NCBI RefSeq assembly: GCF_023100945.1
Contig: NZ_CP064689.1
Location: 7,856,001-7,920,000, forward strand
Length of the DNA stretch: 64,000 bases
Direction: 5' to 3'
Origin: Bradyrhizobium sp. 200
Lineage (GTDB): Bacteria > Pseudomonadota > Alphaproteobacteria > Rhizobiales > Xanthobacteraceae
Shown here: positions 1 to 64,000 of the stretch, piece by piece
Position numbering within the stretch: position 1 is the stretch's first letter
Layout of the letters: each line of letters starts with the position of its first letter
Notes under the pieces: generated by a model
The model's input: the letters and a program-made list of their open reading frames with translations, nothing else
What the model was told of the DNA's origin: nothing
Databases searched by the model: none
Program-made: the position numbers and the translations under genes

Positions 1-2
1 TC

Positions 3-62
3 GTCTTCGGCCTCTTGGTCAACCTTTGTCGGGAAAAGACCGACTTCGAAGGCTGGCTCTGA
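3..62 (+). CDS. Possible 3' end of a gene entering the window
   Basis: Frame 3 is open from the first base to a TGA at 60-62 and ends in a hydrophobic stretch (VFGLLVNL) followed by a charged tail (TDFEGWL). This would fit the C-terminus of a membrane protein whose body lies outside the window. With only 19 codons visible no family can be named, and chance is possible. Confidence 0.25.
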   Translation, partial: VFGLLVNLCREKTDFEGWL

Positions 63-641
63 TCCATCCACTATCATTTGCACTCTCTTCAGTCGTCCCC
101 GGAGTTCAGCGTGGGGCCAATACCTCAGCGACACACACGCATCGAGCATGACGTAGCTCGCACCACTCATCGGCGCTGTGCCACCGCGCCTATATCACTA
201 TGCGCTTCCACTCAAATAGCCCATCCCGACGGACGACTGGACGCACAATTCGGATTCGTGGCTAGCACGGCGGCGCTACGGCGGACTGTGGAAGCAGTAA
301 CCCGAAGCGCTGGAAGGTGAACATGCGCCTCAATACCGAGGAAGAAATCAGGCGGGTGGATAGCGAATGCCATGACTCGATCGTCACACGAGATCCTTGA
401 TGACACCGTCCACCCTTCAGCGTTCCTCGACTTGAGCGGTTTTGCTCCACGAGCTTCCCTGGGCACTCCAATTGACTCCTTCACGGCGCTAAGGAGCGGC
501 GGCCACCAAATGCCAATCCAAGCGAACGAATCTAACGTCGAAGCCCAAGAGGGTTAACGTCTCCTCGCCTTGAAGCACGGGGATTTTTTGCGGGGAGCGT
601 AGGCAGTCACCCGAGGTTCGCGGTTGGGCGTGCGCTCGGGG
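63..641. other. No gene recognised
   Basis: About 580 bases between the possible gene end on the left and dps on the right. Short open frames occur on both strands, but none has a recognisable domain, a convincing ribosome binding site or protein-like composition. No clear terminator or repeat was seen. Confidence 0.5.
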
Positions 642-1157
642 TTAAGCTCTCCTGGTCGTCTCGAACAAGAACCATGTGCGACGTTCCGCCTCGTCGATCC
701 AGTTTTCGATCAGGCTGGCCGTGGCGACATCGCCATGCTCGTCGCAGACATTGTGGGTCTGCCGCATGCGCTGGGTGAGCGCCAAGTTATCTTCCTTCAG
801 CTCGGCCAGCATGCCTTCGGGCGTGACGAAATCCGCATCATTGTCCTCGATATGCTTCACTCTGGCGATGTGGCCGATCGAGCGGATCGTTGTGCCGCCG
901 ATCTTGCGGGCTCTTTCGGCGATTTCGTCCGTCATCGCGAAGATCTGCGCGGCCTGCTCGTCGAGAAGGAGGTGATAATCCCGGAAATGCGGGCCTGATA
1001 TGTGCCAATGGAAGTTCTTGGTCTTGACATAAAGCGCGAACACGTCTGCCAGAAGCGCAGTGAGGGCGACCGAAATATCCTTGGTGGCATTGGAGCCGAG
1101 ATTGCTCAGCGTGTCGAGCGGCGCCTCGCGGCGCTTTCTCGCGTCTTCTATACTCAT
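642..1157 (-). CDS. dps: Dps-family DNA-protection / ferritin-like protein
   Basis: A 171-residue protein of the Dps/ferritin-like family, the usual Dps length. Dps proteins form dodecamers that oxidise Fe(II) with hydrogen peroxide and shield DNA. Seen: the ferroxidase-helix signature NFHWHISGPHF followed by D and E in DYHLLLDEQ, where His, His, Asp and Glu line the dimer-interface iron site. The start is set by ATG at 1157, preceded by AGGAGAGACC about 5 bases upstream. A longer reading to 1265 adds 36 residues of non-family sequence. It lies downstream of the GMC oxidoreductase on the same strand with a gap of about 215 bases, so it may have its own promoter. The cytoplasmic role in oxidative-stress defence fits the island. 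Confidence 0.9.
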   Translation of the reverse strand: MSIEDARKRREAPLDTLSNLGSNATKDISVALTALLADVFALYVKTKNFHWHISGPHFRDYHLLLDEQAAQIFAMTDEIAERARKIGGTTIRSIGHIARVKHIEDNDADFVTPEGMLAELKEDNLALTQRMRQTHNVCDEHGDVATASLIENWIDEAERRTWFLFETTRRA

Positions 1158-1374
1158 TTTGGTCTCTCCTTCAGGGTTGATGCAGTCTTGCTGTTCGCCG
1201 GGGGATGGCTCTGAACAAGCAATTTTGCGAAACTGTTCACGGCAGTGCGTCACGATCAGGAACACCCCGCCGGCCTAGTCCTTCTGACAAGAGTATAGAC
1301 ACCTCGCGCGCCGCCCCGGCGGGCGTGGGCGGGAGACCGCGGCCATCGCTGTCGCCAGCTTGCGCCAGAGCTCC

Positions 1375-2970
1375 CTAGGTCAGCTTCAGATCCTCGACCA
1401 GCATCGCCGTGGCGTGGCGCGCAAGCGCCTGGGTCGGGGCGTTGGTATTGCCGCTGGTGATGTTCGGCATGATCGAGGCGTCGATCACCCGGAGGCCGTC
1501 GACCCCACGGACCATGAGCCTTGCGTCGACCACCGCTCGCGCATCCTGGCCCATCCGGCACGTTCCGACCGGGTGCCACATCGTTGTCACGACACGCTTC
1601 ACCCATTCGCCGATCTCCGCATCCGACCGGATATGCGGGCCGGGATCCATCTCTTCCTCGATCACCGACGCCAATGACTCCTGGGCCATAACTTCGCGGA
1701 TCGCACGCACCGATTCCACCGCGGCCATCAAGTCTTCCTCCTCGCCCATGAAGTTCGGGTTGATGAGGGGCATCGACGTTGGGTCGCTGTCGGCCAGCCG
1801 CACCCAGCCACGGCTCTTGGGCTGAAGCACCACGAGTTCGAAGGTGACGCCCGAGCGGTCGCCCGCCGGGCCGAGTTGCTCGTTCAAGATGATAGGAGCG
1901 TGATAGCATTGGATCGTGGGTTCGGCGGCAAAGTCCGACGGATTCCAGTGGGTAACCGTCTCGATGCCGTTGCCCGACGCCGGGCCATCCTTGGTGACGA
2001 GATAACGCAGGCCTGCCTTCACGGTGCCGAGGCCATGCGCGACCGCCTGATAGCCGAGATCGCCCTTCACATAGGCACGGACCGGCACCATCGGGTGGTC
2101 GTGGAGATTTTCGCCCACCCCCGGAGAATCGACGATTACCGCGATGCCGTGCCGGCGCAGCTGCTCGGCCGGTCCAATGCCCGAGTGCATGAGGATCTTC
2201 GGGCTATGGACGGACCCGGCCGACACCACGACCTCGCCGGCCATGATCCTCTCGAGGCCGTTGTGCTTCAGCTCGATGCCGACAGCCCGCTTGTTTTCGA
2301 TAAGAATCCGAACGACGGTCTTGCCAGTGAGAAGAGTGACGCGGCCTGAGGCGAGGTGCGGACGCAGATAAGCGTCGACCGCGCTGCACCGTCGCTGATT
2401 TCCGACCGTCGACTGCACCGGCGAGACGCCGATCTGGCTCTCGCCGTTATAGTCGGGATTATAAGGAATTCCATATTCCTGGAAGGCCTTGAGGCAATAT
2501 TGGTTCAGCTCGTTGATGCCCTTGGGCAACTGGACCGCCAGACCACCATTGATGCCGTGATATTCGTCGTGGAAGGTGTCGTTGCGTTCCTGCGCCATGA
2601 AGACGGGAAGCAGGTCTTCATACGACCATTTGCCGGTATCGCCGACCGCTTCTCGCCACGCGGCGAAGTCGCGTATCTGACCACGGACGTAGCACATCGC
2701 GTTGATCGAGGAGCCGCCGCCGAGCACCTTGCCCGAGCGATATGCTCGCTTGGTGCCGTGCTGGGGAACCGTCTCGTACTTCCAGACATGCCGGTCATGG
2801 ACCAGTATATTGGCAAAGCCCGCGGGAATGTGGATGAACGGATCGCGATCCATTTCGCCCGCCTCGATCAGCACGATCGACGCATCGGTGTGTTCGGCGA
2901 GATAACTCGCGACGACGCAGCCGGCCGCGCCCGCGCCAACAATGACAATGTCGTACCCCTCTTGAGACAT
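1375..2970 (-). CDS. GMC-family FAD oxidoreductase (choline/alcohol dehydrogenase type)
   Basis: A 531-residue glucose-methanol-choline flavoprotein that would oxidise an alcohol with FAD as cofactor. Seen: the N-terminal dinucleotide-binding loop GAGAAGCVVASYL near residue 12, GMC signature GKVLGGGSSINAM near 80, second signature GSVHSPKILMHSGIGP near 260, and the C-terminal active-site segment HPVGTCRMG with catalytic His, then ITSGNTNAPT. Length is typical of the choline/PEG dehydrogenase branch. There is no signal peptide, so it is probably cytoplasmic. I chose ATG at 2970 (MSQEGYD); an in-frame GTG at 2991 is an alternative. The shared 24-bp element lies 137 bases upstream and points at this gene. 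The substrate cannot be told from sequence. Confidence 0.9.
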   Translation of the reverse strand: MSQEGYDIVIVGAGAAGCVVASYLAEHTDASIVLIEAGEMDRDPFIHIPAGFANILVHDRHVWKYETVPQHGTKRAYRSGKVLGGGSSINAMCYVRGQIRDFAAWREAVGDTGKWSYEDLLPVFMAQERNDTFHDEYHGINGGLAVQLPKGINELNQYCLKAFQEYGIPYNPDYNGESQIGVSPVQSTVGNQRRCSAVDAYLRPHLASGRVTLLTGKTVVRILIENKRAVGIELKHNGLERIMAGEVVVSAGSVHSPKILMHSGIGPAEQLRRHGIAVIVDSPGVGENLHDHPMVPVRAYVKGDLGYQAVAHGLGTVKAGLRYLVTKDGPASGNGIETVTHWNPSDFAAEPTIQCYHAPIILNEQLGPAGDRSGVTFELVVLQPKSRGWVRLADSDPTSMPLINPNFMGEEEDLMAAVESVRAIREVMAQESLASVIEEEMDPGPHIRSDAEIGEWVKRVVTTMWHPVGTCRMGQDARAVVDARLMVRGVDGLRVIDASIMPNITSGNTNAPTQALARHATAMLVEDLKLT

Positions 2971-3106
2971 CTGCGTCTTTCTCTTTCGCACGATTTTTGT
3001 CGTTCAATAAAACGCCCATAGCCGGCGGAGCGCCATCGCGGCGCCCGATCCAGAGATTGCTTGGACCTTGATTTTGGAAAGTGACCTTGCAACGCCGGCG
3101 AGGGAA

Positions 3107-3130
3107 ATCACCTCTCGCCATGGAGTCGAT
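3107..3130 (-). promoter_or_regulatory. Copy 1 of the 24-bp shared element (E type)
   Basis: Read on the minus strand: ATCGA-CTC-CATGGCGA-GAGGTGAT. About 120 bases around it match the copy at 10425-10448, including flanking blocks ACAATAACGA and GGCGTTGCAAGGTCA. It points toward the GMC oxidoreductase start at 2970. The ends form an imperfect dyad (ATC...GAT). A regulator-binding site is the favoured reading. Confidence 0.6.
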
Positions 3131-3229
3131 AGCCGATCGTTATTGTCGCGCGCCGCGCCGCATGATGCCGTGGCGAGAAGTGCCGCCAACCGTATCGCAC
3201 CTCGAAACCGAGCTTTTATTCTCCTCAAC

Positions 3230-3430
3230 TGTGTGAGACGAGCTGGCGATCAGCGAACCTCCACGTGCCTCGATTAACGGGCGAACCTCTTCGAGCGCCC
3301 TTAAGCCGAGATTGCATGCGGGACACCAACTGCCGCTATAGAAGATTAAGGGGAACGGACCGCGGCGCAGTATCGACGCCGACGAGGATATTGCGCCGTC
3401 TTGGTTGGGCAGACAGAAGAAGCTCCGGGG
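3230..3430 (-). pseudogene. Peroxiredoxin-like (AhpC/TSA) gene remnant
   Basis: A stretch of about 65 codons reads as the thioredoxin-fold core of a peroxiredoxin: FCLPNQDG, RRGPFPLIFYSGSWCPACN, then LRALEEVRPLIEARG. It matches the architecture of the peroxiredoxins at 31159-31893 and 51281-51937. The N-terminal helix and everything after the helix behind the active site are missing. The frame then runs into the repeat flanking element copy 1. I read it as a truncated remnant, not a functional gene. Confidence 0.7.
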
Positions 3431-3556
3431 TGTCGTCCAGCGGTTAACGCCTTTCTCAACTCGGCCGGAGGCCATCAGGTCTCGGCAGCCCGCGCGAGGG
3501 CAATCGCGATATCAGTGGTCATTTCCGGCGTCCAGCATTCCGAACAGCTCGCGCTT

Positions 3557-4612
3557 TTAATCAACCTTTTGCGGGTCTATCGTCGCGAGGTCAGTTCCCG
3601 ACACAGACCACGTGGTCCCGTAAAGATGGATCGGCTCGGCGCGACCACGCAGCGCATGATGACCCAGGTCGGCAAACATCCGCGCTAGATCGCCGCTACC
3701 CTCGGCATGGAGCGCATCGATGAATGAGGCTGTGACGAGCAAGTCGAAGCCGAGAGTGCGGCAGGACGCTTCGACTCGGCTGGCGATATTGACCGTATCG
3801 CCGACCACGGTCAGTTCGAGCCTGCTTTCGCTGCCGATGTCACCTTGCACGATCGGACCGTGGTGAATTCCGACAGCCATGCGTATCTCCTCATCACCGG
3901 ATTGAAGGCGCCGCTTATTCCAGTCGGCGATCGAGTGCAGGATCTTGAGCGCGCCGCGAGCTGCGTTGGTGGCATCGGTTGAGCACGGCAGCGGAACACC
4001 GAACACCGCCATCAGCCCGTCGCCGAGGAATTTGTCGATGTAGCCATTCTCGGAGAAAACGCACTTGCTCAGCAGCGCCTGCAGGTCTCGCAGAAACGCT
4101 ATCACATTCTCCGGTGCCAGCCTCGCGCAATATGCTGTGAAGCCTACCATGTCGACGAACAGCACGGCTGCAGGCTGATAGTGGGTAAGGGAAAGCGGCG
4201 TGTCCATCTCCGCAACTTCATCCACCAGCTCCGGTGCAAAGAATCGTGCCAGATTCGCACGCTGTCGCTGGCTCGCTGAAAGCCGCTCATTCGCCGAAAT
4301 ATTCTCCAAGGCGAGGAACGTGGTGATGCCGATAGCCGCAAGACCCATGCCAGCCCGGAGGATCGCCGCATCCGGGAACCTCAGACCATGCACCAGCACC
4401 AGGCTCAATATGGTCAGCGCTGTGGATCCCGCGGCGGCGACCATGACGCTACGACGGTTGAGACCGATTGTCGAAACTAGCACGACGAAGACATAGAGCA
4501 CCGCGACGGCAAACTCGAAAGGGGTGAGCGTATCGATGGCGAAGATGCCGAGAGCCAGCGCGAATGCAGTAAGCTGCGGATGATTAGGTCTCTTTTTATT
4601 TGCAGGGATCAT
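3557..4612 (-). CDS. Membrane-anchored class III adenylate/guanylate cyclase
   Basis: A 351-residue protein. The first ~120 residues are hydrophobic (several predicted membrane spans, e.g. FALALGIFAIDTL, VAVLYVFVVLVSTIG). They are followed by a linker helix and a class III cyclase catalytic domain from about residue 145. Seen: metal-binding FVDMVGFTAY, KFLGDGLMAVFG with the substrate Lys and second metal Asp, and VVGDTVNIASRVE. The Lys plus Asp pair suggests ATP use, so cAMP is the likely product. The N-terminal part would place the catalytic domain on the cytoplasmic face. It precedes the ICMT-like gene's 3' end on the same strand but is read separately. Its role here is unknown; cAMP could act in stress signalling. 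Confidence 0.88.
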   Translation of the reverse strand: MIPANKKRPNHPQLTAFALALGIFAIDTLTPFEFAVAVLYVFVVLVSTIGLNRRSVMVAAAGSTALTILSLVLVHGLRFPDAAILRAGMGLAAIGITTFLALENISANERLSASQRQRANLARFFAPELVDEVAEMDTPLSLTHYQPAAVLFVDMVGFTAYCARLAPENVIAFLRDLQALLSKCVFSENGYIDKFLGDGLMAVFGVPLPCSTDATNAARGALKILHSIADWNKRRLQSGDEEIRMAVGIHHGPIVQGDIGSESRLELTVVGDTVNIASRVEASCRTLGFDLLVTASFIDALHAEGSGDLARMFADLGHHALRGRAEPIHLYGTTWSVSGTDLATIDPQKVD

Positions 4613-4663
4613 CTGGCTGGCTCGTTAAGGGCCCCGCTCGGTCATTGCTGCCGTGCACCCTGG

Positions 4664-5188
4664 TCAGTAGCCGGGGAAGCGCTCACGCATCGCCCTTTCC
4701 TCCTGAAATATGCGTATGGCCAGCGGAACGGCATAGATCGCCAACCCGACCACGAGAGTGAAATAGGCGTGCAGCACAAGCGCGAAACCGACCAACTCCG
4801 GAAGAATGCTGAGATAGTAGTTGGGGTGGCGAACCCACCGGAAAAGCGGGTGTTTTACCAGCACATGGTTGCGGGCGATCATCAGCTTCACGGTCCACAG
4901 GCGGCCGAGCAGATGCGATACAACCAACAGCATCCCGACCCCGAAGACGTAGAGAACTAGTCCCATGATGGTGATGGGGTCGAAAGAGGCTGCGCGGGCG
5001 ATGCCTTCAATTGAAGCTGCGACATAGAAGGCGATATGCGCCAAGGCGAGCCAACGCGAGTTCCTTTCGCCGTACTCGACGGCCCCGTCCTTTCGAAGCG
5101 CCCTTTCGTTCCGCATCGAAACCACGAGCATGGCGACGCGAAACGCGACGGCTGCAGTGATGAACAGGAAAAGCACGCGGACACCCAT
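4664..5188 (-). CDS. Isoprenylcysteine carboxyl methyltransferase (ICMT)-like membrane methyltransferase
   Basis: A 174-residue integral membrane protein with about five hydrophobic segments. The ICMT/phospholipid methyltransferase signature is seen near the C-terminus: RWVRHPNYYLSILPEL, followed by EERAMRERFPGY. In this family the RHPxY segment and the EE/ERFPxY tail bind S-adenosylmethionine and substrate. Bacterial members methylate lipids or small carboxylates and are often next to type III polyketide synthases; none is visible here. It starts at ATG 5188, 152 bases after the RND pump gene ends, on the same strand. The substrate is unknown. Confidence 0.75.
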   Translation of the reverse strand: MGVRVLFLFITAAVAFRVAMLVVSMRNERALRKDGAVEYGERNSRWLALAHIAFYVAASIEGIARAASFDPITIMGLVLYVFGVGMLLVVSHLLGRLWTVKLMIARNHVLVKHPLFRWVRHPNYYLSILPELVGFALVLHAYFTLVVGLAIYAVPLAIRIFQEERAMRERFPGY

Positions 5189-5340
5189 GAGGTTAACTTA
5201 CTGGCATAAGGCAGGAGTGTTTGTCCGCGCTTGCTGAGATTAGTGCTCAACCAATTCATGCAAACACTCCCGGCGGTATTTGATCACAACGACCTTCGGT
5301 TGCCCGATTTCATTTTTGTGATCTCCCCACAGCCCGCAAC

Positions 5341-8300
5341 TCACCCCGCCGCGGCCGTGGCCGCCGTCGTCTGGGTCGGCTTGCCCTCGTTCTTACCTTC
5401 CGCGAGGTTGCGCACCACCATGTAGAAGATCGGCGTGAAGATCAGGCCGAACAGTGTGACGCCGAGCATGCCGAAGAACACGGCGACGCCGACCGCCTGG
5501 CGCATCTCCGAGCCGGAACCGGTCGACACCACCAGCGGCAGCACGCCGAGGATGAAAGCGAGCGAGGTCATCAGGATCGGCCGCAGGCGGAGCCGGCAGG
5601 CCTCGATGACAGCCTCCAGCCGCGACCTGCCCTCGCTCTCGATGTCGCGCGCGAACTCGACGATCAGGATCGCGTTCTTGGCGGCAAGTCCCACCAGCAC
5701 CACGAAGCCGATCTGGGTCAGGATGTTGACGTCCTGGCCCATGATGCGAACGCCGATGGTGGCCGCAAACAGGCACATCGGCACAATCAGGATCACCGCG
5801 AACGGCAGCGTCCAGCTGCCATATTGCGCCGCCAGCACCAGATAGACGAACAGCACACAGATCGGGAACACGTAAAGGCCGGCATTGCCACCTGTTACCT
5901 GTTGATAGGACAGATCGGTCCATTCGAAGGAAAAGCCGCTTGGCAATGTTTCGTCGGCCAATCGCTTGATGGTGTTGAGCGCCGTCGCCGAGCTCACGCC
6001 CGGTGCCGGCTCACCCTGCAGCTCGGACGCCGGGTAGAGATTGTAGCGCGCGACACGATCCGGTCCCGAGATATCCTTGAAGTCCACGACGCTGCCGAGC
6101 ATCACCATGTCGCCGGCCGCATTGCGGGTACGCAGCCGCGCGAGATCGGAGGTCTCCTTGCGGAATGGGAGGTCGGCCTGTGCGGTGACGTGATAGGTGC
6201 GGCCGAACAAATTGAAGTCATTGACGTAGGTCGAGCCGAAATAGGTCTGGATGGCGTCATTGACGTTGGCGATCGGCACGCCGAGCTTCTGCGCCTTGAC
6301 GCGATCGATATCGACGAACAGCTGCGGCGTATTCGCCGTGAACGGCGAGAACACCGAGGTCAGGTTCGGCGACTTCCGCGCAGCGGCGACGAGCTCGTCG
6401 GTCGCGGCTGCCAGCAGCTCAGGGCCGCGGCCTTGCCGATCCTGGATACGGATGGTGAAGCCGCCGCCGGTGCCGATGCCTGGCACCGCGGGCGGCGGAA
6501 TCACGATGATGAGAGCGCCCTGGATCACCGACAGCCGCTTGCGCAATTCGGCCGTGATGGCATTCGCCGTCAGCCTCCTCTTCAGGCGTGCCTCTGGCTC
6601 GTCGAACACCGGGAACAACGCTGCGGCGTTGCCGGCCTGCGTGCGTGTCGCGCCGGAAAACCCGGCAAACGCCCCGACACGGACGATACCTGGCGTATCC
6701 AGCGCAATCCGCTCGATTTCGCGCACCACCGCAGTGGTCCGCACCAGCGACGCGGCGCCTGGCAATTGCGCCGAGATGATGAGGTAGCCGCGATCCTGGT
6801 CCGGAATGAAGCCCTGCGAGGTAGTGGCGAGCAGCCAGCCGGCGCCGCCGATCAGCGCGAGATAGATCGCGAGCATCACCACCGTGTGCCGGATCACGAA
6901 GTCGGCCACCGACGCGTAGCCGTGCGCCAAACGATCGAAGATGTTGTTGAACAGCGCGCTGAAGCTGTTCCAGCCGCGCGCGATGATGTTCCAGCGCGCC
7001 GGCCGACGTTTCTCCTCGTGCGGAGTAAGAATCTGCGAGGCCAGTGCCGGCGACAGCGTCAGCGAGCAGAAGCAGGAGATCGCGGTCGCAACCGCGATGG
7101 TGACGGCGAATTGCTGGAAGAACTGTCCGGAAATGCCGCCCAGGAAGGCAGTCGGCACGAACACCGCGCAGAGCACCAGCGCGATCGAGACCAGCGCGCC
7201 GCCCACCTCCTCCATGGTCTTGAGCGCCGCCTCGCGCCGGCTCATCCCGAGCTGGAGATGTCGCTCGACATTCTCGACAACCACGATGGCGTCGTCAACC
7301 ACGATGCCAACCGCGAGAACCAGACCGAACAGCGTCAAATTATTGATCGAGAATCCAAGCGTGGCCATCACCGCGAAGGTGCCGACCAACGACACCGGGA
7401 TCGCGATGATCGGGATGATCGCAGGCCGCCAGCCCTGCAGGAAGACCAGCACCACGATGACGACGAGCGCCATCGCCTCGTAGATCGTCTTGATCAGCTC
7501 ATGGACCGATTGGGCGATGAAATCGGTGGGGTTGTAGCCGATGTTGTAGTCGAGCCCCTTCGGGAAGCTCGTCTTGAGCCGCGCCATCGTGTCCTTGATG
7601 CCTTGCGCGGTCGCAAGCGCGTTCGATCCGGGCCGTTGCGTCACCACCATTGCGACGGCCGACTTCCGTAGGATGAAGCTGCCAGTGGCGTAGGCCAGCG
7701 CGCCGAGCTCGACGCGGGCAATGTCGCGCAGCCGCACGGTACGGCCGTCGGAGCCGGCCTTCACCACAATGTCCTCGAACTGCCTGATATCTTTGAGGCG
7801 GCCAGTGAAAACGAGATTCGGCTGGAATGCGCGATCAGCAATCGGCGGCTCCGCGATCTGTCCGCCCGTGATCTGGAGGTTCTGCGCGCGGATCGCTGCT
7901 ATCACCTCGCTCGATGTCAGACCGAGATTGGAGATCCGGTCGGGATCGAGCCACAACCGCATCGAGTAGTCGCGCGCGCCGAACATCTGGATGTCGCCGA
8001 CGCCGTCGAGCCGCAAAAGCTGATCGCGGACCTGCAGCAACGTGTAGTTGGAGATGTAGAGCTGATCGAACGTGTCGTCAGGTGACAGCACGAACACGGC
8101 CATCAGGATGTCGGGCGAATTCTTGCGGGTGACGACGCCGTTGCGCTGGACCTCCTCCGGCAGCCGCGGCTGCGCGATCGCGACGCGGTTCTGCACCAGC
8201 ACCTGGGCCTTGTCGAGGTCGGTACCGAGCTTGAAGGTGACGGTGATGGTGAGCTGGCCGTTCGAGGTCGCCTGGCTGTAGAGATACAGCATGTCCTCGA

Positions 8301-8520
8301 CGCCGTTGATCTCCTGCTCGATCGGGGCGGCGACGGTGTCGGATACGGTCTGCGCCGAGGCGCCCGGATATTGCGTGGTGACGGTAACGGTCGGCGGCGC
8401 CACCTGCGGATATTCCGAGACCGGCAGCGTCTGGTAGGCGATCGCGCCGACGATCAAAAGCACGATCGACAGCACCATCGCCAGGATAGGCTGGTTGATG
8501 GAGAGCCTTCCGAGATTCAT
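5341..8520 (-). CDS. RND multidrug efflux permease (HAE1 family, AcrB/MexB-like)
   Basis: A 1059-residue inner-membrane proton/drug antiporter of the resistance-nodulation-division family. It works as a trimer with the adaptor encoded next door and an outer-membrane channel. Seen: N-terminal span INQPILAMVLSIVLLIVG, porter domain with YPGASAQTVSDTV, proton-relay Asp pair in AVGIVVDDAIVVVENVE, and the partner Lys in GLAAKNAILIVEFARD. Length and 12-span layout are those of AcrB/MexB. The start ATG at 8520 overlaps the adaptor stop by 4 bases (ATGA), showing translational coupling. No outer-membrane factor gene is present in the window. Likely exports hydrophobic drugs, oxidant-derived electrophiles or solvents; exact substrates unknown. 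Confidence 0.95.
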   Translation of the reverse strand: MNLGRLSINQPILAMVLSIVLLIVGAIAYQTLPVSEYPQVAPPTVTVTTQYPGASAQTVSDTVAAPIEQEINGVEDMLYLYSQATSNGQLTITVTFKLGTDLDKAQVLVQNRVAIAQPRLPEEVQRNGVVTRKNSPDILMAVFVLSPDDTFDQLYISNYTLLQVRDQLLRLDGVGDIQMFGARDYSMRLWLDPDRISNLGLTSSEVIAAIRAQNLQITGGQIAEPPIADRAFQPNLVFTGRLKDIRQFEDIVVKAGSDGRTVRLRDIARVELGALAYATGSFILRKSAVAMVVTQRPGSNALATAQGIKDTMARLKTSFPKGLDYNIGYNPTDFIAQSVHELIKTIYEAMALVVIVVLVFLQGWRPAIIPIIAIPVSLVGTFAVMATLGFSINNLTLFGLVLAVGIVVDDAIVVVENVERHLQLGMSRREAALKTMEEVGGALVSIALVLCAVFVPTAFLGGISGQFFQQFAVTIAVATAISCFCSLTLSPALASQILTPHEEKRRPARWNIIARGWNSFSALFNNIFDRLAHGYASVADFVIRHTVVMLAIYLALIGGAGWLLATTSQGFIPDQDRGYLIISAQLPGAASLVRTTAVVREIERIALDTPGIVRVGAFAGFSGATRTQAGNAAALFPVFDEPEARLKRRLTANAITAELRKRLSVIQGALIIVIPPPAVPGIGTGGGFTIRIQDRQGRGPELLAAATDELVAAARKSPNLTSVFSPFTANTPQLFVDIDRVKAQKLGVPIANVNDAIQTYFGSTYVNDFNLFGRTYHVTAQADLPFRKETSDLARLRTRNAAGDMVMLGSVVDFKDISGPDRVARYNLYPASELQGEPAPGVSSATALNTIKRLADETLPSGFSFEWTDLSYQQVTGGNAGLYVFPICVLFVYLVLAAQYGSWTLPFAVILIVPMCLFAATIGVRIMGQDVNILTQIGFVVLVGLAAKNAILIVEFARDIESEGRSRLEAVIEACRLRLRPILMTSLAFILGVLPLVVSTGSGSEMRQAVGVAVFFGMLGVTLFGLIFTPIFYMVVRNLAEGKNEGKPTQTTAATAAAG

Positions 8521-9749
8521 GGCTTGGCACCTGCTGGCTTGTCGCCTGCCCGCGCCTGCACCATTTTCGGCGTCACCTTGGCGCCGACGCGGGCACGCTG
8601 CAGCCCGTCGACGATGACGTGATCTTCCGCCTTGAGGCCCTCGCGAATCACACGCAGCCCTTCATCGAGCGGCCCGAGCACCACCGGCCTTGCCTCCACC
8701 GTGTTGTCGTCCTTGACCACGAACACGATCTTGCGCGACTGGTCGGTGGCTATAGCAGTGTCAGGGATCAGCAGCGCCTCGTAAGGCGCGGAGCCGATGA
8801 TCCGGACGCGGCCGAACTGCCCGGGCAGGATCGAAAGATCCTTGTTTGGGATCACGGCGCGGCTGCGCAGCGTTGCGGTGGAGACGTCCAGTCGATTATC
8901 GAGGAAGTCCATCTTGCCTTCATGCGAGGGTTTTGTCTCGCCGGTCAGCGTCACCTGCACCGGGTTCGGGGTGTCGCGCGAGCTCGGACGCTTGCCTTCG
9001 AACCACAGCCGGCTGTTGCGCTGATAGGTCGCCTCGTCGACGTCGAAATAGATGTAGATCGGATCGAGCGACACGATCGAGGTGAGCAGCGTCGCACCGC
9101 CCTCGCTGCCCTGCACGAGGTTGCCGAGGGTCACCAGATGGCGACTGACGCGACCGGTGATCGGCGCCACCACATGGGTGAATTCGACATTGAGCTTCGC
9201 GGCCTTCAGCGCGCCTTCGGCCTGGGTCTCGGCAGCACGCGCCGCCTGCAGCGCCTGACGGCGCTGATCAACGACTTGTTCGGAGACCGCACTGGTCTGC
9301 ACGAGGGTCAGTCCGCGCTCGAGATCGCGCTTGGCAAGCTCTCCCTTGGCGCGTGCGTCGGCGAGCTGCCCCTCGGCCTGCAGCACGACCGCCTCGAACG
9401 GCCGCGGATCGATGATGTAAAGCAGGTCGCCGGCGCGGACGATCGCACCATCCTTGAACTCTACACTGTTGACGAAGCCGCCGACGCGGGCGCGGACCTG
9501 AACCTCCTGTATCGCCTCAAAGCGGCCGGTGAACTCGTCCCAGTCGGTGACGGTCCGTCTGACCGGTTGCGCCACCGTTACAGGCGGCGGAGGCGCTGCC
9601 GCCTGCGATTGGGCCTTCTCGTCGCAGCCAGCGAGCGCCAGCACGAATAGCATACAGATCGGTGCGTTGCATCGTGGAAGGCGACGAAGCCAACCGCGAT
9701 CGACCCGGGTCGCGGGAGCCGGACGCTCCGTTCTGTCAGTCACACTCAC
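8517..9749 (-). CDS. RND periplasmic adaptor lipoprotein (membrane fusion protein)
   Basis: A 410-residue membrane fusion protein (AcrA/MexA-like). It links the permease at 5341-8520 to an outer-membrane channel. Seen: hydrophobic signal with lipobox LALAGC near residue 42, so it is predicted to be lipid-anchored in the periplasm. Then come a biotinyl/lipoyl half-motif (VRAGDLLYIIDPRPFEAVV), a coiled-coil hairpin rich in Ala/Gln/Arg (residues ~120-200), and a barrel with GNLVQGSEGG. The start is GTG at 9749, chosen because GAGGAG lies about 8 bases upstream. It begins only 18 bases after the stop of the ruined histidine kinase, so any transcript from element copy 2 would read through the remnant into this operon. 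Confidence 0.93.
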   Translation of the reverse strand: MSVTDRTERPAPATRVDRGWLRRLPRCNAPICMLFVLALAGCDEKAQSQAAAPPPPVTVAQPVRRTVTDWDEFTGRFEAIQEVQVRARVGGFVNSVEFKDGAIVRAGDLLYIIDPRPFEAVVLQAEGQLADARAKGELAKRDLERGLTLVQTSAVSEQVVDQRRQALQAARAAETQAEGALKAAKLNVEFTHVVAPITGRVSRHLVTLGNLVQGSEGGATLLTSIVSLDPIYIYFDVDEATYQRNSRLWFEGKRPSSRDTPNPVQVTLTGETKPSHEGKMDFLDNRLDVSTATLRSRAVIPNKDLSILPGQFGRVRIIGSAPYEALLIPDTAIATDQSRKIVFVVKDDNTVEARPVVLGPLDEGLRVIREGLKAEDHVIVDGLQRARVGAKVTPKMVQARAGDKPAGAKP

Positions 9750-9767
9750 TTCCGTCTCCTCAAGGAC

Positions 9768-10300
9768 CTACAATGTCGTAATTGGATTGGACTGGGCGGC
9801 AGCACGGTTACCGTCGGCCGGTCTCGATACAGGCAGCAGCATTCGCACCGCTGTTCTGATGCTGAACTCGGACCTGATCGCAATAGCGCTGCCGCTCTTT
9901 CGGACAAATCGTTGAACCTGGCCGAGATCGAGACCCGAACCCGCCCAACCGGCTTCGTCGTGAAATTGGAGTCGAACGCTCGCGAGGCACTTCGTCCGCC
10001 ATGTCGCTTCCGCTATCCGCGACGATGATTTCTACCACTCCAGTCGACGCTCCCGGACGCGGCACATTGTTCTTCGCAGAGATCGCGACCCTGCCGCCGT
10101 CTTGCAGCGCTGCGCTCGCATTGCGGCACGCGAAGTAGAACGTCCTCTGGATCAGCCACAAAATCGGAGAGATCTTGAACAATCTCGGTGTGACGGCAAA
10201 CACGAGGACCGACGGCGCGCCGAAACCCCTCCGCTGCCGCGACTAGGTCTCGCCGGATCGTAGTGTAGTGTGTCCATGGCGTAACGATTTCGATTACGTC
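9768..10300 (-). pseudogene. Histidine kinase, destroyed by several frameshifts
   Basis: On the minus strand three reading frames must be joined to recover a kinase like the intact one at 37431-38468. Pieces are EIVQDLSDFVADPEDVLL (dimerisation/ATPase junction), CRNASAALQDGGRVAISAKN with VVEIIVADSGSDM (N and G1 boxes), SRAFDSNFTTKP, then GSGLDLGQVQRFV (G2 box), and a tail ending in a TAG at 9768. At least three shifts separate them. The intact protein has matching [15 protein letters not shown] and [13 protein letters not shown] segments. It is dead as a kinase, but it retains a 24-bp element upstream, as the intact one does. Confidence 0.8.
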
Positions 10301-10424
10301 ATTGCTTTGCACGTCGATCCCCTGCCTCTTCAGTCTTCCATCGTGTTCCGCGCGCCGATCGCGCAGCCGCAAGTTTCGGCACAACGATGCTTTGGAGAAT
10401 GACCTTGCAACGCCGAAGAGGGAA

Positions 10425-10448
10425 ATCACCTCTCGCCATGGAGTCGAT
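10425..10448 (-). promoter_or_regulatory. Copy 2 of the 24-bp shared element (E type)
   Basis: Minus-strand sequence identical over 24 bp to copy 1 (ATCGA-CTC-CATGGCGA-GAGGTGAT), with long matching flanks. Downstream lie the kinase remnant and then the RND operon, so this site may now serve the efflux genes. Confidence 0.6.
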
Positions 10449-10499
10449 AAACTGTCGTTATTGTCGCTCGCCACGCCGCGCGATGCCATAGCGAGGAAT

Positions 10500-10960
10500 G
10501 CAGCTAGCCGAATGGCATGCGAAGCCGATGTTTTACTCTGCAAACACTTCTAAGCCGTGTTCGGCCGCTGAATCGACAATCAATGCCGTCGCGGCTTGCA
10601 CAACTGGTGCCGCGAAATTCCCGCAGTGAACCACGAGAGAAGCTCGTACATGGCGCGCGAGAACGGCAAAACGCGCGCGGGGCACTCTGGGTATCCCATG
10701 ACCTCCATGAATGACTCGAACGCATTTTCACAGTCTAGCGCCTCTTGACGAATTGGTCATTTTGCGTACCAAACAACTCAAAGATCATTCAGGAGACGAC
10801 CACACCACGCCGTCAGGATCGGCCCTGCCCATGTCTCGCCGACGTTCTCCTTCCGCAAGTACGGACGTGTTGCGTCCGTCCGTGCGGAAATCAATCGGCA
10901 ATGACAATCACTGAGGGCGCGAAGGCTGGTGTGATATCGTCTCCTCAAGCCTCAATAGTG
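10500..10960. other. No gene recognised
   Basis: Roughly 460 bases between element copy 2 and the LysR fragment. Short frames exist, including a 32-codon frame from ATG at 10650, but none has a domain or a good ribosome binding site. No repeats noticed beyond the flank of copy 2. Confidence 0.45.
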
Positions 10961-10966
10961 TGAGAG

Positions 10967-11110
10967 TTGGAAAGCGATGCCCTCGCTCGCATCCTGTCCG
11001 ACTGGGACTTCGGTTCGATGGAAGTCGATGCATTATTCATGAGCGGGAACACCATTAAGCCCACTGCGCGCGCGTTCACGGATTTCCTCATCCCGGAGCT
11101 TCGATACAGA
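10967..11110 (+). pseudogene. LysR-type regulator, C-terminal fragment
   Basis: The translated segment ARILSDWDFGSMEVDALF followed by TARAFTDFLIPEL closely matches the end of the LysR regulator at 47095-48075 (VRVLSDWDFGSMELNALF, then ARALADFLLKEL). The DNA-binding domain and most of the effector domain are absent, and a TGA sits just before the match. It is a remnant of a paralogous regulator. Confidence 0.75.
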
Positions 11111-11304
11111 CTTCGCGGAGCATTCCTGGCGGTTATGGATACGATAGCTTTACCCGAATGGTCGCCGGATTTAGTTGCTGAACGCACTGGCTGGAGCGGA
11201 CGCCGCGCTGAGATCTCGCACGAGTCTAAGACTTATTTTGCGCTGCTGGCGTACACACTCGTCGAAACCGGTGGATGAATCGTACGAACGATCGGACCTA
11301 AATC

Positions 11305-11796
11305 ATGACCAAGATCCGCGAAGTTGTCGTCGCAATCGACCCCACCAATCATGGCGCGCTGGTTGGCCGTGTCGGCGAATCTCAGTTTCCTATCGGCGGC
11401 CCAGATGGCGTCGGCCACATATCTTCTGGTCCCAATCCTTACGACCTTCTTAGCGCATCTCTCGCCGCATGCACCGCTATGAGCGTTCGTTTTCAGGCTC
11501 GGCGCCAGAAACTTCCGCTGGAGCGGGTAGAAGTGGGCGTCAGCTTCCACCACGGCGCCCAGGGCGGAAGAGATTCATTCGAGCGCACCCTCGTGCTGGG
11601 GGGAGACCTCGACGCGCAGCAGCGCGCATTCTTGCTGGAAGCCGCAAACCTCTGTCCTGTTGGCAAAATTCTTGGCAATAGTGCGGATATTAATACACGC
11701 CTGGACGCTGCTACTTCCGGCCACAACGAAAGCCGTCAGGCCAGCTATGAGGATGATCTGGCTGAACTCCAGATTCCGTATATCGATCCGGATTGA
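11305..11796 (+). CDS. OsmC/Ohr-family peroxide reductase
   Basis: A 163-residue OsmC-family protein. Family members use a two-cysteine centre to reduce organic hydroperoxides, and some reduce hypochlorite-derived products. Seen: the first Cys in LAACTAMSVRFQARR and the second in NLCPVGKILGNS, at the spacing expected for this family. SSGPNPYDLLSASL matches the conserved segment before the first Cys. It begins at ATG 11305 after a LysR fragment and has no close co-directional partner downstream. Cytoplasmic. This is the YhfA/OsmC-like branch rather than canonical OhrA; the exact substrate is unknown. Confidence 0.88.
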   Translation: MTKIREVVVAIDPTNHGALVGRVGESQFPIGGPDGVGHISSGPNPYDLLSASLAACTAMSVRFQARRQKLPLERVEVGVSFHHGAQGGRDSFERTLVLGGDLDAQQRAFLLEAANLCPVGKILGNSADINTRLDAATSGHNESRQASYEDDLAELQIPYIDPD

Positions 11797-12133
11797 GCGT
11801 CTCTCGTCCCGTCGATCACCGCATCGGGGCACCGCAGCCTATCATGCCCGCAGGGTCTCAAGTTCGGTAAACCCGTGACTCTGGATGCCACGACTGTCTG
11901 ACATCGTCGTCTAAGCGGGTCCTTCTTTCCGCCTCCACGGCTCTCAAATCGCCGTCGTGAGACGAGGAGGGCCTGTTGTCGGGCGAGAGCTCCGCTCATC
12001 AGGTGCGTTGATCGTCGCGGTTTCCCATCAGTCTAAGCACGAGAGCCGCTCCACTGAGCGAATGAATGGCTTATCGTTGCCCAGCCTCGTCGACAAAAGC
12101 CCTCGGCATCACTACGGTTTGACGCAGTTGCGA
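11797..12133. other. No gene recognised
   Basis: About 340 bases between the osmC stop and the msrB/thioredoxin-like remnant. Only short frames without domain signal are present on either strand. Confidence 0.45.
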
Positions 12134-12362
12134 TCACTTTCCGAAAACGGTCAGGAGTCTGTCGGCGTCGCTCGAGAAGTCACTCTCGATTACCCTTCCC
12201 TCCCCGGGATCGATGATGACAAACCATGGCAGACCGGACGTTCGGTAATTCACCAATAGCGGCTCGCCAGACACCACATCGACATAGAGTCCTGCCCCTT
12301 TGTTGTCCCAGCATTCGTTCTGAAACGGGTCGCTCCGTGCCGCCTTGCCTTTGGAAATACCC
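12134..12362 (-). pseudogene. msrB middle segment fused to a thioredoxin-like tail
   Basis: On the minus strand one frame reads [20 protein letters not shown] then SGEPL, which is residues ~28-52 of MsrB (compare [19 protein letters not shown] at 16249-16698). It then continues without a stop into [18 protein letters not shown] and [17 protein letters not shown], which looks like the C-terminus of a thioredoxin-like protein. A stop follows at 12134. The bases before DPFQ still match msrB (GGCACGGAGCGACC) but in a shifted frame. The MsrB catalytic half is gone. Together with 12389-12847 it shows that an msrB gene was split by an insertion. Confidence 0.7.
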
Positions 12363-12388
12363 CATTCGCCGCCCCAATAGAGCCCCCA

Positions 12389-12847
12389 TCAGCTGCGCGT
12401 CGCCCGCCAGGTGCCGCTGCAGCGATCGCCAGTGATGATGCCGCTCCAGCGGCCGGAACCGGAATTGCCGACCAGCCGTCCGCCACCGCTGGCGCGCGAG
12501 GCTCCGACTGAAACCGACACGGCCACACTGCCGCCTCGCCTCACCGAACCGGAGACGCGGCCGCCGCCCGCCGAGGAGACCCGGTTGCCGGCTACGGTGA
12601 AGGGGACGCTGTATCCAGAACTGCAGTGGCCGCGCGTGGTGGCAAAGATCGTGGTCCAGATCCCGTCATACGGGCCTGCGACCCTGCGGGCCGCGCTGGC
12701 CGAATCGGGAATGGCGACGGCCGCAAGGGCCGCAGCCACAAAAAGCGATTTGGAGGCGCAAAGCGAGACAGAAGCGAAAAGCGTGATGCGGGACTGTTCC
12801 GCCGTCAGCTGCGACATTGCCTCGGGATTTTTGTTATATGTCTTCAT
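12389..12847 (-). CDS. Secreted glycine/serine-rich protein fused to an MsrB N-terminus
   Basis: A 152-residue frame. Its first ~22 residues (MKTYNKNPEAMSQLTAEQ) are the N-terminus of MsrB, matching [18 protein letters not shown] at 16249. The rest has a hydrophobic signal-like segment (SLFVAAALAAVAI, cleavage near SASA) followed by a Gly/Ser/Arg-rich beta-type domain (PYDGIWTTIFATTRGHCSS ... GRWSGIITGDRCSGTW). The domain resembles small exported proteins of unknown function common in Bradyrhizobium relatives. The start ATG at 12847 has AGGAGG nearby, inherited from msrB. Immediately after its stop the msrB sequence resumes. I infer that the exported-protein gene was inserted in frame into msrB and took over its promoter. 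Whether the signal works behind the extra 22 residues is unclear. Confidence 0.6.
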   Translation of the reverse strand: MKTYNKNPEAMSQLTAEQSRITLFASVSLCASKSLFVAAALAAVAIPDSASAARRVAGPYDGIWTTIFATTRGHCSSGYSVPFTVAGNRVSSAGGGRVSGSVRRGGSVAVSVSVGASRASGGGRLVGNSGSGRWSGIITGDRCSGTWRATRS

Positions 12848-12873
12848 CTTCCGGCCTCCTTTGCAGACAAGCA

Positions 12874-12926
12874 AAAATAGGACGGCGAAACTCCATGGTC
12901 CAATGACCGGTGGCTGTGAAATCGAT
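12874..12926 (-). promoter_or_regulatory. msr-type promoter with 24-bp element (copy 3)
   Basis: Element at 12903-12926 on the minus strand (ATCGA-TTT-CACAGCCA-CCGGTCAT). It overlaps a -35-like TTGGAC (12898-12903), and a -10-like TATTTT (12874-12879) follows with an 18-base spacer. About 90 bases match the modules before 13644 and 16249 nearly base for base. It drives the chimeric frame at 12389-12847. Confidence 0.65.
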
Positions 12927-13202
12927 GCCATTGACGCGGCACGCACGGCGAGAAGCACTGGCTTTGGCGGGCCGTCGATTAGAATGATTTCGTCCTCGAT
13001 GTGCTTGTTCAAAGCGGTCGCAATACCAAGGCTGCAAAGCGGCTGATGAGCAAGTTACGAAGACGCCGTGTGAATGCATGCAACTCGGCAAACTGCTCGG
13101 GCGTCATGCTGTCGACAACGCAGGCCACGAACACGATGACAGCTCATCGAGCGACTCATCTATCGACCGTTCCAGGACATCTCGGATTACACCGCCGGCC
13201 AT

Positions 13203-13454
13203 CTAGCGCTCCTGGAACAACTCCTTGCTACAACCGTCGCAGCTGTGCCTTCGAGGCCATGCGTTGCCCGATCCCAGGCGGTATAGGTTAAAACTGACAA
13301 TGTCTGTACCGGCCAATTCTCGCGCAAACAGACTGTTGCGTCGTCCATCGTCGGATCGGCGAACGCTCACGCCATATCGCCATCCTTCGTAGATCCCTTC
13401 GCTATAGCCCTCAGGGAGTGCTGCTGACGCCGCCTCGAAATCATCACTCTCCAT
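13203..13454 (-). pseudogene. Small conserved protein, probably frameshifted at the 3' end
   Basis: Frame of 83 codons starting MESDDFEAASAALPEGYSEG, continuing YEGWRYGVSVRRS and ARELAGTDIVSFNLYRLGSG. The same family occurs at 57348-57702 (FESALAAIPRGYGEG, YEGRRYGVTVRTS, IAGGDVVSFNLYRLRSG). There the C-terminus continues LRPCEMPAETVVAFVLGY. Here the equivalent TAATVVA segment is in another frame, so this copy is broken near its end. In both places the gene sits divergently from a promoter carrying the 24-bp element. I do not know its function. Confidence 0.5.
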
Positions 13455-13531
13455 CCACTAACGCTCCCTTGCGACGTGAGAAGCAGATGTTTGTACCGCA
13501 CCGTTGATTTTTGCGCGCCGCGTCGAATGGC

Positions 13532-13585
13532 ATCGATTCCATAATCGAAGGTCATTGGACGATCGAGTTTTCACCGTCCTATTTT
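13532..13585 (+). promoter_or_regulatory. msr-type promoter with 24-bp element (copy 4)
   Basis: Element at 13532-13555 (ATCGA-TTC-CATAATCG-AAGGTCAT). TTGGAC at 13555-13560 overlaps its right end, and TATTTT at 13580-13585 gives a 19-base spacer. The start codon of the oxidoreductase is 58 bases further. The whole block matches those at 12874-12926 and 16168-16221. Confidence 0.65.
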
Positions 13586-13643
13586 CGCCCGTCTGCAAAG
13601 GAATTCGGAAGATGACAACATACCACACACATGGAGGCGGACG

Positions 13644-14561
13644 ATGAAGGCGATCGTCGTGACGGACCAGGCTGCGGGAACGGCCGGGATGGCGCTGGCG
13701 GAGCGGCCCGTGCCGCAGGCAGCGATCAACGACGTCGTCGTTCAGGTTCATGCATCGGGATTCGTTGGGACTGAATTGGCGTGGCCCTCGACCTGGACCG
13801 ATCGCCTCGACCGTGACCGAACACCGTCGATCCCCGGGCACGAACTGGCCGGAGTGGTCACCGCCCTCGGCTATGGCACGACGGGGCTGTCGGTGGGACA
13901 GCGGGTGTTCGGCCTCACGGACTGGACTCGCGACGGCACCCTGGCGGAGTACGCGGCCGTCGAGGCACGCAACCTCGCGCCGCTGCCGGGCGACGTCGAC
14001 TTCACGGTGGGCGCGAGCCTGCCGATCTCGGGCCTGACTGCGTGGCAGGGACTGTTCGAGCACGGCCGCCTTCAGGCAGGGCAGAGCGTCCTCGCGCACG
14101 GCGCGGCCGGCGCAGTCGGGTCGATGGTGACGCAACTCGCACGATTGGCCGGCGCCTACGTCATCGGCACCGGACGTGCCGCCGATCGTCAGAAGGCGCT
14201 CGACTTCGGCGCGCAGGAGTTCGTCGACCTTGAGAACGACGCCCTGGAAGACGTCGGCTCAGTCGATCTGGTGTTCGATGTCATCGGCGGCGATATCGGC
14301 AAGCGTTCCGTGCGCCTGATTCGGGCTGGAGGAACACTGGTGTCCATCGTCGGGCCGACCGAGGCGCGGCCCGCGGACGGCCTAGTGGTGGACTTCGTTG
14401 TCGAGTCCGATCGTAGCCAACTGACTGAGATCGTCCAGCGGGTGCGCGACGGACGGCTGCGGACGAACATCGGCAACATCGCGACCCTCGACGATGCCGT
14501 CGCCGCCTTCAACCAGACCAAGCGGATCAACGGGAAGACGATCATCCGCGTTCGTCCGTGA
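13644..14561 (+). CDS. Zinc-less NADP-dependent quinone/alkenal oxidoreductase (MDR family)
   Basis: A 305-residue medium-chain dehydrogenase/reductase of the quinone oxidoreductase group. These reduce quinones or reactive enals with NADPH and so detoxify electrophiles. Seen: GroES-like N-terminal half with PGHELAGVVTALG, and Rossmann half with VLAHGAAGAVGSMVTQLA and the nucleotide-binding turn VIGTGRAADRQKALDFGA. There is no structural-zinc Cys cluster, and length fits the QOR branch. It starts at ATG 13644 with GGAGG about 7 bases upstream. A second copy at 20920-21837 is nearly the same protein throughout. It is followed by a nitroreductase and an AhpD-like gene on the same strand, forming a likely detoxification unit behind promoter copy 4. 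Confidence 0.9.
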   Translation: MKAIVVTDQAAGTAGMALAERPVPQAAINDVVVQVHASGFVGTELAWPSTWTDRLDRDRTPSIPGHELAGVVTALGYGTTGLSVGQRVFGLTDWTRDGTLAEYAAVEARNLAPLPGDVDFTVGASLPISGLTAWQGLFEHGRLQAGQSVLAHGAAGAVGSMVTQLARLAGAYVIGTGRAADRQKALDFGAQEFVDLENDALEDVGSVDLVFDVIGGDIGKRSVRLIRAGGTLVSIVGPTEARPADGLVVDFVVESDRSQLTEIVQRVRDGRLRTNIGNIATLDDAVAAFNQTKRINGKTIIRVRP

Positions 14562-14624
14562 ACGACACGCGCCTTCGATGCATGCGGCCGGCTGCGTCCT
14601 ATCAGACGCGCCGGGGACAACTTG

Positions 14625-14665
14625 GGAAACTACCCATGGCCCCTGGCATGAGATGTCGAGCCGAC
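14625..14665 (+). repeat. Upstream repeat shared with the second oxidoreductase (H repeat, copy 1)
   Basis: About 40 bases (GGAAACTACCCATGGCCCC, then TGGCATGAGATGTCGA) match the block at 21898-21935 on the other strand with few changes. Copy 1 lies between the oxidoreductase and nitroreductase genes. Copy 2 lies just before the second oxidoreductase. It contains a CATG-GCC...-CATG near-dyad and may be an operator or a trace of the duplication. Confidence 0.5.
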
Positions 14666-14740
14666 TCCATCCCTGCAGCATTTCCAGCAACGTGAGCGAA
14701 AGCACTCTCGTACCTCAAACCTATCAGTTCATCCATCACC

Positions 14741-15376
14741 ATGACTAACGGAATCACCATGACCAACGCCGTCATCGAATGTATCCTGAGCCGCACCGCC
14801 GCCAAGTATTACGACCCTACCGCCACCTTGAGCGACGACCAAATCCGCGAGCTGGTGCGAATCGGAACCACCGCGCCGACATCCTTCCACTTACAGAACT
14901 GGCGCTTCATCGCCGTACGCACGCCTGAAGCCAAGGCTCGGCTGAGTCCGATCGCCTGGAATCAGCCTGCGATCACCGAAGCAGCCGTTACCTTCATCGT
15001 CTGCGGCCAGTTGGCCGATTCCAGCGTAGTACCGGAGCGCCTGGCACCAGTGATTGAAGCAGGCATCATGCCGGCAAAGCTGATACCGGATTGGGAAATC
15101 CCCGCACGCGATCTGTACAAGGATTACCCGCAGCGCCAGCGCGACGAGGCAGTACGCACCGGCACCTTCGGCGCGGCTGCGATGATCTATGTGGCCCGCT
15201 CATGGGGCTTGGGTTCGACGCCGATGATCGGTTTCAATGACGAAGCGGTGCACCGCGAGTTCGGACTAGCCGAGGACGAAGTACCGGTCATGCTGTTGTC
15301 AATTGGGGCGGAGCGACCGGGAAACTGGCCGCAGAAGCCGCGCCGTCCGGTGGCCGATGTGCTGGATCTCGTATGA
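14741..15376 (+). CDS. Nitroreductase-family FMN oxidoreductase
   Basis: A 211-residue protein of the nitroreductase family, which uses FMN and NAD(P)H to reduce quinones, nitro compounds or other electrophiles. Seen: N-terminal SRTAAKYYDPTATLSDDQI (the usual RRSxRxF-type FMN segment), then TTAPTSFHLQNWRFIAV (FMN-phosphate binding), and GLGSTPMIGF with VMLLSIG near the C-terminus. The length is typical. Starts at 14741 or 14759 are possible; neither has a strong ribosome binding site. It sits between the quinone oxidoreductase and the AhpD-like gene, 40 bases before the latter. Cytoplasmic. Confidence 0.88.
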   Translation: MTNGITMTNAVIECILSRTAAKYYDPTATLSDDQIRELVRIGTTAPTSFHLQNWRFIAVRTPEAKARLSPIAWNQPAITEAAVTFIVCGQLADSSVVPERLAPVIEAGIMPAKLIPDWEIPARDLYKDYPQRQRDEAVRTGTFGAAAMIYVARSWGLGSTPMIGFNDEAVHREFGLAEDEVPVMLLSIGAERPGNWPQKPRRPVADVLDLV

Positions 15377-15415
15377 TTTTGTTTGCAAGACCAATAACTT
15401 GCGGAGGAAACTACG

Positions 15416-15961
15416 ATGCCAAGATGTGCGGCTCTGAAGCCGGAACAGGTGCCGGCCGATTCGAAACCGACCCTCGATATGTTCACCAAGAACATCGGGT
15501 TCACCCCAAATATGATGGCGACCTTCGCGGCAAGCCCCATCGCGTTCAACGCATGGGCCGCCCTGCTCGGCTCTTTGAGCAAGGCGCTCGACGTGAAGAC
15601 GCGTGACAGCATCGGCCTCGCTGTCTCCGAAGTGAATGGCTGCAACTACTGCCTGACGGTTCACAGCTTCACGGCCGATCATATGGCCAAGCTGCCGGCC
15701 AATGAAATCATACTCGCTCGGAAGGGCCATGCCAGCGACCCGAAGCGGGACGCAGCAATCCAGTTTGCGCGCAAAGTCGCCGAGACGCGCGGCAAGATCA
15801 GTGACGCCGATCTAAAAGCCGTCCGCGACGCCGGCTACACGGATGCGAACGTCATAGAAATCGTCGCGCTGGTGGCGATGTACTCCCTGACGAACTTTTT
15901 CAATAACGTGTTCGATCCCGTGAAGGACTTTCCTGCCGTTGCGCCGGCTGGCTCGATCTGA
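15416..15961 (+). CDS. Carboxymuconolactone decarboxylase / AhpD-like peroxidase-related protein
   Basis: A 181-residue AhpD-like protein. Members use a CxxC plus nearby His to reduce peroxides or serve as thiol partners. Seen: EVNGCNYCLTVHSFTADH, with the redox CNYC and the downstream His. The N-terminal MFTKNIGFTPNMMATFA segment is typical of the uncharacterised peroxidase-related subgroup. It starts at ATG 15416 with GGAGG about 10 bases upstream and lies 39 bases after the nitroreductase, same strand. It closes the three-gene unit behind promoter copy 4. Confidence 0.88.
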   Translation: MPRCAALKPEQVPADSKPTLDMFTKNIGFTPNMMATFAASPIAFNAWAALLGSLSKALDVKTRDSIGLAVSEVNGCNYCLTVHSFTADHMAKLPANEIILARKGHASDPKRDAAIQFARKVAETRGKISDADLKAVRDAGYTDANVIEIVALVAMYSLTNFFNNVFDPVKDFPAVAPAGSI

Positions 15962-16167
15962 ACTCTATCCGATCGCATCGACCATCTCTGATGGTGCTCG
16001 GAGCTCTTAAGTGATGCGAGCGTAACGCTGGAGCCCGGATGCACGCAGGAAAGATTCTTGGAAACGCGTCCGAGCTTTTGGTATGCGCCGGCAAGGTTTT
16101 CTACCAAAGCCAAGGGTGACAAGCTGCCGATTGTCATCATGACGGCCGGCCTGACACTTACGATGGC

Positions 16168-16221
16168 ATCGAACCCATAGCCACAGGTCATTGGACCATG
16201 GAGTTTTCGCCGCCCTATTTT
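16168..16221 (+). promoter_or_regulatory. msr-type promoter with 24-bp element (copy 5)
   Basis: Element at 16168-16191 (ATCGA-ACC-CATAGCCA-CAGGTCAT). TTGGAC lies at 16191-16196 and TATTTT at 16216-16221, a 19-base spacer. The msrB start follows 27 bases after the -10. The block is shared with copies 3 and 4. Confidence 0.65.
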
Positions 16222-16248
16222 TCGCTTGGTGGCGAAGGAGGTCGAAAG

Positions 16249-16698
16249 ATGAAGGCATACAACAAAAGTCCCGAGGCAGTGTCGCAGCTAACGCCAGAAC
16301 AGTACCGGGTCACGCAGCAAGACGGCACGGAGCAACCATTTCAGAACGAATACTGGGACAACAAAGAACCAGGACTCTACGTCGATGTGGTGTCGAGCGA
16401 GCCACTATTCGCGTCCGTCGATAAATTCGACAGTGGCACCGGTTGGCCGAGCTTCAGAAGGCCCTTGGAACCGGCGAACGTCGTCGAGAAAGTCGACCGG
16501 TCCTACGGAACGATCCGCACCGAGGTTCGCTCCAAGCACGGCGACAGTCATCTAGGCCATCTGTTTCCTGGTGGACCTCGGGACAAGGGAGGTCTGCGTT
16601 ACTGCATAAACTCCGCGTCTCTGCGCTTCATTCATCGTGATCAGCTTGAGAGCGCGGGATATGGCGAATACCTCACACTTTTCACTCAGGAAGCCTAG
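16249..16698 (+). CDS. msrB: Peptide-methionine (R)-S-oxide reductase MsrB
   Basis: A 149-residue MsrB that reduces the R epimer of methionine sulfoxide in proteins or as the free amino acid. Seen: [35 protein letters not shown] and the catalytic-Cys segment [11 protein letters not shown]. The first resolving/zinc position, often Cys in SGCGWPSF, is Thr here, and the two CxxC zinc pairs are absent, so it belongs to the zinc-less type. ATG at 16249 has GAAGGAGG 8 bases upstream. No signal peptide, so cytoplasmic. A ruined msrA follows, mirroring the intact msrB-msrA pair at 57782-58749. Confidence 0.93.
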
Positions 16699-16719
16699 CG
16701 ATAGCTACAAAACTGAACA

Positions 16720-16950
16720 CGCAATTCCTACCGGAGGACGCTTCTGGGGAATGCAGAAACTGACAAGGCGCTGTCCAGGCGTCATGTAGACCAGAGTCTT
16801 CTGTTCCAGTGGCGCCCTGCCGAATGCGGCATATCGCAATCGTGAAACCCACGCTGAGGCGATCGAGATCATCTTCACCCCTACCAGACGACCTATCAGG
16901 ATCTGCTCGGGTTTTTCTTCCAGATCCATGACCGCTCCAATCGAACGGTT
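16720..16950 (+). pseudogene. msrA remnant with stop and frameshifts
   Basis: Conceptual translation in two frames gives GGRFWGMQKLTRRCPGVM, then a TAG, then [18 protein letters not shown], then [16 protein letters not shown]. These match intact MsrA at 58237-58749 ([48 protein letters not shown]). The catalytic Cys in GGCFWG is replaced by Arg, and the C-terminal half is missing. The position just behind msrB is the ancestral one. Confidence 0.8.
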
Positions 16951-17000
16951 CGAGCCCGTATTGTATCGGCTCGAACTCATAGCATGGAAAGGAACGAGAA

Positions 17001-17282
17001 ATGGCAGTCGCGACATGGAACGGAACAGTGCTAGCGGAATCGGAGAAGACCGTTGTCGTCGAAGGCAACCACTACTTCCCACCCGAGTCCGTCAATACGC
17101 AATATCTCAAGCCGAGCACGACGACCAGCCGGTGTCCGTGGAAGGGCCTTGCAAATTACTATTCGCTAATCGTCGATGGTAAAATCAATGAAGACGCGGC
17201 ATGGTATTACGCCAAGCCCTCCGGCGCAGCAGCGGCCATCAAAGGCTACATCGCATTCTGGAAAGGTGTGGATGTTAGGTAA
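17001..17282 (+). CDS. DUF427-domain protein
   Basis: A 93-residue protein made of one DUF427 domain. Seen: the N-terminal strand [22 protein letters not shown], the core [17 protein letters not shown], then [21 protein letters not shown], all in family order. The biochemical function of DUF427 is not established. ATG at 17001 has AAAGGA about 9 bases upstream. It follows the msrA remnant and converges with the EgtD-like gene. Several genomes place DUF427 genes near thiol and redox genes, but I infer no activity. Confidence 0.85.
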
Positions 17283-17371
17283 TCGACCGACCGTCGTCAT
17301 CACCCGACCTTCCGCCCAATATGATGTATTCAGCCAGCACATGAATGTGCGGCAATTCGACGATCGGCTGT

Positions 17372-18388
17372 TCAGTAGCGAATGAGTCCGAACAGGCCGA
17401 ATAGCCCGTCCGCATCCTGCCAAGTCTCGGCAACCCTCCATCCGCCAGAGGCGGCAAGCCGCTCGAAGCTCTCCGCAGTATATTTTCGGGAGCTCTCAGT
17501 GTGGATGGTTTCCGACGTTCTGAAATGGAACGTGTGCCCACAGAGTGTAACGCGCTGATCGCATAAACTGAGCAGGTGCATCTCTACGGCCTTCTCGATC
17601 TCGTTCCAGCGCGCCACGTGCTTGAACTGCTCTAAACGGAAGTCGCCGCCCAGTTCGGCGTTGATCCGCTCAAGGAGGTTGAGGTTAAAAGCGGCCGTCA
17701 CACCTGCGCTGTCGTCGTACGCTCGCAGAAGCGCATCTACGTTTTTCTGGAGATCGACACCGATGATGGCGCGTCCGTCGTCGCCCAGGTGTCGCCCCAT
17801 CTGCGTAAGCAAGGTCTTCGCCTCGATCGTGTTCAAATTCCCCATCGTCGAGCCCGGGAAAAATCCAGTCCTACCGCCGCCGGAGCCACCAAACGGAACC
17901 TCAAATACATCCAGGAAATTGCGCTCGATGGGGCGGACCCAGAGCGATGGGAAGCGCGAAGCGATCCTCTTCGACGTTTCTGCAAGGAAAGCGTCGGCGA
18001 TATCGATCGGCACGTAGCCTCGCGGGTCACGCAGCCCTGCCAGCACAAGCTCCGTCTTAACGCCGGCTCCCGCACCATACTCGATGAGAATCGCGCCAGG
18101 CTCTACAAAATCGGCGATGTCACTCTGCCGCTCTCGCAAGATCGACGTTTCAGCTCGAGTCAGATAATACTCATCCTGCCTCGTTATCTCTTCAAAAAGT
18201 GCAGATCCACGCTCGTCGTATAACCAACGGCTCGGCAGTGTCTTCACATCAGCGGATAATCCGCCGACGACGTCTCGGACAAATGCACTTTCAACAGGGT
18301 CGATGCTGTTATTTACGTGAAGCATATTTTCAGCTTTCGGTGACACGGCGGATAACGGCCGCGGTAAACTCGCGGCCGATATCATCAC
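17372..18388 (-). CDS. egtD: EgtD-like L-histidine N-alpha-methyltransferase
   Basis: A 338-residue SAM-dependent methyltransferase of the EgtD family, which makes hercynine (trimethylhistidine), the first step to ergothioneine. Seen: TLPSRWLYDERGSALFEEI and ITRQDEYYLTRAET near the N-terminus, SAM loop IEYGAGAGVKTELVLAG, VPIDIA, and the EgtD hallmark FFPGSTMGNL. GTG ATG at 18388 has AGGAAAG about 10 bases upstream; ATG at 18325 is an alternative. No intact egtB partner is present, but a fragment of egtB lies at 58755-58940. EgtD could act with an EgtB elsewhere. Ergothioneine is an antioxidant thiol, which fits the island. Confidence 0.85.
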   Translation of the reverse strand: MMISAASLPRPLSAVSPKAENMLHVNNSIDPVESAFVRDVVGGLSADVKTLPSRWLYDERGSALFEEITRQDEYYLTRAETSILRERQSDIADFVEPGAILIEYGAGAGVKTELVLAGLRDPRGYVPIDIADAFLAETSKRIASRFPSLWVRPIERNFLDVFEVPFGGSGGGRTGFFPGSTMGNLNTIEAKTLLTQMGRHLGDDGRAIIGVDLQKNVDALLRAYDDSAGVTAAFNLNLLERINAELGGDFRLEQFKHVARWNEIEKAVEMHLLSLCDQRVTLCGHTFHFRTSETIHTESSRKYTAESFERLAASGGWRVAETWQDADGLFGLFGLIRY

Positions 18389-18418
18389 CGTCGATTCTTT
18401 CCTGGCGCAGCGAGTATG

Positions 18419-18832
18419 TTATTTGACGGGCGTCGTCAGCGGATTGTCATTGGTGTCGAGGACGAAGACAGCGAGCAGCTTTGCCGGCTCTGTCTTGCTC
18501 GCGTTGCGGCTGATCGAGTGGGTCGCGCCAGGCGGTTCAGACCAGCTCTCGCCTGCCCGATAGATGCGCGTCTCGCCGTCGTTCACCTTCGACTCGATCG
18601 CGCCCGAGATCACATAGGCGTAGATGAAAGCCGACTTCGCATGGGTGTGGGACGGAGAGGCCGCGCCCGGCGCGTAATCGACCTCCAGGGCGAGCACCGA
18701 CTTGCCAGGGATATTGGGAATGGCCGCCTCGAAGTTCTTCGTGACGGTTTGCGCTTCGCTATCGTAGATGGGGCCGGCCATCGAGAAGGCGAAGGCGGCG
18801 CAGGTGGCGGCGATAATGGTTTGGATCTTCAT
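18419..18832 (-). CDS. Exported cupin-domain protein
   Basis: A 137-residue protein with a signal peptide (MKIQTIIAATCAAFAFSMAG) and one cupin barrel. Seen: cupin motif 1 SPSHTHAKSAFIYAYVISG with two metal-ligand His, and motif 2 SEPPGATHSISRN with another His. The expected Glu of motif 1 is not obvious. ATG at 18832 was chosen for AAGGAGAAAGCCC just upstream. It lies 90 bases downstream of the MFS exporter on the same strand, the last gene of a run starting with the oxidoreductase at 21837. The periplasmic function is unknown. Confidence 0.8.
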   Translation of the reverse strand: MKIQTIIAATCAAFAFSMAGPIYDSEAQTVTKNFEAAIPNIPGKSVLALEVDYAPGAASPSHTHAKSAFIYAYVISGAIESKVNDGETRIYRAGESWSEPPGATHSISRNASKTEPAKLLAVFVLDTNDNPLTTPVK

Positions 18833-18922
18833 GGGCTTTCTCCTTTTGCCTATAGGTTGGTCTTCGTTCTTCATTGTTTGCTCTCGGCCTTGCCGGCCTG
18901 CTGATTACGGACACCGAACGGG

Positions 18923-20359
18923 TCAGTCTCGCGGGATGAAGTCGACGTGGGGCCCCGGCTCGATAATGAACACCGCGAGCGTGGCGAGAACGCAGGCGAC
19001 CGCGGCGACAGCCATCGCCATGTGGAATCCCGAGAACAGCTGAGGACCGTCCTGCTGCAGGACGCCGCCAAGCAGGGCGATGGCGAAGAGCGACCCGGCG
19101 CGCGAGACCGCGCTGTTGACACCAGACGCAGTTCCGGCGCGATCGGACTCGACGGAGGTGAGGACGAGGGTCGTCACCGGCGCGATCGCCAGGCTCATGC
19201 CCAGCGCCAGCAACAGGATGCTGGGGAAGATGTCCGCCCAATAGGTCGCATTCGGACCGACACGGAGCGCCATGGTGCATCCCAAGGCGACGACGGCGCC
19301 GCCGGCGAACAATGGCAGGCGCCGGCCGAACCGGCGGCAGAGCATACCGGCAAGCGGCGAGACGACCGTAATCAGCACTTGCAGAGGAATGAAGGCCAGG
19401 CCCGCCACCAGCGTCGGCAGGTGCGCGCCCCGGATCATCACGAACGGGATCAAGGTTAGCATGACCGTGAACGGCCCGTAGAGGAGCGCGGTGAACAGGT
19501 TCGCGCCGACGACCGACCGCGAGGCGAAGAGGGACGGCGGCAGCATGGCGTTGTCGCCCAATCGCCGTTCGGTCACGAAGAGGCCGGCTAAGCCGCCCAG
19601 ACCGACGATCAGGATGACGAGCACCCAAAGGTTGGGACCGGAACCGTTGGTCAGGCTGGTCAGCCCCGCGCCCAGCCCGCCGAGCCCGACTGTCGAAAGG
19701 ACCGCGCCACCGACGTCGACCGAGGCGTGGCTGGTCGGGGAGTCCTTGGGTATCCACACGGCGCCGACGGCCAGAGCGCTGGCGACGACGGGCAGGAGCA
19801 TCAGAAAGGTTGTCCGCCAGGACCCGTGATCGAGGATCGCGCCGGCGATCGCGGGCGCGACGCCGCTGGCGACAGCCGCGGCGGCGGACCAGATGCCGAC
19901 GGCACGGGCTTTCTTGTCGGCGGGAAAGGCCCGCCCAAGCACGGAAAGGCCGTTGGGCAGGATCACGGCTTCGCCCAAGCCTTGCAGGAAGCGGCCGACG
20001 ATGAGCGGCGCGAAACTCGGCGCGAAACCAATCGCGGCCGAGCCCAGACCGTAGAGAGCGATCCCCCCGAGGAACATCCGTTTCTGTCCGAACCGATCAC
20101 CCAAAGCGCCGGCGACCAAGGTAAGGGCCGCGAGCGGCAGGAGCTCGGCGTTCATCACCCACTGCAGGTCGAGCGGCGACAGGCGCATGTCTCGGCCGAT
20201 CGCCGCGAGCGCGACCGTGACGACGGCGCTGCTGACGAACACGAGGCAGCTGCCCAGGCTCGACGCGGCGAGCACCTTGGTGCTGCCCTGCGCGCCGACG
20301 GCCTTAGACTCGGAGAGCGCCAGGCCGCTGTCGGTCAGGATCAGGGACGCGCTGCTCAC
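18923..20359 (-). CDS. MFS transporter, DHA2 (14-span) drug exporter type
   Basis: A 478-residue major facilitator with about 14 hydrophobic spans. Seen: motif A between spans 2 and 3 (GALGDRFGQKRMFLGG), and DHA2 motif C in the fifth span (AAVASGVAPAIAGAILDHGSWRT region). A proton-driven drug or metabolite exporter is likely. GTG at 20359 overlaps the stop of a truncated GST gene (GTGA), which implies that a deletion joined the two. It lies in the same-strand run oxidoreductase, small membrane protein, GST remnant, MFS, cupin. A second DHA2 transporter is at 23633-25138. Confidence 0.9.
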   Translation of the reverse strand: MSSASLILTDSGLALSESKAVGAQGSTKVLAASSLGSCLVFVSSAVVTVALAAIGRDMRLSPLDLQWVMNAELLPLAALTLVAGALGDRFGQKRMFLGGIALYGLGSAAIGFAPSFAPLIVGRFLQGLGEAVILPNGLSVLGRAFPADKKARAVGIWSAAAAVASGVAPAIAGAILDHGSWRTTFLMLLPVVASALAVGAVWIPKDSPTSHASVDVGGAVLSTVGLGGLGAGLTSLTNGSGPNLWVLVILIVGLGGLAGLFVTERRLGDNAMLPPSLFASRSVVGANLFTALLYGPFTVMLTLIPFVMIRGAHLPTLVAGLAFIPLQVLITVVSPLAGMLCRRFGRRLPLFAGGAVVALGCTMALRVGPNATYWADIFPSILLLALGMSLAIAPVTTLVLTSVESDRAGTASGVNSAVSRAGSLFAIALLGGVLQQDGPQLFSGFHMAMAVAAVACVLATLAVFIIEPGPHVDFIPRD

Positions 20360-20631
20360 GACCTACCCGATTCGAACAGCGCGAGCGGCGTGCCGCTCGG
20401 GCCGTCGGGGTCGTAGATTGCGGGAATCTTGCCGTTGGGGTTGAGCGCGAGGAAGGCCGGGTCGTGGCTTTCGTCCGCCAAGATGTCGATCCGGTGCGGC
20501 TCGTACTCGAGGCTCGTTTCCGCGAGCATGATGCCGACCTTCACCCCATTGGGCGTCGGGGCGGAAAGGAGTTGCAGCCGATGAGGGTACTGCGCCGGCC
20601 AGCGCGTGAAAATCGGATGATCGAGCGTCAC
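20356..20631 (-). pseudogene. Glutathione S-transferase, N-terminal half only
   Basis: Ninety-one codons from GTG 20631 give the thioredoxin-like half of a GST of the YfcG/nu class: PIFTRWPAQYPHRLQLLSAP, NGVKVGIMLAET, NPNGKIPAIYDPDGPSGTPL. The sequence stops at LFESGRS, where the family continues with the ILLYLA helix and an all-helical C-terminal domain. The stop overlaps the MFS start by 4 bases. It is probably inactive. Confidence 0.75.
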
Positions 20632-20641
20632 TTTCTTGCTC

Positions 20642-20920
20642 CTAGATGAGCCGGCCGAGCTGCATGGACATGGCCGAATCCTCCTCCCGGATGCGCGCCG
20701 AGCTGGCCCGCAGGCGAAGCCAAAAACACGAAACGATACGGCCGCGGTACACGCTTGTTCGCGGCCTCGACGACCTCGGTTCCGCGGTGATTTTTGTGTC
20801 GACGTTAATGACCCACGAGACCAGCCAGATTGCAAATGCGACGCTCGAGACGATCGCCACGATCCAAAAGGCGACGTAGACCCACGAAGAGAACAGAACC
20901 GCTCGCCCTCCCAAGTTCAT
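20642..20920 (-). CDS. Small membrane protein coupled to the second oxidoreductase
   Basis: Ninety-two codons starting at an ATG that overlaps the TAA of the upstream oxidoreductase (TAATG). Residues ~10-38 form one strong membrane span (VYVAFWIVAIVSSVAFAIWL), followed by a basic tail (SRPRTSVYRGRIV). I recognise no family. The start-stop overlap argues for translation. The long arginine-rich C-terminus may be partly junk. Confidence 0.5.
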   Translation of the reverse strand: MNLGGRAVLFSSWVYVAFWIVAIVSSVAFAIWLVSWVINVDTKITAEPRSSRPRTSVYRGRIVSCFWLRLRASSARIREEDSAMSMQLGRLI

Positions 20921-21837
20921 TACGGACGAACGCGGATGATCGTCTTCCCGCTGCTCCGCTTGGTCTGGTTGAAGGCGGCGACGGCATCGTCGAGGGTCGC
21001 GATGTTGCCGATGTTCGTCCGCAGTCGTCCGTCCCGCACCCGCTGGATGATCTCACCCAGTTGGGCGCGATCGGACACGAGAACAAAGTCGATCGCCAGG
21101 CCGTCGGCGGGCCGCGCCTCGGTCGGCCCGGCGATGGTCACCAGCGTTCCTCCAGCCCGAATCAGGCCCACGGAACGCTTGCCGATATCGCCGCCGATGA
21201 CATCGAACACCAGATCGACTGAGCCGACGTCTTCCAGGGCGTCGTTCTCAAGGTCGACGAACTCCTGCGCGCCGAAGTCGAGCGCCTTCTGACGATCGGC
21301 GGCACGTCCGGTGCCGATGACGTAGGCGCCGGCCAATCGTGCGAGTTGCGTCACCATCGACCCGACTGCGCCGGCCGCGCCGTGCACGAGCGCGCTCTGC
21401 CCTGCCTGAAGGCGACCGTGCACGAACAGTCCCTGCCATGCGGTCAGGCCCGGCATCGCCACGCTCGCACCCACCGTGAAGTCGACGTCGCCCGGCAGCG
21501 GCGCAAGGTTGCGTGCCTCGACGGCTACATACTCCGCCAATGTGCCGCCGCGGTACGAGTCCGAGAGGCCGAACACTCGCTGTCCCACTGACAGCCCCGT
21601 CGTGCCGTAGCCGAGGGCGGTGACCACTCCGGCCAGCTCCTGCCCGGGAATCGATGGTGTTCGGTCACGGCCGAGGCGATCGGTCCAGGTCGAGGGCCAC
21701 GTCAGCTCACCCGAGGTGAATCCCGACGCATGAACCTGAACGACGACGTCGTTGATCGCCGCCTGCGGCTCGGACCGCTCCACGAGCGTCATCCCTGCCG
21801 TTCCCGCAGCCTGGTCCGTTACGACGATCGCCTTCAT
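20920..21837 (-). CDS. Zinc-less NADP-dependent quinone/alkenal oxidoreductase, second copy
   Basis: A 305-residue close paralogue of the protein at 13644-14561, with the same motifs: PGQELAGVVTALG, ALVHGAAGAVGSMVTQLA, VIGTGRAADRQKALDFGA. Differences are scattered single residues with no gaps, so both are probably functional and recently duplicated. Expected to reduce quinones or unsaturated carbonyls with NADPH. ATG at 21837 has GAGGAGGCAAT just upstream. It follows the DoxX gene at 21971 on the same strand with an H repeat between them, and heads the run to the small membrane protein, GST remnant, MFS and cupin. It lies in inverted orientation to the first copy. Confidence 0.9.
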   Translation of the reverse strand: MKAIVVTDQAAGTAGMTLVERSEPQAAINDVVVQVHASGFTSGELTWPSTWTDRLGRDRTPSIPGQELAGVVTALGYGTTGLSVGQRVFGLSDSYRGGTLAEYVAVEARNLAPLPGDVDFTVGASVAMPGLTAWQGLFVHGRLQAGQSALVHGAAGAVGSMVTQLARLAGAYVIGTGRAADRQKALDFGAQEFVDLENDALEDVGSVDLVFDVIGGDIGKRSVGLIRAGGTLVTIAGPTEARPADGLAIDFVLVSDRAQLGEIIQRVRDGRLRTNIGNIATLDDAVAAFNQTKRSSGKTIIRVRP

Positions 21838-21897
21838 ACGAAATTGCCTCCTCGGTTACTTGTCTCTTTGCTGGGTATGTTCCAGCGACAAAGGCCC

Positions 21898-21935
21898 GTT
21901 CGACATCTCATGCCGCGGCCATGGGTAGCTTCCGA
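21898..21935 (-). repeat. Upstream repeat (H repeat, copy 2)
   Basis: Minus strand GGAAGCTACCCATGGCCGC then GGCATGAGATGTCGA, matching 14625-14665. It lies 60 bases before the second oxidoreductase. The repeat is therefore associated with the oxidoreductase cassette in both places, once behind the gene and once before it. Confidence 0.5.
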
Positions 21936-21970
21936 AAGCGAAAGTGGAAGAGCGCTTTGCCCTTGGAGCA

Positions 21971-22489
21971 TCATAGTAAAGAGTCGACGGTCCATCGATT
22001 CGAGCCGGCGAGACCCAGAAATAGGGCGCAGCACATCGCAGCGAATACAGAGTAGTCGAATGGCGACTTGATCCCAAACGAGATGGCCATGGCTGAACCG
22101 AATAGGAAGAGCAGGCCCGCGCTGCCGAAAGCCGCCCACCGTAGCGCGAGTCCGAGTACCAGCGTAACGCCAACTAGGAGTTCCAGCACCGTCGCGGCTG
22201 TGCCGAGAAAGGGTATCATCCATGCTGGTGCGAATGCATTTACCTTGGCCGTGTAGCCCAAAAATCGCTCGAATGTTCCCCAGGAAACTCCGCCCTCGCC
22301 TGGATTGCCGTAGAACCCGAGCCGGTCGCTAACCGACAACAGGAACGAGACCCCCAGTGCCGCGCGGCTTCCCAGCGAAAGAAGATCGAGGGCAAGAGAA
22401 GCTCGTTGCTCCGCAGATTGCAGCTTGAGGATGGGTTGGCTACGCGAAGTGCGCAGGACGCTGCGAAGCCTCTCGGTTGTTGCCATCAT
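21971..22489 (-). CDS. DoxX-family membrane protein
   Basis: A 172-residue membrane protein of the DoxX family with four hydrophobic spans (e.g. AALGVSFLLSVSDRL, TAATVLELLVGVTLVLGLAL, AGLLFLFGSAMAISFGI). DoxX-like proteins in other bacteria form membrane oxidoreductase complexes that link thiol and superoxide defence to respiration. ATG at 22489 overlaps the preceding 63-codon frame by 4 bases (ATGA). A truncated copy of the same gene is at 59869-60170. It is the third gene of a tightly coupled P460 / small ORF / DoxX operon. Confidence 0.85.
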   Translation of the reverse strand: MMATTERLRSVLRTSRSQPILKLQSAEQRASLALDLLSLGSRAALGVSFLLSVSDRLGFYGNPGEGGVSWGTFERFLGYTAKVNAFAPAWMIPFLGTAATVLELLVGVTLVLGLALRWAAFGSAGLLFLFGSAMAISFGIKSPFDYSVFAAMCCALFLGLAGSNRWTVDSLL

Positions 22490-22677
22490 GGCGCAATCCT
22501 ACGGGTGGGTTGGCGCAGGAATCTTGGGGATCGGTACTGTGAGCGTGCCGTTGCCGACATTGTCGGCAGTGACGGGCCAATCACAAACAAACCTGCCAGG
22601 GCGACGCCCAAGACAGCGACGATCCTCATGGCACTGTTCCCTGTCTGGGTGACCGGTAGCGTTCTTGACGATTTCAT
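22486..22677 (-). CDS. Small exported or membrane peptide between P460 and DoxX
   Basis: Sixty-three codons. The start ATG overlaps the P460 stop (ATGA at 22674-22677), and the stop overlaps the DoxX start (ATGA at 22486-22489). Internal Met17 begins a clean hydrophobic segment (MRIVAVLGVALAGLFVIGP) like a signal or anchor; the tail is Arg-rich and ends RRIAP. The collapsed copy at 59786-59872 retains the same reading frame for the tail (PRFLPPPVRRIAP), which favours real coding. No known family. Confidence 0.55.
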   Translation of the reverse strand: MKSSRTLPVTQTGNSAMRIVAVLGVALAGLFVIGPSLPTMSATARSQYRSPRFLRQPTRRIAP

Positions 22678-23291
22678 TTGTCCAGCAGCGGATAGAACTG
22701 GGTCCAGACGTCGTCTTTCTTAGCGCTCGCCATGTGACAGAACGCGCATTCCGACTTTGGCTGCAGCTTGGCTGTCGGTGCCTTCGGCTCGTGGTGATTG
22801 AAGTTGTAGTAACCCCAGCCTCCGGTGTCGGCGTAGCGCTTGCTATCCTTGACCGTAACGTCCGCGCCATTCAGCTTTCCGGGGAAGAAGCCTCGCCCGG
22901 AGGCCTCGGTGCGCGATCCGTCCGGGTTCTGGGCTGGGAGCGTCAGCTGTAGTTCCTTGAAGAAGATCGTCCCCTCTGGGAACTCACCTGTCTTCTTGTA
23001 GATCTCGTATGAGCCTGGTTCGATGTAGACGTTGTGAAATTCAGGAAAATTGGCCTTCCCGCCGTTGAGCGCGTTGGGAGTGAGCGGTGAGCCGACGAAC
23101 ACCCACTCATTGAAATTCTTCGGCAGGATCAAGTCGCCCGACGCGGTATATTCGGGGAGATAGCGCTTCCTCGTCGGTGCGCTGCCGTTGTTGGATTCAG
23201 ACTGCGCGAATACAGCCGTTATAGCAACCGCGCTGAAAACCGCTCCAGCGATCAGTAGGGTAAGGCGCCTACCTTTTTTCTCCATTACCAT
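22674..23291 (-). CDS. Cytochrome P460-family c-type haem protein
   Basis: A 205-residue exported cytochrome P460-like protein. In nitrifiers and methanotrophs P460 oxidises hydroxylamine or NO species with a cross-linked c-haem; other members have unknown roles. Seen: N-terminal membrane or signal segment (LTLLIAGAVFSAVAITAVFA), the family core FHNVYIEPGSYEIYKKTGEFP then FFKEL, and the haem-attachment CAFCH about 20 residues from the end. ATG at 23291 has GGAG about 10 bases upstream; ATG at 23285 is possible. It opens the P460 / small ORF / DoxX operon. A second family member is at 26231-26806, and N-terminal remnants lie at 30525 and 59786. Confidence 0.85.
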   Translation of the reverse strand: MVMEKKGRRLTLLIAGAVFSAVAITAVFAQSESNNGSAPTRKRYLPEYTASGDLILPKNFNEWVFVGSPLTPNALNGGKANFPEFHNVYIEPGSYEIYKKTGEFPEGTIFFKELQLTLPAQNPDGSRTEASGRGFFPGKLNGADVTVKDSKRYADTGGWGYYNFNHHEPKAPTAKLQPKSECAFCHMASAKKDDVWTQFYPLLDK

Positions 23292-23534
23292 ACCTTTTTT
23301 TCTCCACGCCAGTGAGTGATATGTCGAGGTTGCCCTGGGCGTTACTCGATGAAATCTGCGACAGTGGTACCCTTTGATCGCAGCGCGGGACGAGATTTTC
23401 CAATAGCCGACATGAATAGTTTCCATAGCAGCGGGGAATACTGCTGCGACGGTCCCCTCTGCCATTCGTAGATCAAGGCAAGCGTGCGGGCCGCGACGGC
23501 ACCACGCCGCGCGGCGAGGCGATAACGATCGTCT

Positions 23535-23558
23535 ATCGACTTCATGGCTAGAGGTGAT
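23535..23558 (+). promoter_or_regulatory. Copy 6 of the 24-bp shared element (E type)
   Basis: Plus strand ATCGA-CTT-CATGGCTA-GAGGTGAT, preceded by the GATAACGATCG block seen at copy 1. It points at the MFS gene starting at 23633. A TTG codon lies 6 bases after the element behind GAGGTG, giving an alternative start at 23564. Confidence 0.6.
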
Positions 23559-23632
23559 TTCCCTTGCAGGGGTTCAACCGCCACGGTGTGAGACCGCTGT
23601 CAGAAGCGCCTACAACCAAAATGAGACTGCAA

Positions 23633-25138
23633 ATGACCACTCCTACAAACTGGGGACGCCGGGCTTGTCGCCACGAGGCGCAGCCGTTTGTAGAACCTTG
23701 CGGCCGCGGTGTTATCGATGCCGAAGCCTGCCCGCGAGAGCTCGGGCGGGAAGCGCCGCCTCGCCGCCGGGGCATGGTGCTCGCCGCCTGTGTGCTCGCG
23801 TCCTCGATGGCGTTTATCGATGCGACAGCGCTGCCCGTTGTGCTGCCGAGATTGCGCGCTGACTTCGGTGCGGACCTCGCCTCCGTTCAATGGGTTCTCA
23901 ATGGGTATATGCTGGCGCTCGCCTCGCTCACATTGATCGGCGGCGCGCTCGCGGATGTTTATGGCAAGGCGCGCATGCTCGCGCTCGGCTGCGTCCTGTT
24001 CGGTTTAGCATCCGCGGCTTGCGCGATGGCGCCTTCGTCCGCTTGGCTGATCGCTGCCCGCATCGTGCAAGGAGCGGCGGCGGCGATCGTCACCCCTGCC
24101 AGCCTCGCCCTGATCGGGGCCACGTATCCGCGCGCGGAGCGGAACCGGGCGATCGGCATATGGGCCGCGGCATCGGCGCTCACCACCGCCGGAGGCCCTG
24201 TCTTGGGCGGCTGGCTGACCGAGACCTTCGGCTGGCCATCGGTGTTCTGGATCAACCCGCCGATCGCCGTCGTCGCGGTAGGAGCTCTGCTGATCTTCGC
24301 GCCCAAAGATGGCCGCATGCAGCGCAGATTCGACGTGATTGGCGCCGCGATCCTGGCTTCCGCGCTCGGCGCGCTCGCCTGGGCGCTCAGCCAGGTCGGC
24401 CCCGGTGAAGCTCAGGCCACGACGGACGCTCCAGCCCAGCCGGGCACGGTGCTCGCGATCGTCGCCGGGCTCGGCATTGTCGGGCTCGCCGCCTATGCGT
24501 TCTGGGAGCGCAGAAGCAAACACCCGATGACGCCGCCTCGCCTGGTGGAGAACCGCGCCTTCGTCGGGCTGAACGTCGCGACACTGATGATCTATGGGGC
24601 GGTTTCGATCATGTTCTTCCTGCTCCCCTTTGACCTCATCGACCGCCGCGGCTTGCCAGCGACCGATGCCGGGTTGGCATTCTTGCCCTTCGCGCTTAGC
24701 ATCGGGCTCCTGTCGGGCTTGTTCGGCGGATTGGCGGACAAGATTGGGGCGCGGACCATGCTCATCGCGGGGCCTGCTGGTGCGGCGCTTGCTTATATCT
24801 GGATGGCGCTCGGCCAAAAAGAATCCTTGATGCTCGGCGTGATCGTACCCATGACGCTGCTGGGCCTGTCCTTCGCCGTGCTCGTGGCACCGCTCACCGC
24901 GTCCGTCATGTCAAGCGTTAACCAGACAGACGAAGGGCTCGCCTCCGGCATCAACAATGCGGCGAGCAGGATTGCGCAGCTTGCCGGCGTGGCACTGGCT
25001 GCCGGTGTCGCGTCTTTCGGGTCTGGCTTCGAAGTCGGTCTCGCCGTAGCCGCCGTAACCTCGATCGGCGGCGCCGTTACAGCCTCAATGACCCCGACGT
25101 CGGCCGCGGCGAAAGCGGTCGGCTCAGGAGGGGGCTAG
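23633..25138 (+). CDS. MFS transporter, DHA2 drug exporter type
   Basis: A major facilitator of about 501 residues with some 14 spans after a ~45-residue cytoplasmic N-terminus. Seen: first span MVLAACVLASSMAFIDATAL with the DHA2-type Asp, motif A GALADVYGKARMLALG, and motif C around SALTTAGGPVLGGWLTE. It probably exports drugs or oxidised metabolites by proton antiport. The start is uncertain: ATG 23633 is my choice, and TTG 23564 is possible because GAGGTG lies 8 bases before it. Element copy 6 sits directly upstream. It is related in type, but not closely in sequence, to the exporter at 18923-20359. Confidence 0.88.
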   Translation: MTTPTNWGRRACRHEAQPFVEPCGRGVIDAEACPRELGREAPPRRRGMVLAACVLASSMAFIDATALPVVLPRLRADFGADLASVQWVLNGYMLALASLTLIGGALADVYGKARMLALGCVLFGLASAACAMAPSSAWLIAARIVQGAAAAIVTPASLALIGATYPRAERNRAIGIWAAASALTTAGGPVLGGWLTETFGWPSVFWINPPIAVVAVGALLIFAPKDGRMQRRFDVIGAAILASALGALAWALSQVGPGEAQATTDAPAQPGTVLAIVAGLGIVGLAAYAFWERRSKHPMTPPRLVENRAFVGLNVATLMIYGAVSIMFFLLPFDLIDRRGLPATDAGLAFLPFALSIGLLSGLFGGLADKIGARTMLIAGPAGAALAYIWMALGQKESLMLGVIVPMTLLGLSFAVLVAPLTASVMSSVNQTDEGLASGINNAASRIAQLAGVALAAGVASFGSGFEVGLAVAAVTSIGGAVTASMTPTSAAAKAVGSGGG

Positions 25139-25182
25139 ACGCGCAACGGTCATGAGGCGATGCGCGAGCTTTCCGGCGCTAA

Positions 25183-25374
25183 CTAATGCCGTTCCGCAAC
25201 TTCTATGAGAGAACCGAGGTCAGACGTGCACCCCGCGGCAACGCGCACGCGCATCAGGCTGAGGGCGCTGGCCATGCTCTGCAATCTATTATTAAAGTCG
25301 TGAGCAATCCCGCTCGCGAGTAGGTCGATCATATGCGTGTCGTTGTCTCGCCGAAGCGTCTCATGGAAACTCAT
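25183..25374 (-). pseudogene. Histidine kinase fragment (phospho-acceptor helix)
   Basis: About 60 codons give the H-box helix of a sensor kinase: IDLLASGIAHDFNNRLQSMA, followed by SLIEVAERH and a stop. The N-terminal sensor part and the whole ATPase domain are absent. It resembles the FVVHDINN region of the kinase at 37431-38468 in type only. Confidence 0.6.
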
Positions 25375-25516
25375 GCAATTCGCGCCTCCAGCCTCGAGTC
25401 CGCTTCGCTTCGCAGCGCGACCAATGACCTCTCGCAACTCGCTCACTATCGGCGTTCCCTAAACTTGTCTTCCTGTGTTGAAGGCCTCGGCCCGTACTGC
25501 GTACCGCGCCCGCTTC

Positions 25517-26050
25517 TCACGAGTAGTCACCGCCGCTCTGCTGAGTGAGGTTGCCGAGGTAGTCGCGCTTCCCGATCTTCGCTCCGAGGTGCCGAAGAAT
25601 CGCGTGCGCAATCGAGATGTGAAAAAAGAAGTCGGGCAGCACCAAGTGCCGGATGTAGTCGTCGCCGCCGAACCACCCGCGCACGATAGGCGGCGTCAGC
25701 TCGTATGTATGGGACTGCGCGCCGGCGATCTCGTCCGGCTGCAGGTTTTGCAGGAAGCCGTGCGTCTCAAGGAGTCGCCCCTTCAATGCCGGGTACATCA
25801 TCGGGATGTTACGGGGTGCTGGCCGGTCGCGCTGCATCAACGTCGCCATATGCGCGTCCACCTTGTTGCAGCTTACGGAGAACTGTTCTCCGAAAGTCAG
25901 CATGTCGAGCGCGAGCCGCTCGCGAAGGATCCTCCCAGGCTCAAACCCCTTGGTACGCTCGAGCGCTTGGGCGTAGTCGAGATAGTCGTCCATCACGTTC
26001 AGTCCATGCACCATGACAGGGACCGTGATGTCGTAGACCGAGAAGGACAC
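25517..26050 (-). CDS. DUF1993-family protein (DinB-like fold)
   Basis: A 177-residue DUF1993 protein, a helical-bundle family related to DinB. Seen: N-terminal YDITVPVMVHGLNVMDDYL, then ERLALDMLTFGEQFSVSCN, and C-terminal LVLPDFFFHISIAHAILRHLGAKIGKRDYLG (described in part; residues ~140-170), all in family order. The catalytic function of the family is unknown. GTG at 26050 was chosen because GGAGG lies 5 bases before it; ATG at 26062 would put the binding site inside the gene. It stands alone between an HK fragment and the second P460 gene. Cytoplasmic. Confidence 0.85.
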   Translation of the reverse strand: MSFSVYDITVPVMVHGLNVMDDYLDYAQALERTKGFEPGRILRERLALDMLTFGEQFSVSCNKVDAHMATLMQRDRPAPRNIPMMYPALKGRLLETHGFLQNLQPDEIAGAQSHTYELTPPIVRGWFGGDDYIRHLVLPDFFFHISIAHAILRHLGAKIGKRDYLGNLTQQSGGDYS

Positions 26051-26230
26051 ACCGGCCTCCATGCGCTCGTTTGTACTTTGAACGTCGATCGGACCAGGAA
26101 AGGTCGATAACCGAAACGAATGGTCACAATGAGCCCTTCAACCTTCCGGCTGCCCGCATCGGCTCGCGGGATTCGCCACTGGATCTCCGGAAAGCCGTCG
26201 CGAGAGTCGAGCGTCCACGCTTGCGGCCGC

Positions 26231-26806
26231 CTATTGACGCAGGACGGGATATCCGTTCACGTAAATCCAGTCGGTGGCCTTGGCAGGCACATGGCACCCT
26301 TGGCAATCGGTACGGTAGTCGGTTGAGGTCGTCTTGAGCGGCTTGTCCACGTCGAACCACGACCATCCCCACTCGTCGCCCCACAACGGGTTGCCGGGGT
26401 GCGTTCCCTTGCTGTCTCTCACCATGACGAACCAGCCCTTGAGCTTGTCGGCGTGGCTTACCGTGCCGGTGGTCAACTCGTTCGTCGAGGTCTCGAAGAC
26501 CTCTTTCACCAGGACGGCGCCGTCCGGGAAGTGCCCCGTCTTCCGGTAGGCGTCGATCGCCCCCGGGGATACGTAGACGGTGTGCATTTCCTTCGAGCCT
26601 TGGCCGCTGTCGGCGGCAATCGCCCAGGTGCCGAGCGCTTGGTATAGGGTTCGGTAGTCTTCCGGCACGCGCAGGTGTCCGGCGGCGTCCACCACGTTCG
26701 CTGCCGGATTGACGGGAGCCGCTCCTTTCATCTGCGCGAGCGCCGCTACAGTGCCGGCGACCAGCGAAGCGGCAACGGCCAGGCCGACAGTCCTCGAGAA
26801 TTTCAT
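26231..26806 (-). CDS. Cytochrome P460-family c-type haem protein, second gene
   Basis: A 191-residue exported P460-like cytochrome. Seen: signal peptide MKFSRTVGLAVAASLVAG ending near ALAQ, core MHTVYVSPGAIDAYRKTGHFP then LVKEVFE, GWFVMVRDSKG, and the haem motif CQGCH near the C-terminus. It differs clearly from the first P460 but has the same layout. ATG at 26806 has AAGGAGACTCTC directly upstream. Upstream sequence up to ~27235 is shared with 30652-31143 and 59566-59786 and contains element copy 7 and a GNAT remnant. Periplasmic; electron partner unknown, though a cytochrome c gene lies 650 bases upstream. Confidence 0.87.
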   Translation of the reverse strand: MKFSRTVGLAVAASLVAGTVAALAQMKGAAPVNPAANVVDAAGHLRVPEDYRTLYQALGTWAIAADSGQGSKEMHTVYVSPGAIDAYRKTGHFPDGAVLVKEVFETSTNELTTGTVSHADKLKGWFVMVRDSKGTHPGNPLWGDEWGWSWFDVDKPLKTTSTDYRTDCQGCHVPAKATDWIYVNGYPVLRQ

Positions 26807-26934
26807 GAGAGTCTCCTTAGCTGCCCGCGCGGCACGGCGGCTCGGCGCAACGGCTTCGATCGCTGTCGATGCGGCCGCATGTGCTCGGCCGACCCAGCGG
26901 ACGCGAGGATCAGTCGCAGCCGACGAAATTAGAA

Positions 26935-26958
26935 ATTCCGTTTGGACATGCTTTCGAT
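26935..26958 (-). promoter_or_regulatory. Copy 7 of the 24-bp shared element (G type)
   Basis: Minus strand ATCGA-AAG-CATGTCCA-AACGGAAT, 129 bases before the P460 start at 26806. Flanks on both sides are shared with copies 8 and 11. Confidence 0.6.
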
Positions 26959-27039
26959 AGGCGTGGGGTATCGTCGTCCAAAAGCGCTGTGCGCGCCGGC
27001 GTCCCGTCCGTCTGCGATAAGCCGTCGAGGAGAGCGCTG

Positions 27040-27235
27040 TACGGGCGGCGTAGGAGGATATGAAAGGGCACTTCGCGATCACTCTTTTCCCGTCGCGTCG
27101 CAACGCTTCGAATACGCCATGGGCCGGCCGCGATCCGTACCCCCTACAGTTGTTGCGGCGCGCGAGCGCACGGTCGCCGAGGGGTGTTTCAAACCGGCTC
27201 ATTGCCGGATTGTCCCGGAAGTCGCTTTCCGCCCT
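27040..27235 (-). pseudogene. GNAT N-acetyltransferase (COG2388 type) remnant, copy 1
   Basis: Minus-strand pieces DNPAMSRFETPLGDRALA, then YGSRPAHGVFEALRRDGKR and VIAKCPFISSYAAR, correspond to the small YjdJ/COG2388 acetyltransferases. The central strand with the acetyl-CoA loop start is deleted, and the C-terminal frame is shifted. The expected GTG start codon, seen in the copy at 31143, is GCG here. Confidence 0.6.
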
Positions 27236-27452
27236 CTGCCTCCCTCGCTCATCAGCGGCCGAACCTTACAGGCCCGCCTGCGAAGGTCTGCCGGCCACAG
27301 CCCCGGCAAGCGGCGCGAGCCGTGTGTCTGGACGAACGTGCGACGGATTGTGGATTCGCGGCGCGATGTGCGGACTTACCCTTCCGCCGCGGCGGCGCGC
27401 GGGCCCACGGCTGTTGGCGGATGGCGTCTTGCTGACGCCCGCAAACGAGTTG

Positions 27453-27830
27453 CTACTTCAACGTAGCAAGATAGGCAACGAGGTCCGCCCTATCCGTCGC
27501 GTCCTTCAGGCCAGGGTAGGGCATCCTGTTTCCGGGGACGGCCTTCTGGGGCGATTCCAGATACGCATTAAGCCACTTGTCATCCCAGACGATGCCGGAA
27601 TTCTTCATCGCGTTACTGTAGCGGAAGCCGGGAACTGTACCCGCCTTCCGACCGATAATCCCTTCCAGCCCCGGACCGACCCGATTGGCGTGATCCGTGG
27701 CGTGGCATGCCGCACAGGCCCCGAAGACGCTCTTCCCATGCTCCGCATCCTGTGCGTAGCCGGGGCTCGCGACTAAGCCCGCAAGCATGAGCACTGCGAT
27801 AAACGCGCCGACTTTTCCCGCGTTCTTCAT
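27453..27830 (-). CDS. Class I cytochrome c (c2-like), exported
   Basis: A 125-residue soluble cytochrome c. Seen: signal peptide (KVGAFIAVLMLAGLVASPGYAQ), haem-binding GACAACH near residue 40, GPGLEGIIGRKAGTVPGF, the loop FRYSNAMKNSGIVWDD, and the distal Met ligand in PGNRMPYPG. The length is typical of a small periplasmic c2/c552-like carrier. ATG at 27830 has GGAG 6 bases upstream; ATG 27842 is less likely. It lies 25 bases behind the GMC flavoprotein on the same strand. I infer it takes electrons from that dehydrogenase, as in three-component gluconate or alcohol dehydrogenases. Confidence 0.92.
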   Translation of the reverse strand: MKNAGKVGAFIAVLMLAGLVASPGYAQDAEHGKSVFGACAACHATDHANRVGPGLEGIIGRKAGTVPGFRYSNAMKNSGIVWDDKWLNAYLESPQKAVPGNRMPYPGLKDATDRADLVAYLATLK

Positions 27831-27855
27831 GCTAAACTCCATTTTGTGTGCGGGG

Positions 27856-29616
27856 TTAGAGGTGACGCGGCCGTTCGATGTAATGGTTGAGGTCGTCGCC
27901 GAGCCTGAGCGCGAGCGCCCCCAACGGTCCTGTCGGGTTGTAACCGGCATTAAAGGGATAGACGGAAGCACCGACGACGAAGAGGTTTTCCGCATCCCAA
28001 TGTTGCAGATGGGGAGAGACAACACTGGTGCCGGGGTCGCTTCCCATGATCGTACCGCCGGTGACATGGGTGGTCTGATAGACTTGGCTATCGTAGGGTC
28101 CCTTGCGCGGCGCCGTCGGCGGCGCGATGTCCGCGCCTGTCGCTTTGGCGATCTCGTCGATCTTCTTCGAGAGATATACAGACATCTTGCGCTCATTCTC
28201 GCGAACGTCGAATGTCATGCGCAGAAGCGGCTGCCCGTAGGCATCGACATAAGTCGGGTCTAGATCGACATAATTCTCCCGATGCGGATACCAACTACCA
28301 TGCGCGGATATGCTGAAATTGTGCGCGTACCAGTCGGCGTTGGCCTTCTTCCACGCTGAGCCCCATTTCGCCGTTCCGGGTGGAACGCCTCGGCTGGTAA
28401 TTGGCCGTCCGTTTGTCACATTGGCGTAGATGTATCCACCGCCAAAGAACCCGAGATTGCTGTGGTCGAAATTGTCACCGTTGAACTCGTCGATCACGGT
28501 CTGTGACGCACCCGAAGCAAGAAACGGGTTGATCCAGCGGTCCTTGAAGAAGACACGCGTGCCGGACATTGTCTGGTGGCAGAAATTCTTGCCGACGACG
28601 CCGTGACCAGTCTTGGGATTGTAAGGCGTCCCAATCCCTGCCATCAGCAGAAACTTGGTGTTCGACATCGTGAACGAAGAAAGTACGACTACGTCGGCCG
28701 GCTGTTCGCACTCCTCGCCGGTTACGCGATCGATGTAACGAACGCCTCTCACGCGTTTTGCTTTACGATCATAAAGAATATCGAGAACATGCGTTTGCAG
28801 ACGCAGTTCGAAGCTCTTGCGCCTTCTCAGCATCGGATAGAGCAGGACCTCGGGGCTCGCCTTGGCGTTGGCTTCGCAGATGAAGCGCTCGCAATGGCCG
28901 CAGAACTGACATTGACCGAGCTGCATGCCATCAGGGTTGGTGTAGGCCTCCGGCGAATTTGCCGCCGGCATGGGGAAAGGTTTGTAGCCGAGCTTTTTGG
29001 CGGCCTCGCTGAAGATCACGCCCGCTTCGGTGATAGGCAGAGGTTTTTGCGGAAACTCGTTCTGCCGCGGTGCCTCGAACGGATTTCCGCCCTCCTGCAC
29101 CTTGCCACGCAGATTTCCTGCCTTGCCGGCAATGCCGAACAGCTTTTCGAACTGATCGTGATAGGACTCCATCTCGGCATAGGTGACGCCCCAATCCTGG
29201 ATCGCCATTTCAGCTGGAATAGCCTTCTTTCCATACCGGTTCTCAAGGTGGGTGCGCAAAACGGGGTCAGATTCGCTCCAGCGCCAGGTCTGCCCGTTCC
29301 AGTGATTGGCCGCGCCGCCCATCCCTTCGCCCGGTTTGAAGGCCTCGAGGCGCCGTATCGGCAGCGCCGTTCCGCCAGTATCATGGCGTAGCGTGTAGGT
29401 CTGGACGGACCAATCCTGAAAGAGATCACCATGGACGTCCCATCGCAGTTCGTCGCGCTGCGATGGCAGGCTTGTTGCGGCGGTATGGGTGCGGTCGATT
29501 CCACGTTCAAGGACGACGGCATCGACGCCCTTTGCTGTCAGCTGGCGAGCAGCCAGCGCCGCTGTAAATCCTCCGCCAACGAAAACGACCGTGCGATGTT
29601 TCAAGCGTGTAGCCAT
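27856..29616 (-). CDS. GMC flavoprotein dehydrogenase large subunit (gluconate 2-dehydrogenase type)
   Basis: A 586-residue FAD protein of the GMC branch that contains gluconate, 2-ketogluconate and sorbitol dehydrogenase large subunits. Seen: N-terminal FAD loop VVFVGGGFTAALAARQL, GMGGAANHWNGQTWRW (substrate/FAD contact), a Cys cluster CQFCGHCERFICEAN near the middle that could bind an iron-sulfur cluster, and C-terminal HVTGGTIMGSDP with NAGYNPTG. There is no signal peptide of its own; partners of this type are exported with the Tat subunit. The gene starts 9 bases after the subunit-3 gene. The substrate is unknown, and the Cys cluster is notable. Confidence 0.88.
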   Translation of the reverse strand: MATRLKHRTVVFVGGGFTAALAARQLTAKGVDAVVLERGIDRTHTAATSLPSQRDELRWDVHGDLFQDWSVQTYTLRHDTGGTALPIRRLEAFKPGEGMGGAANHWNGQTWRWSESDPVLRTHLENRYGKKAIPAEMAIQDWGVTYAEMESYHDQFEKLFGIAGKAGNLRGKVQEGGNPFEAPRQNEFPQKPLPITEAGVIFSEAAKKLGYKPFPMPAANSPEAYTNPDGMQLGQCQFCGHCERFICEANAKASPEVLLYPMLRRRKSFELRLQTHVLDILYDRKAKRVRGVRYIDRVTGEECEQPADVVVLSSFTMSNTKFLLMAGIGTPYNPKTGHGVVGKNFCHQTMSGTRVFFKDRWINPFLASGASQTVIDEFNGDNFDHSNLGFFGGGYIYANVTNGRPITSRGVPPGTAKWGSAWKKANADWYAHNFSISAHGSWYPHRENYVDLDPTYVDAYGQPLLRMTFDVRENERKMSVYLSKKIDEIAKATGADIAPPTAPRKGPYDSQVYQTTHVTGGTIMGSDPGTSVVSPHLQHWDAENLFVVGASVYPFNAGYNPTGPLGALALRLGDDLNHYIERPRHL

Positions 29617-29625
29617 GATACCCTC

Positions 29626-30420
29626 TTAGGCGAAGTCGGCGATGGATTTCGGATCGGCCGCACCAGGGAAGGGCTTGCCACGGAAATCGATCATGTCTTG
29701 CGCGTGAACCGCGGGGAGACCTGGATAGCCAATCGCCTTCCAGAACACCTTGCCGACATTGCCGCCGTAGATCGGGTCGGCGAAACAAGCCTCGACGAAC
29801 AAGGGGTAGACGAGTTTGTTGAACCACGAGCCGAGTGGTACGCGCTCGTCCGTCACCTTGCCGCCGGAAAGCTCTTGAAGAAATTTGTCCGCGCCGCTCT
29901 CGTGCATTTCACTGAAACGCTTGCCGTACTGTTTTTGGCAGGCCGTATCCGCGGCGGCGAGGCCCGCCTTGAAGAACTGTTCGGGCGTGAGCGGCAACTG
30001 GTAGCCGAGCTCGGGTGTGCCTTCCTGCCAGGGGCCGCGCATGTAAAGCCGTGCGCCCTTGCCGAAACCGCCGGCGAGCTGTCGGTCGATATAGACCGCA
30101 AGCCCGCAATTGACCCCGTTCGGCGTCAGCGCGTCGGCCGGACACATCACGTTGACCATTGTTTCGACGAAACCTGCTTCGTCGGGGCCGAAAGACAGAT
30201 AGCCGGGCACGGGCAACGACAATTTGGCGGCGATAGTACTCGCGGAAGCATCCACGGATTGGGAGGAGGCTGGTTCGGGTGCTTCCGCGAGAGCCGCGGT
30301 TGTCGCGGTGGTTCCTATCAGAACTCCCGGAGCCAGAGAAGCAGCGCCCGTGGCAGCGGCAACGCCGAGAAGGCCTCGACGGCTCGGATGGAAGGTCTTG
30401 TCGCTTGGATCATGGGTCAT
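29626..30420 (-). CDS. Gluconate 2-dehydrogenase subunit 3-family protein, Tat-exported
   Basis: A 264-residue small-subunit protein of three-component membrane dehydrogenases. Seen: a twin-arginine signal with SRRGLLGVAAATGAASL near residue 13, then the family core (VNVMCPADALTPNGVNCGLAVYIDRQL region, residues ~85-115), AGLAAADTACQKQYG and a C-terminal FRGKPFPGAAD. Its Tat signal probably carries the flavoprotein subunit with it to the periplasm. It is the first gene of the operon subunit 3, flavoprotein, cytochrome c. Upstream lies a P460 leader remnant and element copy 8, so the operon may be expressed from a captured P460 promoter. Confidence 0.85.
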   Translation of the reverse strand: MTHDPSDKTFHPSRRGLLGVAAATGAASLAPGVLIGTTATTAALAEAPEPASSQSVDASASTIAAKLSLPVPGYLSFGPDEAGFVETMVNVMCPADALTPNGVNCGLAVYIDRQLAGGFGKGARLYMRGPWQEGTPELGYQLPLTPEQFFKAGLAAADTACQKQYGKRFSEMHESGADKFLQELSGGKVTDERVPLGSWFNKLVYPLFVEACFADPIYGGNVGKVFWKAIGYPGLPAVHAQDMIDFRGKPFPGAADPKSIADFA

Positions 30421-30524
30421 CGGAGTTGCAATCCACTTTTTTGATCGCGGAATATCGCGTGATCATGCACGTGCGAGGCGGCCTCACTCTGTGTGGCATA
30501 AACTCGGGTCGCTTCATCCGGAGC

Positions 30525-30652
30525 TCAGTCTGCCTGACGCGCGTTCGCGGTCGGGCCGGCTTGAGCCGCTCCGCTGATCTGCGCGAGCGCAGCCACGGTG
30601 ACGGTGACCAGCGAGACGGTGACAGCCAGGCCGGCAGTCCTCGGTAATTTCA
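30525..30652 (-). pseudogene. P460 N-terminal remnant (signal peptide only)
   Basis: From ATG 30652, preceded by AAAGGAGACCCCC, the frame reads MKLPRTAGLAVTVSLVTVTV ending ALAQISGAAQAGP and then leaves the family at a stop at 30525. It matches the first ~30 residues of the P460 at 26231-26806 (MKFSRTVGLAVAASLV, ALAQMKGAAPVNP). The cytochrome itself is gone. A 42-codon exported peptide could still be made. Confidence 0.7.
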
Positions 30653-30781
30653 TGGGGGTCTCCTTTGCTGCCCGCGCGGCACGACGGCTCGCCGCAATAG
30701 TTTTGATCCTTGTCGAGGCGACCGCGCCTGCTCGGCCGGCCCAGCGGACCTCAGGATCGGACGCAGCCGACGAAACTAGAA

Positions 30782-30805
30782 ATTCCCTTTGGACATGCAT
30801 TCGAT
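30782..30805 (-). promoter_or_regulatory. Copy 8 of the 24-bp shared element (G type)
   Basis: Minus strand ATCGA-ATG-CATGTCCA-AAGGGAAT, 130 bases before the P460 remnant start. Flanks match copies 7 and 11. It is now the nearest candidate promoter for the dehydrogenase operon that ends at 27453. Confidence 0.6.
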
Positions 30806-30864
30806 AGGCATGGGATATCGTCGTCTAAAAGCGTTGTACGCACGTGCGTCCCGTCGGTCCGCGG

Positions 30865-31143
30865 TCAGCCATCGAGGAGCGCGCCGTACTCAGGGTGCCG
30901 GACCGCGTAGGAAGACATGAAGGGCACCTCGCGATCACTCTTTATCCCGTCGCGTCGCAACGCTTCGAAAACGCCATGCGCCAGCCGATCCGTACCCTAG
31001 GCCGGACAGCTCTTGTGGCACCTTTGTGTGGAGCAGGACGACGCTGCCATCTTCGACCTTGTAGTAGGCGACTGCGAGCGCGCTGTTGTAGAGGGCATTT
31101 CAAACCGGCTCATGGCCGGATTGTCCCGGATGTCGCTTTCCAC
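30865..31143 (-). pseudogene. GNAT N-acetyltransferase (COG2388 type), frameshifted copy 2
   Basis: From GTG 31143, behind GGGAGGCAGAAG, one frame gives VESDIRDNPAMSRFEMP. A second gives NSALAVAYYKVEDGSVVLLHT then VPQELSGLGYGSAG. Then AHGVFEALRRDG and a third frame VPFMSSYAVRHPEYGALLDG with a stop at 30865. Order and spacing are those of the small COG2388 acetyltransferases. At least two frameshifts make it non-functional. It lies directly downstream of the peroxiredoxin gene on the same strand. Confidence 0.75.
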
Positions 31144-31158
31144 CTTCTGCCTCCCTCA

Positions 31159-31893
31159 CTAGCACGTGGAAGCGGCCCGGCGCAGCGAGGCCAAGATTTG
31201 CGCCGGCTCCTCCCGTATCGTGAAGTCGGGTTCGACGAACGCGCTGCGGATCCGGCCTTCCGTGTCGATCACGTAGGTCGCGGGAATGGGCAGCATCCAC
31301 ACCGGTGACCCGTGGCGCGCGCTGAGGTCGAAGCCTAGCCCGGAATAGTGCGCTTTGGTCTCGTCGGGCACCCGGAACAGCACGCCATACGACACGGCAA
31401 CGCCGTAGTCGACGTCGGAGAGCACCTTCAGGTCCAAGCCCAGGCTCCGCTTGAGCTGCCGCGGGAAGTCCCTCGTCTCGGGTGTCACGACGGCGAGGGT
31501 CGCGCCGACGCTCTCGAACATGTCCTTCGCGGCCTGGAGGGCGCACAGCTCAGCGGTGCAGAACGGACACCAGCCGCCTCGGAAGAAACTCAGGACGAGG
31601 GGGCCGTTGCGGCGCAGCTGCTCGGAGGAGTGGAGACGGCCGTCGGCGTCCGGCAGGAGGAAGTCCGGCGCGTCGTCTCCGACCTTCAACGCCTGCGATG
31701 CCGCGTCTGTATCGCGCAGCCAGCCCACGAGGTGGTTGTATGACTCCCAGTCCGCGGCGCTGAACGTCGTCAACAGCTCGGAGCGAATCTCGGCGAATGT
31801 CTTGTCGGTCTGGTTTGGCATCGGTGGGGCGTCGTCAGGCTGCGGATCGATTGGCTGGAAGCGGTTGGCCGCCGGCGTGCGTGTCGTGGTCAT
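31159..31893 (-). CDS. Peroxiredoxin-like protein (AhpC/TSA family)
   Basis: A 244-residue thioredoxin-fold peroxidase. A helical N-terminal extension (~70 residues) precedes the redoxin domain: VGDDAPDFLLPDADGRLHSS, the active site FFRGGWCPFCTAELCALQ, VVTPETRDFPRQLKRSLG, and WMLPIPATYVIDTEGRIRSAF. The CPFC pair marks the peroxidatic site of this peroxiredoxin-like family. The gene overlaps the LysR gene by 4 bases (ATGA at 31890), so the regulator and enzyme are translationally coupled. A nearly identical protein lies at 52883-53707 in the inverted copy. Cytoplasmic peroxide or hypochlorite scavenging is the likely role. Confidence 0.88.
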   Translation of the reverse strand: MTTTRTPAANRFQPIDPQPDDAPPMPNQTDKTFAEIRSELLTTFSAADWESYNHLVGWLRDTDAASQALKVGDDAPDFLLPDADGRLHSSEQLRRNGPLVLSFFRGGWCPFCTAELCALQAAKDMFESVGATLAVVTPETRDFPRQLKRSLGLDLKVLSDVDYGVAVSYGVLFRVPDETKAHYSGLGFDLSARHGSPVWMLPIPATYVIDTEGRIRSAFVEPDFTIREEPAQILASLRRAASTC

Positions 31894-32825
31894 GCGGGCG
31901 TCCTCGCCGTCTCCGGGACCGTTGCGTGTGGCACGCCCCGGCCAGGGACTTCGACCGACCAGTCGCGAAGCCGCGCGACCTTGACGAAAGCGTCCAGCGC
32001 CGGCGAGTAGCGGCGCCCTTGCACCGCCAGCAGTCGAACCTCCCGCCAAATCGGGTCGCCTTCGATCGGAATGGTCTTGAGTGTCGGGATGCAGGGCATG
32101 TGCTCCGGCGCAAGGAATACGCCGAAGCCAGCGGCGGCCATGTGCTGCAGGTGCAAGTCATGACCGCTGCAGTGGCCGAGGTGGGGCGGTTCCTCGGGGA
32201 AATACAACCGCTGGATCTTCGGGGCGACGTCGCACCCGGCGCGCTCGAGCAGTACGGTTTCACGGAGGTCGTCGATGCAGATCGACAGACGATTGGCGAG
32301 CTGGTGGGTGGGCGCGAGAACTGCGACGTAGCGCTCCTCGAACAGCGACCAATCGTCGATGCGAACCGGCATGTCCCTCACATCCCCGACCATCGCGGCA
32401 TTGATCTCCCCTTCAAGCAGGAGCTCAACGAGCTTTTCCGCTGTGTCCTGGCGCAGCTCGACGTGAAGGCCAGGAACGAATTTGGCGATTTCCGCGATCG
32501 GATCGAGGACGAGCGACACCGAGATGGACGGGGCGAGGCCGATCTTCAGTGGCGCGACCTCCTTGCGTTGGAACTCCTGGGCCCTGCGACGCACCGCCTC
32601 TGCCGAGGCCAGTGTGCGCTCCAGCATCGGAAGGACTTCCTTCCCAAGGTCGGTGAGCTGCGTCAGCTGGCGCTCGCGGTAGATCAACTGGCCGCCGAGC
32701 TCCTGCTCGAGCTTCTGCACCCCCTTGGTCAGGGCGGGCTGCGTGACATTGCACTGCTCGGCCGCGCGGGTGAAGTTGAGTGTCGACGCGACGGCGAGGA
32801 AGTAGCGAACTTGATGAAGCTCCAT
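31890..32825 (-). CDS. LysR-family transcriptional regulator (copy 1 of cassette)
   Basis: A 311-residue LysR regulator. The N-terminal winged helix reads YFLAVASTLNFTRAAEQCN, TQPALTKGVQKLEQELGG, followed by the linker helix and an effector domain from ~residue 92 (LKIGLAPSISVSLVLDPI, with Cys in ERAGCDVAPK and in GHCSGHDLH). The two Cys of the effector domain may sense oxidants, by analogy with OxyR, but this is inference. ATG at 32825 follows GGAGAACAACCG. It is coupled to the peroxiredoxin gene. Its twin at 51951-52886 differs by scattered substitutions. The remnant of a second peroxiredoxin lies upstream at 32970-33012, matching the gene order in the other cassette. Confidence 0.92.
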   Translation of the reverse strand: MELHQVRYFLAVASTLNFTRAAEQCNVTQPALTKGVQKLEQELGGQLIYRERQLTQLTDLGKEVLPMLERTLASAEAVRRRAQEFQRKEVAPLKIGLAPSISVSLVLDPIAEIAKFVPGLHVELRQDTAEKLVELLLEGEINAAMVGDVRDMPVRIDDWSLFEERYVAVLAPTHQLANRLSICIDDLRETVLLERAGCDVAPKIQRLYFPEEPPHLGHCSGHDLHLQHMAAAGFGVFLAPEHMPCIPTLKTIPIEGDPIWREVRLLAVQGRRYSPALDAFVKVARLRDWSVEVPGRGVPHATVPETARTPA

Positions 32826-32969
32826 CGGTTGTTCTCCGTAGTACTCGGCGACGTGACGAGCACGCCGCCATCATGGGCGTAGATGCAACTTGCATGCACA
32901 CGTTGGAACGGCCCGGTCTATGATTTGGACGCACGGACACGTTTTCTGGAATCTCTGAGAGCCGGGCCG

Positions 32970-33012
32970 GTGCGCGGCGCGGTAGGCGAGGACCGGGATC
33001 AGTTCGGACGGG
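32970..33012 (-). pseudogene. C-terminal scrap of a third peroxiredoxin gene
   Basis: The minus strand reads CCGTCCGAACTGATCCCGG then TCCTCGCC, identical to the 3' end of the gene at 51281-51937 (PSELIPVLA). It places the same peroxiredoxin upstream of LysR in both cassettes before this copy was deleted. The surrounding 32826-33259 holds no other recognisable gene. Confidence 0.6.
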
Positions 33013-33259
33013 GCCCTGCTAGAGCTCAGGGCCTTTGCCAGCGGGTTGGTATCACCATCATTTCGTTAGGACCTGTGTCTCTGGCCCGATCGCGCGGGCG
33101 CGATCTCTGTCCGAATCCAGAAATTCAAACGTACAAACTTGCGCCGCGAAGCAGACGTCGATTGAGGTGGTCGTCGCTCGCACGGCGTGAAATCGTGAAA
33201 TGCGTCCAACATCCGATTAGAGCATGTGGCGCATCCGTTCACTGCGACTACTTCAAAAG

Positions 33260-33969
33260 TCACCTAAATGCGTTGCGCAGCTCAGTGGTGCCGCTTGCGT
33301 CGTGCCAACGGCCGTGCGTGAAGATGATGCGCTCGGGCTCCCAGGACAGCATCGTCCGCACAGCCGCCTCCAATTCGTGCCTGTGCCGCCACATGAAATT
33401 CAGCCGCAGATCACGCGACACGCCGCTGTACGGCGGTGCGATGCCGCCGATCGACTTCAGCAACAACAGCAACAGGTGGTTGACCTTCCCGGGTTCAGGA
33501 TTCGCCAGCAGATCGGTGAGAACGAGTATGCGGCTCACCCGATGGAAGAACTCCACCTCGTCATGTAGCTGCCGGGTATCGGAAGCGTGGCCATCTCTGT
33601 GTCCCAAGAGTAGCCTGCGTCGACTGCGAGAGGCAGGCCTTCAAATGGGATGCGCCCCCTAATGCGTGGCGCGAGGTAGACGTCGGCGTCGGGAAAAGCG
33701 TTCTTCCACTCTGGGATCCACCAGTAATGGACACGGGTTTGGGCCGAAGATGACCCGAACGCTGCCAAGGCGCGCGATTTCAGACTGCAGTGTCGCGGTG
33801 AGCTGCGTCGGGGAATGCAGAAAGAGTTCACCAGAAGCGAACCGCACCACGGTCATGCGTCGACAAGCGAAACTTCGGCCATGGCCAGCCGAACCGGCTC
33901 GCCGGGCCGTCGACGATCCACACGCCTTCCGCAACACGCTTCAGCGTATTGATTGGAGCGTAGGTGATC
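33260..33969 (-). pseudogene. DUF4336-family protein, frameshifted
   Basis: Joined minus-strand frames recover a DUF4336 (metallo-beta-lactamase-like fold) protein: YAPINTLKRVAEGVWIVDGP, MTVVRFASGELFLHSPTQL, WIPEWKNAFPDADVYLAPR, VDAGYSWDTEMATLPIPGS, VEFFHRVSRILVLTDLLAN, ending THGRWHDASGTTELRNAFR. At least three shifts break it, and the expected start Met codon is ATC. The C-terminus with its natural stop at 33260 is intact. No function remains. Confidence 0.75.
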
Positions 33970-34071
33970 GACGAAGGTCTCAGTTGCTCCCGTCCCGCGG
34001 GCGGTCGATGACCGAGGAGCAGCGGAAATAGACCTGGGTCATGTACAGCCTCCTTCAGTGGGACGACTCGC

Positions 34072-34800
34072 CTAGCCAGCCGCTGCATCTTCGGCGCTTG
34101 GGACCCGCAACCTGTGAGAAAGACGCACCTTCTTTCGCTTCAAGACAACATGAGTTGCGCCGGCGGCACGTTGCTCGGCTTCAGTCAATGGGATGGTGAG
34201 AAGGAAGGAAGACCCCTCGGCGGCACAAGAAGCATGAACGCGACCACCCAAACTGCTGGCCAACTCGCCGACGATCGTTAGCCCGCGACCGCGCACAATG
34301 AGATCAGATGCCGAGCCATTGTCAGAGACCACGCACCTTACGACGTTACCTGCAAGCAGCAACTTCACTTTCGCTTCCGGACGTCTATCGTCGAATCGAG
34401 CATGTCGTGCCACATTGGTGAGCAGCTCGGATACGATCAATCCGAGCTTCCAGCAGCGTTCGCCCTCAAGCCGCAAATCATCCGCCGAATACAAGAGACG
34501 TATACTCAACCGGTCCAGCCGGCATTTCGTGATGGAGAGGCAAAGATGCTGGAGGTATCTTGCGGCGTCGGTCAGGCGCCCAGGATCCGGCATGCGTAGC
34601 GCCTTGTGAGCATCAGCGTAACCATGCAGGAGGTCTACCACATCGAGGAGCGCGGCCTTGACTGCCACGTCATCCGTCTCCACCGCTTTGGCTGAAATCG
34701 TGCAGATAGCGCTAGTGAGCTCGTTATTTACTCTGTGGTTCAACTCACGAAGAAGCAACGATCCATCGGGATCCGGTAATGGTGCAATGTGCTTCGTCAT
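34072..34800 (-). CDS. HWE/HisKA_2-type sensor histidine kinase without sensor domain
   Basis: A kinase core of about 242 residues with no membrane or sensory domain. Seen: HisKA_2 phospho-acceptor LLLRELNHRVNNELTSAI with His near residue 23, a long coiled-coil dimerisation helix pair, N-box LGLIVSELLTNVARHA, G1-like CVVSDNGSASDL, and GRGLTIVGELASSLGG. The C-terminal ~40 residues are basic (VLKRKKVRLSHRLRV). Soluble; signal input would come from a partner. ATG at 34800 is the likely start, with TTG 34812 as an alternative. A 41-codon membrane peptide gene lies 57 bases upstream on the same strand. Confidence 0.85.
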   Translation of the reverse strand: MTKHIAPLPDPDGSLLLRELNHRVNNELTSAICTISAKAVETDDVAVKAALLDVVDLLHGYADAHKALRMPDPGRLTDAARYLQHLCLSITKCRLDRLSIRLLYSADDLRLEGERCWKLGLIVSELLTNVARHARFDDRRPEAKVKLLLAGNVVRCVVSDNGSASDLIVRGRGLTIVGELASSLGGRVHASCAAEGSSFLLTIPLTEAEQRAAGATHVVLKRKKVRLSHRLRVPSAEDAAAG

Positions 34801-34856
34801 TTCGAGATCCAACGATCTTTCTCTTTCGTACCTGCCGCAGGACCAAGCCGGGAGCC

Positions 34857-34982
34857 CTATAGCTCCACGCCGCGGCGCTCCAATTCGGTCTCTATCGCGT
34901 CAAAGAGGATCGCGGCTGGCACCACTGCAAGGCTCGTCCAGAAGATGATCGCGGCGCGCGATGCGATTAGGTATTGGGTCAT
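34857..34982 (-). CDS. 41-residue single-span membrane peptide
   Basis: A short frame read by eye: ATG 34982 to TAG 34857, with AGAAGGAGCCTCCGC directly upstream. It encodes MTQYLIASRAAIIFWTSL then AVVPAAILFDAIETELERRG. One hydrophobic span (IIFWTSLAVVPAAILF) is flanked by an Arg before and an acidic/basic amphipathic tail after. It lies just upstream of the soluble HWE kinase and may be co-transcribed with it. No family recognised. The strong ribosome binding site and the clean membrane segment support it. Confidence 0.55.
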   Translation of the reverse strand: MTQYLIASRAAIIFWTSLAVVPAAILFDAIETELERRGVEL

Positions 34983-35159
34983 GCGGAGGCTCCTTCTAAT
35001 GCGAGATGCCAGTTACTCGCGTGAGAGATTTGCTGACGCATTTAGTCGGTTGATTTGGGCCAAGTTGGTCGAGAACAGTAGTCGTCGTCAGTAACTTTGA
35101 GTTATTCGCGCGGGTTATGACTGGACAGGCTTGCGCCGGCAGCCGGGTCGAAAGGCGCG

Positions 35160-35564
35160 TCAGGCGTCGGCGATCAGTGAGGCAATGTCCTCGAGCGGAC
35201 GCCGACTGAAGTCCTTCGCGAACTCGCCTATGATCTTGCCTCTCAGGTCGCGGTGGAAGTGCTTGCGCATCTCCCCCAGGGTCCTGGGGTCGGAGACAAC
35301 GACCAGGTGCTCTATGGTCCCGTCCAGGCTGAGCATGTTCAGGAACGCGGCCGTCGCTGCCGCGAAGTCGTCCTCGACGAGCCGCCTGCCATCGGGGTTG
35401 GTAGAGCCGGTGTGATGCCGCGCACCCGAGCCTGAGCGGGCGGGCGCAGGCGGAGCCGCCGTGATCTCGACCAAGTGCACCCCAGGTTTCACGCCTGTAT
35501 TGTGGAACAGGCGGATCGTCTCGCCGTCAGCGACTGCCACTGTCGTACCGGTAGGTAGGATCAT
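35160..35564 (-). CDS. Host-attachment family protein (AtsE/baeRF-like)
   Basis: A 134-residue protein of the host attachment family (a release-factor-like fold, named after a plant-attachment locus). Seen: N-terminal [18 protein letters not shown], then [40 protein letters not shown], and C-terminal [18 protein letters not shown], all in family order. The biochemical role is not established. The start at ATG 35564 overlaps the NhaA gene end by 38 bases, a longer overlap than usual, but both frames are strong. It is the last gene of the kinase, NhaA, host-attachment unit. Confidence 0.85.
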
Positions 35565-37443
35565 CGAAAGACCTCCCGTTCATTTGCAAGCCGGCGCTCT
35601 GCGGCGCCTTTTCGATAAGCTCCTGGCGCGAAGCGCCCCAGAGCAGGGCAGTCCCAACGACGGCCGAAAGAATCGACGCGGCGAACACGGCGATCTTGGC
35701 GGCCGAGAAGTCGGTGGCGCTTGGAAACGCCTGCCCGGCAATGAAGAGCGACATCGTGAAGCCGATGCCGGCGAGGGCTCCCGCCCCGGCCAACTGCCGC
35801 CACGTGTACTGCGTCGGCTTGACGGCTACGCCTGCGCGCACGGCCGCAGCGGCGGCGAAGAAGACGCCGACCGGCTTTCCGATGGCGAGACCGGCGACGA
35901 TCGCGGCCATGAGCCAACCATGCCCAGCGAAGACGCCCGGGTTGATCGCCACGCCCGCATTTGCCAGTGCGAAGATCGGAAGGACAGCGTAGCTCGACCG
36001 CGCGCCGGCGTGCCGCAGCAGCCGGTCCGCGGGCGATTCGAGTCTGTCGTAGATTGCATCAAGCGCGTGCAGCGCCGGCGTGGAGGGGCCGTGCCTGAGA
36101 ACTTCACCCTCGTGCCGGGCCTCGGAAGCAATGATGGTGCTGGCCTGCGTCATCAGGGCGGCCAAGTCGGCTGGCGGCCGCGTCGGAATGAACAGTGCAA
36201 GTACCACGCCGGCCAGCGTAGCGTGGACGCCGCCCGCGTAGACGAACGCCCACAGCGCGACGCCCAACAGGATGTAGGGCGACAGCAGATAGACCCTCGA
36301 TCGGCTCAGCAGCGCCAGCGCAACGACCATCGCCGCAGCCGCGGCCAGGTAGCCCGGATGGATATCGCCGGAGTAGAACACAGCGACGACGACGATCGCA
36401 CCGATGTCGTCGACGATGGCCGCCGCGGTGAGGAAGATGCGCAGCTCGACGGGGACGCGGGCGCCCATCACAGCGATCAAGGCAATCGCGAACGCGGTGT
36501 CGGTCGCCATCGGAACGCCCCACCCGTGCGACCACGTCCCCGCAGGGATGACCAGCGCATACAGAAGAGCCGGCACGACCATGCCGCCGAGCGCGGCCGC
36601 GATGGGAAGCGCGGCGGACCGGCGGCTTGCGAGGTGGCCGACTGTCATCTCGCGCTTCACCTCCAATCCCACGACGAGGAAGAACACGGTCAGCAGGCCG
36701 TCGTTGACCCAATGGAGGATGGACATCTGAAAGGCTGCGTCGCCTAAGCTCACGCCGAGCTCCTGGCGCCAGAGCGCCTCGAACGCCGGCCCGACCGGCG
36801 AGTTCGTCAGGACGATCGCCGCCACGGTCGCGAGGGCCAGCAAAATGCCGGCGGACGGGCCCCAGCTCGCGAAGTCCAGGGCTGCCGTACGGACGCGGTG
36901 GCCGAGCGTGCCTAGCATCGCGTCGACGAGAGAGCTCTCGTCCCACGGCCCGTCGTAGCGCCGGCGGTTGATGTAGAAGGTCGGCGTGAACCTCACGCCG
37001 CTTGCGCGTGCGCTTGCCACGTCCGCCTCCACCCTCGCCCTCGCGCGCCGCACGGCGTCGCTATCGCCGAGCACGAAGTCGGCGTTCACGCCGAGGTCGG
37101 CGGCCACCGCGACGAGGTCGTCCTCGGTGAGCTGCATCGACCTCGTCATCAGCTTGATGTGCGCGGACCAGAACGCCTCGGGCGTCTGGGCAAGCTCAGC
37201 GAGCTCGGCGGCCCGAAACGCAAGGCTGTTGTCCGTGAGCGGCCTGTGTCGGAAGGCGTAGCGGACGCGGTCGCCGAGTTGGTCGCGTGCTTGCGCGATA
37301 CGCTCGTTGGCGGCCCTGCAGTGCGGGCACGCGTAGCTTCCGTACTCGACGAGCGTGATCTCGGCATCGGCAGGGCCGAGCACGTGGTCCTTCTCGTGGT
37401 CGACCGGACGGTCGAGGCGGCCGGGCGGGATCATGAGCTCCAT
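35527..37443 (-). CDS. nhaA: NhaA Na+/H+ antiporter with N-terminal DsbA/thioredoxin domain
   Basis: A 638-residue fusion. Residues ~1-185 form a DsbA-like thioredoxin domain with redox pair [10 protein letters not shown] and the cis-Pro region [10 protein letters not shown]. Residues ~195-610 form NhaA with about 12 spans, including [23 protein letters not shown], and the ion-binding Asp pair in [13 protein letters not shown]. NhaA exchanges two protons for one sodium and keeps cytoplasmic pH. This fusion is a known architecture; the oxidoreductase side may sense or respond to redox state, which is inference. The start at 37443 overlaps the histidine kinase gene by 13 bases, so the three genes form one operon under element copy 9. 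Confidence 0.93.
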
Positions 37444-38468
37444 CGCTGAACCGGTCTCCAGGTGTTCGCGCCGGCTACGACGTCGGCGCAGCTGCCGCTG
37501 TGGAGCCCAGCTGCGTGCACGCGCGGGAGGAAGAGACGCACCAGCGTGCCGGCACCGCGCTCGCTCTCTATACCGATCGCGCCGCCTCGCCCTTCGGCGA
37601 ATCGCCGGACATGGGCAAGTCCGAGGCCTGTGCCGCAGCCAGCGGCCTTTGTCGTGAAGTAAGGGGTGAACGCCTGCGAGAGGACCTCCTCGGTCATGCC
37701 CTCCCCGTCGTCGGCGACGACGATCTCGACGAACCCCCGGACCGCGCCGCCGGACGGCTCGACGTTCCGCGCCGCGACGGTGATCGTGCCGCCGTTCGGC
37801 ATAGCATCGGCCGCGTTCCGGCAGAGGTTCAGCAGCGCCAAGTACAGCTCTTCCGGGTCAGCGTCGAAGTCCCACAAATCAGGGGCGATATCGGTGCGGA
37901 CCGTGATGTCGGGACGCAACGCCTGGTTCAGCGTGCCCGCAAGCGCAGCAAGGCGGCTGCCTGCGACGAACCCGCCGATCGACTCGGCGCGCGGTAGCGC
38001 AGCGTCGAGGAACTGACGGCTGAGCAACGCTGCTCGCGTGATCGCGTGCTGCATCTTGCTAACGATGGCCTTTCGGTAAGCAGCGTCGCTCTGGCACTCG
38101 AGCAGCCGCAGGCCGCTGCCGATCACAGCGAGAAGGTTGTTGATGTCGTGGACCACGAACCGCGCCATGTCCCCGATCGCCCCCGCCACCTCCGGCCCGC
38201 GGGAGGAGAACACGCCGCGCGTGTCGGACCGTCGGGCGGTTCGGCACAGGACCCCGGAGACCTCGCCGCCGCGCCCCACGAGCGGAATCTCCACGCACCT
38301 GGACGCGATGAGGCCGCCGCCACCGCGGACGCTCCGCACCCTCGCACCGAATGCGCGCTGTACTCCAAGCGCAACGCCGGCGCCGTCCGCGAGCACGACG
38401 ACATCCTCCATGGTAGGGCTCTCCACCGCACCGGGAAATAAAACGTCGGGTGTCTCTTTGATCTGCAT
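37431..38468 (-). CDS. Soluble sensor histidine kinase
   Basis: A 345-residue kinase with no membrane spans. Residues ~1-100 form a small PAS/GAF-like domain ([36 protein letters not shown]). Then comes the phospho-acceptor [20 protein letters not shown], and the ATPase with [53 protein letters not shown] in place of HEIRN-type boxes is typical of its subfamily. ATG at 38468 has CAGGAGGTGCGAC upstream. It overlaps NhaA by 13 bases and is likely to regulate the same unit. A badly frameshifted paralogue sits in front of the RND operon at 9768. No dedicated response regulator is adjacent. Confidence 0.9.
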
Positions 38469-38575
38469 GTCGCACCTCCTGGCTTGCGATCGTTCAACGG
38501 AACGCCGACTTCGGCCCGCACACGAGGGCGGGCGACGACAGCTCGAAGATTGAGTCTATGGGGGTCTAAAGGAAA

Positions 38576-38599
38576 ATCACCTCTCGCCATGGAGTCGAT
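38576..38599 (-). promoter_or_regulatory. Copy 9 of the 24-bp shared element (E type)
   Basis: Minus strand identical to copy 1 over 24 bases (ATCGA-CTC-CATGGCGA-GAGGTGAT), with GATAACGGCCGGCT before it. It lies 108 bases before the kinase start at 38468. Confidence 0.6.
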
Positions 38600-38639
38600 A
38601 GCCGGCCGTTATCGGAATGGCTGAGAGACGCTTGGCATG

Positions 38640-39372
38640 CTGCGGAGGGAGTGCGGCGCTTCCGTCTGCGAGCACTCGCCCGAGCGGAACTCTCGGCGAC
38701 CGCGTCAAGTCTTCACGCCCCGATCATCCGGGCCCCCGTATTGCACGCGTTATTGAGATCATAGCTTTACCAGCGAATTTCACGGCATAACGCTGGCTGC
38801 CGCGAGGGGATCGCGAGACCGCGGCCGACGGTCTGCGCCTCGCGGCAATCAGGGCTGCGAGCATAGACATGTCCCAGAGCATCGAAGGACAACCTGCCCT
38901 CGAACTCCGGCTCCAGCACTGGATCGATGCTGAAGGAAAGGAGTGCCCGCCTCTTACCCCGAAGGAGCTCGGTGCGCACCATTGACTTCTGTTTTTCTAC
39001 CAACATCGGTGCGCCGGCTGCCATTCGCACGGATTTCCAACTCTACAAGCACTGGTTCAAAATCGCCGCACCAAGAACGTCGGATTTACTGCTGTCCACA
39101 CATCACATTCGTGCTGTTTCTCGCGTGGATCTCGGCCTCCAGCCACGCGTCGAGCGGCGGCCACGAGCGAGTAAAGCCGTGCAAATCGCTCCAAATTGCC
39201 GCTAAAATGAAGGAGGATCCGCGTTCGCCGTATCCGGCAAGACCAAGGGACGGCTGGCATTTCTCCGGCGATGGAGTACGATTTCTCCAGGCCGGACAGA
39301 GGCCGCGCGTGTGGCGCACGAAGAGCTTGATCAGCCTACTTCAAGCCGAGGCCTGACGCCGGAGTCTGACAG
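38640..39372. other. No confident gene
   Basis: About 730 bases between element copy 9 and the large sensor gene. Frames up to 137 codons exist, but none shows a family. A 49-codon plus-strand frame (39207-39356, start MKEDPRSPYPARPRDG) ends 16 bases before the sensor start and could be a leader gene, but I see no support beyond position. Confidence 0.4.
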
Positions 39373-42300
39373 ATGCAGCAGTCGTTGAACGTCGCGCACT
39401 CGGATGGTAGCTCTCAGGTGTTGTGGGAGGACGGCGAGCGCGTGTTCAGCCGTGGCTGGCGACTGGACGACAATGGCAACCGGCTCGCCGTGCTGCTTGT
39501 TGCCCCTGCCGCCGACCACCCGTCTCAGTCGAGACTCGATCGCCTCACGCACGAATACGAGCTGAAAGATGAGCTCGACGGGGCATGGGCGGCGCGGCCG
39601 CTGGCCCTCATGCGCGACGCCGGTCGGACCGTGCTGGTGCTCGATGATCCGGGCGGCGAGCCGCTCGACCGTTTGCTCGGCGGGCCCATGGAGCTAGCAC
39701 GCTTCCTGCGCCTAGCTATCGCTGTTACCTCGACTCTGGGCAAGCTTCATCAACGGGGGCTCATCCACAAAGACATCAAGCCAGCCAATATTGTGGTGGA
39801 CTGCGCGGATGGACACGTGCGGCTCACCGGGTTTGGCATCGCATCGCGTCTGTCCCGCGAGCGGCAGGCGCCCGAGCCGCCCGAGACCATCGCCGGCACG
39901 CTTGCCTACATGGCACCCGAACAAACCGGGCGGATGAACCGCTCGGTCGACGCCCGCAGCGATCTCTACGCCCTTGGCGTCACGCTATACCAGATGCTCA
40001 CGGGTGTTCTGCCGTTCACGGGGGCCGATCCGATGGAATGGGTGCACTGCCATATTGCAAGAGCACCGGTGCCGCCCTGCGAGCGGTTAAAAAACCTCCC
40101 AGGCTCCGTCTCTGCGATCATTATGAAGCTGCTCGCCAAGACTGCTGAGGAGCGTTACCAGACGGCTGCAGGCGCCGAGAGCGATCTACGGCGTTGCCTT
40201 GCTGAATGGGAAACCCGAGGCGATATCGACGAATTCCCGCCCGGGGAACACGACACTCCGGACCGGCTGCTGATCCCCGAGAAATTGTATGGTCGGACAG
40301 CCGAGATTGATACCCTGCTTGCGTCCTTCGACCGTATCGTCGCCGGCGGCAGGCCGGAGTTGGTGCTGGTTTCCGGATACTCCGGCATCGGCAAGTCCGC
40401 GATCGTCAATGAGCTTCATAAGTCACTTGTTCTACCCCGCGGTCTTTTTGCATCGGGCAAGTTTGACCAGTACAAGCGCGACATCCCCTACGCCACCCTT
40501 GCGCAGGCCTTTCAGAGCCTGATCCGCCCGCTTTTGAGCAAGACCGAAGCGGAGCTGCGGCAATGGCGGGAGGCGCTGCTCGAGGCGCTCGAACCAAACG
40601 GTCGACTCATTGTTGATCTCGTCCCGGAATTGAAGCACATCATCGGCGAACAGCCACCGGTCCCCGAGCTGCCGCCACAGGATGCGCAGGGCCGCTTTCA
40701 GCTGGTGTTCCGGCGATTTATCGGTGTATTCGCGCGGCCGGAACATCCGCTCGCTCTGTTCCTCGACGATCTTCAATGGCTCGATGCAGCAACGCTCGAT
40801 TTGCTCGAGGATCTGTTGACCCGGCCGGATGTGCAGAACCTGTTGTTGATTGGCGCTTACCGCGGCAACGAAGTCGATCCCATCCACCCGCTGAGGCGCA
40901 AGCTCGAAGCGATGCGCCGAGCTGGAGCGATATTGCAAGACATCGTATTGGCACCCCTAACCTGCGAAGACTTGGGACAACTAATCGCGGACTCTGTTCA
41001 CAGCGAACCAGGAAGAATTACGCCGCTGGCACGGCTGATCCACGAGAAAACAACCGGTAATCCGCTTTTCGCTATTCAGTTCATTTCTGCTCTCGCCGAC
41101 GAAGCGTTGCTCACTTTCCATTATGGCGAGGCACGATGGTGTTGGGACCTGAATCGCATTCACGCCAAAGATTACACCGACAATGTGGTGGACCTTATGG
41201 TGGGGAAGCTGAAGCGCCTGTCCGCCGAAACCCGGAACGCATTGCAGAAGCTCGCCTGCCTTGGCAACCACGCAGGGTTCACCACGTTGCGGATCGTTTA
41301 CCAGGACTCCGCGGAGGAGATGCATGGCCAGCTTTGGGAAGCTGTGCGAGCGGGGCTGATCTTTCGTTCGGAAGATTCCTACAAGTTTCTCCACGACCGT
41401 GTCCAGGAAGCCGCCTACTCCTTGATCCCGAAGGAATCGCGCGCCGAAGCCCATCTCCGAATAGGGATGCTGCTCGCAGCGCAGACCCCTCCAGAGAGGC
41501 TGGAGGAGACGATCTTCGAAATCGTCAATCAGCTCAATCGCGGCTCGCATCTCATCACGTCAAATGAGGAGCTTGAGCGGGTCGCGGAGTTGAATTTCAT
41601 TGCGGGTAAACGAGCCAAGACCTCGACAGCGTATGCCTCGGCGCTGAACTATCTGGTCTCCGGCGCGGCACTGCTGCCAGGCGACTCTTGGGAGCGTCAG
41701 CACGACCTGATCTTTGAGCTGGAACTGCACCGGGCCGAATGTGAGTTCCTCACTGGTGCACTGGCGGACGCCGAGCAGCGCCTGGCGGTGCTGTCGGCCC
41801 GTGCCGCAACGACGATCGAACGAGCCCGGGTCACGTGCCTGCAGGTGGATCTTTACACGACCCTGGATCAGGGCAGCCGCGCGATCGAAGTCGGTCTAGA
41901 CTATCTCCGACACCTGGGCATCGACTGGTCCCCGCACCCGACGGAAGACGAGGCTCGGCGCGAGTATGAGCGCATCTGGTCGCAACTCGGCTCCCGCACG
42001 ATAGAAAGCCTCATTGATCTGCCTTTGATGAGCGATGCCGCATCGCTCGCGACCCTCGATGTCCTGACGAAGCTCGGGCCGCCTGCCCACTATACGGATT
42101 CGAACGTACGTTCGATGGTCATCTGTCGAGCAGTCAATCTCAGCCTTGAGGGTGGCAATTGTGACGGCTCGTGCTACGCCTATACAGTGCTTGGCAGAAT
42201 TGCTGGACCGGAATTCGGCGACTACGAGGCAGGACTTCGGTTCGGCCGTCTCGGCTATGAACTGGTCGAACAGCGCGGGCTAAAGCGCTTCCAGGCCAGG

Positions 42301-45255
42301 ACCTATTTGAACTTTGGATACTTACTCATGTTCTGGACGAAACATGTCCGGGAAGGTCGTGATCTGCTGCGGCGTGCGTTTGAGACGGCAAACCAGATCG
42401 GTGACCTCACTTTTGCGGCGTACTACTACACCCACCTGAACACGTATCTTCTCGCGGCCGGAGATCCGCTCGATAACGTGCAAGTCGAGGTCGAGCATGG
42501 TCTCGCGTTCGCGCGGAACATACAGTTCGGCTTTGCGATTGACTCCATCGCCGGCCAGCTTGGGCTGATTCGGACACTCCGCGGCTTGACGCCGATTTTC
42601 GGTTGCTTTGACGATGGTCAGTTTGACGAACTCCTACTGGAGTCCCGTTTCTGCAGGAACCCGGATCTGGCGTTGGCCGAGGGCTCGTATCGGACCCGCA
42701 AGCTGCAGGCACGCTACTTTGCCGGCGACTATGCGGGTGCCCTCGAGGCCTCATTAAGGGCGCAACAGCTGCAGCCGACATCGGCGTCCTTTTTCGAATG
42801 CGCGGAATATCACTTTTACAGTGCGCTCTCCAGAGCAGCATCCTGCGAGTTCGCGGCGGCCGACCAATGGCAGGAGCATGTCGACGCACTGGCCGCGCAC
42901 CACCGACAGCTCGAGGTCTGGGCGACGGCTTGCCCGGACAACTTCGAGAACCGCGCCGCGCTGGTCGGGGCGGAGATCGCCCGGATCGAAGGCCGCGCGC
43001 TCGATGCCGAACATCTTTACGAGCACGCTATCCACTCGGCACACACACACGGCTTGGTCCACAACGAGGCGCTCGCCAACGAAGTCGCCGCACGCTTTTA
43101 TGCCGCACGCGGGTTCAAGAAGATCGCGCATGCCTATCTGCAGGACGCGCGGTACGCATACATCCGTTGGGGAGCCGGCGGCAAGGTACGCCAACTCGAC
43201 GAGTCGTATCCGCACCTCAGGGAGGAAAAGCCGGTTGCCGGCCCCACAAGCACGATCGGGGCACCCATCGAACAACTGGATCTAGCTACTGTTATCAAAG
43301 TCTCGCACGCCGTGTCGGGCGAAATCGTTCTAGAAAAACTGATCGACACGCTGATGCGCGCAGCGATTGAGCACGCGGGTGCCGGGCGAGGTCTGCTGAT
43401 CCTTGCGGTCGGTGATGGGTATCGGATTGAGGCGGAAGTCACGACCACAAATGACACGGTGACCGTCGATCAGCGGCAAGCAAGTGTCACCGCTGCACAT
43501 CTGCCAGAGTCCATCCTACACTACGTGATCCGGACGAAAGAGAGCGTTCTTCTCCACGATGCCGCAGCCGCGAACCCGTTTTCCGCCGATAAGTACATTA
43601 ATCAGCATCACGCCCGTTCAATTCTCTGCCTGCCGTTGCTCAAACAGGGCAGACTGGCCGGTGTACTATACCTCGAAAACAATCTGACGGCCCACGTTTT
43701 CACACCTGACCGCGTCACAGTGTTGAAGGTGCTTGCATCGCAGGCGGCAATCTCGCTCGAAAATTCGCGGCTTTATCGCGACGTCGCAGATCGCGAAGGG
43801 AAGATTCGGCGTTTGGTCGATGCCAACATCATTGGAATCCTCATTGCCGACCGCGAAGGTCGAATTCGTGAAGCCAATGACGCGTTTCTACGCATCTTAG
43901 GATATGACCGTGAGGACTTGGTTTCGGGCCGCGTGCGCTGGGCCGAGCTGTCCCCGCCCGAATGGCGCGAACGCGACATATTGACTCAGGAAGAACTGAA
44001 CTCAACCGGAATAGTTCAGCCCTTCGAGAAGGAGTATGTCCGGAAAGACGGCGGCCGTGTTCCTGTGCTTATTGGCGCCGCTCTGTTCAAAGAAGGAGGC
44101 GACGAGCGCCTCGCATTCGTGCTCGATTTGACGGAGCGCAAGCGCGTCGAGGAAGCGCTTAGCCAAGCACAGAGACTCAGCCGCACCGGCAATTGGATCT
44201 ATAACGCGACAACGATGCGTTACCTCTATTGGTCGGACGAGAGTTACAGGATCTGGGGGTTTGATCCGCTGCAAGGCCTTCCAAGTCGACAAAGTATGTG
44301 GGAACGCATTCACCCAGAGGACCGCGACAGAGTGGTGGCAGCGGTGGGGACGGCCGTGCGACAGAAAACAGATTTTGTTGCCGAGTTCAGACTCCTCCTA
44401 CCCGATGGAACGATCAAATGGGTCGAAGGAACCAGCTATCATACGTTTTCCCCTCAGGGAACGCTGACCGAGGTTATCACCACAACCGTCGATGTGACGG
44501 AACGAAGGCGGGCACAGGACGAGCGCGAAAAGCTGCGCCAGCTCGAGTTGGATTTCGCCCACATGAACCGCGTGAGCATGATGGGAGAATTGGCCGCCTC
44601 GCTGTCTCACGAAATTCTGCATCCGATCGCTACCGCTCGTAACAACGCCCGTGCAGGGATGCGCTTTTTGGAAATGAGTCCACCAAATCTGGATGAGACC
44701 AGGGAAGCGCTCGCTTGCGTTGTCAGGGACGTGGACCGAGCCAAGGATATCGTTGGACGGATGCGTGATCACATCAAGAAGTCGCCTCCGCGAAAGGAGC
44801 GTTTTGATCTCAATTCGGCTACTAATGAAGTGATTGTACTGGCGCAAAGCGTGATCCACAGGAACGGCGTTTCGGTCCAGACTCGGCTTTCAGATGGACT
44901 GCTTCCGGTTATGGGGGATTGCGTTCAGCTGCAACAGGTCTTGCTGAACCTGATTCTGAACGCAGCTGAAGCAATGGGCTCGGTTGAGGAGGGGGCAAGA
45001 GAGCTGTTGATCAGCATCGAGCAGGATCAGGCAGGCGTCCTCGTAGCCGTACGCGATTCTGGGCCCGGTATTGATGCGGAGCATCTCGATCGAGTGTTCG
45101 ACGCCTTTTACACCACCAAATCCAGTGGAACAGGAATGGGGTTGTCGATATGCCGCTCCATTATCCATGCTCATGGGGGCAAGTTGTGGGCGGAAGCGAA
45201 CGAACCTCGTGGCGCGGTATTTCAGTTCACCCTGCCGGCGGACAACGACTCATGA
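39373..45255 (+). CDS. Giant fusion: Ser/Thr kinase-like, AAA ATPase, GAF, PAS, histidine kinase
   Basis: A 1960-residue cytoplasmic sensor. Order: kinase-like domain (~60-280; HQRGLIHKDIKPANIVV, DLYALGVTLYQMLTG), AAA/STAND ATPase (~305-600; Walker A SGYSGIGKSAIVNEL, Walker B LALFLDDLQWLDAATLD), a helical-repeat region (~680-1290), GAF (~1300-1460), two PAS domains (~1480-1590 and 1605-1715), HisKA with MGELAASLSHEILHPIATAR (~1740), and HATPase (NLILNAAEAM, DSGPGIDAEHLDRVF, GTGMGLSICRSII). This matches the known trifunctional kinase/ATPase/sensor family. The DFG Asp is replaced (LTGFGIAS), so Ser/Thr kinase activity is doubtful. It converges on a single-domain response regulator with a 6-base overlap, and a FixJ-type regulator follows. 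Confidence 0.93.
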   Translation: MQQSLNVAHSDGSSQVLWEDGERVFSRGWRLDDNGNRLAVLLVAPAADHPSQSRLDRLTHEYELKDELDGAWAARPLALMRDAGRTVLVLDDPGGEPLDRLLGGPMELARFLRLAIAVTSTLGKLHQRGLIHKDIKPANIVVDCADGHVRLTGFGIASRLSRERQAPEPPETIAGTLAYMAPEQTGRMNRSVDARSDLYALGVTLYQMLTGVLPFTGADPMEWVHCHIARAPVPPCERLKNLPGSVSAIIMKLLAKTAEERYQTAAGAESDLRRCLAEWETRGDIDEFPPGEHDTPDRLLIPEKLYGRTAEIDTLLASFDRIVAGGRPELVLVSGYSGIGKSAIVNELHKSLVLPRGLFASGKFDQYKRDIPYATLAQAFQSLIRPLLSKTEAELRQWREALLEALEPNGRLIVDLVPELKHIIGEQPPVPELPPQDAQGRFQLVFRRFIGVFARPEHPLALFLDDLQWLDAATLDLLEDLLTRPDVQNLLLIGAYRGNEVDPIHPLRRKLEAMRRAGAILQDIVLAPLTCEDLGQLIADSVHSEPGRITPLARLIHEKTTGNPLFAIQFISALADEALLTFHYGEARWCWDLNRIHAKDYTDNVVDLMVGKLKRLSAETRNALQKLACLGNHAGFTTLRIVYQDSAEEMHGQLWEAVRAGLIFRSEDSYKFLHDRVQEAAYSLIPKESRAEAHLRIGMLLAAQTPPERLEETIFEIVNQLNRGSHLITSNEELERVAELNFIAGKRAKTSTAYASALNYLVSGAALLPGDSWERQHDLIFELELHRAECEFLTGALADAEQRLAVLSARAATTIERARVTCLQVDLYTTLDQGSRAIEVGLDYLRHLGIDWSPHPTEDEARREYERIWSQLGSRTIESLIDLPLMSDAASLATLDVLTKLGPPAHYTDSNVRSMVICRAVNLSLEGGNCDGSCYAYTVLGRIAGPEFGDYEAGLRFGRLGYELVEQRGLKRFQARTYLNFGYLLMFWTKHVREGRDLLRRAFETANQIGDLTFAAYYYTHLNTYLLAAGDPLDNVQVEVEHGLAFARNIQFGFAIDSIAGQLGLIRTLRGLTPIFGCFDDGQFDELLLESRFCRNPDLALAEGSYRTRKLQARYFAGDYAGALEASLRAQQLQPTSASFFECAEYHFYSALSRAASCEFAAADQWQEHVDALAAHHRQLEVWATACPDNFENRAALVGAEIARIEGRALDAEHLYEHAIHSAHTHGLVHNEALANEVAARFYAARGFKKIAHAYLQDARYAYIRWGAGGKVRQLDESYPHLREEKPVAGPTSTIGAPIEQLDLATVIKVSHAVSGEIVLEKLIDTLMRAAIEHAGAGRGLLILAVGDGYRIEAEVTTTNDTVTVDQRQASVTAAHLPESILHYVIRTKESVLLHDAAAANPFSADKYINQHHARSILCLPLLKQGRLAGVLYLENNLTAHVFTPDRVTVLKVLASQAAISLENSRLYRDVADREGKIRRLVDANIIGILIADREGRIREANDAFLRILGYDREDLVSGRVRWAELSPPEWRERDILTQEELNSTGIVQPFEKEYVRKDGGRVPVLIGAALFKEGGDERLAFVLDLTERKRVEEALSQAQRLSRTGNWIYNATTMRYLYWSDESYRIWGFDPLQGLPSRQSMWERIHPEDRDRVVAAVGTAVRQKTDFVAEFRLLLPDGTIKWVEGTSYHTFSPQGTLTEVITTTVDVTERRRAQDEREKLRQLELDFAHMNRVSMMGELAASLSHEILHPIATARNNARAGMRFLEMSPPNLDETREALACVVRDVDRAKDIVGRMRDHIKKSPPRKERFDLNSATNEVIVLAQSVIHRNGVSVQTRLSDGLLPVMGDCVQLQQVLLNLILNAAEAMGSVEEGARELLISIEQDQAGVLVAVRDSGPGIDAEHLDRVFDAFYTTKSSGTGMGLSICRSIIHAHGGKLWAEANEPRGAVFQFTLPADNDS

Positions 45256-45654
45256 ATTGTCTTCAATCGGCTTACCCCGCTGCAGGGCCGAACGCAGGCA
45301 TCGCTCGAGATAGTCATCATCCACTGGCTTGCCGAGGTAGCAAACAATCCCGTCCGCTAGAGCCTGATCTCTGACGACCTCATCGGGATAGGCGGTAATG
45401 AGGATCGTCGGAATCGCGTACCCTGCATCGACCAAATGCCTGTGCAGCTCGACTCCAGTCATTCCGGGCATGTGAACGTCGGCGATCAAGCAGGTGGTTT
45501 CTGGCAAAACGCGCGACGCTAGGAAATCGGCTGCTGACGGAAACGCCTCGACACTGTAGCCCATTAATCCTACGAGCTTTCGCATTGACTCACGATAGAG
45601 CCGATCGTCGTCGACGATGGCTACCAATGTTCGGTTCAACATTGCCGGTTCCAT
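45250..45654 (-). CDS. Single-domain response regulator (FixJ-type receiver)
   Basis: A 134-residue receiver domain without output domain. Seen: acidic pocket VAIVDDDRLYRESM, phospho-acceptor Asp in CLIADVHMPGMTGVEL, Thr in TILITAYPD, and Lys in YLGKPVDDDYLE. ATG at 45654 follows GAAGGTG closely; ATG 45642 is possible. The 3' end overlaps the giant sensor's 3' end by 6 bases, tail to tail. With no DNA-binding domain it may act as a phosphate sink or relay between the giant kinase and the FixJ-type regulator at 45864, which is inference from position. Confidence 0.85.
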   Translation of the reverse strand: MEPAMLNRTLVAIVDDDRLYRESMRKLVGLMGYSVEAFPSAADFLASRVLPETTCLIADVHMPGMTGVELHRHLVDAGYAIPTILITAYPDEVVRDQALADGIVCYLGKPVDDDYLERCLRSALQRGKPIEDNS

Positions 45655-45740
45655 GCACCTTCGTCGCTCCACCACACTGCCGGCATACCTCGCGCCTGCA
45701 TAGTGTCCGGGCACTTCGCCAATAATGCAATGACCGCGCT

Positions 45741-45758
45741 CCTAAGCGATGGCTTAGG
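45741..45758. promoter_or_regulatory. Palindromic operator candidate, copy 1
   Basis: CCTAAGC-GATG-GCTTAGG, an 18-base perfect inverted repeat with a 4-base centre. A further half-site CGCTTAGG lies at 45771-45778. The site lies between the divergent starts of the two response regulator genes, about 105 bases before the FixJ-type gene. A related palindrome follows that gene at 46642. Confidence 0.6.
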
Positions 45759-45863
45759 TTTTCGGCTATACGCTTAGGCGAAAGATACCTGTTCATCTCG
45801 ACTGATTGTGCGTAGAATGACACGGGAATAGGAAAATGCGCTTTCCCCCGCAGGATACCGAGA

Positions 45864-46499
45864 ATGGGTGAGGCAAATCCCAGTGTCTTGGTTATCGATG
45901 ACGATCCCGAGTTTCGCGACTCGGTCGTGCGGCTGTTGCGGACAGTCGGCTTACCTGCCCGACAATTTTCGTCTGTTCCCGACTTTCTCAAGGCCGATCC
46001 GCCGGAGGGTCCTACTTGCCTGGTGCTCGACGTGAGAATGCCGGGGCGAAGCGGTCTTGAGCTTCAGCGCGATCTTGTCGCCACAAACAGGCAAGTGCCG
46101 ATCATCTTCATCACAGCGCACGCCGACGTGCCGATGACCGTGCAAGCGATGAAGGGCGGTGCGATAGAGTTTCTGACAAAGCCATTCCGTGATCAGGATC
46201 TGCTTGACGCCATCCAGGCCGGCCTCGCTCGCGATCGTGCCCGTCGAGAGAGTGATAGCGCATTGGCTGCGGTCAAGGAGCGTTTCGACATGCTCAGCTC
46301 CCGCGAGCGTGAAGTCATGCTCCGCGTCGTGGTCGGTCGCCTAAACAAACAGATTGCCAACGATATCGGTATCTCCGAATCCACGGTGAAGGTGCACCGC
46401 GTGAACCTGATGCGGAAGATGAAGGCACGTTCGCTTCCTGAGCTCAGCCGGATGGCGGACCTTCTCAATATAGGACTACAGCAGCCGCAAAACTCCTGA
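45864..46499 (+). CDS. FixJ/NarL-family response regulator with LuxR-type DNA-binding domain
   Basis: A 211-residue two-domain regulator. Receiver (~1-120): VLVIDDDPEFRDSV, phospho-acceptor Asp in CLVLDVRMPGRSGLEL, Thr in IIFITAHAD, Lys in FLTKPFRDQDLLDAI. LuxR-type helix-turn-helix (~145-205): LSSREREVMLRVVVGRLNKQ and IGISESTVKVHRVNLMRKM. ATG 45864 is preceded by GAGAA-type sequence only. It is divergent from the single-domain receiver, and the giant sensor lies just beyond. Two palindromes with CTAAGCGAT-type halves flank it and may be its binding sites. It probably acts with the giant sensor kinase. Confidence 0.92.
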   Translation: MGEANPSVLVIDDDPEFRDSVVRLLRTVGLPARQFSSVPDFLKADPPEGPTCLVLDVRMPGRSGLELQRDLVATNRQVPIIFITAHADVPMTVQAMKGGAIEFLTKPFRDQDLLDAIQAGLARDRARRESDSALAAVKERFDMLSSREREVMLRVVVGRLNKQIANDIGISESTVKVHRVNLMRKMKARSLPELSRMADLLNIGLQQPQNS

Positions 46500-46641
46500 G
46501 CCGGAAAGGCATGGCTCGGCGTTTCGCGCGAGGACGCCGTCTATACGCGCAACTTGCGCCACCGCATTTGCTGCACCGCTCCCCTCCCCTAAGTGCCCAT
46601 CCGGCTAAGAGATTCGGGGCACGAGGATTACGCACTCGCTT

Positions 46642-46657
46642 CTAAGCGATCGCTTAG
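46642..46657. promoter_or_regulatory. Palindromic operator candidate, copy 2
   Basis: CTAAGCGATCGCTTAG, a perfect 16-base palindrome about 140 bases after the FixJ-type regulator stop. It matches the palindrome at 45741-45758 in both half-sites. No T-run follows, so a terminator is less likely than a protein-binding site. Confidence 0.6.
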
Positions 46658-46775
46658 CACAGGCAGCCACAAGCGAACCTCACAGTACCTGCCGCGCAAT
46701 CGACCGCAGCGCCCCGAGCCATCTAAATGTACCTCTCGTCGGAAAAACCGCCTTTCCGGGCACGCGAGGTTATAA

Positions 46776-46960
46776 TGCGCGCATTCATCGGAGGCTTGGC
46801 GCATCCCGAACCGGGATTTGACGCAAATCGCGGCGCTCAAAGTTCGGCGGACAAGACATTCTCTATTCCGCCAACCAAAGTTTCATTCGGATCGTTTCGC
46901 CTGCTTCCGACACATTTTCTCTTGCTGGAAGGCGACGAGCCCGTCTCGACCTTTTTCGCT
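46776..46960 (+). pseudogene. Winged-helix regulator, N-terminal fragment
   Basis: A plus-strand frame contains VSFGSFRLLPTHFLLLEGDEPV, which matches the first strands of the OmpR/CadC-type winged helix in large Bradyrhizobium-type regulators (usual FGPFRLLPAQRLLLEGD). The recognition helices that should follow are missing. The rest of 46500-47094 shows nothing I recognise except the palindrome. Confidence 0.5.
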
Positions 46961-47094
46961 TCAGACGAACACGGAGGGCTTGGGGTCGCCGCGGTCTACG
47001 CTGTAGTGGCGGTCCGCCGGCGCGCGCGATTCGATCCTGACAGCCTTCGCGCTGGCCCCGGCCTCGGTGTAGCCCGCCGCGAGCGCACTGAGCC

Positions 47095-48075
47095 ATGAAC
47101 GATCGATTCTTAGCACTCAAACTGTTTGCCCGCGCCGCGCGCGTCGGCAATTTTTCCAGTGCTGGCCGCGAGCTCGGCCTGTCGCAGCCGTCTGCATCCC
47201 GGCTGATCGCCGCACTCGAGGAGGAGGTTGGCGCGACGCTCTTCAACCGCACCACGCGAGCGGTGAAGCTGACCGAGGCTGGCGCGACGTACCTGATGCG
47301 CGTCGAGGCGATCCTAGCGGCGATCGACGAGGCCGACCACGAAGCGCGCGGAACGGGAGAGTTGCGCGGCTCGCTCCGCGTTGGCACGTCGTCAAGTTTC
47401 GTACTCAGGGAAATCATCCCGCGGCTTCCCGCGTTCATGAAGCAGCACGCGGCGCTGAAGATCGAGCTCGTGGCGAACGACCGCTACCAAGACCTCGTGA
47501 CCGAGGGCATCGACGTGGCGTTCCGGTTCGGCGCCCTACCCGACTCGAGCGCGATGGCGCGCAAAATCATCCACCTGCCGAGAATACTCATGGCCTCCCC
47601 AGACTACCTACGGGAGCGCGGCACGCCCACGGTGCCGTCGGACCTCGCGCGCCATTCGGTGATCATCGGTCCGGCGCACCCCTCGCCGACTTTCTCCTTC
47701 CGCAAGGACGGTCGCGTCACCTCCGTGCGTGTTGACAGCCAGCTCGCTATCACCATCAATGAAGGAGTTACGGCAAGCGCCGTCGCCGGGCTCGGGATCG
47801 TCGCGTCGAGCGAAAACAGCGCGCGGGCAGAACTCGAGGCCGGACAGCTCGTGCGGGTGCTGTCTGACTGGGATTTCGGCTCGATGGAACTGAATGCGCT
47901 CTTCGTCAACGGAAAGAGCGTAAAGCCTGCCGCACGGGCACTTGCCGACTTTCTTCTCAAGGAACTCCGTGCTGCCGGGCTCGACGCGCGGCGACCGCCG
48001 AGCGAGAACGAGAGCGCCGGCGCCCGATACCAAGGACGCGCCATCGCGAAGACCGCCGCGAAACTCCAAGGCTGA
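47095..48075 (+). CDS. LysR-family transcriptional regulator
   Basis: A 326-residue LysR regulator of the CrgA/AaeR-like branch. Winged helix: LKLFARAARVGNFSSAGREL, QPSASRLIAALEEEVGATLF. The effector domain from ~residue 95 contains LRVGTSSSFVLREIIPRL and the C-terminal DWDFGSMELNALFVNG. The tail from ~residue 295 is unusually long and charged (RRPPSENESAGARYQG). It precedes element copy 10 and the molybdopterin oxidoreductase on the same strand. A C-terminal fragment of a paralogue lies at 10967-11110. Target genes are unknown; the adjacent oxidoreductase pair is a candidate. Confidence 0.9.
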   Translation: MNDRFLALKLFARAARVGNFSSAGRELGLSQPSASRLIAALEEEVGATLFNRTTRAVKLTEAGATYLMRVEAILAAIDEADHEARGTGELRGSLRVGTSSSFVLREIIPRLPAFMKQHAALKIELVANDRYQDLVTEGIDVAFRFGALPDSSAMARKIIHLPRILMASPDYLRERGTPTVPSDLARHSVIIGPAHPSPTFSFRKDGRVTSVRVDSQLAITINEGVTASAVAGLGIVASSENSARAELEAGQLVRVLSDWDFGSMELNALFVNGKSVKPAARALADFLLKELRAAGLDARRPPSENESAGARYQGRAIAKTAAKLQG

Positions 48076-48261
48076 ACGACGCGATCAGAACGCGGCAGAG
48101 TGCTGGCAGCGTCGACCGCGCAATCAAGCGGAAGGGTGCTGGCAGCGTGGAAGAGGAGGCAGAGCGCCAGGTCAGCACGGTACCGAGCTGCTAGGGCAGT
48201 CGGCGTCGGGTGCGCGCGCGAACCCGATGCGGAAGGCGGACGGCCGCCATAACGCGCGGCT

Positions 48262-48285
48262 ATCGACTTCATGGCGTGACGTCAT
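48262..48285 (+). promoter_or_regulatory. Copy 10 of the 24-bp shared element (E type)
   Basis: Plus strand ATCGA-CTT-CATGGCGT-GACGTCAT. It lies 119 bases before the molybdopterin oxidoreductase start at 48404. The right end is GTCAT, as in the msr-type copies, which links the E and msr types. Confidence 0.6.
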
Positions 48286-48403
48286 TTCCCATTCGCCGCG
48301 GGGAATTCCATGCTTCGCCGGTACCTCGCTCATCCGTCGCACAGCAGCTTCGCGTGTTGTGCGAGACAACGCTTCTTTCACCCGCCGACGGAGGAAATCC
48401 GCC

Positions 48404-49009
48404 ATGGTCACTCGCGGTTTCACAGGCCGCCAATCCGGATCAGAACCATCGGACCGGATCCCCCCGGGACAGCACCTCGTCGACAATTTCCCGGTGCTTA
48501 CGGCTGGCCCCACGCCGCGGATCGAGCCCGCGGACTGGACTTTCACGCTGAAGGTCGGACCTCGTCCGGTCAAAGCGTGGAGCTGGTCGGAGTTCAACGC
48601 GCTTCCACGAACCAGGATGACGCGAGACATCCACTGCGTGACCTCGTGGTCGAAGCTCAACACCGCCTGGGAGGGCGTGGCCGTCGACGACATTCTCGCC
48701 GACGCTGGCCTTAGCGCACCGACTCCGTTTGCACTCGCACATTGCTACGACGGATACTCCACCAACGTGCCGCTCGCCGACCTCGCAAGCGGGAAGGCGA
48801 TGGTCGCGCTCAAGTATGAAGGCCAGCCGCTGCCGCGAGACCACGGGGGGCCGGCGCGCCTACTCGTGCCGCATCTCTACTTCTGGAAGTCGGCGAAGTG
48901 GGTGAACGGACTTCAGTTCACGGAGCGCGACGAGGCCGGCTTCTGGGAGCTGCGCGGATACCACATGTACGGCGATCCGTGGAAAGAACAGCGATACACG
49001 AATGACTGA
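48404..49009 (+). CDS. Sulfite-oxidase-like molybdopterin oxidoreductase
   Basis: A 201-residue protein made of the sulfite-oxidase-family molybdopterin domain. The family includes sulfite dehydrogenases and MsrP (YedY), which repairs methionine sulfoxide in the periplasm. Seen: PADWTFTLKVGPRPVKAWSW, the molybdenum-ligand Cys in DIHCVTSWSK, GYSTNVPLADL, and HGGPARLLVPHLYFWKSAKW. No Tat signal, unlike MsrP, so it probably works in the cytoplasm. ATG 48404 has GGAGGAAATCC upstream. It overlaps the ferredoxin-reductase-like gene by 8 bases; that protein is the probable electron partner. A methionine-sulfoxide or other S/N-oxide reductase is plausible in this setting, but the substrate is unproven. 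Confidence 0.88.
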   Translation: MVTRGFTGRQSGSEPSDRIPPGQHLVDNFPVLTAGPTPRIEPADWTFTLKVGPRPVKAWSWSEFNALPRTRMTRDIHCVTSWSKLNTAWEGVAVDDILADAGLSAPTPFALAHCYDGYSTNVPLADLASGKAMVALKYEGQPLPRDHGGPARLLVPHLYFWKSAKWVNGLQFTERDEAGFWELRGYHMYGDPWKEQRYTND

Positions 49010-49748
49010 AGCGATTGCCGCAACTGCGCGATGGCAGAGCTGTGCGATTGTCGAGATCGCGGCGAGGACGCCGGCTATCAAGAGCTTCTTTCTCAGCCTC
49101 TCCGAAACGTTCGACCATACGGCCGGACAGCACGTTGACGTGCGGCTGACTGCGCCCAACGGCTACACTGCCATGCGCAGCTACTCGATCGCCTCCGCCC
49201 CGAGCGATTCCAAGGTGATCGAGCTGGCGATTGAGCGTCTCCCGGACGGCGAGGTCTCGCCATTCTTCCACGACGTCGCCCAAGTAGGCGACACGATCGA
49301 GCTTCGCGGGCCGCTTGGCGGACACTTTCTCTGGCCGGGGCCCTCCAGCAAACCAGTGCTCTTGATCGGCGCCGGCTCCGGCGTCGTGCCGCTCATGGCC
49401 ATGATCCGGTATCGGAAGGCCAGCGGCGAGCCGGTGCCTGTCGCGCTGTCGCTCTCCTCCAGGACCTGGGGTGACGTGCTGTTCAGGGACGAGCTCCTCG
49501 AGATCGAGAGCTCGCTTCCCGATTTCGCGCTCGCCTTGGCGCTGACACGCGAGCCTGCGACGCGGCGCACCGACTTCAGCAGGCGGATCGACGCCAGGAT
49601 GATCGCGGACGTCGCGGCGCGGCTGCCTGAGTCCCCCGGCTGCGCTTTCGTGTGCGGGTCGAACGCCTTCGTCGACATCGCGGTGGATGCCGCGCTCGCT
49701 TTGGGACTGGAAGCCGGAGCCATCAAGACCGAACGCTATGGCGCTTGA
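49002..49748 (+). CDS. FAD/NAD(P)H oxidoreductase (ferredoxin reductase family)
   Basis: A 248-residue flavin reductase of the ferredoxin-NADP reductase fold without a ferredoxin domain. Seen: FAD-binding MRSYSIASAP near residue 65, GGHFLWPG, NAD-binding LLIGAGSGVVPLMAMIRY near 125, and C-terminal AFVCGSNAFVDIA. It overlaps the molybdopterin gene by 8 bases. It likely delivers electrons from NAD(P)H to that enzyme, making a two-component soluble system. Pairs of this kind recur in alphaproteobacteria and actinobacteria but are poorly characterised. Confidence 0.88.
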   Translation: MTEAIAATARWQSCAIVEIAARTPAIKSFFLSLSETFDHTAGQHVDVRLTAPNGYTAMRSYSIASAPSDSKVIELAIERLPDGEVSPFFHDVAQVGDTIELRGPLGGHFLWPGPSSKPVLLIGAGSGVVPLMAMIRYRKASGEPVPVALSLSSRTWGDVLFRDELLEIESSLPDFALALALTREPATRRTDFSRRIDARMIADVAARLPESPGCAFVCGSNAFVDIAVDAALALGLEAGAIKTERYGA

Positions 49749-49849
49749 GTGACGATCCTTCTCGTTTTGCGAGAGGCTCGTTTTCGCAATCGCCAGATTA
49801 TCCACTTGGCCAGCGCCAGCTACGGTCATAGGCGCAAGGAGACGTGTCG

Positions 49850-49950
49850 GTGAACGAAACGGGAGCCACGCGGATGCTGTCCAAAAGGATCGATGTCAAC
49901 GGCTTGAAGGTCTACTGCCGTGAACGCGGCGCGCCTTGCCGGGGCACTTC
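49850..49950 (+). pseudogene. Alpha/beta hydrolase N-terminal remnant
   Basis: From GTG 49850 (GGAG nearby) the frame reads SKRIDVNGLKVYCRERGAP, the typical first strands of an alpha/beta hydrolase, then leaves the family at GTSTSRST. Everything with the catalytic triad is missing. Confidence 0.5.
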
Positions 49951-49998
49951 GACATCGAGATCGACTGCATCGCAGCACTCTAGAAGCGGGATACGAAC

Positions 49999-50685
49999 AT
50001 GTTTTCAGTAATTTTTGAGGTCCTCCCCAATAAAGAGAACTGGGATGACTACCTGGACAACGCCAAGATGTTGCGCCCCGAGCTGGAGCATGTGGAAGGC
50101 TTCGTCGACAACATCCGCTACAAGAGCCTGACCCGCGAGGGTTGGATCCTTTCGCTTTCGAACTGGCGGGACGAGAAGTCGCTCGTCCGCTGGCGCACCC
50201 GCATGCGCCATCACGAGGTCCAGCAGAAGGGTCGCGACGAAATCCTCGCAGATTACCACCTCCGCGTCGGCCAGATCACTGCTGACAATCAGGTGCCTGC
50301 GGGGTACGCCCTCACGGAGCAGCGGCTCGACGAGACCGAAGTCGGGGAAGGAACGACGGTCACGCTGATCAACGCGACGCGCCCCGCGGAGTGGAAGCAG
50401 ACCAACAACCCGTACGATTGCGCCGAGTGGCTCGGCCTGAATCCGTGGGCCGCCGACAGCACGTCCTGGGACATCTTCGACGCCATACTTACGCCCGGCG
50501 ACCTGATTCTGCTCATATCCTGGAAGGACGCCGCTGCGGCGCAGGCCTACGAGGACGCTTCCGCGCCGAATGACAATGCGAGGGTCCGTAAAGTGCGGAT
50601 CGTGCGCGACTACGGGAAATACGACCGTCGCGAGGCGCCTCAGTACTACGCAGATGCCGAGGGCGGCGAGACCCTCCACGCCTGA
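49999..50685 (+). CDS. Antibiotic-biosynthesis-monooxygenase (ABM) fold protein
   Basis: A 228-residue protein with two ferredoxin-like ABM repeats. Repeat 1 is residues ~1-95: MFSVIFEVLPNKENWDDYLD, VEGFVDNIRYKSL, GWILSLSNWRDEKSLVRWR, HHEVQQKGRD. Repeat 2 is residues ~115-210 and begins TTVTLINATRP, with DLILLISWKDAAAAQAYED. Such proteins include haem-degrading and quinol-type monooxygenases and many of unknown role. ATG at 49999 has AGAAGCGGG upstream. It follows the hydrolase remnant and stands alone. No haem- or flavin-contact residues could be assigned with confidence. Confidence 0.82.
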   Translation: MFSVIFEVLPNKENWDDYLDNAKMLRPELEHVEGFVDNIRYKSLTREGWILSLSNWRDEKSLVRWRTRMRHHEVQQKGRDEILADYHLRVGQITADNQVPAGYALTEQRLDETEVGEGTTVTLINATRPAEWKQTNNPYDCAEWLGLNPWAADSTSWDIFDAILTPGDLILLISWKDAAAAQAYEDASAPNDNARVRKVRIVRDYGKYDRREAPQYYADAEGGETLHA

Positions 50686-50689
50686 CACC

Positions 50690-51280
50690 GCTCCGTCGGG
50701 AAGGGCCGACCTGCTGCGAGTTCGACTCTGCGTTCGCCCAAGGGCCCAGGCGGAGCCAAGGTCGATCTCGCGAGGCGGCGGCGCCGGCGTCTTATCAAGG
50801 AGACCGGCTCGAGCGCTTGCGCTAACTCGGCCTGGGCGGAGCGCGGCGTGAAGTGCTGCGGGCAATTCAAGCTGGAGCAAGACCGCGCGCTCGACCTTGG
50901 TTTTGTAGCCAGGCGACACGAGGCGCTGCGCCAGATCGGTATCGTCCTTCAGGTCTCTCAATTCCGTGAGGCTCGTCCTGCAGGACCACGAGCCCGACCC
51001 GATCCCAGTGCACCTCGTGCACGCGAGACGGGCGATCCTGCCCCTGAAGCTGCGCCGCTTCACGCAGTTCGCCGCGTCTCGGCTGCGCAAGTCGCTGGCG
51101 GCTGACCTGGCGAAGCTCTCTGCGCCGAAGCAGCGCCGAAAAGAAGAAGTAGCCGGCTCACGCGTTCGGGCGTCCACTCATGCATAACAAAAATAACTCA
51201 AACTCGCGCGACGCGCCTACCGGAGCCGCACTGGACAAGCGATTATCCTTGCGGAAACCGGGCCACGCGCGACGAGCCGA
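50690..51280. other. No gene recognised
   Basis: About 590 bases between the ABM protein and the peroxiredoxin cassette. Arg/Ala-rich short frames on both strands carry no domain that I recognise. An older gene may have decayed here, but I cannot name it. Confidence 0.45.
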
Positions 51281-51937
51281 ATGTCACTCCAAGACGAACT
51301 GGACGTCCTAAAAGCCGAGTGTCTCGCCAAGGCCCCGCCGAACGTGACGCTGGCGCGGCAGCGGGCAGTCGAGGCGCTGGCCGCGTCCGGGCTCGCCGAG
51401 AGGGCGGCCCACGCCGGCGAGCAAGCCCCCGCCTTCCGGTTGCGTGACGGCCACGGCCGGTCGTTCTCGTCGCGCGAGGCGCTGCGCCGCGGCCCGGTCG
51501 TCCTCGTGTTCTACAGGGGACGGTGGTCCCCCTACTGCAACGTCGAGCTCCGCGCGGTCGAGGCCGCCTCTCACGACATACGCAGCCTCGGCGCCTCACT
51601 GGTCGCCGCCTCGCAGCAGACGCCGCACAACAGCCTGGAGACCCAATGGCGCAACAGGCTTTCGTTCGCAAGCCTGGTCGACGCGGGAGGCAAGGTCGCG
51701 CACGCTTTCGGCCTGCGTTGGAAGGCCTCCGACGAACTGCGCGCCGTCCATGAGGGCTGCGGCGCCGACCTTGCAGCCTTCAACGGTGATGCGAGCTGGA
51801 CCTTGACCATGCCGGCCCGGTACGTCGTGGCGCCCAGCGGAACGATCGAATACGCCGACATCAGCGTCGACTACACGCAGCGCGGCGACCCGTCCGAACT
51901 GATCCCGGTCCTCGCCCACCTCGCCGGAGCAACCTAA
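51281..51937 (+). CDS. Peroxiredoxin-like protein with Ser at the first active-site position
   Basis: A 218-residue redoxin-fold protein. N-terminal helix, then GEQAPAFRLRDGHGRSFSS, active-site segment FYRGRWSPYCNVELRAVE, LVAASQQTPHNSLETQWRN, and WTLTMPARYVVAPSGTIEYA. In sister proteins of this window the segment is WCPFC or WCPAC; here it is WSPYC, so the first Cys is lost and only the second remains. Activity may be changed or absent. ATG at 51281 has no strong ribosome binding site. It lies 13 bases before the LysR gene, same strand, as the first gene of a three-gene unit. Confidence 0.8.
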   Translation: MSLQDELDVLKAECLAKAPPNVTLARQRAVEALAASGLAERAAHAGEQAPAFRLRDGHGRSFSSREALRRGPVVLVFYRGRWSPYCNVELRAVEAASHDIRSLGASLVAASQQTPHNSLETQWRNRLSFASLVDAGGKVAHAFGLRWKASDELRAVHEGCGADLAAFNGDASWTLTMPARYVVAPSGTIEYADISVDYTQRGDPSELIPVLAHLAGAT

Positions 51938-51950
51938 CGGAGAACAACCG

Positions 51951-52886
51951 ATGGAGCTTCATCAAGTTCGCTACTTCCTCGCCGTCGCGTCGACACTCAA
52001 CTTCACCCGCGCGGCCGAGCAGTGCAATGTCACGCAGCCCGCCCTGACCAAGGGGGTGCAGAAGCTCGAGCAGGAGCTCGGCGGCCAGCTGATCTACCGT
52101 GAACGCCAGCTGACGCAGCTCACCGACCTTGGAAAGGAAGTCCTTCCGATGCTGGCGCGCACATTGGCCTCGGCGGAGGCGGTGCGTCGCAGGGCCCAGG
52201 AGTTCCAACGCAAGGAAGTCGCGCCACTGAAGATCGGCCTCGCCCCCTCCATCTCGGCGTCGCTCGTCCTCGATCCGATCGCGGAGATCGCAAAGTTCGT
52301 CCCTGGACTTCACGTCGAGCTGCGCGAGGGCGCGGCGAAGAAGCTCGTCGACCTCTTGCTTGAGGGGGAGATCAACGCTGCAATGGTCGGAGACATGCAG
52401 GACATGCCCGAGCGCATCGACGACTGGTCGCTGTTCGAGGAGCGCTACGTCGCGGTTCTCGCGCCGACACACCGGCTCGCAAACCGTCCCTCCATTGGCA
52501 TCGACGACCTCCGTGAGACCATCTTGCTCGAACGCGCCGAATGCGACGTCACCCCGAAGATCCAGCGGTTGTATTTCCCCGAGGAACCGCCCCACCTCGG
52601 CCACTGCAGCGGTCATGACTTGCACCTGCAGCACATGGCCGCCGCTGGCTTCGGCGTGATACTCGCGCCCGAGCACATGCCACGTCTTCCGACGCTCAAG
52701 ACCATTCCGCTCGAAGGCGACCCGGTTTCGCGGGAGGTGCGGCTACTGGCTGTGCAGGGGCGCCGCTACTCGCCGGCGCTGGACGCTTTCGTCAAGGTCG
52801 CGCGGCTTCGCGACTGGTCGGTCCAAGTCCCCGGCCGGGGCGTGCCGCACGCAACGGTCCCGGAGACGGCGAGAGTGCCCGCATGA
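51951..52886 (+). CDS. LysR-family transcriptional regulator (copy 2 of cassette)
   Basis: A 311-residue near-twin of the regulator at 31890-32825. The N-terminal ~110 residues are almost unchanged (YFLAVASTLNFTRAAEQCN, TQPALTKGVQKLEQELGG). Differences lie mainly in the effector domain, e.g. ERAECDVTPK against ERAGCDVAPK. The same GGAGAACAACCG precedes the ATG. It sits between two peroxiredoxin genes: 13 bases after the first and overlapping the second by 4 bases (ATGA). This is the more complete version of the cassette. It probably controls the peroxiredoxins in response to oxidants. Confidence 0.92.
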   Translation: MELHQVRYFLAVASTLNFTRAAEQCNVTQPALTKGVQKLEQELGGQLIYRERQLTQLTDLGKEVLPMLARTLASAEAVRRRAQEFQRKEVAPLKIGLAPSISASLVLDPIAEIAKFVPGLHVELREGAAKKLVDLLLEGEINAAMVGDMQDMPERIDDWSLFEERYVAVLAPTHRLANRPSIGIDDLRETILLERAECDVTPKIQRLYFPEEPPHLGHCSGHDLHLQHMAAAGFGVILAPEHMPRLPTLKTIPLEGDPVSREVRLLAVQGRRYSPALDAFVKVARLRDWSVQVPGRGVPHATVPETARVPA

Positions 52887-53707
52887 CCACGACACGCACG
52901 CCGGCGGCCAACCGCTTCCAGCCAATCGACCCGCAGCCTGACGACGCCCCACCGATGCCAAACCACACCGACAAGACACTCGCCCGGATTCGCACCGAGC
53001 TGTTGACGACGTTCAGCGCTGCGGACTGGGAGTCATACAACCACCTCGTGGGCTGGCTGCGCGATACAGACGTGGCATCGCAGGCGTTGAAGGCCGGAGA
53101 CACCGCGCCGGACTTCCTCCTGCCGGACGCCGACGGCCGTCTCCACTCCTCCGAGCAGCTGCGCCGCAACGGCCCCCTCGTCCTGAGTTTCTTCCGAGGC
53201 GGCTGGTGTCCGTTCTGCACCGCTGAGCTGTGCGCCCTCCAGGCCGCGAAGGACATGTTCGAGAGCGTCGGCGCGACCCTCGCCGTCGTGACACCCGAGA
53301 CGAGGGACTTCCCGCGGCAGCTCAAGCGGAGCCTGGGCTTGAACCTGAAGGTGCTCTCCGACGTCGACTACGGCGTTGCCATGTCGTATGGCGTGTTGTT
53401 CCGGGTGCCCGACGAGACCAAAGCGCACTATTCCGGGCTAGGCTTCGACTTCGGCGCCCGGCACGGGTCACCGGTCTGGATGCTGCCCATTCCCGCGACC
53501 TACGTGATCGACGCGGAAGGCCGGATCCGCAGCGCGTTCGTCGAGCCCGACTTCACGATACGGGAGGAGCCGGCGCAAATCCTGGCCTCGCTGCGCCAGG
53601 CCGCTTCCATATCCTGGCTGGAAGGGTCTGCCATCCAGCGCCAAGACCACGAGTCGCGGACTAGGCAAGGAAGCGAACAAACGACAACTTTCTCCTTGGT
53701 GATCTGA
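52883..53707 (+). CDS. Peroxiredoxin-like protein (AhpC/TSA family), second copy
   Basis: A 274-residue protein that matches the one at 31159-31893 over ~240 residues: same N-terminal extension (ANRFQPIDPQPDDAPPMPN), active site FFRGGWCPFCTAELCALQ and WMLPIPATYVIDAEGRIRS. The last ~30 residues (SWLEGSAIQRQDHESRTRQ and on) are unrelated to the first copy and run to the next stop, so the natural end was lost where the duplicated segment stops. The catalytic domain is complete, so it is probably active. It is translationally coupled to LysR by an ATGA overlap. Confidence 0.87.
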   Translation: MTTTRTPAANRFQPIDPQPDDAPPMPNHTDKTLARIRTELLTTFSAADWESYNHLVGWLRDTDVASQALKAGDTAPDFLLPDADGRLHSSEQLRRNGPLVLSFFRGGWCPFCTAELCALQAAKDMFESVGATLAVVTPETRDFPRQLKRSLGLNLKVLSDVDYGVAMSYGVLFRVPDETKAHYSGLGFDFGARHGSPVWMLPIPATYVIDAEGRIRSAFVEPDFTIREEPAQILASLRQAASISWLEGSAIQRQDHESRTRQGSEQTTTFSLVI

Positions 53708-53780
53708 TGATCAATGTCTGCCGACGGACATGCGTCGCCCTGGCACGCGACGCGTCGCGCGCGCCGCTGAAAGAGATAAA

Positions 53781-53900
53781 ATGTCGGTGGAGAGCAACGT
53801 TGTTAAAGGTGTTACAAAGCCGGCATCCGACCAGCCGGACTATGATGCCTTCGTCAGCTATGCGACGAAAGAGTCTCGCCACAGCGAGTCAGTTCGCGCA
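53781..53900 (+). pseudogene. Possible TIR-domain protein fragment
   Basis: From ATG 53781 the frame reads MSVESNVVKGVTKPASDQ, then PDYDAFVSYATKES, which resembles the first strand of a TIR domain (YDAFVSYA). The rest of the domain does not follow. The remaining sequence to 54160 holds unassigned frames on both strands, including a 90-codon minus-strand frame at 53889-54161 with no family. Confidence 0.4.
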
Positions 53901-54202
53901 TTTGAGGGCGGTGGGCGTTTCTTCCCATCTTGGCGCTTGGAAGGTTGATCCCTTGGTTTCGATCGGCTTGCCGCCCTCAAAACGGCCTTCCGCCATGCCA
54001 TGCAGCTTGCCTAACTCTCCGGAAATGTCGCCCCGCACACGCTGCGCCACGCAGCCGCGACATGAAAAGGCCTGGGTCGGCGCGTCCGGCAAGCCAATGA
54101 CAAAAGAGCAAGTGCTAGCCGTGGCGAAACCCTTCTTCGGACATTGATTGATAACAAGCATTGGTCAGGCATGTCGGCCACACCTCAACGAAAGGCATCA
54201 AA

Positions 54203-54682
54203 ATGCGAGCATCTTATCTGGACATTGCCGAGAAAACATTCGGATCACGTGGATCTCTTGCCCTTCTCCGCTGGGCGCTTGCGATCGTGTTCCTTTGGTT
54301 CGGAGGAATGAAGTTTACGAGTTATGAGGCTCATGGCAATGCACCGCTCATCGATCACAGTCCCTTTATGAGCTGGCTTAACGTCGTGTTCGGCGTGCAG
54401 GGAGCAAGCTATGTGATCGGTGTGATTGAGTTGTCGACAGCGGTCATGCTTATACTTGGGGCCTTTAATGCAGCCGCGTCCGCGCTCGGCGCAGCGATGT
54501 CCAGCGTGACATTTGTCATTACGCTTTCGTTTTTTCTGACCACACCGGGAGTAGCGGAGCCGAGCGCAGGTGGGTTCCCGGCGATATCCGCACCGATCGG
54601 GCAGTTCCTGCTTAAAGACCTTGTGCTTTTAGCAGCCTCCGTCAATCTTTTACTCGCCTCGATCCGTGTTCACCCGAAGTAG
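54203..54682 (+). CDS. DUF417 (RclC/YkgB-like) membrane protein
   Basis: A 159-residue membrane protein of the DUF417 family with four spans. The Escherichia coli member RclC is part of the reactive-chlorine resistance operon. Seen: LRWALAIVFLWFGGMKFTSY, the loop HSPFMSWLNVVFG, IGVIELSTAVMLILGAF, and FPAISAPIGQFLLKDLVLLAA, all hallmark family segments. ATG at 54203 has AAAGG about 8 bases upstream. It stands alone between a degraded region and transposase remains. Known data tie the family to hypochlorite survival; the molecular activity is not known. It is one of the better hints that this island deals with reactive chlorine. Confidence 0.88.
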   Translation: MRASYLDIAEKTFGSRGSLALLRWALAIVFLWFGGMKFTSYEAHGNAPLIDHSPFMSWLNVVFGVQGASYVIGVIELSTAVMLILGAFNAAASALGAAMSSVTFVITLSFFLTTPGVAEPSAGGFPAISAPIGQFLLKDLVLLAASVNLLLASIRVHPK

Positions 54683-54889
54683 GCGCAGCATGTTGGAAGT
54701 GAGTTAAAGGTTCTGAACCCGTGTCTGATCGTGTGCCGGTCCGGAATGCTTTGACTTCATCGCGCTGTGGCGAAATATCATCGTTCGGTGACGAAGCTGA
54801 CGAGCAATCAAGGGACGCGATTGCCTCGAAATCCGGGAGGCGGCTTCTCGGCATAGCCATTGTACCCGGAAGCTGTAAGAGCTACCTCG

Positions 54890-55215
54890 TGCGTACGAGA
54901 CAGCAACGGGCGGCTGGCGCACCGGTGCGCAGCACGTAGAAGCTGTCGAGCGCGGCTTCTGCGGCGATGGTGGCATGATCGTGCATGAAGCGCAGCGCGC
55001 TGTCGATGACGGTAGTGTTTGGCGACCTTGCGGCGAATGAGCAAGGTGCCGACGGCGAGGCCGATCCTGTCGGCCCCCGCGTGCGCTCTTCGGCGAGAGC
55101 GGGGATTCTGGCAGACGACGAGGCGCGTTGGCGCACCTCCGCACTACCGCAGCGATGCGCTGGTTGGCCCGAATCTCGGAGGCAGTTAGGCGCACCTGGC
55201 TGGCGCGTGGAATCA
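54890..55215 (-). pseudogene. Transposase remnant (IS4/IS1634-like)
   Basis: Minus-strand frames give IGLAVGTLLIRRKVAKH and, after a shift, DSALRFMHDHATIAAEAAL then SFYVLRTGAPA. These resemble the middle of IS1634-type transposases (KVAKHF, then AIAAEAALDGIYVLRT). The catalytic core around it is missing. No terminal repeats were found. Part of 54700-54890 may also belong to it. Confidence 0.55.
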
Positions 55216-55299
55216 ATCATTTGGCGCGGTCGCGAGCGGGCGGCGCCCGGGCCCGCGCGGACGCACGGTCACGAACGCCGCGCGCCGCGGTCTCCGCCC

Positions 55300-55713
55300 C
55301 TAGGGGAACGTCAGGCCGAATGCGGCCGGATCGGGCTTCTCGCCGTCTCGGGGGACCAAGAAGCGCTCCAGTCCACCCGGCACGAAGCTGAGCAGCAGGG
55401 TCGCCTGATCGCCGACCACCTCGATCGTATGCGGCACACCGCGGGGAAGAGCCGCGTAGGCGCCCGGCCCCACCTCGACGCGGGCATCGCCGACCCGCGC
55501 GATTAGCTGCCCCTGCACCACGTAGAGCAGCTCGTCCTCGCGGGAGTGGGTGTGCAGCGGCGGCTCCTCCCCGGCCCGCAACGTCCACAGGACAGCGCCA
55601 TATTCGCCTCCGGACTGGCTGCTCTCCACTTTCATCTCGACGCTCGAACCTCCGCTCGAGGTCACCGTCTTGCCGCCGTGGGCCGGCGTGAGAACCGGCT
55701 GCTTGACTGACAT
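55300..55713 (-). CDS. Cytoplasmic cupin-domain protein
   Basis: A 137-residue single cupin. Seen: motif 1 PPLHTHSREDELLYVVQG with His, His and Glu ligands plus the closing Gly, and motif 2 PRGVPHTIEVVGD with the fourth ligand His. A complete metal site is therefore predicted. There is no signal peptide. ATG 55713 has CAGGAGGCTATAA upstream. The C-terminal LLLSFVPGGLERFL is typical of quercetinase-like or signalling cupins. It lies beside the IS630 element and transposase remains. The substrate is unknown. Confidence 0.87.
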   Translation of the reverse strand: MSVKQPVLTPAHGGKTVTSSGGSSVEMKVESSQSGGEYGAVLWTLRAGEEPPLHTHSREDELLYVVQGQLIARVGDARVEVGPGAYAALPRGVPHTIEVVGDQATLLLSFVPGGLERFLVPRDGEKPDPAAFGLTFP

Positions 55714-55792
55714 TTATAGCCTCCTGATTGTGAACCCTTGTTCAAATCTCGCAGTGTGGCGCAAGCCAATGTGCACGCATACTGCGAACTAG

Positions 55793-56908
55793 TACCCGGA
55801 ATCATAGCTGAGTGATACGTCGAGCTTTGAAGGGGCGCTGGCGGACTTTTTTCTTGGTCCAGACGAAGGGCTCAGCTTTGACGTTGTAGGCTTTGATATA
55901 GGCATCGATGTGCTGCTCGAGCTGTTTGAGGCTGGTGAATGAGGCGCCGCTCAAGGATTGCCCTTGTAAGATCGAAAACCACACCTCGACCTGATTGAGC
56001 CAGGACGCGCTGGTGGGCGTGAAATGAAATTTCACATTGGGATGTGCCTCGAGCCATTCCTCGTTCTTCTTGTGGGTGCTGAGATTGTCGAGAATGACGT
56101 GAAGCTGGCGGTTCGGAAATGCTGCGGTCACGCGATCCATGAAGTCGAGAAACTCGACCCGGCGACGCCGTTTCGAATGCGTCGCAAGGATCTTCCCGGT
56201 GGCGACTTCCAGCGCCGCAAACAGCGTGGTCGTGCCGTGCCGCTTGTAGTCGTGGCTTTGCCCGGTCAGGGACCTGCCGTTGGGCAGCTTCAGATAGCCC
56301 TGCGCTCTTTCCAAGGCCTGGATCGAGGGCTTCTCGTCCACGCATAGCACGATGGCCTTCCTTGGCGGGGCGACATAGAGGCCAACCACGTCGGCGGCTT
56401 TGGCCGTAAACTGCGGGTCGTTGCTCTCGCACCAGGACTTGCGAGCGGCGAGATCGATCTTGTTGCTGCGCAAGAACCGCCAGACATATTGCACGTCGAC
56501 ATCGCCAAGTTCCCCAGCCAGCAGAGGCCCCGTCCAGCGCGCGTACCCGGCGGGAGGCGATTTATCGAGCAACTTCAAAATCCGCTTGTCGGTGACCTTC
56601 GTATAGATCGGCTGCTTGCCCGGCAGAGGCTTGCTTTGCAGACCTTCAAGACCATGATCCGCATAGCGATGCCGCCAAAGGCTGACAATCCGTGGCTGGA
56701 CCCCAACCTCCTTGGCGATCGATCGGGTGCTGCGACCGGCCGCTGCCAGCAGCACGATCCGTGCCCGCTTCAAATCGCGCTGCAACGTCACCGGTGAGCG
56801 GCAACGTTCCTCAAGCACCTTGCGATCTTTCCTCGAAAGGTGGACTTCTCTTGCTTCGGGTATCATCCCGATGTTGAATCATGACTCACTTCCCAGGGAA
56901 AGTGGGTA
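55793..56908. mobile_element. IS630-family insertion sequence
   Basis: About 1.1 kb, the usual size for IS630. Both ends carry ACTAG-TACCC read inward, so a TA target duplication at 55793-55794 and 56907-56908 followed by CCC is the likely boundary. Beyond TACCC the terminal repeats are poorly matched by eye. It contains one intact transposase gene. Confidence 0.75.
55802..56866 (-). CDS. IS630-family transposase
   Basis: A 354-residue DDE transposase. N-terminal helix-turn-helix pair: LAAAGRSTRSIAKEVGVQPR, SLWRHRYADHGLEGL. Catalytic triad: first Asp in IVLCVDEKPSIQALERA, second in LHVILDNLSTHKKN, Glu in SWLNQVEVWFSILQ. The length is standard, and no frameshift is needed, unlike some IS630 members. 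It is the only intact transposase in the window and may account for some of the rearrangement nearby. Confidence 0.93.
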   Translation of the reverse strand: MIPEAREVHLSRKDRKVLEERCRSPVTLQRDLKRARIVLLAAAGRSTRSIAKEVGVQPRIVSLWRHRYADHGLEGLQSKPLPGKQPIYTKVTDKRILKLLDKSPPAGYARWTGPLLAGELGDVDVQYVWRFLRSNKIDLAARKSWCESNDPQFTAKAADVVGLYVAPPRKAIVLCVDEKPSIQALERAQGYLKLPNGRSLTGQSHDYKRHGTTTLFAALEVATGKILATHSKRRRRVEFLDFMDRVTAAFPNRQLHVILDNLSTHKKNEEWLEAHPNVKFHFTPTSASWLNQVEVWFSILQGQSLSGASFTSLKQLEQHIDAYIKAYNVKAEPFVWTKKKVRQRPFKARRITQL

Positions 56909-57347
56909 CTAGTTGGAGGATGTCGCCGCCGCCGGATAAAGGGAAATGCCCTGTGACTATCTATCTGATAACCATTTATCATAGACCTTAATTCGGACGC
57001 GATCGCATCGCGGCGAGCTTGCCTGCTGCGGCTGCCGCAGCCACCGTATCTTCGACCGCAGTTCTCTCCATCATCATCAGATTCTGCCGGGACGTGTCCA
57101 TGCACTTGGAAGGAACGGAGAAAGCTGTGGCGGCTCCTATACGGACTGATCGAGGCCGGGACGAGTGCGTCGTTGCGAGGCGGGCGTTCGTTCTGCTTGC
57201 GCTTCCGCTTGGCGCTCTGTTGGTGTCGCGCGAGAGACGCGCGCCATCCGATCGTGCCGCCCGTCCCCTTACATCGCGCGGCGATTTGAGCCCTGCGCCC
57301 GCTAATGGGGCGGCGACGCGTCCGTCGATGAAACCACGCAGCCTTGC
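56909..57347. other. No gene recognised
   Basis: About 440 bases between the IS end and the small conserved protein remnant. A 110-codon plus-strand frame (57019-57351) has one hydrophobic stretch (FVLLALPLGALLVS) but no family, ribosome binding site or convincing composition. Confidence 0.4.
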
Positions 57348-57702
57348 TTAAGGCTGCGGTGGGTCAGGGGCATACCCGAGAACGAAAGCGACGACCGTCT
57401 CAGCCGGCATTTCACAGGGCCGCAAAGAGTCCTCGCCCGACCTCAGCCGGTAGAGGTTGAAGCTAACGACATCGCCGCCGGCGATCGCTCGCGCGAACAG
57501 GCTGCTCCGCTTTTCCGTTACGAGACGTCCGCACCGTGACGCCATATCGGCGCCCTTCGTACCGGCCCTCGCCGTATCCGCGCGGAATCGCGGCGAGCGC
57601 CGATTCAAACTCTCGTCCCAGCAATGTCCGACCCGTTCCTTCTGGGCAAGTGAAGCAGTCCCCGGCAGATGGAAACACCTCGGGCAGCGATCCGCATGGC
57701 AT
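57348..57702 (-). pseudogene. Small conserved protein, frameshifted second copy
   Basis: Two minus-strand frames join: CFTCPEGTGRTLLGREFESAL, AAIPRGYGEGRYEGRRYG, then after a shift SLFARAIAGGDVVSFNLYRL and LRPCEMPAETVVAFVLGY. It is the counterpart of 13203-13454, which lacks the frameshift in the middle but is broken at the end. It is divergent from the msrB promoter at 57701-57753, as the other copy is from promoter copy 4. Function unknown. Confidence 0.6.
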
Positions 57703-57753
57703 CGTTTCGATAGCCGGAAGTGATTGGACGGTCGCCCACCTCGAGCCTATCTT
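57701..57753 (+). promoter_or_regulatory. msr-type promoter with diverged 24-bp element (copy 12)
   Basis: Element at 57701-57724 (ATCGT-TTC-GATAGCCG-GAAGTGAT), the most diverged copy. TTGGAC at 57724-57729 and TATCTT at 57748-57753 give an 18-base spacer. The msrB start at 57782 follows 28 bases later, the same geometry as at 16249. Confidence 0.55.
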
Positions 57754-57781
57754 CAATGCAGAATAAAAAGGAGTTCCGCAA

Positions 57782-58234
57782 ATGCCGACCTACGGAAAAA
57801 ACCCAGAAGCGGTCTCGAAGTTGACTCCCGAGCAGTACCGCGTCACGCAGACTGACGGGACCGAGCGCCCCTTCGCCAACGAATACTGGGACAACAAGGA
57901 GCCTGGCCTCTACGTTGACGTGGTTTCCGGCGAGCCACTCTTTGCGTCCTTCGACAAGTTCGACAGCGGGACGGGATGGCCGAGTTTCACGCGGCCCCTC
58001 GAGGCCGCGAACGTCGTCGAGAACGTTGACAGTTCGCACGGCATGACACGGACCGAGGTCCGCTCCAGGCATGGCGACAGCCATCTAGGCCACGTCTTCC
58101 CGGACGGGCCGCCTGATAAGGGCGGGTTGAGATACTGCATGAACTCGGCCTCCCTGCGATTCGTCCACCGCGATCAATTGGAGAGCGAGGGGTACGGCGA
58201 GTACGCGAAGCTCTTCGCAAAGCAGGAGGCCTGA
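57782..58234 (+). CDS. msrB: Peptide-methionine (R)-S-oxide reductase MsrB, second intact copy
   Basis: A 150-residue MsrB close to the protein at 16249-16698. Seen: [38 protein letters not shown] and the catalytic-Cys segment [11 protein letters not shown]. It shares the Thr in SGTGWPSF and the lack of zinc CxxC pairs. ATG 57782 has AAAAAGGAGTTCCGCAA upstream. The msrA gene follows after 2 bases, so the two are co-translated to reduce both epimers of methionine sulfoxide. Cytoplasmic. Confidence 0.95.
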
Positions 58235-58236
58235 CG

Positions 58237-58749
58237 ATGGCAGCAATTACAGAATGCGCGATCCTGGCAGGTGGTTGCTTCTGGGGAATGCAGCAGCTGG
58301 TGCGGCGCCTGCCCGGCGTCGTCTCGACGCGGGTCGGCTACTCGGGCGGCGACGTCAAGAACGCAACGTACCGCAACCACGGCACGCACGCGGAAGCGAT
58401 CGAGATCACGTTCGACCCGAGCAAGACGAGCTTCCGCGACTTGCTGGAGTTCTTTTTCCAGATCCACGACCCGACGACGCCCAACCGGCAGGGAAACGAC
58501 CGAGGCACAAGCTACAGGTCGGCGATCTTCTACACGAACGAGGAGCAGCGCCGCGTCGCCGAGGACACCATCGCCGATGTCGAGGCCTCAGGGCTGTGGC
58601 CGGGAAAGGTTGTGACCGAGCTCTCGCCCGCTGGCGATTTCTGGGAGGCCGAGCCCGAGCACCAGGACTACCTGGAACGCTATCCGAACGGCTACACCTG
58701 CCACTTCGTCCGCCCGCACTGGAAGTTGCCGCGGAGGACCGCCGCCTGA
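58237..58749 (+). CDS. msrA: Peptide-methionine (S)-S-oxide reductase MsrA
   Basis: A 170-residue MsrA that reduces the S epimer of methionine sulfoxide. Seen: the catalytic [10 protein letters not shown] near residue 12, [52 protein letters not shown], and the C-terminal [20 protein letters not shown]. Resolving Cys residues of the far C-terminus are not obvious beyond [11 protein letters not shown] 58237 lies 2 bases after the msrB stop. A dead copy with Arg for the catalytic Cys lies at 16720. Followed by an egtB remnant and a DUF2171 gene on the same strand. Confidence 0.95.
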
Positions 58750-58754
58750 CGGAG

Positions 58755-58940
58755 ACCGCGGTACGTGTGTTCTGTGCTCGCCCCTACCCGCGCTTTCGCG
58801 TGGTCAGCGAGTACAACGGCAAGTCCATGTCCGGGCAGTTCGTTTTGCGAGGCGGTTCGTGCGTGACGCCGTCGGGCCACCTCCGCGCGAGCTACCGGAA
58901 TTTCTTCCCGGCGCACACGCGTTGGCAATTCGGGCCTCCG
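58755..58940 (+). pseudogene. egtB C-terminal remnant
   Basis: A plus-strand frame reads [49 protein letters not shown]. This is the end of the sulfatase-modifying-factor-like domain of EgtB, the iron enzyme that joins hercynine to a thiol in ergothioneine synthesis (usual [25 protein letters not shown]). The DinB-like N-terminus and most of the catalytic domain are missing. It fits with the orphan EgtD at 17372. Confidence 0.75.
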
Positions 58941-58996
58941 CTTGGCGGAGTACGCGTAACTCCAGCGCATTCGACGAAACCACAAGGAGAGACCAG

Positions 58997-59251
58997 ATGA
59001 CCACGGACAAGATCGCTCAAAACATGGAAGTGATCGGCGCAGATGGCGTCCACGTCGGGACCGTCGACGGTGTCACCAACGGGCGCATCAGGCTCGCGAA
59101 GCGGGACGGCGGCGAGGGCCGGCACAAGGGACACGCGCATTTCATTGACCTCGGGCTGGTCGCCGGCGTCGAGGGGCAGAGGGTCCGCCTCTCCGCGAAC
59201 GCGGCGGTGGCGGTGACGTTCGAAGAGGAGCAGTCGGGAAAGCCCGTCTGA
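58997..59251 (+). CDS. DUF2171-domain protein
   Basis: An 84-residue single-domain DUF2171 protein, a PRC-barrel-like family of unknown role. Seen: [40 protein letters not shown], then [19 protein letters not shown] 58997 has AAGGAGAGACCAG directly upstream, a strong start. It comes after the msrB-msrA pair and the egtB remnant on the same strand and may be in the same transcript. Small DUF2171 genes often appear in stress-related loci, but I infer no activity. Confidence 0.85.
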
Positions 59252-59372
59252 CGAAGGAAGGCCTGACGATCCTGGTCACGCGCAAGGCATAAAAAAGCGC
59301 GAACCGGTGACAAGAAAGCCGTTTCGCACCGCATGCCGCACGCTAGGGCTTGGGCCGACGAGACAAAAAGGC

Positions 59373-59580
59373 CTTGGCGTCGAAGCTGGATCAACTACGC
59401 GCAATGACGACGGTCGTAGCCGACACGGGCGATCTTGGCGCGGTGACGCATCTCAAGCCGGTAGATCGCACGACGAATCCCATGATCATCCAGAAGGCTG
59501 TCGACACTCCCGAGTACAGGGATGTTGTCGACGCGGCGTTGGCATGGAGACGAAGACAATCCGGCAATGAGCCGGTTTGA
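59373..59580 (+). pseudogene. Transaldolase N-terminal remnant
   Basis: The frame reads SKLDQLRAMTTVVADTGD, LKPVDRTTNPMIIQKAVDTP, EYRDVVDAALAW and then stops. It is the first ~55 residues of transaldolase (DTGD, TTNP). The barrel with the Schiff-base Lys is absent. The stop region runs into the start of the GNAT remnant motif DNPAMSRFEMPLGDGA (59566-59610), so two broken genes are joined here. Confidence 0.75.
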
Positions 59581-59635
59581 AATGCCCCTTGGCGACGGTG
59601 CGCACAACGCGTTTGGACGACGATACCTCACGCCT

Positions 59636-59659
59636 ATCGAAAGCATGTCCGAAGGGAAT
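59636..59659 (+). promoter_or_regulatory. Copy 11 of the 24-bp shared element (G type)
   Basis: Plus strand ATCGA-AAG-CATGTCCG-AAGGGAAT, 127 bases before the P460 remnant start at 59786. Flanks match copies 7 and 8. It could now drive the DoxX remnant and possibly the tautomerase. Confidence 0.6.
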
Positions 59660-59785
59660 TTCCAATTTCGTTGGCTGCGTCCGATCCTTGGGTCCAGCGG
59701 CCGGCCGAACATGCGGCCGCCTCGACGTGGGATGAAGCCACTGCGCCGAGCGATCGTGCCGCGCGTAGGCTGCAAAGGAACCCCC

Positions 59786-59872
59786 ATGAAATCACCGAAG
59801 ACCGTCGGCCTGGCTGTCGCCGTCTCGCTGCCAAGGTTCCTGCCCCCACCCGTCCGTAGGATTGCGCCATGA
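59786..59872 (+). pseudogene. P460 leader fused to the tail of the small coupled ORF
   Basis: From ATG 59786, behind AAAGGAACCCCC, MKSPKTVGLAVAVSL is the P460 signal start. It joins in frame to PRFLPPPVRRIAP, the end of the 63-codon gene seen at 22486-22677. A deletion removed the cytochrome and most of the small gene. The stop overlaps the DoxX start (ATGA), as in the intact operon. Confidence 0.75.
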
Positions 59873-60170
59873 TGGCGCCAACCGAAACGCTCCGCAGCGT
59901 CCTGCGCACTTCGCGTGGCCAACCCATCCTCAAGCTGCAATCCGCGGAGCAACGAGCTTCTCTTGCCCTCGATCTTCTTTCGCTGGGAAGCCGCGCGGCA
60001 CTGGGGGTCTCGTTCCTGTTGTCGGTCAGCGACCGGCTCGGGTTCTACGGTAATCTAGGCGAAGGCGGAGTTTCCCGAGGAACATTCGAGCGATTTCTGG
60101 GCTACGCGGCTGGGTCTCGCCGGCGCGAATCGATGGACCGTCGACTCTTTACTATGATGCTCCACGAGAT
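59869..60170 (+). pseudogene. DoxX gene with internal deletion
   Basis: The first ~75 codons (TLRSVLRTSRGQPILKLQ, AALGVSFLLSVSDRLGFYG, GTFERFLGYAA) nearly equal the DoxX at 21971-22489. The middle, with three of the four spans, is deleted. The DNA of the last codons (GGTCTCGCCGGC, GATGGACCGTCGACTC) returns in another frame. Non-functional. Confidence 0.8.
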
Positions 60171-60250
60171 TGAGAAACGTGCAATAAGCTCCGCGTGCCC
60201 CGCCCGCGGGTCGGGCGGACCTCAGACCTGCACGAGAACCGAGAGGACGG

Positions 60251-60619
60251 ATGGCAACTTACACGATACAGATTCCAGGAGGCCAGCTTTCCGATCAGCG
60301 CAAGGCCGCGCTTCCGGAGGCGATCAAGGATGCGCACGCGAAGACGACCGGTGCGCCCCGCGACCTCACCCAAGCGACCGTGCTTGAGATCTCGTCGGCA
60401 TGCTTCTGGCTGCACGGCACACCGTTGGAGTGCCATGAGATCTTTGTCCATGGCTTCGTCACGGGCGACGCGGGGCATTCTTGCGGGCCGGCGCTACGCG
60501 ACGCCGTGGCCTCTGCGGTGGCGAGTGCCGCCGACTTCGAACTGGGGAGCGTCGTGGTGACGATCTCTGAGGTGACGGCCGACAAAATGAAGCCGGCCAC
60601 CTCGCCGACCAGTGAGTGA
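60251..60619 (+). CDS. Tautomerase-superfamily protein lacking the N-terminal proline
   Basis: A 122-residue protein of the 4-oxalocrotonate tautomerase/cis-CaaD type, two beta-alpha-beta units in one chain. Seen: TYTIQIPGGQLSDQRKAALP, IKDAHAKTTGAP, ACFWLHGTPLECHEIFVHGF. In this superfamily Pro1, exposed after Met removal, is the catalytic base; here residue 2 is Ala (MATYTIQ). Either the activity differs or it is a non-catalytic member. GAGAGGACGG lies just before the ATG. It follows the DoxX remnant on the same strand and converges with glnS. Confidence 0.8.
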   Translation: MATYTIQIPGGQLSDQRKAALPEAIKDAHAKTTGAPRDLTQATVLEISSACFWLHGTPLECHEIFVHGFVTGDAGHSCGPALRDAVASAVASAADFELGSVVVTISEVTADKMKPATSPTSE

Positions 60620-60654
60620 ACTCCGGCCATGAAGGGCGTGCTCTGCAACACGTC

Positions 60655-62373
60655 TTATTTCCTGAGAAGGTCGAGGTGCGCTGTCGGTGGCTTTCCCGGG
60701 CTCTCGCGCAACGAGGCGGTTCGATTGAAGACCAGCCTTTCTGGGCGGGAATCGTCGTCGTGAGTGAAGTAGCCTTGGCGCTCAAACTGCAATGCCTGGC
60801 CATGAGGATCAGAGGCGGTTGCCCGCTCGACGAGGCAGCCGCGTAGCGTTTGCATGGAATGTGGGTCGAGGTCGGCTGCGAGGTCCGTCGGGCTCGGAAT
60901 CGCTGCTGAGAAGAGCCGGCCGTAGAGCCTGACCTCGGCTGGCAACGCGTCGACGGCGCTCACCCAGTGGATTGTCGCCGCGACTTTTCGCCCGCCAGCG
61001 CTGGCGCGCCCCCTGCTGTCGGGATCGTAGGCGCAGCGTAGCTCGACCACACGGCCTGCGGCGTCCTTCACGACACCATGGCAAGTGACGAGGTAAGCAT
61101 AACGGAGCCTCACCTCTCGGCCCGGCGCGAGGCGCCGGAAACCATGTGGTGGCGCCTCGTGGAAGTCGTCTTGCTCGATGTACACCTCGCGGGCGAACCG
61201 GACGACTCTCGTCCCGAAGGCTGGGTCCGTCGGGTGGTTTGGCGCGTCGAACTCTTCTATGCGGCCCGCGGGATAGTTCTCGATTGTCAGTTTGAGCGGC
61301 TTGAGCACCGCCATTCGTCGCGGAGCCCGCTCATTGAGGACATCCCGGATTGCTGCGTCCAGGACGCCGTCGTCGACCGTGCTGTTGGCCTTCGAAACTC
61401 CGGCGCCGCGTATGAACCGGCGCACCGCTTCGGGCGGCACGCCGCGTCGGCGCAGGCCCGCAAGCGTCGGCATCCTTGGATCGTCCCAGCCCGCCACGTG
61501 GCCGTCGCGCACTAGCTCCGTCAGCGCGCGCTTTGAGAGGACGGTATGCGTAATGCCTAGGCGAGCGAACTCGTACTGTCGGGGTCGCGAGGGTACCGGA
61601 AGGTTGTCGAGGAACCAGTCGTACAGAGGTCGGTGGTCCTCGAACTCGAGAGTGCAGAGCGAGTGGCTCACGTCTTCGATGGCGTCGCACTGGCCATGTG
61701 CGAAGTCATAGCTCGGGTAGATGTGCCAGGCCGAGCCGGTGCGCGGATGGCTGGCGTTGAGAATACGGTAAATGACGGGGTCGCGCAGGTTGAGGTTCGC
61801 TGATGCCATATCGATCTTCGCGCGGAGCACCCGCTCGCCGTTCCTGAACTCGCCTGCGCGCATCCGCGCGAACAGCTCGGCATTTTCCTCCACGCTACGG
61901 TCGCGGAACGGGCTGTTCCGGCCCGGGCTCGTCAATGTCCCCCTGCCCTCTCTAATATCGTGGGCGGACTGGTCGTCCACGTATGCTTTTCCGATGCGGA
62001 CGAGATGGCAGGCCCAGGTGTAGAGCTGCTCGAAGTAGTCGGAGGCGAAGTGGAGGCCCTGCGCCAAATCGAATCCGAGCCACTGGACGTCGCGCTTGAT
62101 CGCGTCGATGTACTCCACCCTCTCCTTTGCCGGGTTCGTATCGTCGAGGCGCAAGTTGCAGCGACCGCCGAATTCCTTCGCAAGCTCGTAATTCAGCACG
62201 ATCGACTTCGCGTGCCCCAGGTGGAGAAAGCCGTTCGGCTCGGGCGGAAAGCGCGTGACCACGACGCGCGTGCGGCCGGTCTGGACGTCAGACGCTATGA
62301 TGCTGCGAATGAAATTGCTGGCGCTCGCGCCCGCTTCTCCGACGTCGTTCTGTTGAGGCACCTTCCGCCTCAA
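60655..62373 (-). CDS. glnS: Glutaminyl-tRNA synthetase
   Basis: A 572-residue class I GlnRS that charges tRNA-Gln directly. Seen: HIGH-type motif PPEPNGFLHLGHAKSIVLN, RLDDTNPAKERVEYIDAI, the catalytic-domain WHIYPSYDFAHGQCDAIEDV region, KMSKS-type VLSKRALTELV, and the C-terminal beta-barrel pair (LTIENYPAGRIEEFDAPNHP, YLVTCHGVVKDAAGRVVELR). The length fits bacterial GlnRS. ATG 62373 overlaps the DUF983 stop by 4 bases. Most alphaproteobacteria lack GlnRS and make Gln-tRNA through GltX and GatCAB, so this gene is probably acquired. Its place in an oxidant-defence island is odd. Confidence 0.93.
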   Translation of the reverse strand: MRRKVPQQNDVGEAGASASNFIRSIIASDVQTGRTRVVVTRFPPEPNGFLHLGHAKSIVLNYELAKEFGGRCNLRLDDTNPAKERVEYIDAIKRDVQWLGFDLAQGLHFASDYFEQLYTWACHLVRIGKAYVDDQSAHDIREGRGTLTSPGRNSPFRDRSVEENAELFARMRAGEFRNGERVLRAKIDMASANLNLRDPVIYRILNASHPRTGSAWHIYPSYDFAHGQCDAIEDVSHSLCTLEFEDHRPLYDWFLDNLPVPSRPRQYEFARLGITHTVLSKRALTELVRDGHVAGWDDPRMPTLAGLRRRGVPPEAVRRFIRGAGVSKANSTVDDGVLDAAIRDVLNERAPRRMAVLKPLKLTIENYPAGRIEEFDAPNHPTDPAFGTRVVRFAREVYIEQDDFHEAPPHGFRRLAPGREVRLRYAYLVTCHGVVKDAAGRVVELRCAYDPDSRGRASAGGRKVAATIHWVSAVDALPAEVRLYGRLFSAAIPSPTDLAADLDPHSMQTLRGCLVERATASDPHGQALQFERQGYFTHDDDSRPERLVFNRTASLRESPGKPPTAHLDLLRK

Positions 62374-62819
62374 GCCTTGAGTTCATCGAGCGGGTGCGCG
62401 CCGAAGCCGTGCATCCTGAGCGCCCACTGCAGCGCCAAGACGGCACCCTTGACCGGCTGCAGGAGAGCTATCGAGGCCAAGGCCGTAATCGGAAGGTAGG
62501 CGCCAAGCTGAAACGCCAGCGACGGTGCATAGTCCACCTCGATCCAGAGAATTACTGGAACCAGGACGTGTCCGACGACGACGATCACTAAGTAGGCCGG
62601 CAGGTCGTCGGCTCGGTGGCCGGTGAAATCGAGGCGGCAGACAGAGCAGTGGTCGTCGACTTTGAGAAACGCACAAAACAGGCGACCGCGCCCGCAGCGT
62701 GGGCACCTTCCTCGAACGCCCCTCCGAAGGGATAGGCCAACGTTGCGCCGGGCGGCAGTCTCTGCAGACGTCCAGTCGTTGTCGTGACCTTTAACCGGGC
62801 CTTCAACCGTCGTGGCCAT
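62370..62819 (-). CDS. DUF983 zinc-ribbon membrane protein
   Basis: A 149-residue DUF983 protein. Seen: a zinc ribbon GRCPRCGRGRLFCAFLK with DHCSVCRLDF (four Cys in two CxxC pairs), then AYLVIVVVGHVLVPVILWIE and LGAYLPITALASIALLQPVK, two membrane spans. The family is common in alphaproteobacteria and of unknown role. ATG 62819 has AGGAGGACGGGCG upstream. It overlaps glnS by 4 bases, so the two are co-translated. Element copy 13 lies 58 bases upstream. Confidence 0.88.
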   Translation of the reverse strand: MATTVEGPVKGHDNDWTSAETAARRNVGLSLRRGVRGRCPRCGRGRLFCAFLKVDDHCSVCRLDFTGHRADDLPAYLVIVVVGHVLVPVILWIEVDYAPSLAFQLGAYLPITALASIALLQPVKGAVLALQWALRMHGFGAHPLDELKA

Positions 62820-62876
62820 CGCCCGTCCTCCTGACTCACACGGCAGCACAGTATTCGGCGACGGCGCCCAAGCGCC

Positions 62877-62900
62877 ATTCAAATGGGGCATGTAGTCGAT
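62877..62900 (-). promoter_or_regulatory. Copy 13 of the 24-bp shared element (diverged)
   Basis: Minus strand ATCGA-CTA-CATGCCCC-ATTTGAAT. The left half fits the E type (ATCGA, CATG), and the right end is GAAT as in the G type. It points at DUF983-glnS, 58 bases away. This is the least certain copy together with copy 12. Confidence 0.45.
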
Positions 62901-63331
62901 AACCCGGCGTGATCACGACGGCCTGCGCGCGTCCAACGGAGGCGACTCGCCCTCGATGCCTGACAAGGATTGGCCGGATAGAGCCTCTATGCAAGGAGGG
63001 CAAGTCATGCGCGATGATAGCGTGGCTTACGCAGCCATGAGGATCACGAGTCTAAGAGGTGAACGACGAGGAAACGAAGCGTGCGCTCTTCCCGTCGAAC
63101 TACCCCGCTCCCGACAGCTAGGCGGCAGCCGGGTCTCATCCCGTCGCAATTGCGGGAATGGAAACGATAACAGCACGGCATTTCCCAACGACTGGCATGA
63201 AACCTAGTGTTCGGTGTGGCGGGTCTACGGAGACCACCGGTCGTGCGGCGTTCGCGTTCGCAGGTTTGTTCCTGTGTTGACCGTAGATTTGTCGTGGCGG
63301 CCTGAGCGCAGCGAAATCAAGGAGAGTGCAA
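62901..63331. other. No gene recognised
   Basis: About 430 bases. Short frames only. GGAGAG at 63321-63326 is the ribosome binding site of the next gene. A CGACTGGCATGAAACC stretch near 63188 vaguely resembles the left half of the shared element, but spacing and ends do not fit. Confidence 0.4.
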
Positions 63332-63904
63332 ATGAACCTCGACGCCAGGGACATGGTCGAGGCCGTTTCATATCTCCTGAGACGCGGCTACGACCACGAA
63401 TACCGGATAAGGGACGGCCAGCTCTACGACCTGACTGCCGACAAGCCCGTCACCGTCGGCGACGCGTGCGTGGATGGCGCGATGAGGTTCGAGAGCGCGC
63501 CGGGTACGGGGGACAGTTCAAACATCTACGCGATCGCCGACCGGAAGGCCGGCAGCAAGGGCCTTTTGATCGACGCTTTTGATGCCTTGGACCAGGAGTG
63601 CTCGCGAGAACTCTACGAACAGCTAAACGCAAACCGCCCCACACGTCACGACAACGTAGGCGAAATAGCGAGCCGATATGGCCTGCGGAAGATCTTCAAG
63701 GAGGAATTTGACGGGGATCCCGAGCGCTTTGTACTCCGCATCGGGTTCCCCGACTTCCCCCCGTGCCCGTTCGGGCAGTCGTTCTCGATGCTCGGGTTCG
63801 ACACGGCGGAGCAATCCTACGTCTGGCTGGTCACCAGCATCCTGCGAGATTCTAGGCTTGAGAGAGTCCCCTACCAGGGGGCCGACGTGCCCGACAACGA
63901 ATGA
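63332..63904 (+). CDS. Conserved hypothetical protein with PRPP-synthetase-annotated N-terminal domain
   Basis: A 190-residue protein. Residues ~1-95 match the small family often labelled phosphoribosylpyrophosphate synthetase in databases, though it is not the enzyme: EAVSYLLRRGYDHEYRI, FESAPGTGDSSNIYAIADRK, GLLIDAFDALDQECSREL. Residues ~100-190 (EIASRYGLRKIFKEEFDG, VLRIGFPDFPPCPFGQSF) are not part of that family, so this is a two-domain version. ATG 63332 follows GGAGAG; GTG 63326 is less likely. A 23-codon frame (63912-63983) and the truncated gene at 63980 follow. Function unknown. Confidence 0.65.
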   Translation: MNLDARDMVEAVSYLLRRGYDHEYRIRDGQLYDLTADKPVTVGDACVDGAMRFESAPGTGDSSNIYAIADRKAGSKGLLIDAFDALDQECSRELYEQLNANRPTRHDNVGEIASRYGLRKIFKEEFDGDPERFVLRIGFPDFPPCPFGQSFSMLGFDTAEQSYVWLVTSILRDSRLERVPYQGADVPDNE

Positions 63905-63979
63905 GCGCCCGATGTTCAGGCTTCCTGGTGGTATCGCCACCGGCCCGGCCTATGCGGCGCCTCTTACAAAGGACGTGAG

Positions 63980-64000
63980 ATGAACAAACAGATCGTGAAG
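63980..64000 (+). CDS. Start of a gene running off the window
   Basis: ATG 63980 with AAAGGACGTGAG just upstream, followed by NKQIVK before the window ends. The strong ribosome binding site suggests a real start. Seven codons do not allow a family call. Confidence 0.4.

Follow-up and report, generated by a model that had tools for sequence, protein, structure and literature searches.

A 37-bp operator-like repeat before stress genes of a Bradyrhizobium island, and a candidate OxyR-like LysR-type regulator

We found that a 37-bp repeat recurs in front of stress and redox genes on a genomic island of Bradyrhizobium sp. 200 (GCF_023100945.1, contig NZ_CP064689.1, positions 7,856,001-7,920,000 of the forward strand; the whole 64,000-nt stretch analysed is called the window). 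We consider it likely that this repeat is an operator bound by a tetramer of an OxyR-like LysR-type protein, LysR-A, which would activate the stress genes of the island together. A preliminary description of the window had proposed one regulon under one shared regulator, and this proposal withstood comparison with control stretches, of core with flanks and with the islands of other species. It had named no matching regulator; a candidate can now be put forward, as the regulator is very probably the LysR-type protein which the window encodes twice (31890-32825 and 51951-52886). At the level of sequence this rests on the operator itself, its confinement, symmetry, 11-bp step and core conservation, its co-occurrence with the regulator and the operators found at distant regulators, and from these we infer physical binding, the tetramer, activation rather than repression, and the signal.

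The repeat and its confinement to the island

The preliminary description listed 13 copies of a 24-bp element, all of which were present at their coordinates (6 on the plus and 7 on the minus strand, oriented by gene direction). All 13 have ATCGA or ATCGT at positions 1-5 and AT at positions 23-24, and 11 have CAT at positions 9-11, the others being CAC (12903) and GAT (57701). The repeat was therefore real as described, but not its length: the unit reaches 13 bp further upstream, giving a 37-bp operator of which the 24-mer covers the downstream two thirds. A 14th site had been overlooked at 56946-56982 (minus strand; score 25.3, outside the matrix training set), with a transposase gene directly downstream (55802-56866; domains found by scan, presumably IS630-type), and this variant is also present in genome G194 and loci L158 and L161.

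The pattern ATCGANNNCATRNCNNNAGGTSATT, allowing up to 3 mismatches, gave 12 matches in the window, where 100 dinucleotide shuffles averaged 0.09, and 62877 was the only listed site which it missed. Within the whole genome (9,494,728 bases) there were 12 places at up to 2 mismatches: 10 in the window, 1 elsewhere and 1 lying 7 kb before the window (C1:7848994), which we counted with the island (11 of 12 places). At up to 3 mismatches there were 31 places (12 in the window, the same one to its left and 18 elsewhere), where the window shuffle mean scales up to about 13; the pattern read backwards matched once in the genome. We also built a matrix of 40 positions from the 13 listed sites. Equal scores at random positions had been named as grounds for rejecting the element, and none of 20 spaced non-island stretches of the same genome (400 kb) contained a score of 15 or more (maximum 14.8). 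In the window 14 sites scored at least 22, although for 13 of these the score includes the site's own contribution to the matrix. Leave-one-out scores were 20.0-48.5 for eleven sites, 15.1 for 12903, which is barely above the control maximum, and 12.4 for 62877, which falls within the control background and so cannot be told from it. Apart from a few scattered places, the predicted operator is confined to the island.

The candidate regulator and its co-occurrence with the operator

The first copy of LysR-A (P0001; 31890-32825, minus strand) is followed by an AhpC/TSA peroxiredoxin-like stretch (31168-31893, minus strand), which is 94.6% identical to its counterpart at the second copy. That copy (P0002; 51951-52886, plus strand) is 92% identical to the first, and its end is overlapped by an AhpC/TSA peroxiredoxin gene (52883-53707, plus strand). 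LysR-A belongs to the LysR family, with an N-terminal HTH_1 and a LysR_substrate domain (68.5 and 82 bits against Pfam cut-offs of 26.6 and 28), and its closest solved relatives are OxyR proteins. With the NCBIfam OxyR equivalog it reaches 78.9 and 82.1 bits, below the cut-off of 329, and no NCBIfam equivalog was found for the island regulator. One cysteine, C198, aligns within one residue of OxyR Cys199 and is kept in 43/43, 8/10 and 47/54 relatives, by identity class. The Cys199/Cys208 pair of OxyR was not found in LysR-A: a cysteine at the 208 position is not conserved in the class of at least 75% identity, and is present in 7/10 relatives of the 50-75% class. Judged from these features, LysR-A is OxyR-like but is not OxyR. 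Its distribution is patchy, over chromosomal islands and plasmids, and it is often present more than once.

We surveyed 195 Bradyrhizobium genomes, counting sites with up to 1 mismatch and regulators of at least 58% identity. At least two sites were found in 30 genomes, all of which carry the regulator or a 58-61% identical relative, and all 31 genomes with a regulator have at least one site (Fisher P = 1.7e-34, genomes treated as unrelated). In 27 of these 31 the copy is at least 84% identical, while 4 (G013, G083, G088 and G091) have only the 58-61% relatives. The element was absent from 159 of the 195 genomes. A single site without a regulator occurred in five genomes. In G134 and G145 it is a full operator (scores 44.0 and 49.9), perhaps left over from an island; in G019, G056 and G144 it scores 17.1-20.4. 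The site at 6759652 of the Bradyrhizobium sp. 200 genome and that of G144 both precede ORFs whose proteins begin alike, and the former may therefore be a conserved site that has nothing to do with the operator.

As the whole island is inherited together, any of its genes would co-occur with the operator, and what sets LysR-A apart is only the comparison with three further regulators, together with the Mesorhizobium loci described below. Relatives of a second LysR-type protein, LysR-B (47095-48075; E ≤ 1e-80), were found in 11 of the 30 site-bearing genomes and in 6 site-free ones. Those of a LuxR-type response regulator (45864; E ≤ 1e-50) occur in 165 of the 195 genomes, and a second island LysR from a Mesorhizobium plasmid (E ≤ 1e-80) is found in 81 of the 195 genomes but not in this one; none of the three tracks the sites. 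A 57-residue remnant of the plasmid-type LysR was observed in the window. We therefore think it improbable that LysR-B, the LuxR-type protein or another island regulator binds the operator with the LysR-A copies as bystanders. That reading draws on the inability of co-occurrence alone to separate genes which travel together, and on a domain scan which covered 50 of the window's ORFs. Against it, those 50 ORFs hold only these DNA-binding families and a transposase, and the operator precedes the own genes of distant LysR-A relatives.

Operators at distant regulators

These distant relatives were found in 18 Mesorhizobium loci fetched through regulators of 34-37% identity. Sites scoring at least 22 were present in all 18 loci, and in 14 a site starts some 110 bp upstream of the gene for the regulator itself; the loci adjoin a DUF2282/MNIO operon. 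In six Mesorhizobium genomes (6.9-8.0 Mb) the pattern of their own sites, at up to 1 mismatch, matched 4 places at the locus and 0-2 elsewhere, and the backwards control gave 0. In our window no site of 9 or more precedes the regulator genes, so autoregulation is not conserved.

The operator did not accompany every relative. Two of the 41 named loci with a regulator of at least 79% identity (L125 and L153) had no site of 22 or more within about 10 kb, and no site of 17 or more was found at the Rhizobium jaguaris plasmid locus L200 (87%) or the Rhizobium WYJ-E13 locus L202 (55%). Loci with 54-61% identical regulators had sites in only 4 of 9 cases, and distant loci outside Mesorhizobium in only 2 of 8. 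A search of the literature for expression of such genes in bacteroids of Mesorhizobium huakuii gave no usable result.

Operator geometry and promoters

The operator is a 37-bp pseudo-palindrome, ATRN-N7-CTAT-N7-ATRG-N7-NNAT, with four half-sites at an 11-bp step. Over 176 distinct 40-mers the four tetrads carry on average 1.24 bits and the spacers 0.81 bits; when an 11-bp grid was placed in its 11 phases, the three around the proposed one scored highest. Dyad symmetry about the midpoint of the 37 bp was 0.491 of 18 pairs; no other axis examined exceeded 0.386. According to the excerpts available, the OxyR motif consists of two tandem ATAG-N7-CTAT repeats 7-10 bp apart (PMC8787470) and OxyR contacts four adjacent major grooves (PMC3953959). 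The island operator likewise has four ATAG/CTAT-type half-sites at 11-bp steps, with approximate letters and without the first half-site in the class of sites found mainly before methionine sulfoxide reductase genes (msr class). Its middle spacer (CGA..T) is, unlike that of the published OxyR motif, conserved like some of the tetrads (1.09 bits on average). Because of this spacer and the missing upstream half-site, the OxyR geometry should be read as a post hoc fit to the sites.

Msr-class elements adjoin a predicted sigma70-like promoter. TTGGNN-N15..20-TANNNT fits 20 of 22 unique sequences compared with 9% of shuffles, a control which bears on the -10 only because the class was picked partly by its ATTGG-type end; at 57724-57753 (plus strand), for example, TTGGAC-N18-TATCTT adjoins the operator at 57688-57724. 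Targets of LysR-type regulators typically carry T-N11-A dyads in their promoters, with the downstream half beside the -35. At the level of sequence such a dyad is present in the island operator, the link to a -35 being clear for the msr class only.

This anatomy bears on the suggestion that an alternative sigma factor (of SigF/NrsF or other ECF type) uses the element as its promoter, the blocks being the -35 and -10. The gene content prompted it: genes for methionine sulfoxide reductase and molybdopterin oxidoreductase are elsewhere among the targets of SigF/NrsF, and the genome has four NrsF genes. However, all four lie more than 2 Mb from the window, the 50 ORFs scanned included no ECF sigma factor, and the element shows three to four conserved blocks at an 11-bp step plus a dyad, as an operator would. 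With the msr class having its own predicted sigma70-like promoter downstream and the element missing from the 159 genomes noted above, we regard a sigma factor promoter as very unlikely.

Genes behind the operator

Sites were mostly found before the gene families named in the preliminary description. Start codons behind them come from a simple G+C-bias choice of ORFs and may be wrong. The E class comprises 3107-3143 (minus strand; ATAA-N7-CTAT-N7-ATGG-N7-TGAT; leave-one-out score 48.5), before a GMC oxidoreductase (1375-2991); 10425-10461 (minus; 46.2), on the same strand as an RND membrane-fusion gene (8517-9749) whose start is 676 bp off; 23522-23558 (plus; 43.7), before an MFS transporter (23564-25138); 38576-38612 (minus; 45.0), before a histidine kinase (37431-38468) with thioredoxin-NhaA (35527-37443) and baeRF (35160-35564) genes further behind; and 48249-48285 (plus; 41.2), before a molybdopterin oxidoreductase (homologous stretch 48305-49006) and, as second gene, an FAD/NAD reductase (49002-49748). 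The G class comprises 26935-26971 (minus; 39.5), before a cytochrome P460 gene (ATG at 26806); 30782-30818 (minus; 42.1), before a P460 remnant which is followed by Gluconate_2-dh3 and GMC genes (30420-27856); and 59623-59659 (plus; 39.0), the 24-mer at 59636, where only a signal-peptide-like start of P460 is left. The msr class comprises 12903-12939 (minus; 15.1), before an msrB remnant; 13519-13555 (plus; 20.0), before a quinone oxidoreductase (13644-14561); 16155-16191 (plus; 21.7), before msrB (homologous stretch 16249-16692); and 57688-57724 (plus; 21.0), before msrB (57782-58234) and msrA (58237-58749). Two of the three P460 targets and one of the three msrB targets listed earlier are therefore remnants only. 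The statement that every site points to a stress or redox gene was too strong, since the site at 62877-62913 (minus strand), before DUF983 and glnS-like genes, is unsupported; the ORF behind it was accompanied by a site in 1 source only.

Mean identity over the 60 bp upstream, the 37-bp core and the 60 bp downstream was 0.34, 0.80 and 0.42 within classes and 0.27, 0.52 and 0.29 between classes, part of the core conservation being by construction as sites were picked on their 24-mer. The 13 bp upstream of the 24-mer, which had no role in that choice, are common to E-class sites with unrelated flanks. The same core amid unrelated flanks, as first described, holds between most sites, but 3107 and 10425 have common flanks, as do the three G-class sites, and these arose by duplication. 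In the islands of other species, too, these operator classes are found before these gene families. ORF content was better downstream than upstream at 162 of 224 sites (P = 1.7e-11, sites treated as independent), a loose test that 146 of 228 random positions satisfied as well, and in the eleven largest target families the median distance from operator to chosen start was 26.5-126 bp, with scatter within families. That the repeats are mere copies of a mobile or duplicated segment without regulatory selection, as the shared flanks and the three sites before gene remnants might suggest, we judge the least probable reading, given these downstream ORFs and distances and that between the remaining sites the core alone is alike.

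Discussion

In the LysR-A model which we favour, a tetramer would occupy the four half-sites, one per DNA helix turn, with the last adjoining the -35. Once oxidised, or once it has bound a signal, the protein on the DNA would be able to recruit RNA polymerase, and the genes for methionine sulfoxide reductase, cytochrome P460 and quinone reductase would be switched on jointly with molybdo-enzyme, transporter and related genes. The signal may be reactive chlorine species or an organic peroxide, a guess from the gene list, and the 58-61% identical relatives perhaps bind the operator in some islands.

The system resembles OxyR in being of LysR type, in the four half-sites of ATAG/CTAT type at 11-bp steps over 37 bp (excerpt of PMC8787470), and in its redox target genes and adjacent peroxiredoxin gene. 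It differs in the one conserved cysteine near Cys199 without a Cys208 equivalent in its own clade, in scoring below the NCBIfam cut-off and in its patchy occurrence on islands and plasmids. The OxyR of Deinococcus radiodurans, also an OxyR-type LysR protein with a single conserved sensing cysteine, regulates catalase, dps and metal transport, and its abstract does not describe an island-confined regulon (PMC2225504). Compared by description in the available excerpts, HypT, the hypochlorite-specific LysR regulator of E. coli, senses through three methionines and shares the family and oxidant defence but not the targets (PMC7464077), and LsrB is likewise a rhizobial LysR regulator tied to antioxidant genes and Msr proteins (PMC13272141).

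LysR-type regulons are well known, and no paper on the island regulon was found in the open-access PMC literature. The operator predicts which island genes in other genomes are wired together, and it ties an unnamed LysR clade to methionine sulfoxide repair, P460, peroxiredoxin and MNIO-type operons. As the regulator travels on an apparently mobile island, the island seems to come with an alarm system of its own. Tentatively, and with rather more doubt than confidence, it might be a portable, self-wired stress regulon which moves with its own regulator among Bradyrhizobium, Afipia, Mesorhizobium, Rhizobium and Chelatococcus and does not depend on the oxidative-stress network of its host. It would grow by promoter capture, an operator-bearing module being copied before new genes so that the cargo joins the LysR regulon; the regulators would form a family of one-cysteine OxyR-like sensors, of which the Mesorhizobium branch would control the DUF2282/MNIO (bufferin-type) operon. 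The route by which horizontally moved stress genes gain common control is a general question which can be tested here.

Some features of the window hint at capture. The promoter stretches at 13527-13585 (quinone reductase) and 16163-16221 (msrB) are 83% alike, and operator-promoter modules have been left before gene remnants.

Operator sites in the island

On sequence comparison, a regulon spanning the island is predicted, which has an operator of its own and is very probably served by a private OxyR-like LysR regulator (LysR-A, window 31890-32825, with copy 2 at 51951-52886). The regulator claim is made for the regulator family; 4 of the 31 carrier genomes have relatives of 58-61% identity only. 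The kind of system is already known, the island system being unusually self-contained; the open-access listings searched contained no paper on the island regulon, nor a name for the system.

The 13 recurring 24-base blocks claimed in the preliminary description are all present as stated there. A consensus pattern at ≤ 3 mismatches recovered 12 of the 13 in the window (0.09 expected from shuffles) and missed the block at 62877 (sites are named by 24-mer start). With each site removed from the 40-position matrix before scoring, 62877 reached 12.4, 12903 reached 15.1 and the remaining eleven 20.0-48.5; being missed by the pattern and low in score, 62877 is not supported as an operator. The pattern is a mark of the island in the complete chromosome, where it occurs at ≤ 2 mismatches in 12 places: 10 in the window, 1 elsewhere and 1 lying 7 kb to the left, ahead of another GMC oxidoreductase gene that shares 86% identity with the one in the window. 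The matrix check suggested earlier, run on the window and on twenty 20-kb stretches (400 kb) outside the island in this genome, gave 14 sites ≥ 22 in the window and no score ≥ 15 outside. The 14th site (56946-56982, minus strand, score 25.3) was outside the training set, and its variant was found again in genome G194 and loci L158 and L161. A transposase gene lies directly behind it (gene and operator together span 55802-56982); other ORFs follow the variant in L158 and L161, so its original target may be cut off in the window.

Operator structure

The 24-base block is the last two thirds of a 37-bp unit with four half-sites (tetrads), which in the E and G operator classes reads, gene-ward, ATAA/ATAC/ATAT-N7-CTAT/TTAT-N7-ATGG/ATGT-N7-TGAT/TCAT/GAAT. 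Seven island regions, two plasmid loci and 76 named loci yielded 228 unique sites scoring ≥ 22 (176 distinct 40-mers). Mean information was 1.24 bits at the 16 tetrad positions vs 0.81 bits at the 21 spacer positions, the 11 phases of an 11-bp grid being highest at the three around the chosen phase (1.24, 1.29 and 1.20) and lowest at the opposite ones (0.70-0.74), and dyad complementarity peaked at the midpoint of the 37-bp unit (0.491 of 18 pairs; ≤ 0.386 at other axes tried); these figures carry no p-value because the sites share ancestry. The first spacer varies freely (0.48 bits) and the middle one is conserved (CGA..T, 1.09 bits), a feature absent from the published OxyR motif (motif and tetramer: PMC8787470 and PMC3953959).

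The msr class (12903, 13532, 16168 and 57701) keeps the last three tetrads and lacks the first. Its operator is abutted by TTGGNN-N15..20-TANNNT in 20 of 22 unique but related sequences vs 9% of shuffled downstream sequences, a control which speaks for the -10 box only, as the class was chosen partly by its ATTGG-type end. Downstream of these promoter-like boxes, msrB members show a Shine-Dalgarno-like purine run and then a start codon. The E and G classes have TTTCCC/TTTCTA at the place of the TTGG box, with no clear -10 seen downstream of it.

The candidate regulator

A domain scan of 50 window ORFs (a subset, including one LysR-A copy) found as DNA-binding families LysR-A, LysR-B (47095-48075), a LuxR-type response regulator (45864) and a transposase. 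A search of 195 genus genomes at ≤ 1 mismatch found 194 sites, which lie in 36 genomes (backwards control 0 among the matches listed). Thirty-one genomes have LysR-A relatives of ≥ 58% identity: 27 of them have a copy ≥ 84%, and four (G013, G083, G088 and G091) have 58-61% relatives only; a 32nd match (G032, 41%) had no site. The 30 genomes with ≥ 2 sites were all among these 31 carriers, each of which had ≥ 1 site. LysR-A can thus be put forward as the shared regulator of the preliminary description, which had named none. Five genomes had one site, with full operators in two, and no LysR-A relative ≥ 58%. Three other regulators do not track the sites. LysR-B occurs in 11 of those 30 genomes and in 6 that lack sites. 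Of the 195 genomes, 81 have a match to a second LysR taken from a Mesorhizobium plasmid island, of which this genome has only a remnant (50960-51130), and LuxR-type relatives occur in 165. In an order-wide draw of 297 genomes, LysR-A (E ≤ 1e−60) was found in 3, one outside the genus.

LysR-A scores above the LysR domain cut-offs. OxyR proteins or hydrogen-peroxide-inducible activators make up five of its six best solved relatives, the other being an unnamed LysR protein; its score falls well short of the NCBIfam OxyR cut-off, and none of the listed equivalogs attains its own. C198, at or within one residue of OxyR Cys199 in the alignment, is conserved in 43/43 relatives at ≥ 75% identity, 8/10 at 50-75% and 47/54 below 50% (leaving out matches under about 250 residues and two with stops). 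Aligned relatives of the clade have no conserved Cys208 partner, and C219 is present in 38 of 43; a one-cysteine OxyR is described in PMC2225504. Copy 2 and a peroxiredoxin gene overlap, and another AhpC/TSA gene lies upstream. LysR and peroxiredoxin lie in a 1673-nt inverted repeat, 94% alike (31167-32839 and 51937-53609); the regulator locus itself is duplicated inside the island.

Other genera and plasmids

Among the best 80 named loci, LysR-A (≥ 79%) was found in Bradyrhizobium, Afipia, Mesorhizobium, Chelatococcus and Rhizobium, and tblastn matches of 78-87% lay on Rhizobium, Mesorhizobium and Sinorhizobium plasmids. Sites ≥ 22 lay within about 10 kb of the regulator at 39/41 loci with ≥ 79% regulators, 4/9 with 54-61%, 18/18 Mesorhizobium loci with 34-37% and 2/8 remaining distant loci; none occurred in 1.45 Mb of order-1 Markov shuffles. 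In Mesorhizobium, 14 of the 18 loci have a site (ATGA-N7-CTAT-N7-ATAG-N7-GCAT among the matches listed) that starts about 110 bp ahead of the regulator's own gene, and in six of the genomes a pattern derived from these sites (≤ 1 mismatch) occurs at 4 places at the regulator locus and 0-2 elsewhere (control 0). Further sites at these loci precede a short-chain dehydrogenase and a DUF2282 gene adjoining an MbnB/TglH/ChrH (DUF692) gene. A Mesorhizobium plasmid (L199, 85.5% regulator) has four sites ≥ 22, one ahead of an msrB-msrA pair, and on a Skermanella plasmid (39%) two sites in opposite orientation overlap within a divergent gap close to the regulator. On the plasmid loci of Rhizobium jaguaris (87%) and Rhizobium WYJ-E13 (55%) no site reaches 17, which counts against the regulator link.

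Loci L158-L169 carry a paralogous LysR clade (54-61% identical), nearer to the OxyR cysteine pair in that a second cysteine often lies 10 residues past C198; it has sites nearby at 4 of 9 loci only, yet is the sole clade in 4 site-bearing genus genomes. In Mesorhizobium amorphae (L171:5642-8365), an operator of the same family precedes an MbnB/TglH/ChrH-family gene and a weakly matching HvfC-like gene, with a DUF2282 gene at the corresponding place in a sister locus; we predict a LysR-controlled bufferin-like operon.

Targets, selection and other elements

Across species, families behind 10-20 sites each were histidine kinase-NhaA, P460, GMC oxidoreductase, cupin, short-chain dehydrogenase, quinone reductase, molybdopterin oxidoreductase, LysR itself, msrB, MFS and DUF2282; AhpC/TSA, cytochrome c, RidA-like and others were less frequent. 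The island's msrA/msrB, sulfite-oxidase-like molybdo-enzyme with its reductase, OsmC, Dps-like ferritin, peroxiredoxin and RidA-like genes hint that the signal may be reactive chlorine or organic peroxide, though not every one of these genes is preceded by its own site. PMC7464077 describes HOCl regulators, and PMC13272141 Msr and LsrB in M. huakuii.

Mean identity upstream, in the core and downstream was 0.34/0.80/0.42 within classes (19 pairs) and 0.27/0.52/0.29 between classes (59 pairs), a contrast partly built in by picking sites on the 24-mer; the 13 bp preceding it, outside that criterion, are also alike within the E class. Selection on the core rather than copying is our reading, except for 3107/10425 and the three G sites, which are duplications with common flanks. 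Gene remnants of P460 (30782 and 59636) and msrB (12903) lie behind three sites. Of the 224 sites whose flanks were complete (4 were skipped), 162 had better ORF content downstream than upstream, but the ORF test is a loose one which 146 of 228 random positions also pass. The quinone reductase and msrB promoter stretches (13527-13585 and 16163-16221) are 83% alike over 59 nt, their genes being unrelated; promoter capture is possible.

A second, related element, GGAATGGAAACGATAACG...GCATTTC and TATGGTTTCCATAGC...GGGAAT, scores weakly (about 10-21) in several islands, at window 63145-63184 (plus strand), G000:C1:7849113, G123:C1:3401597, G189:C1:5735039, G194:C1:2426511 and G193:C1:7063434, and could serve a paralogous LysR protein as its operator. 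The window also encodes a 1960-residue sensor kinase (39373-45255) with Ser/Thr kinase, AAA, GAF, PAS and histidine kinase domains, adjoined by two response regulator genes.
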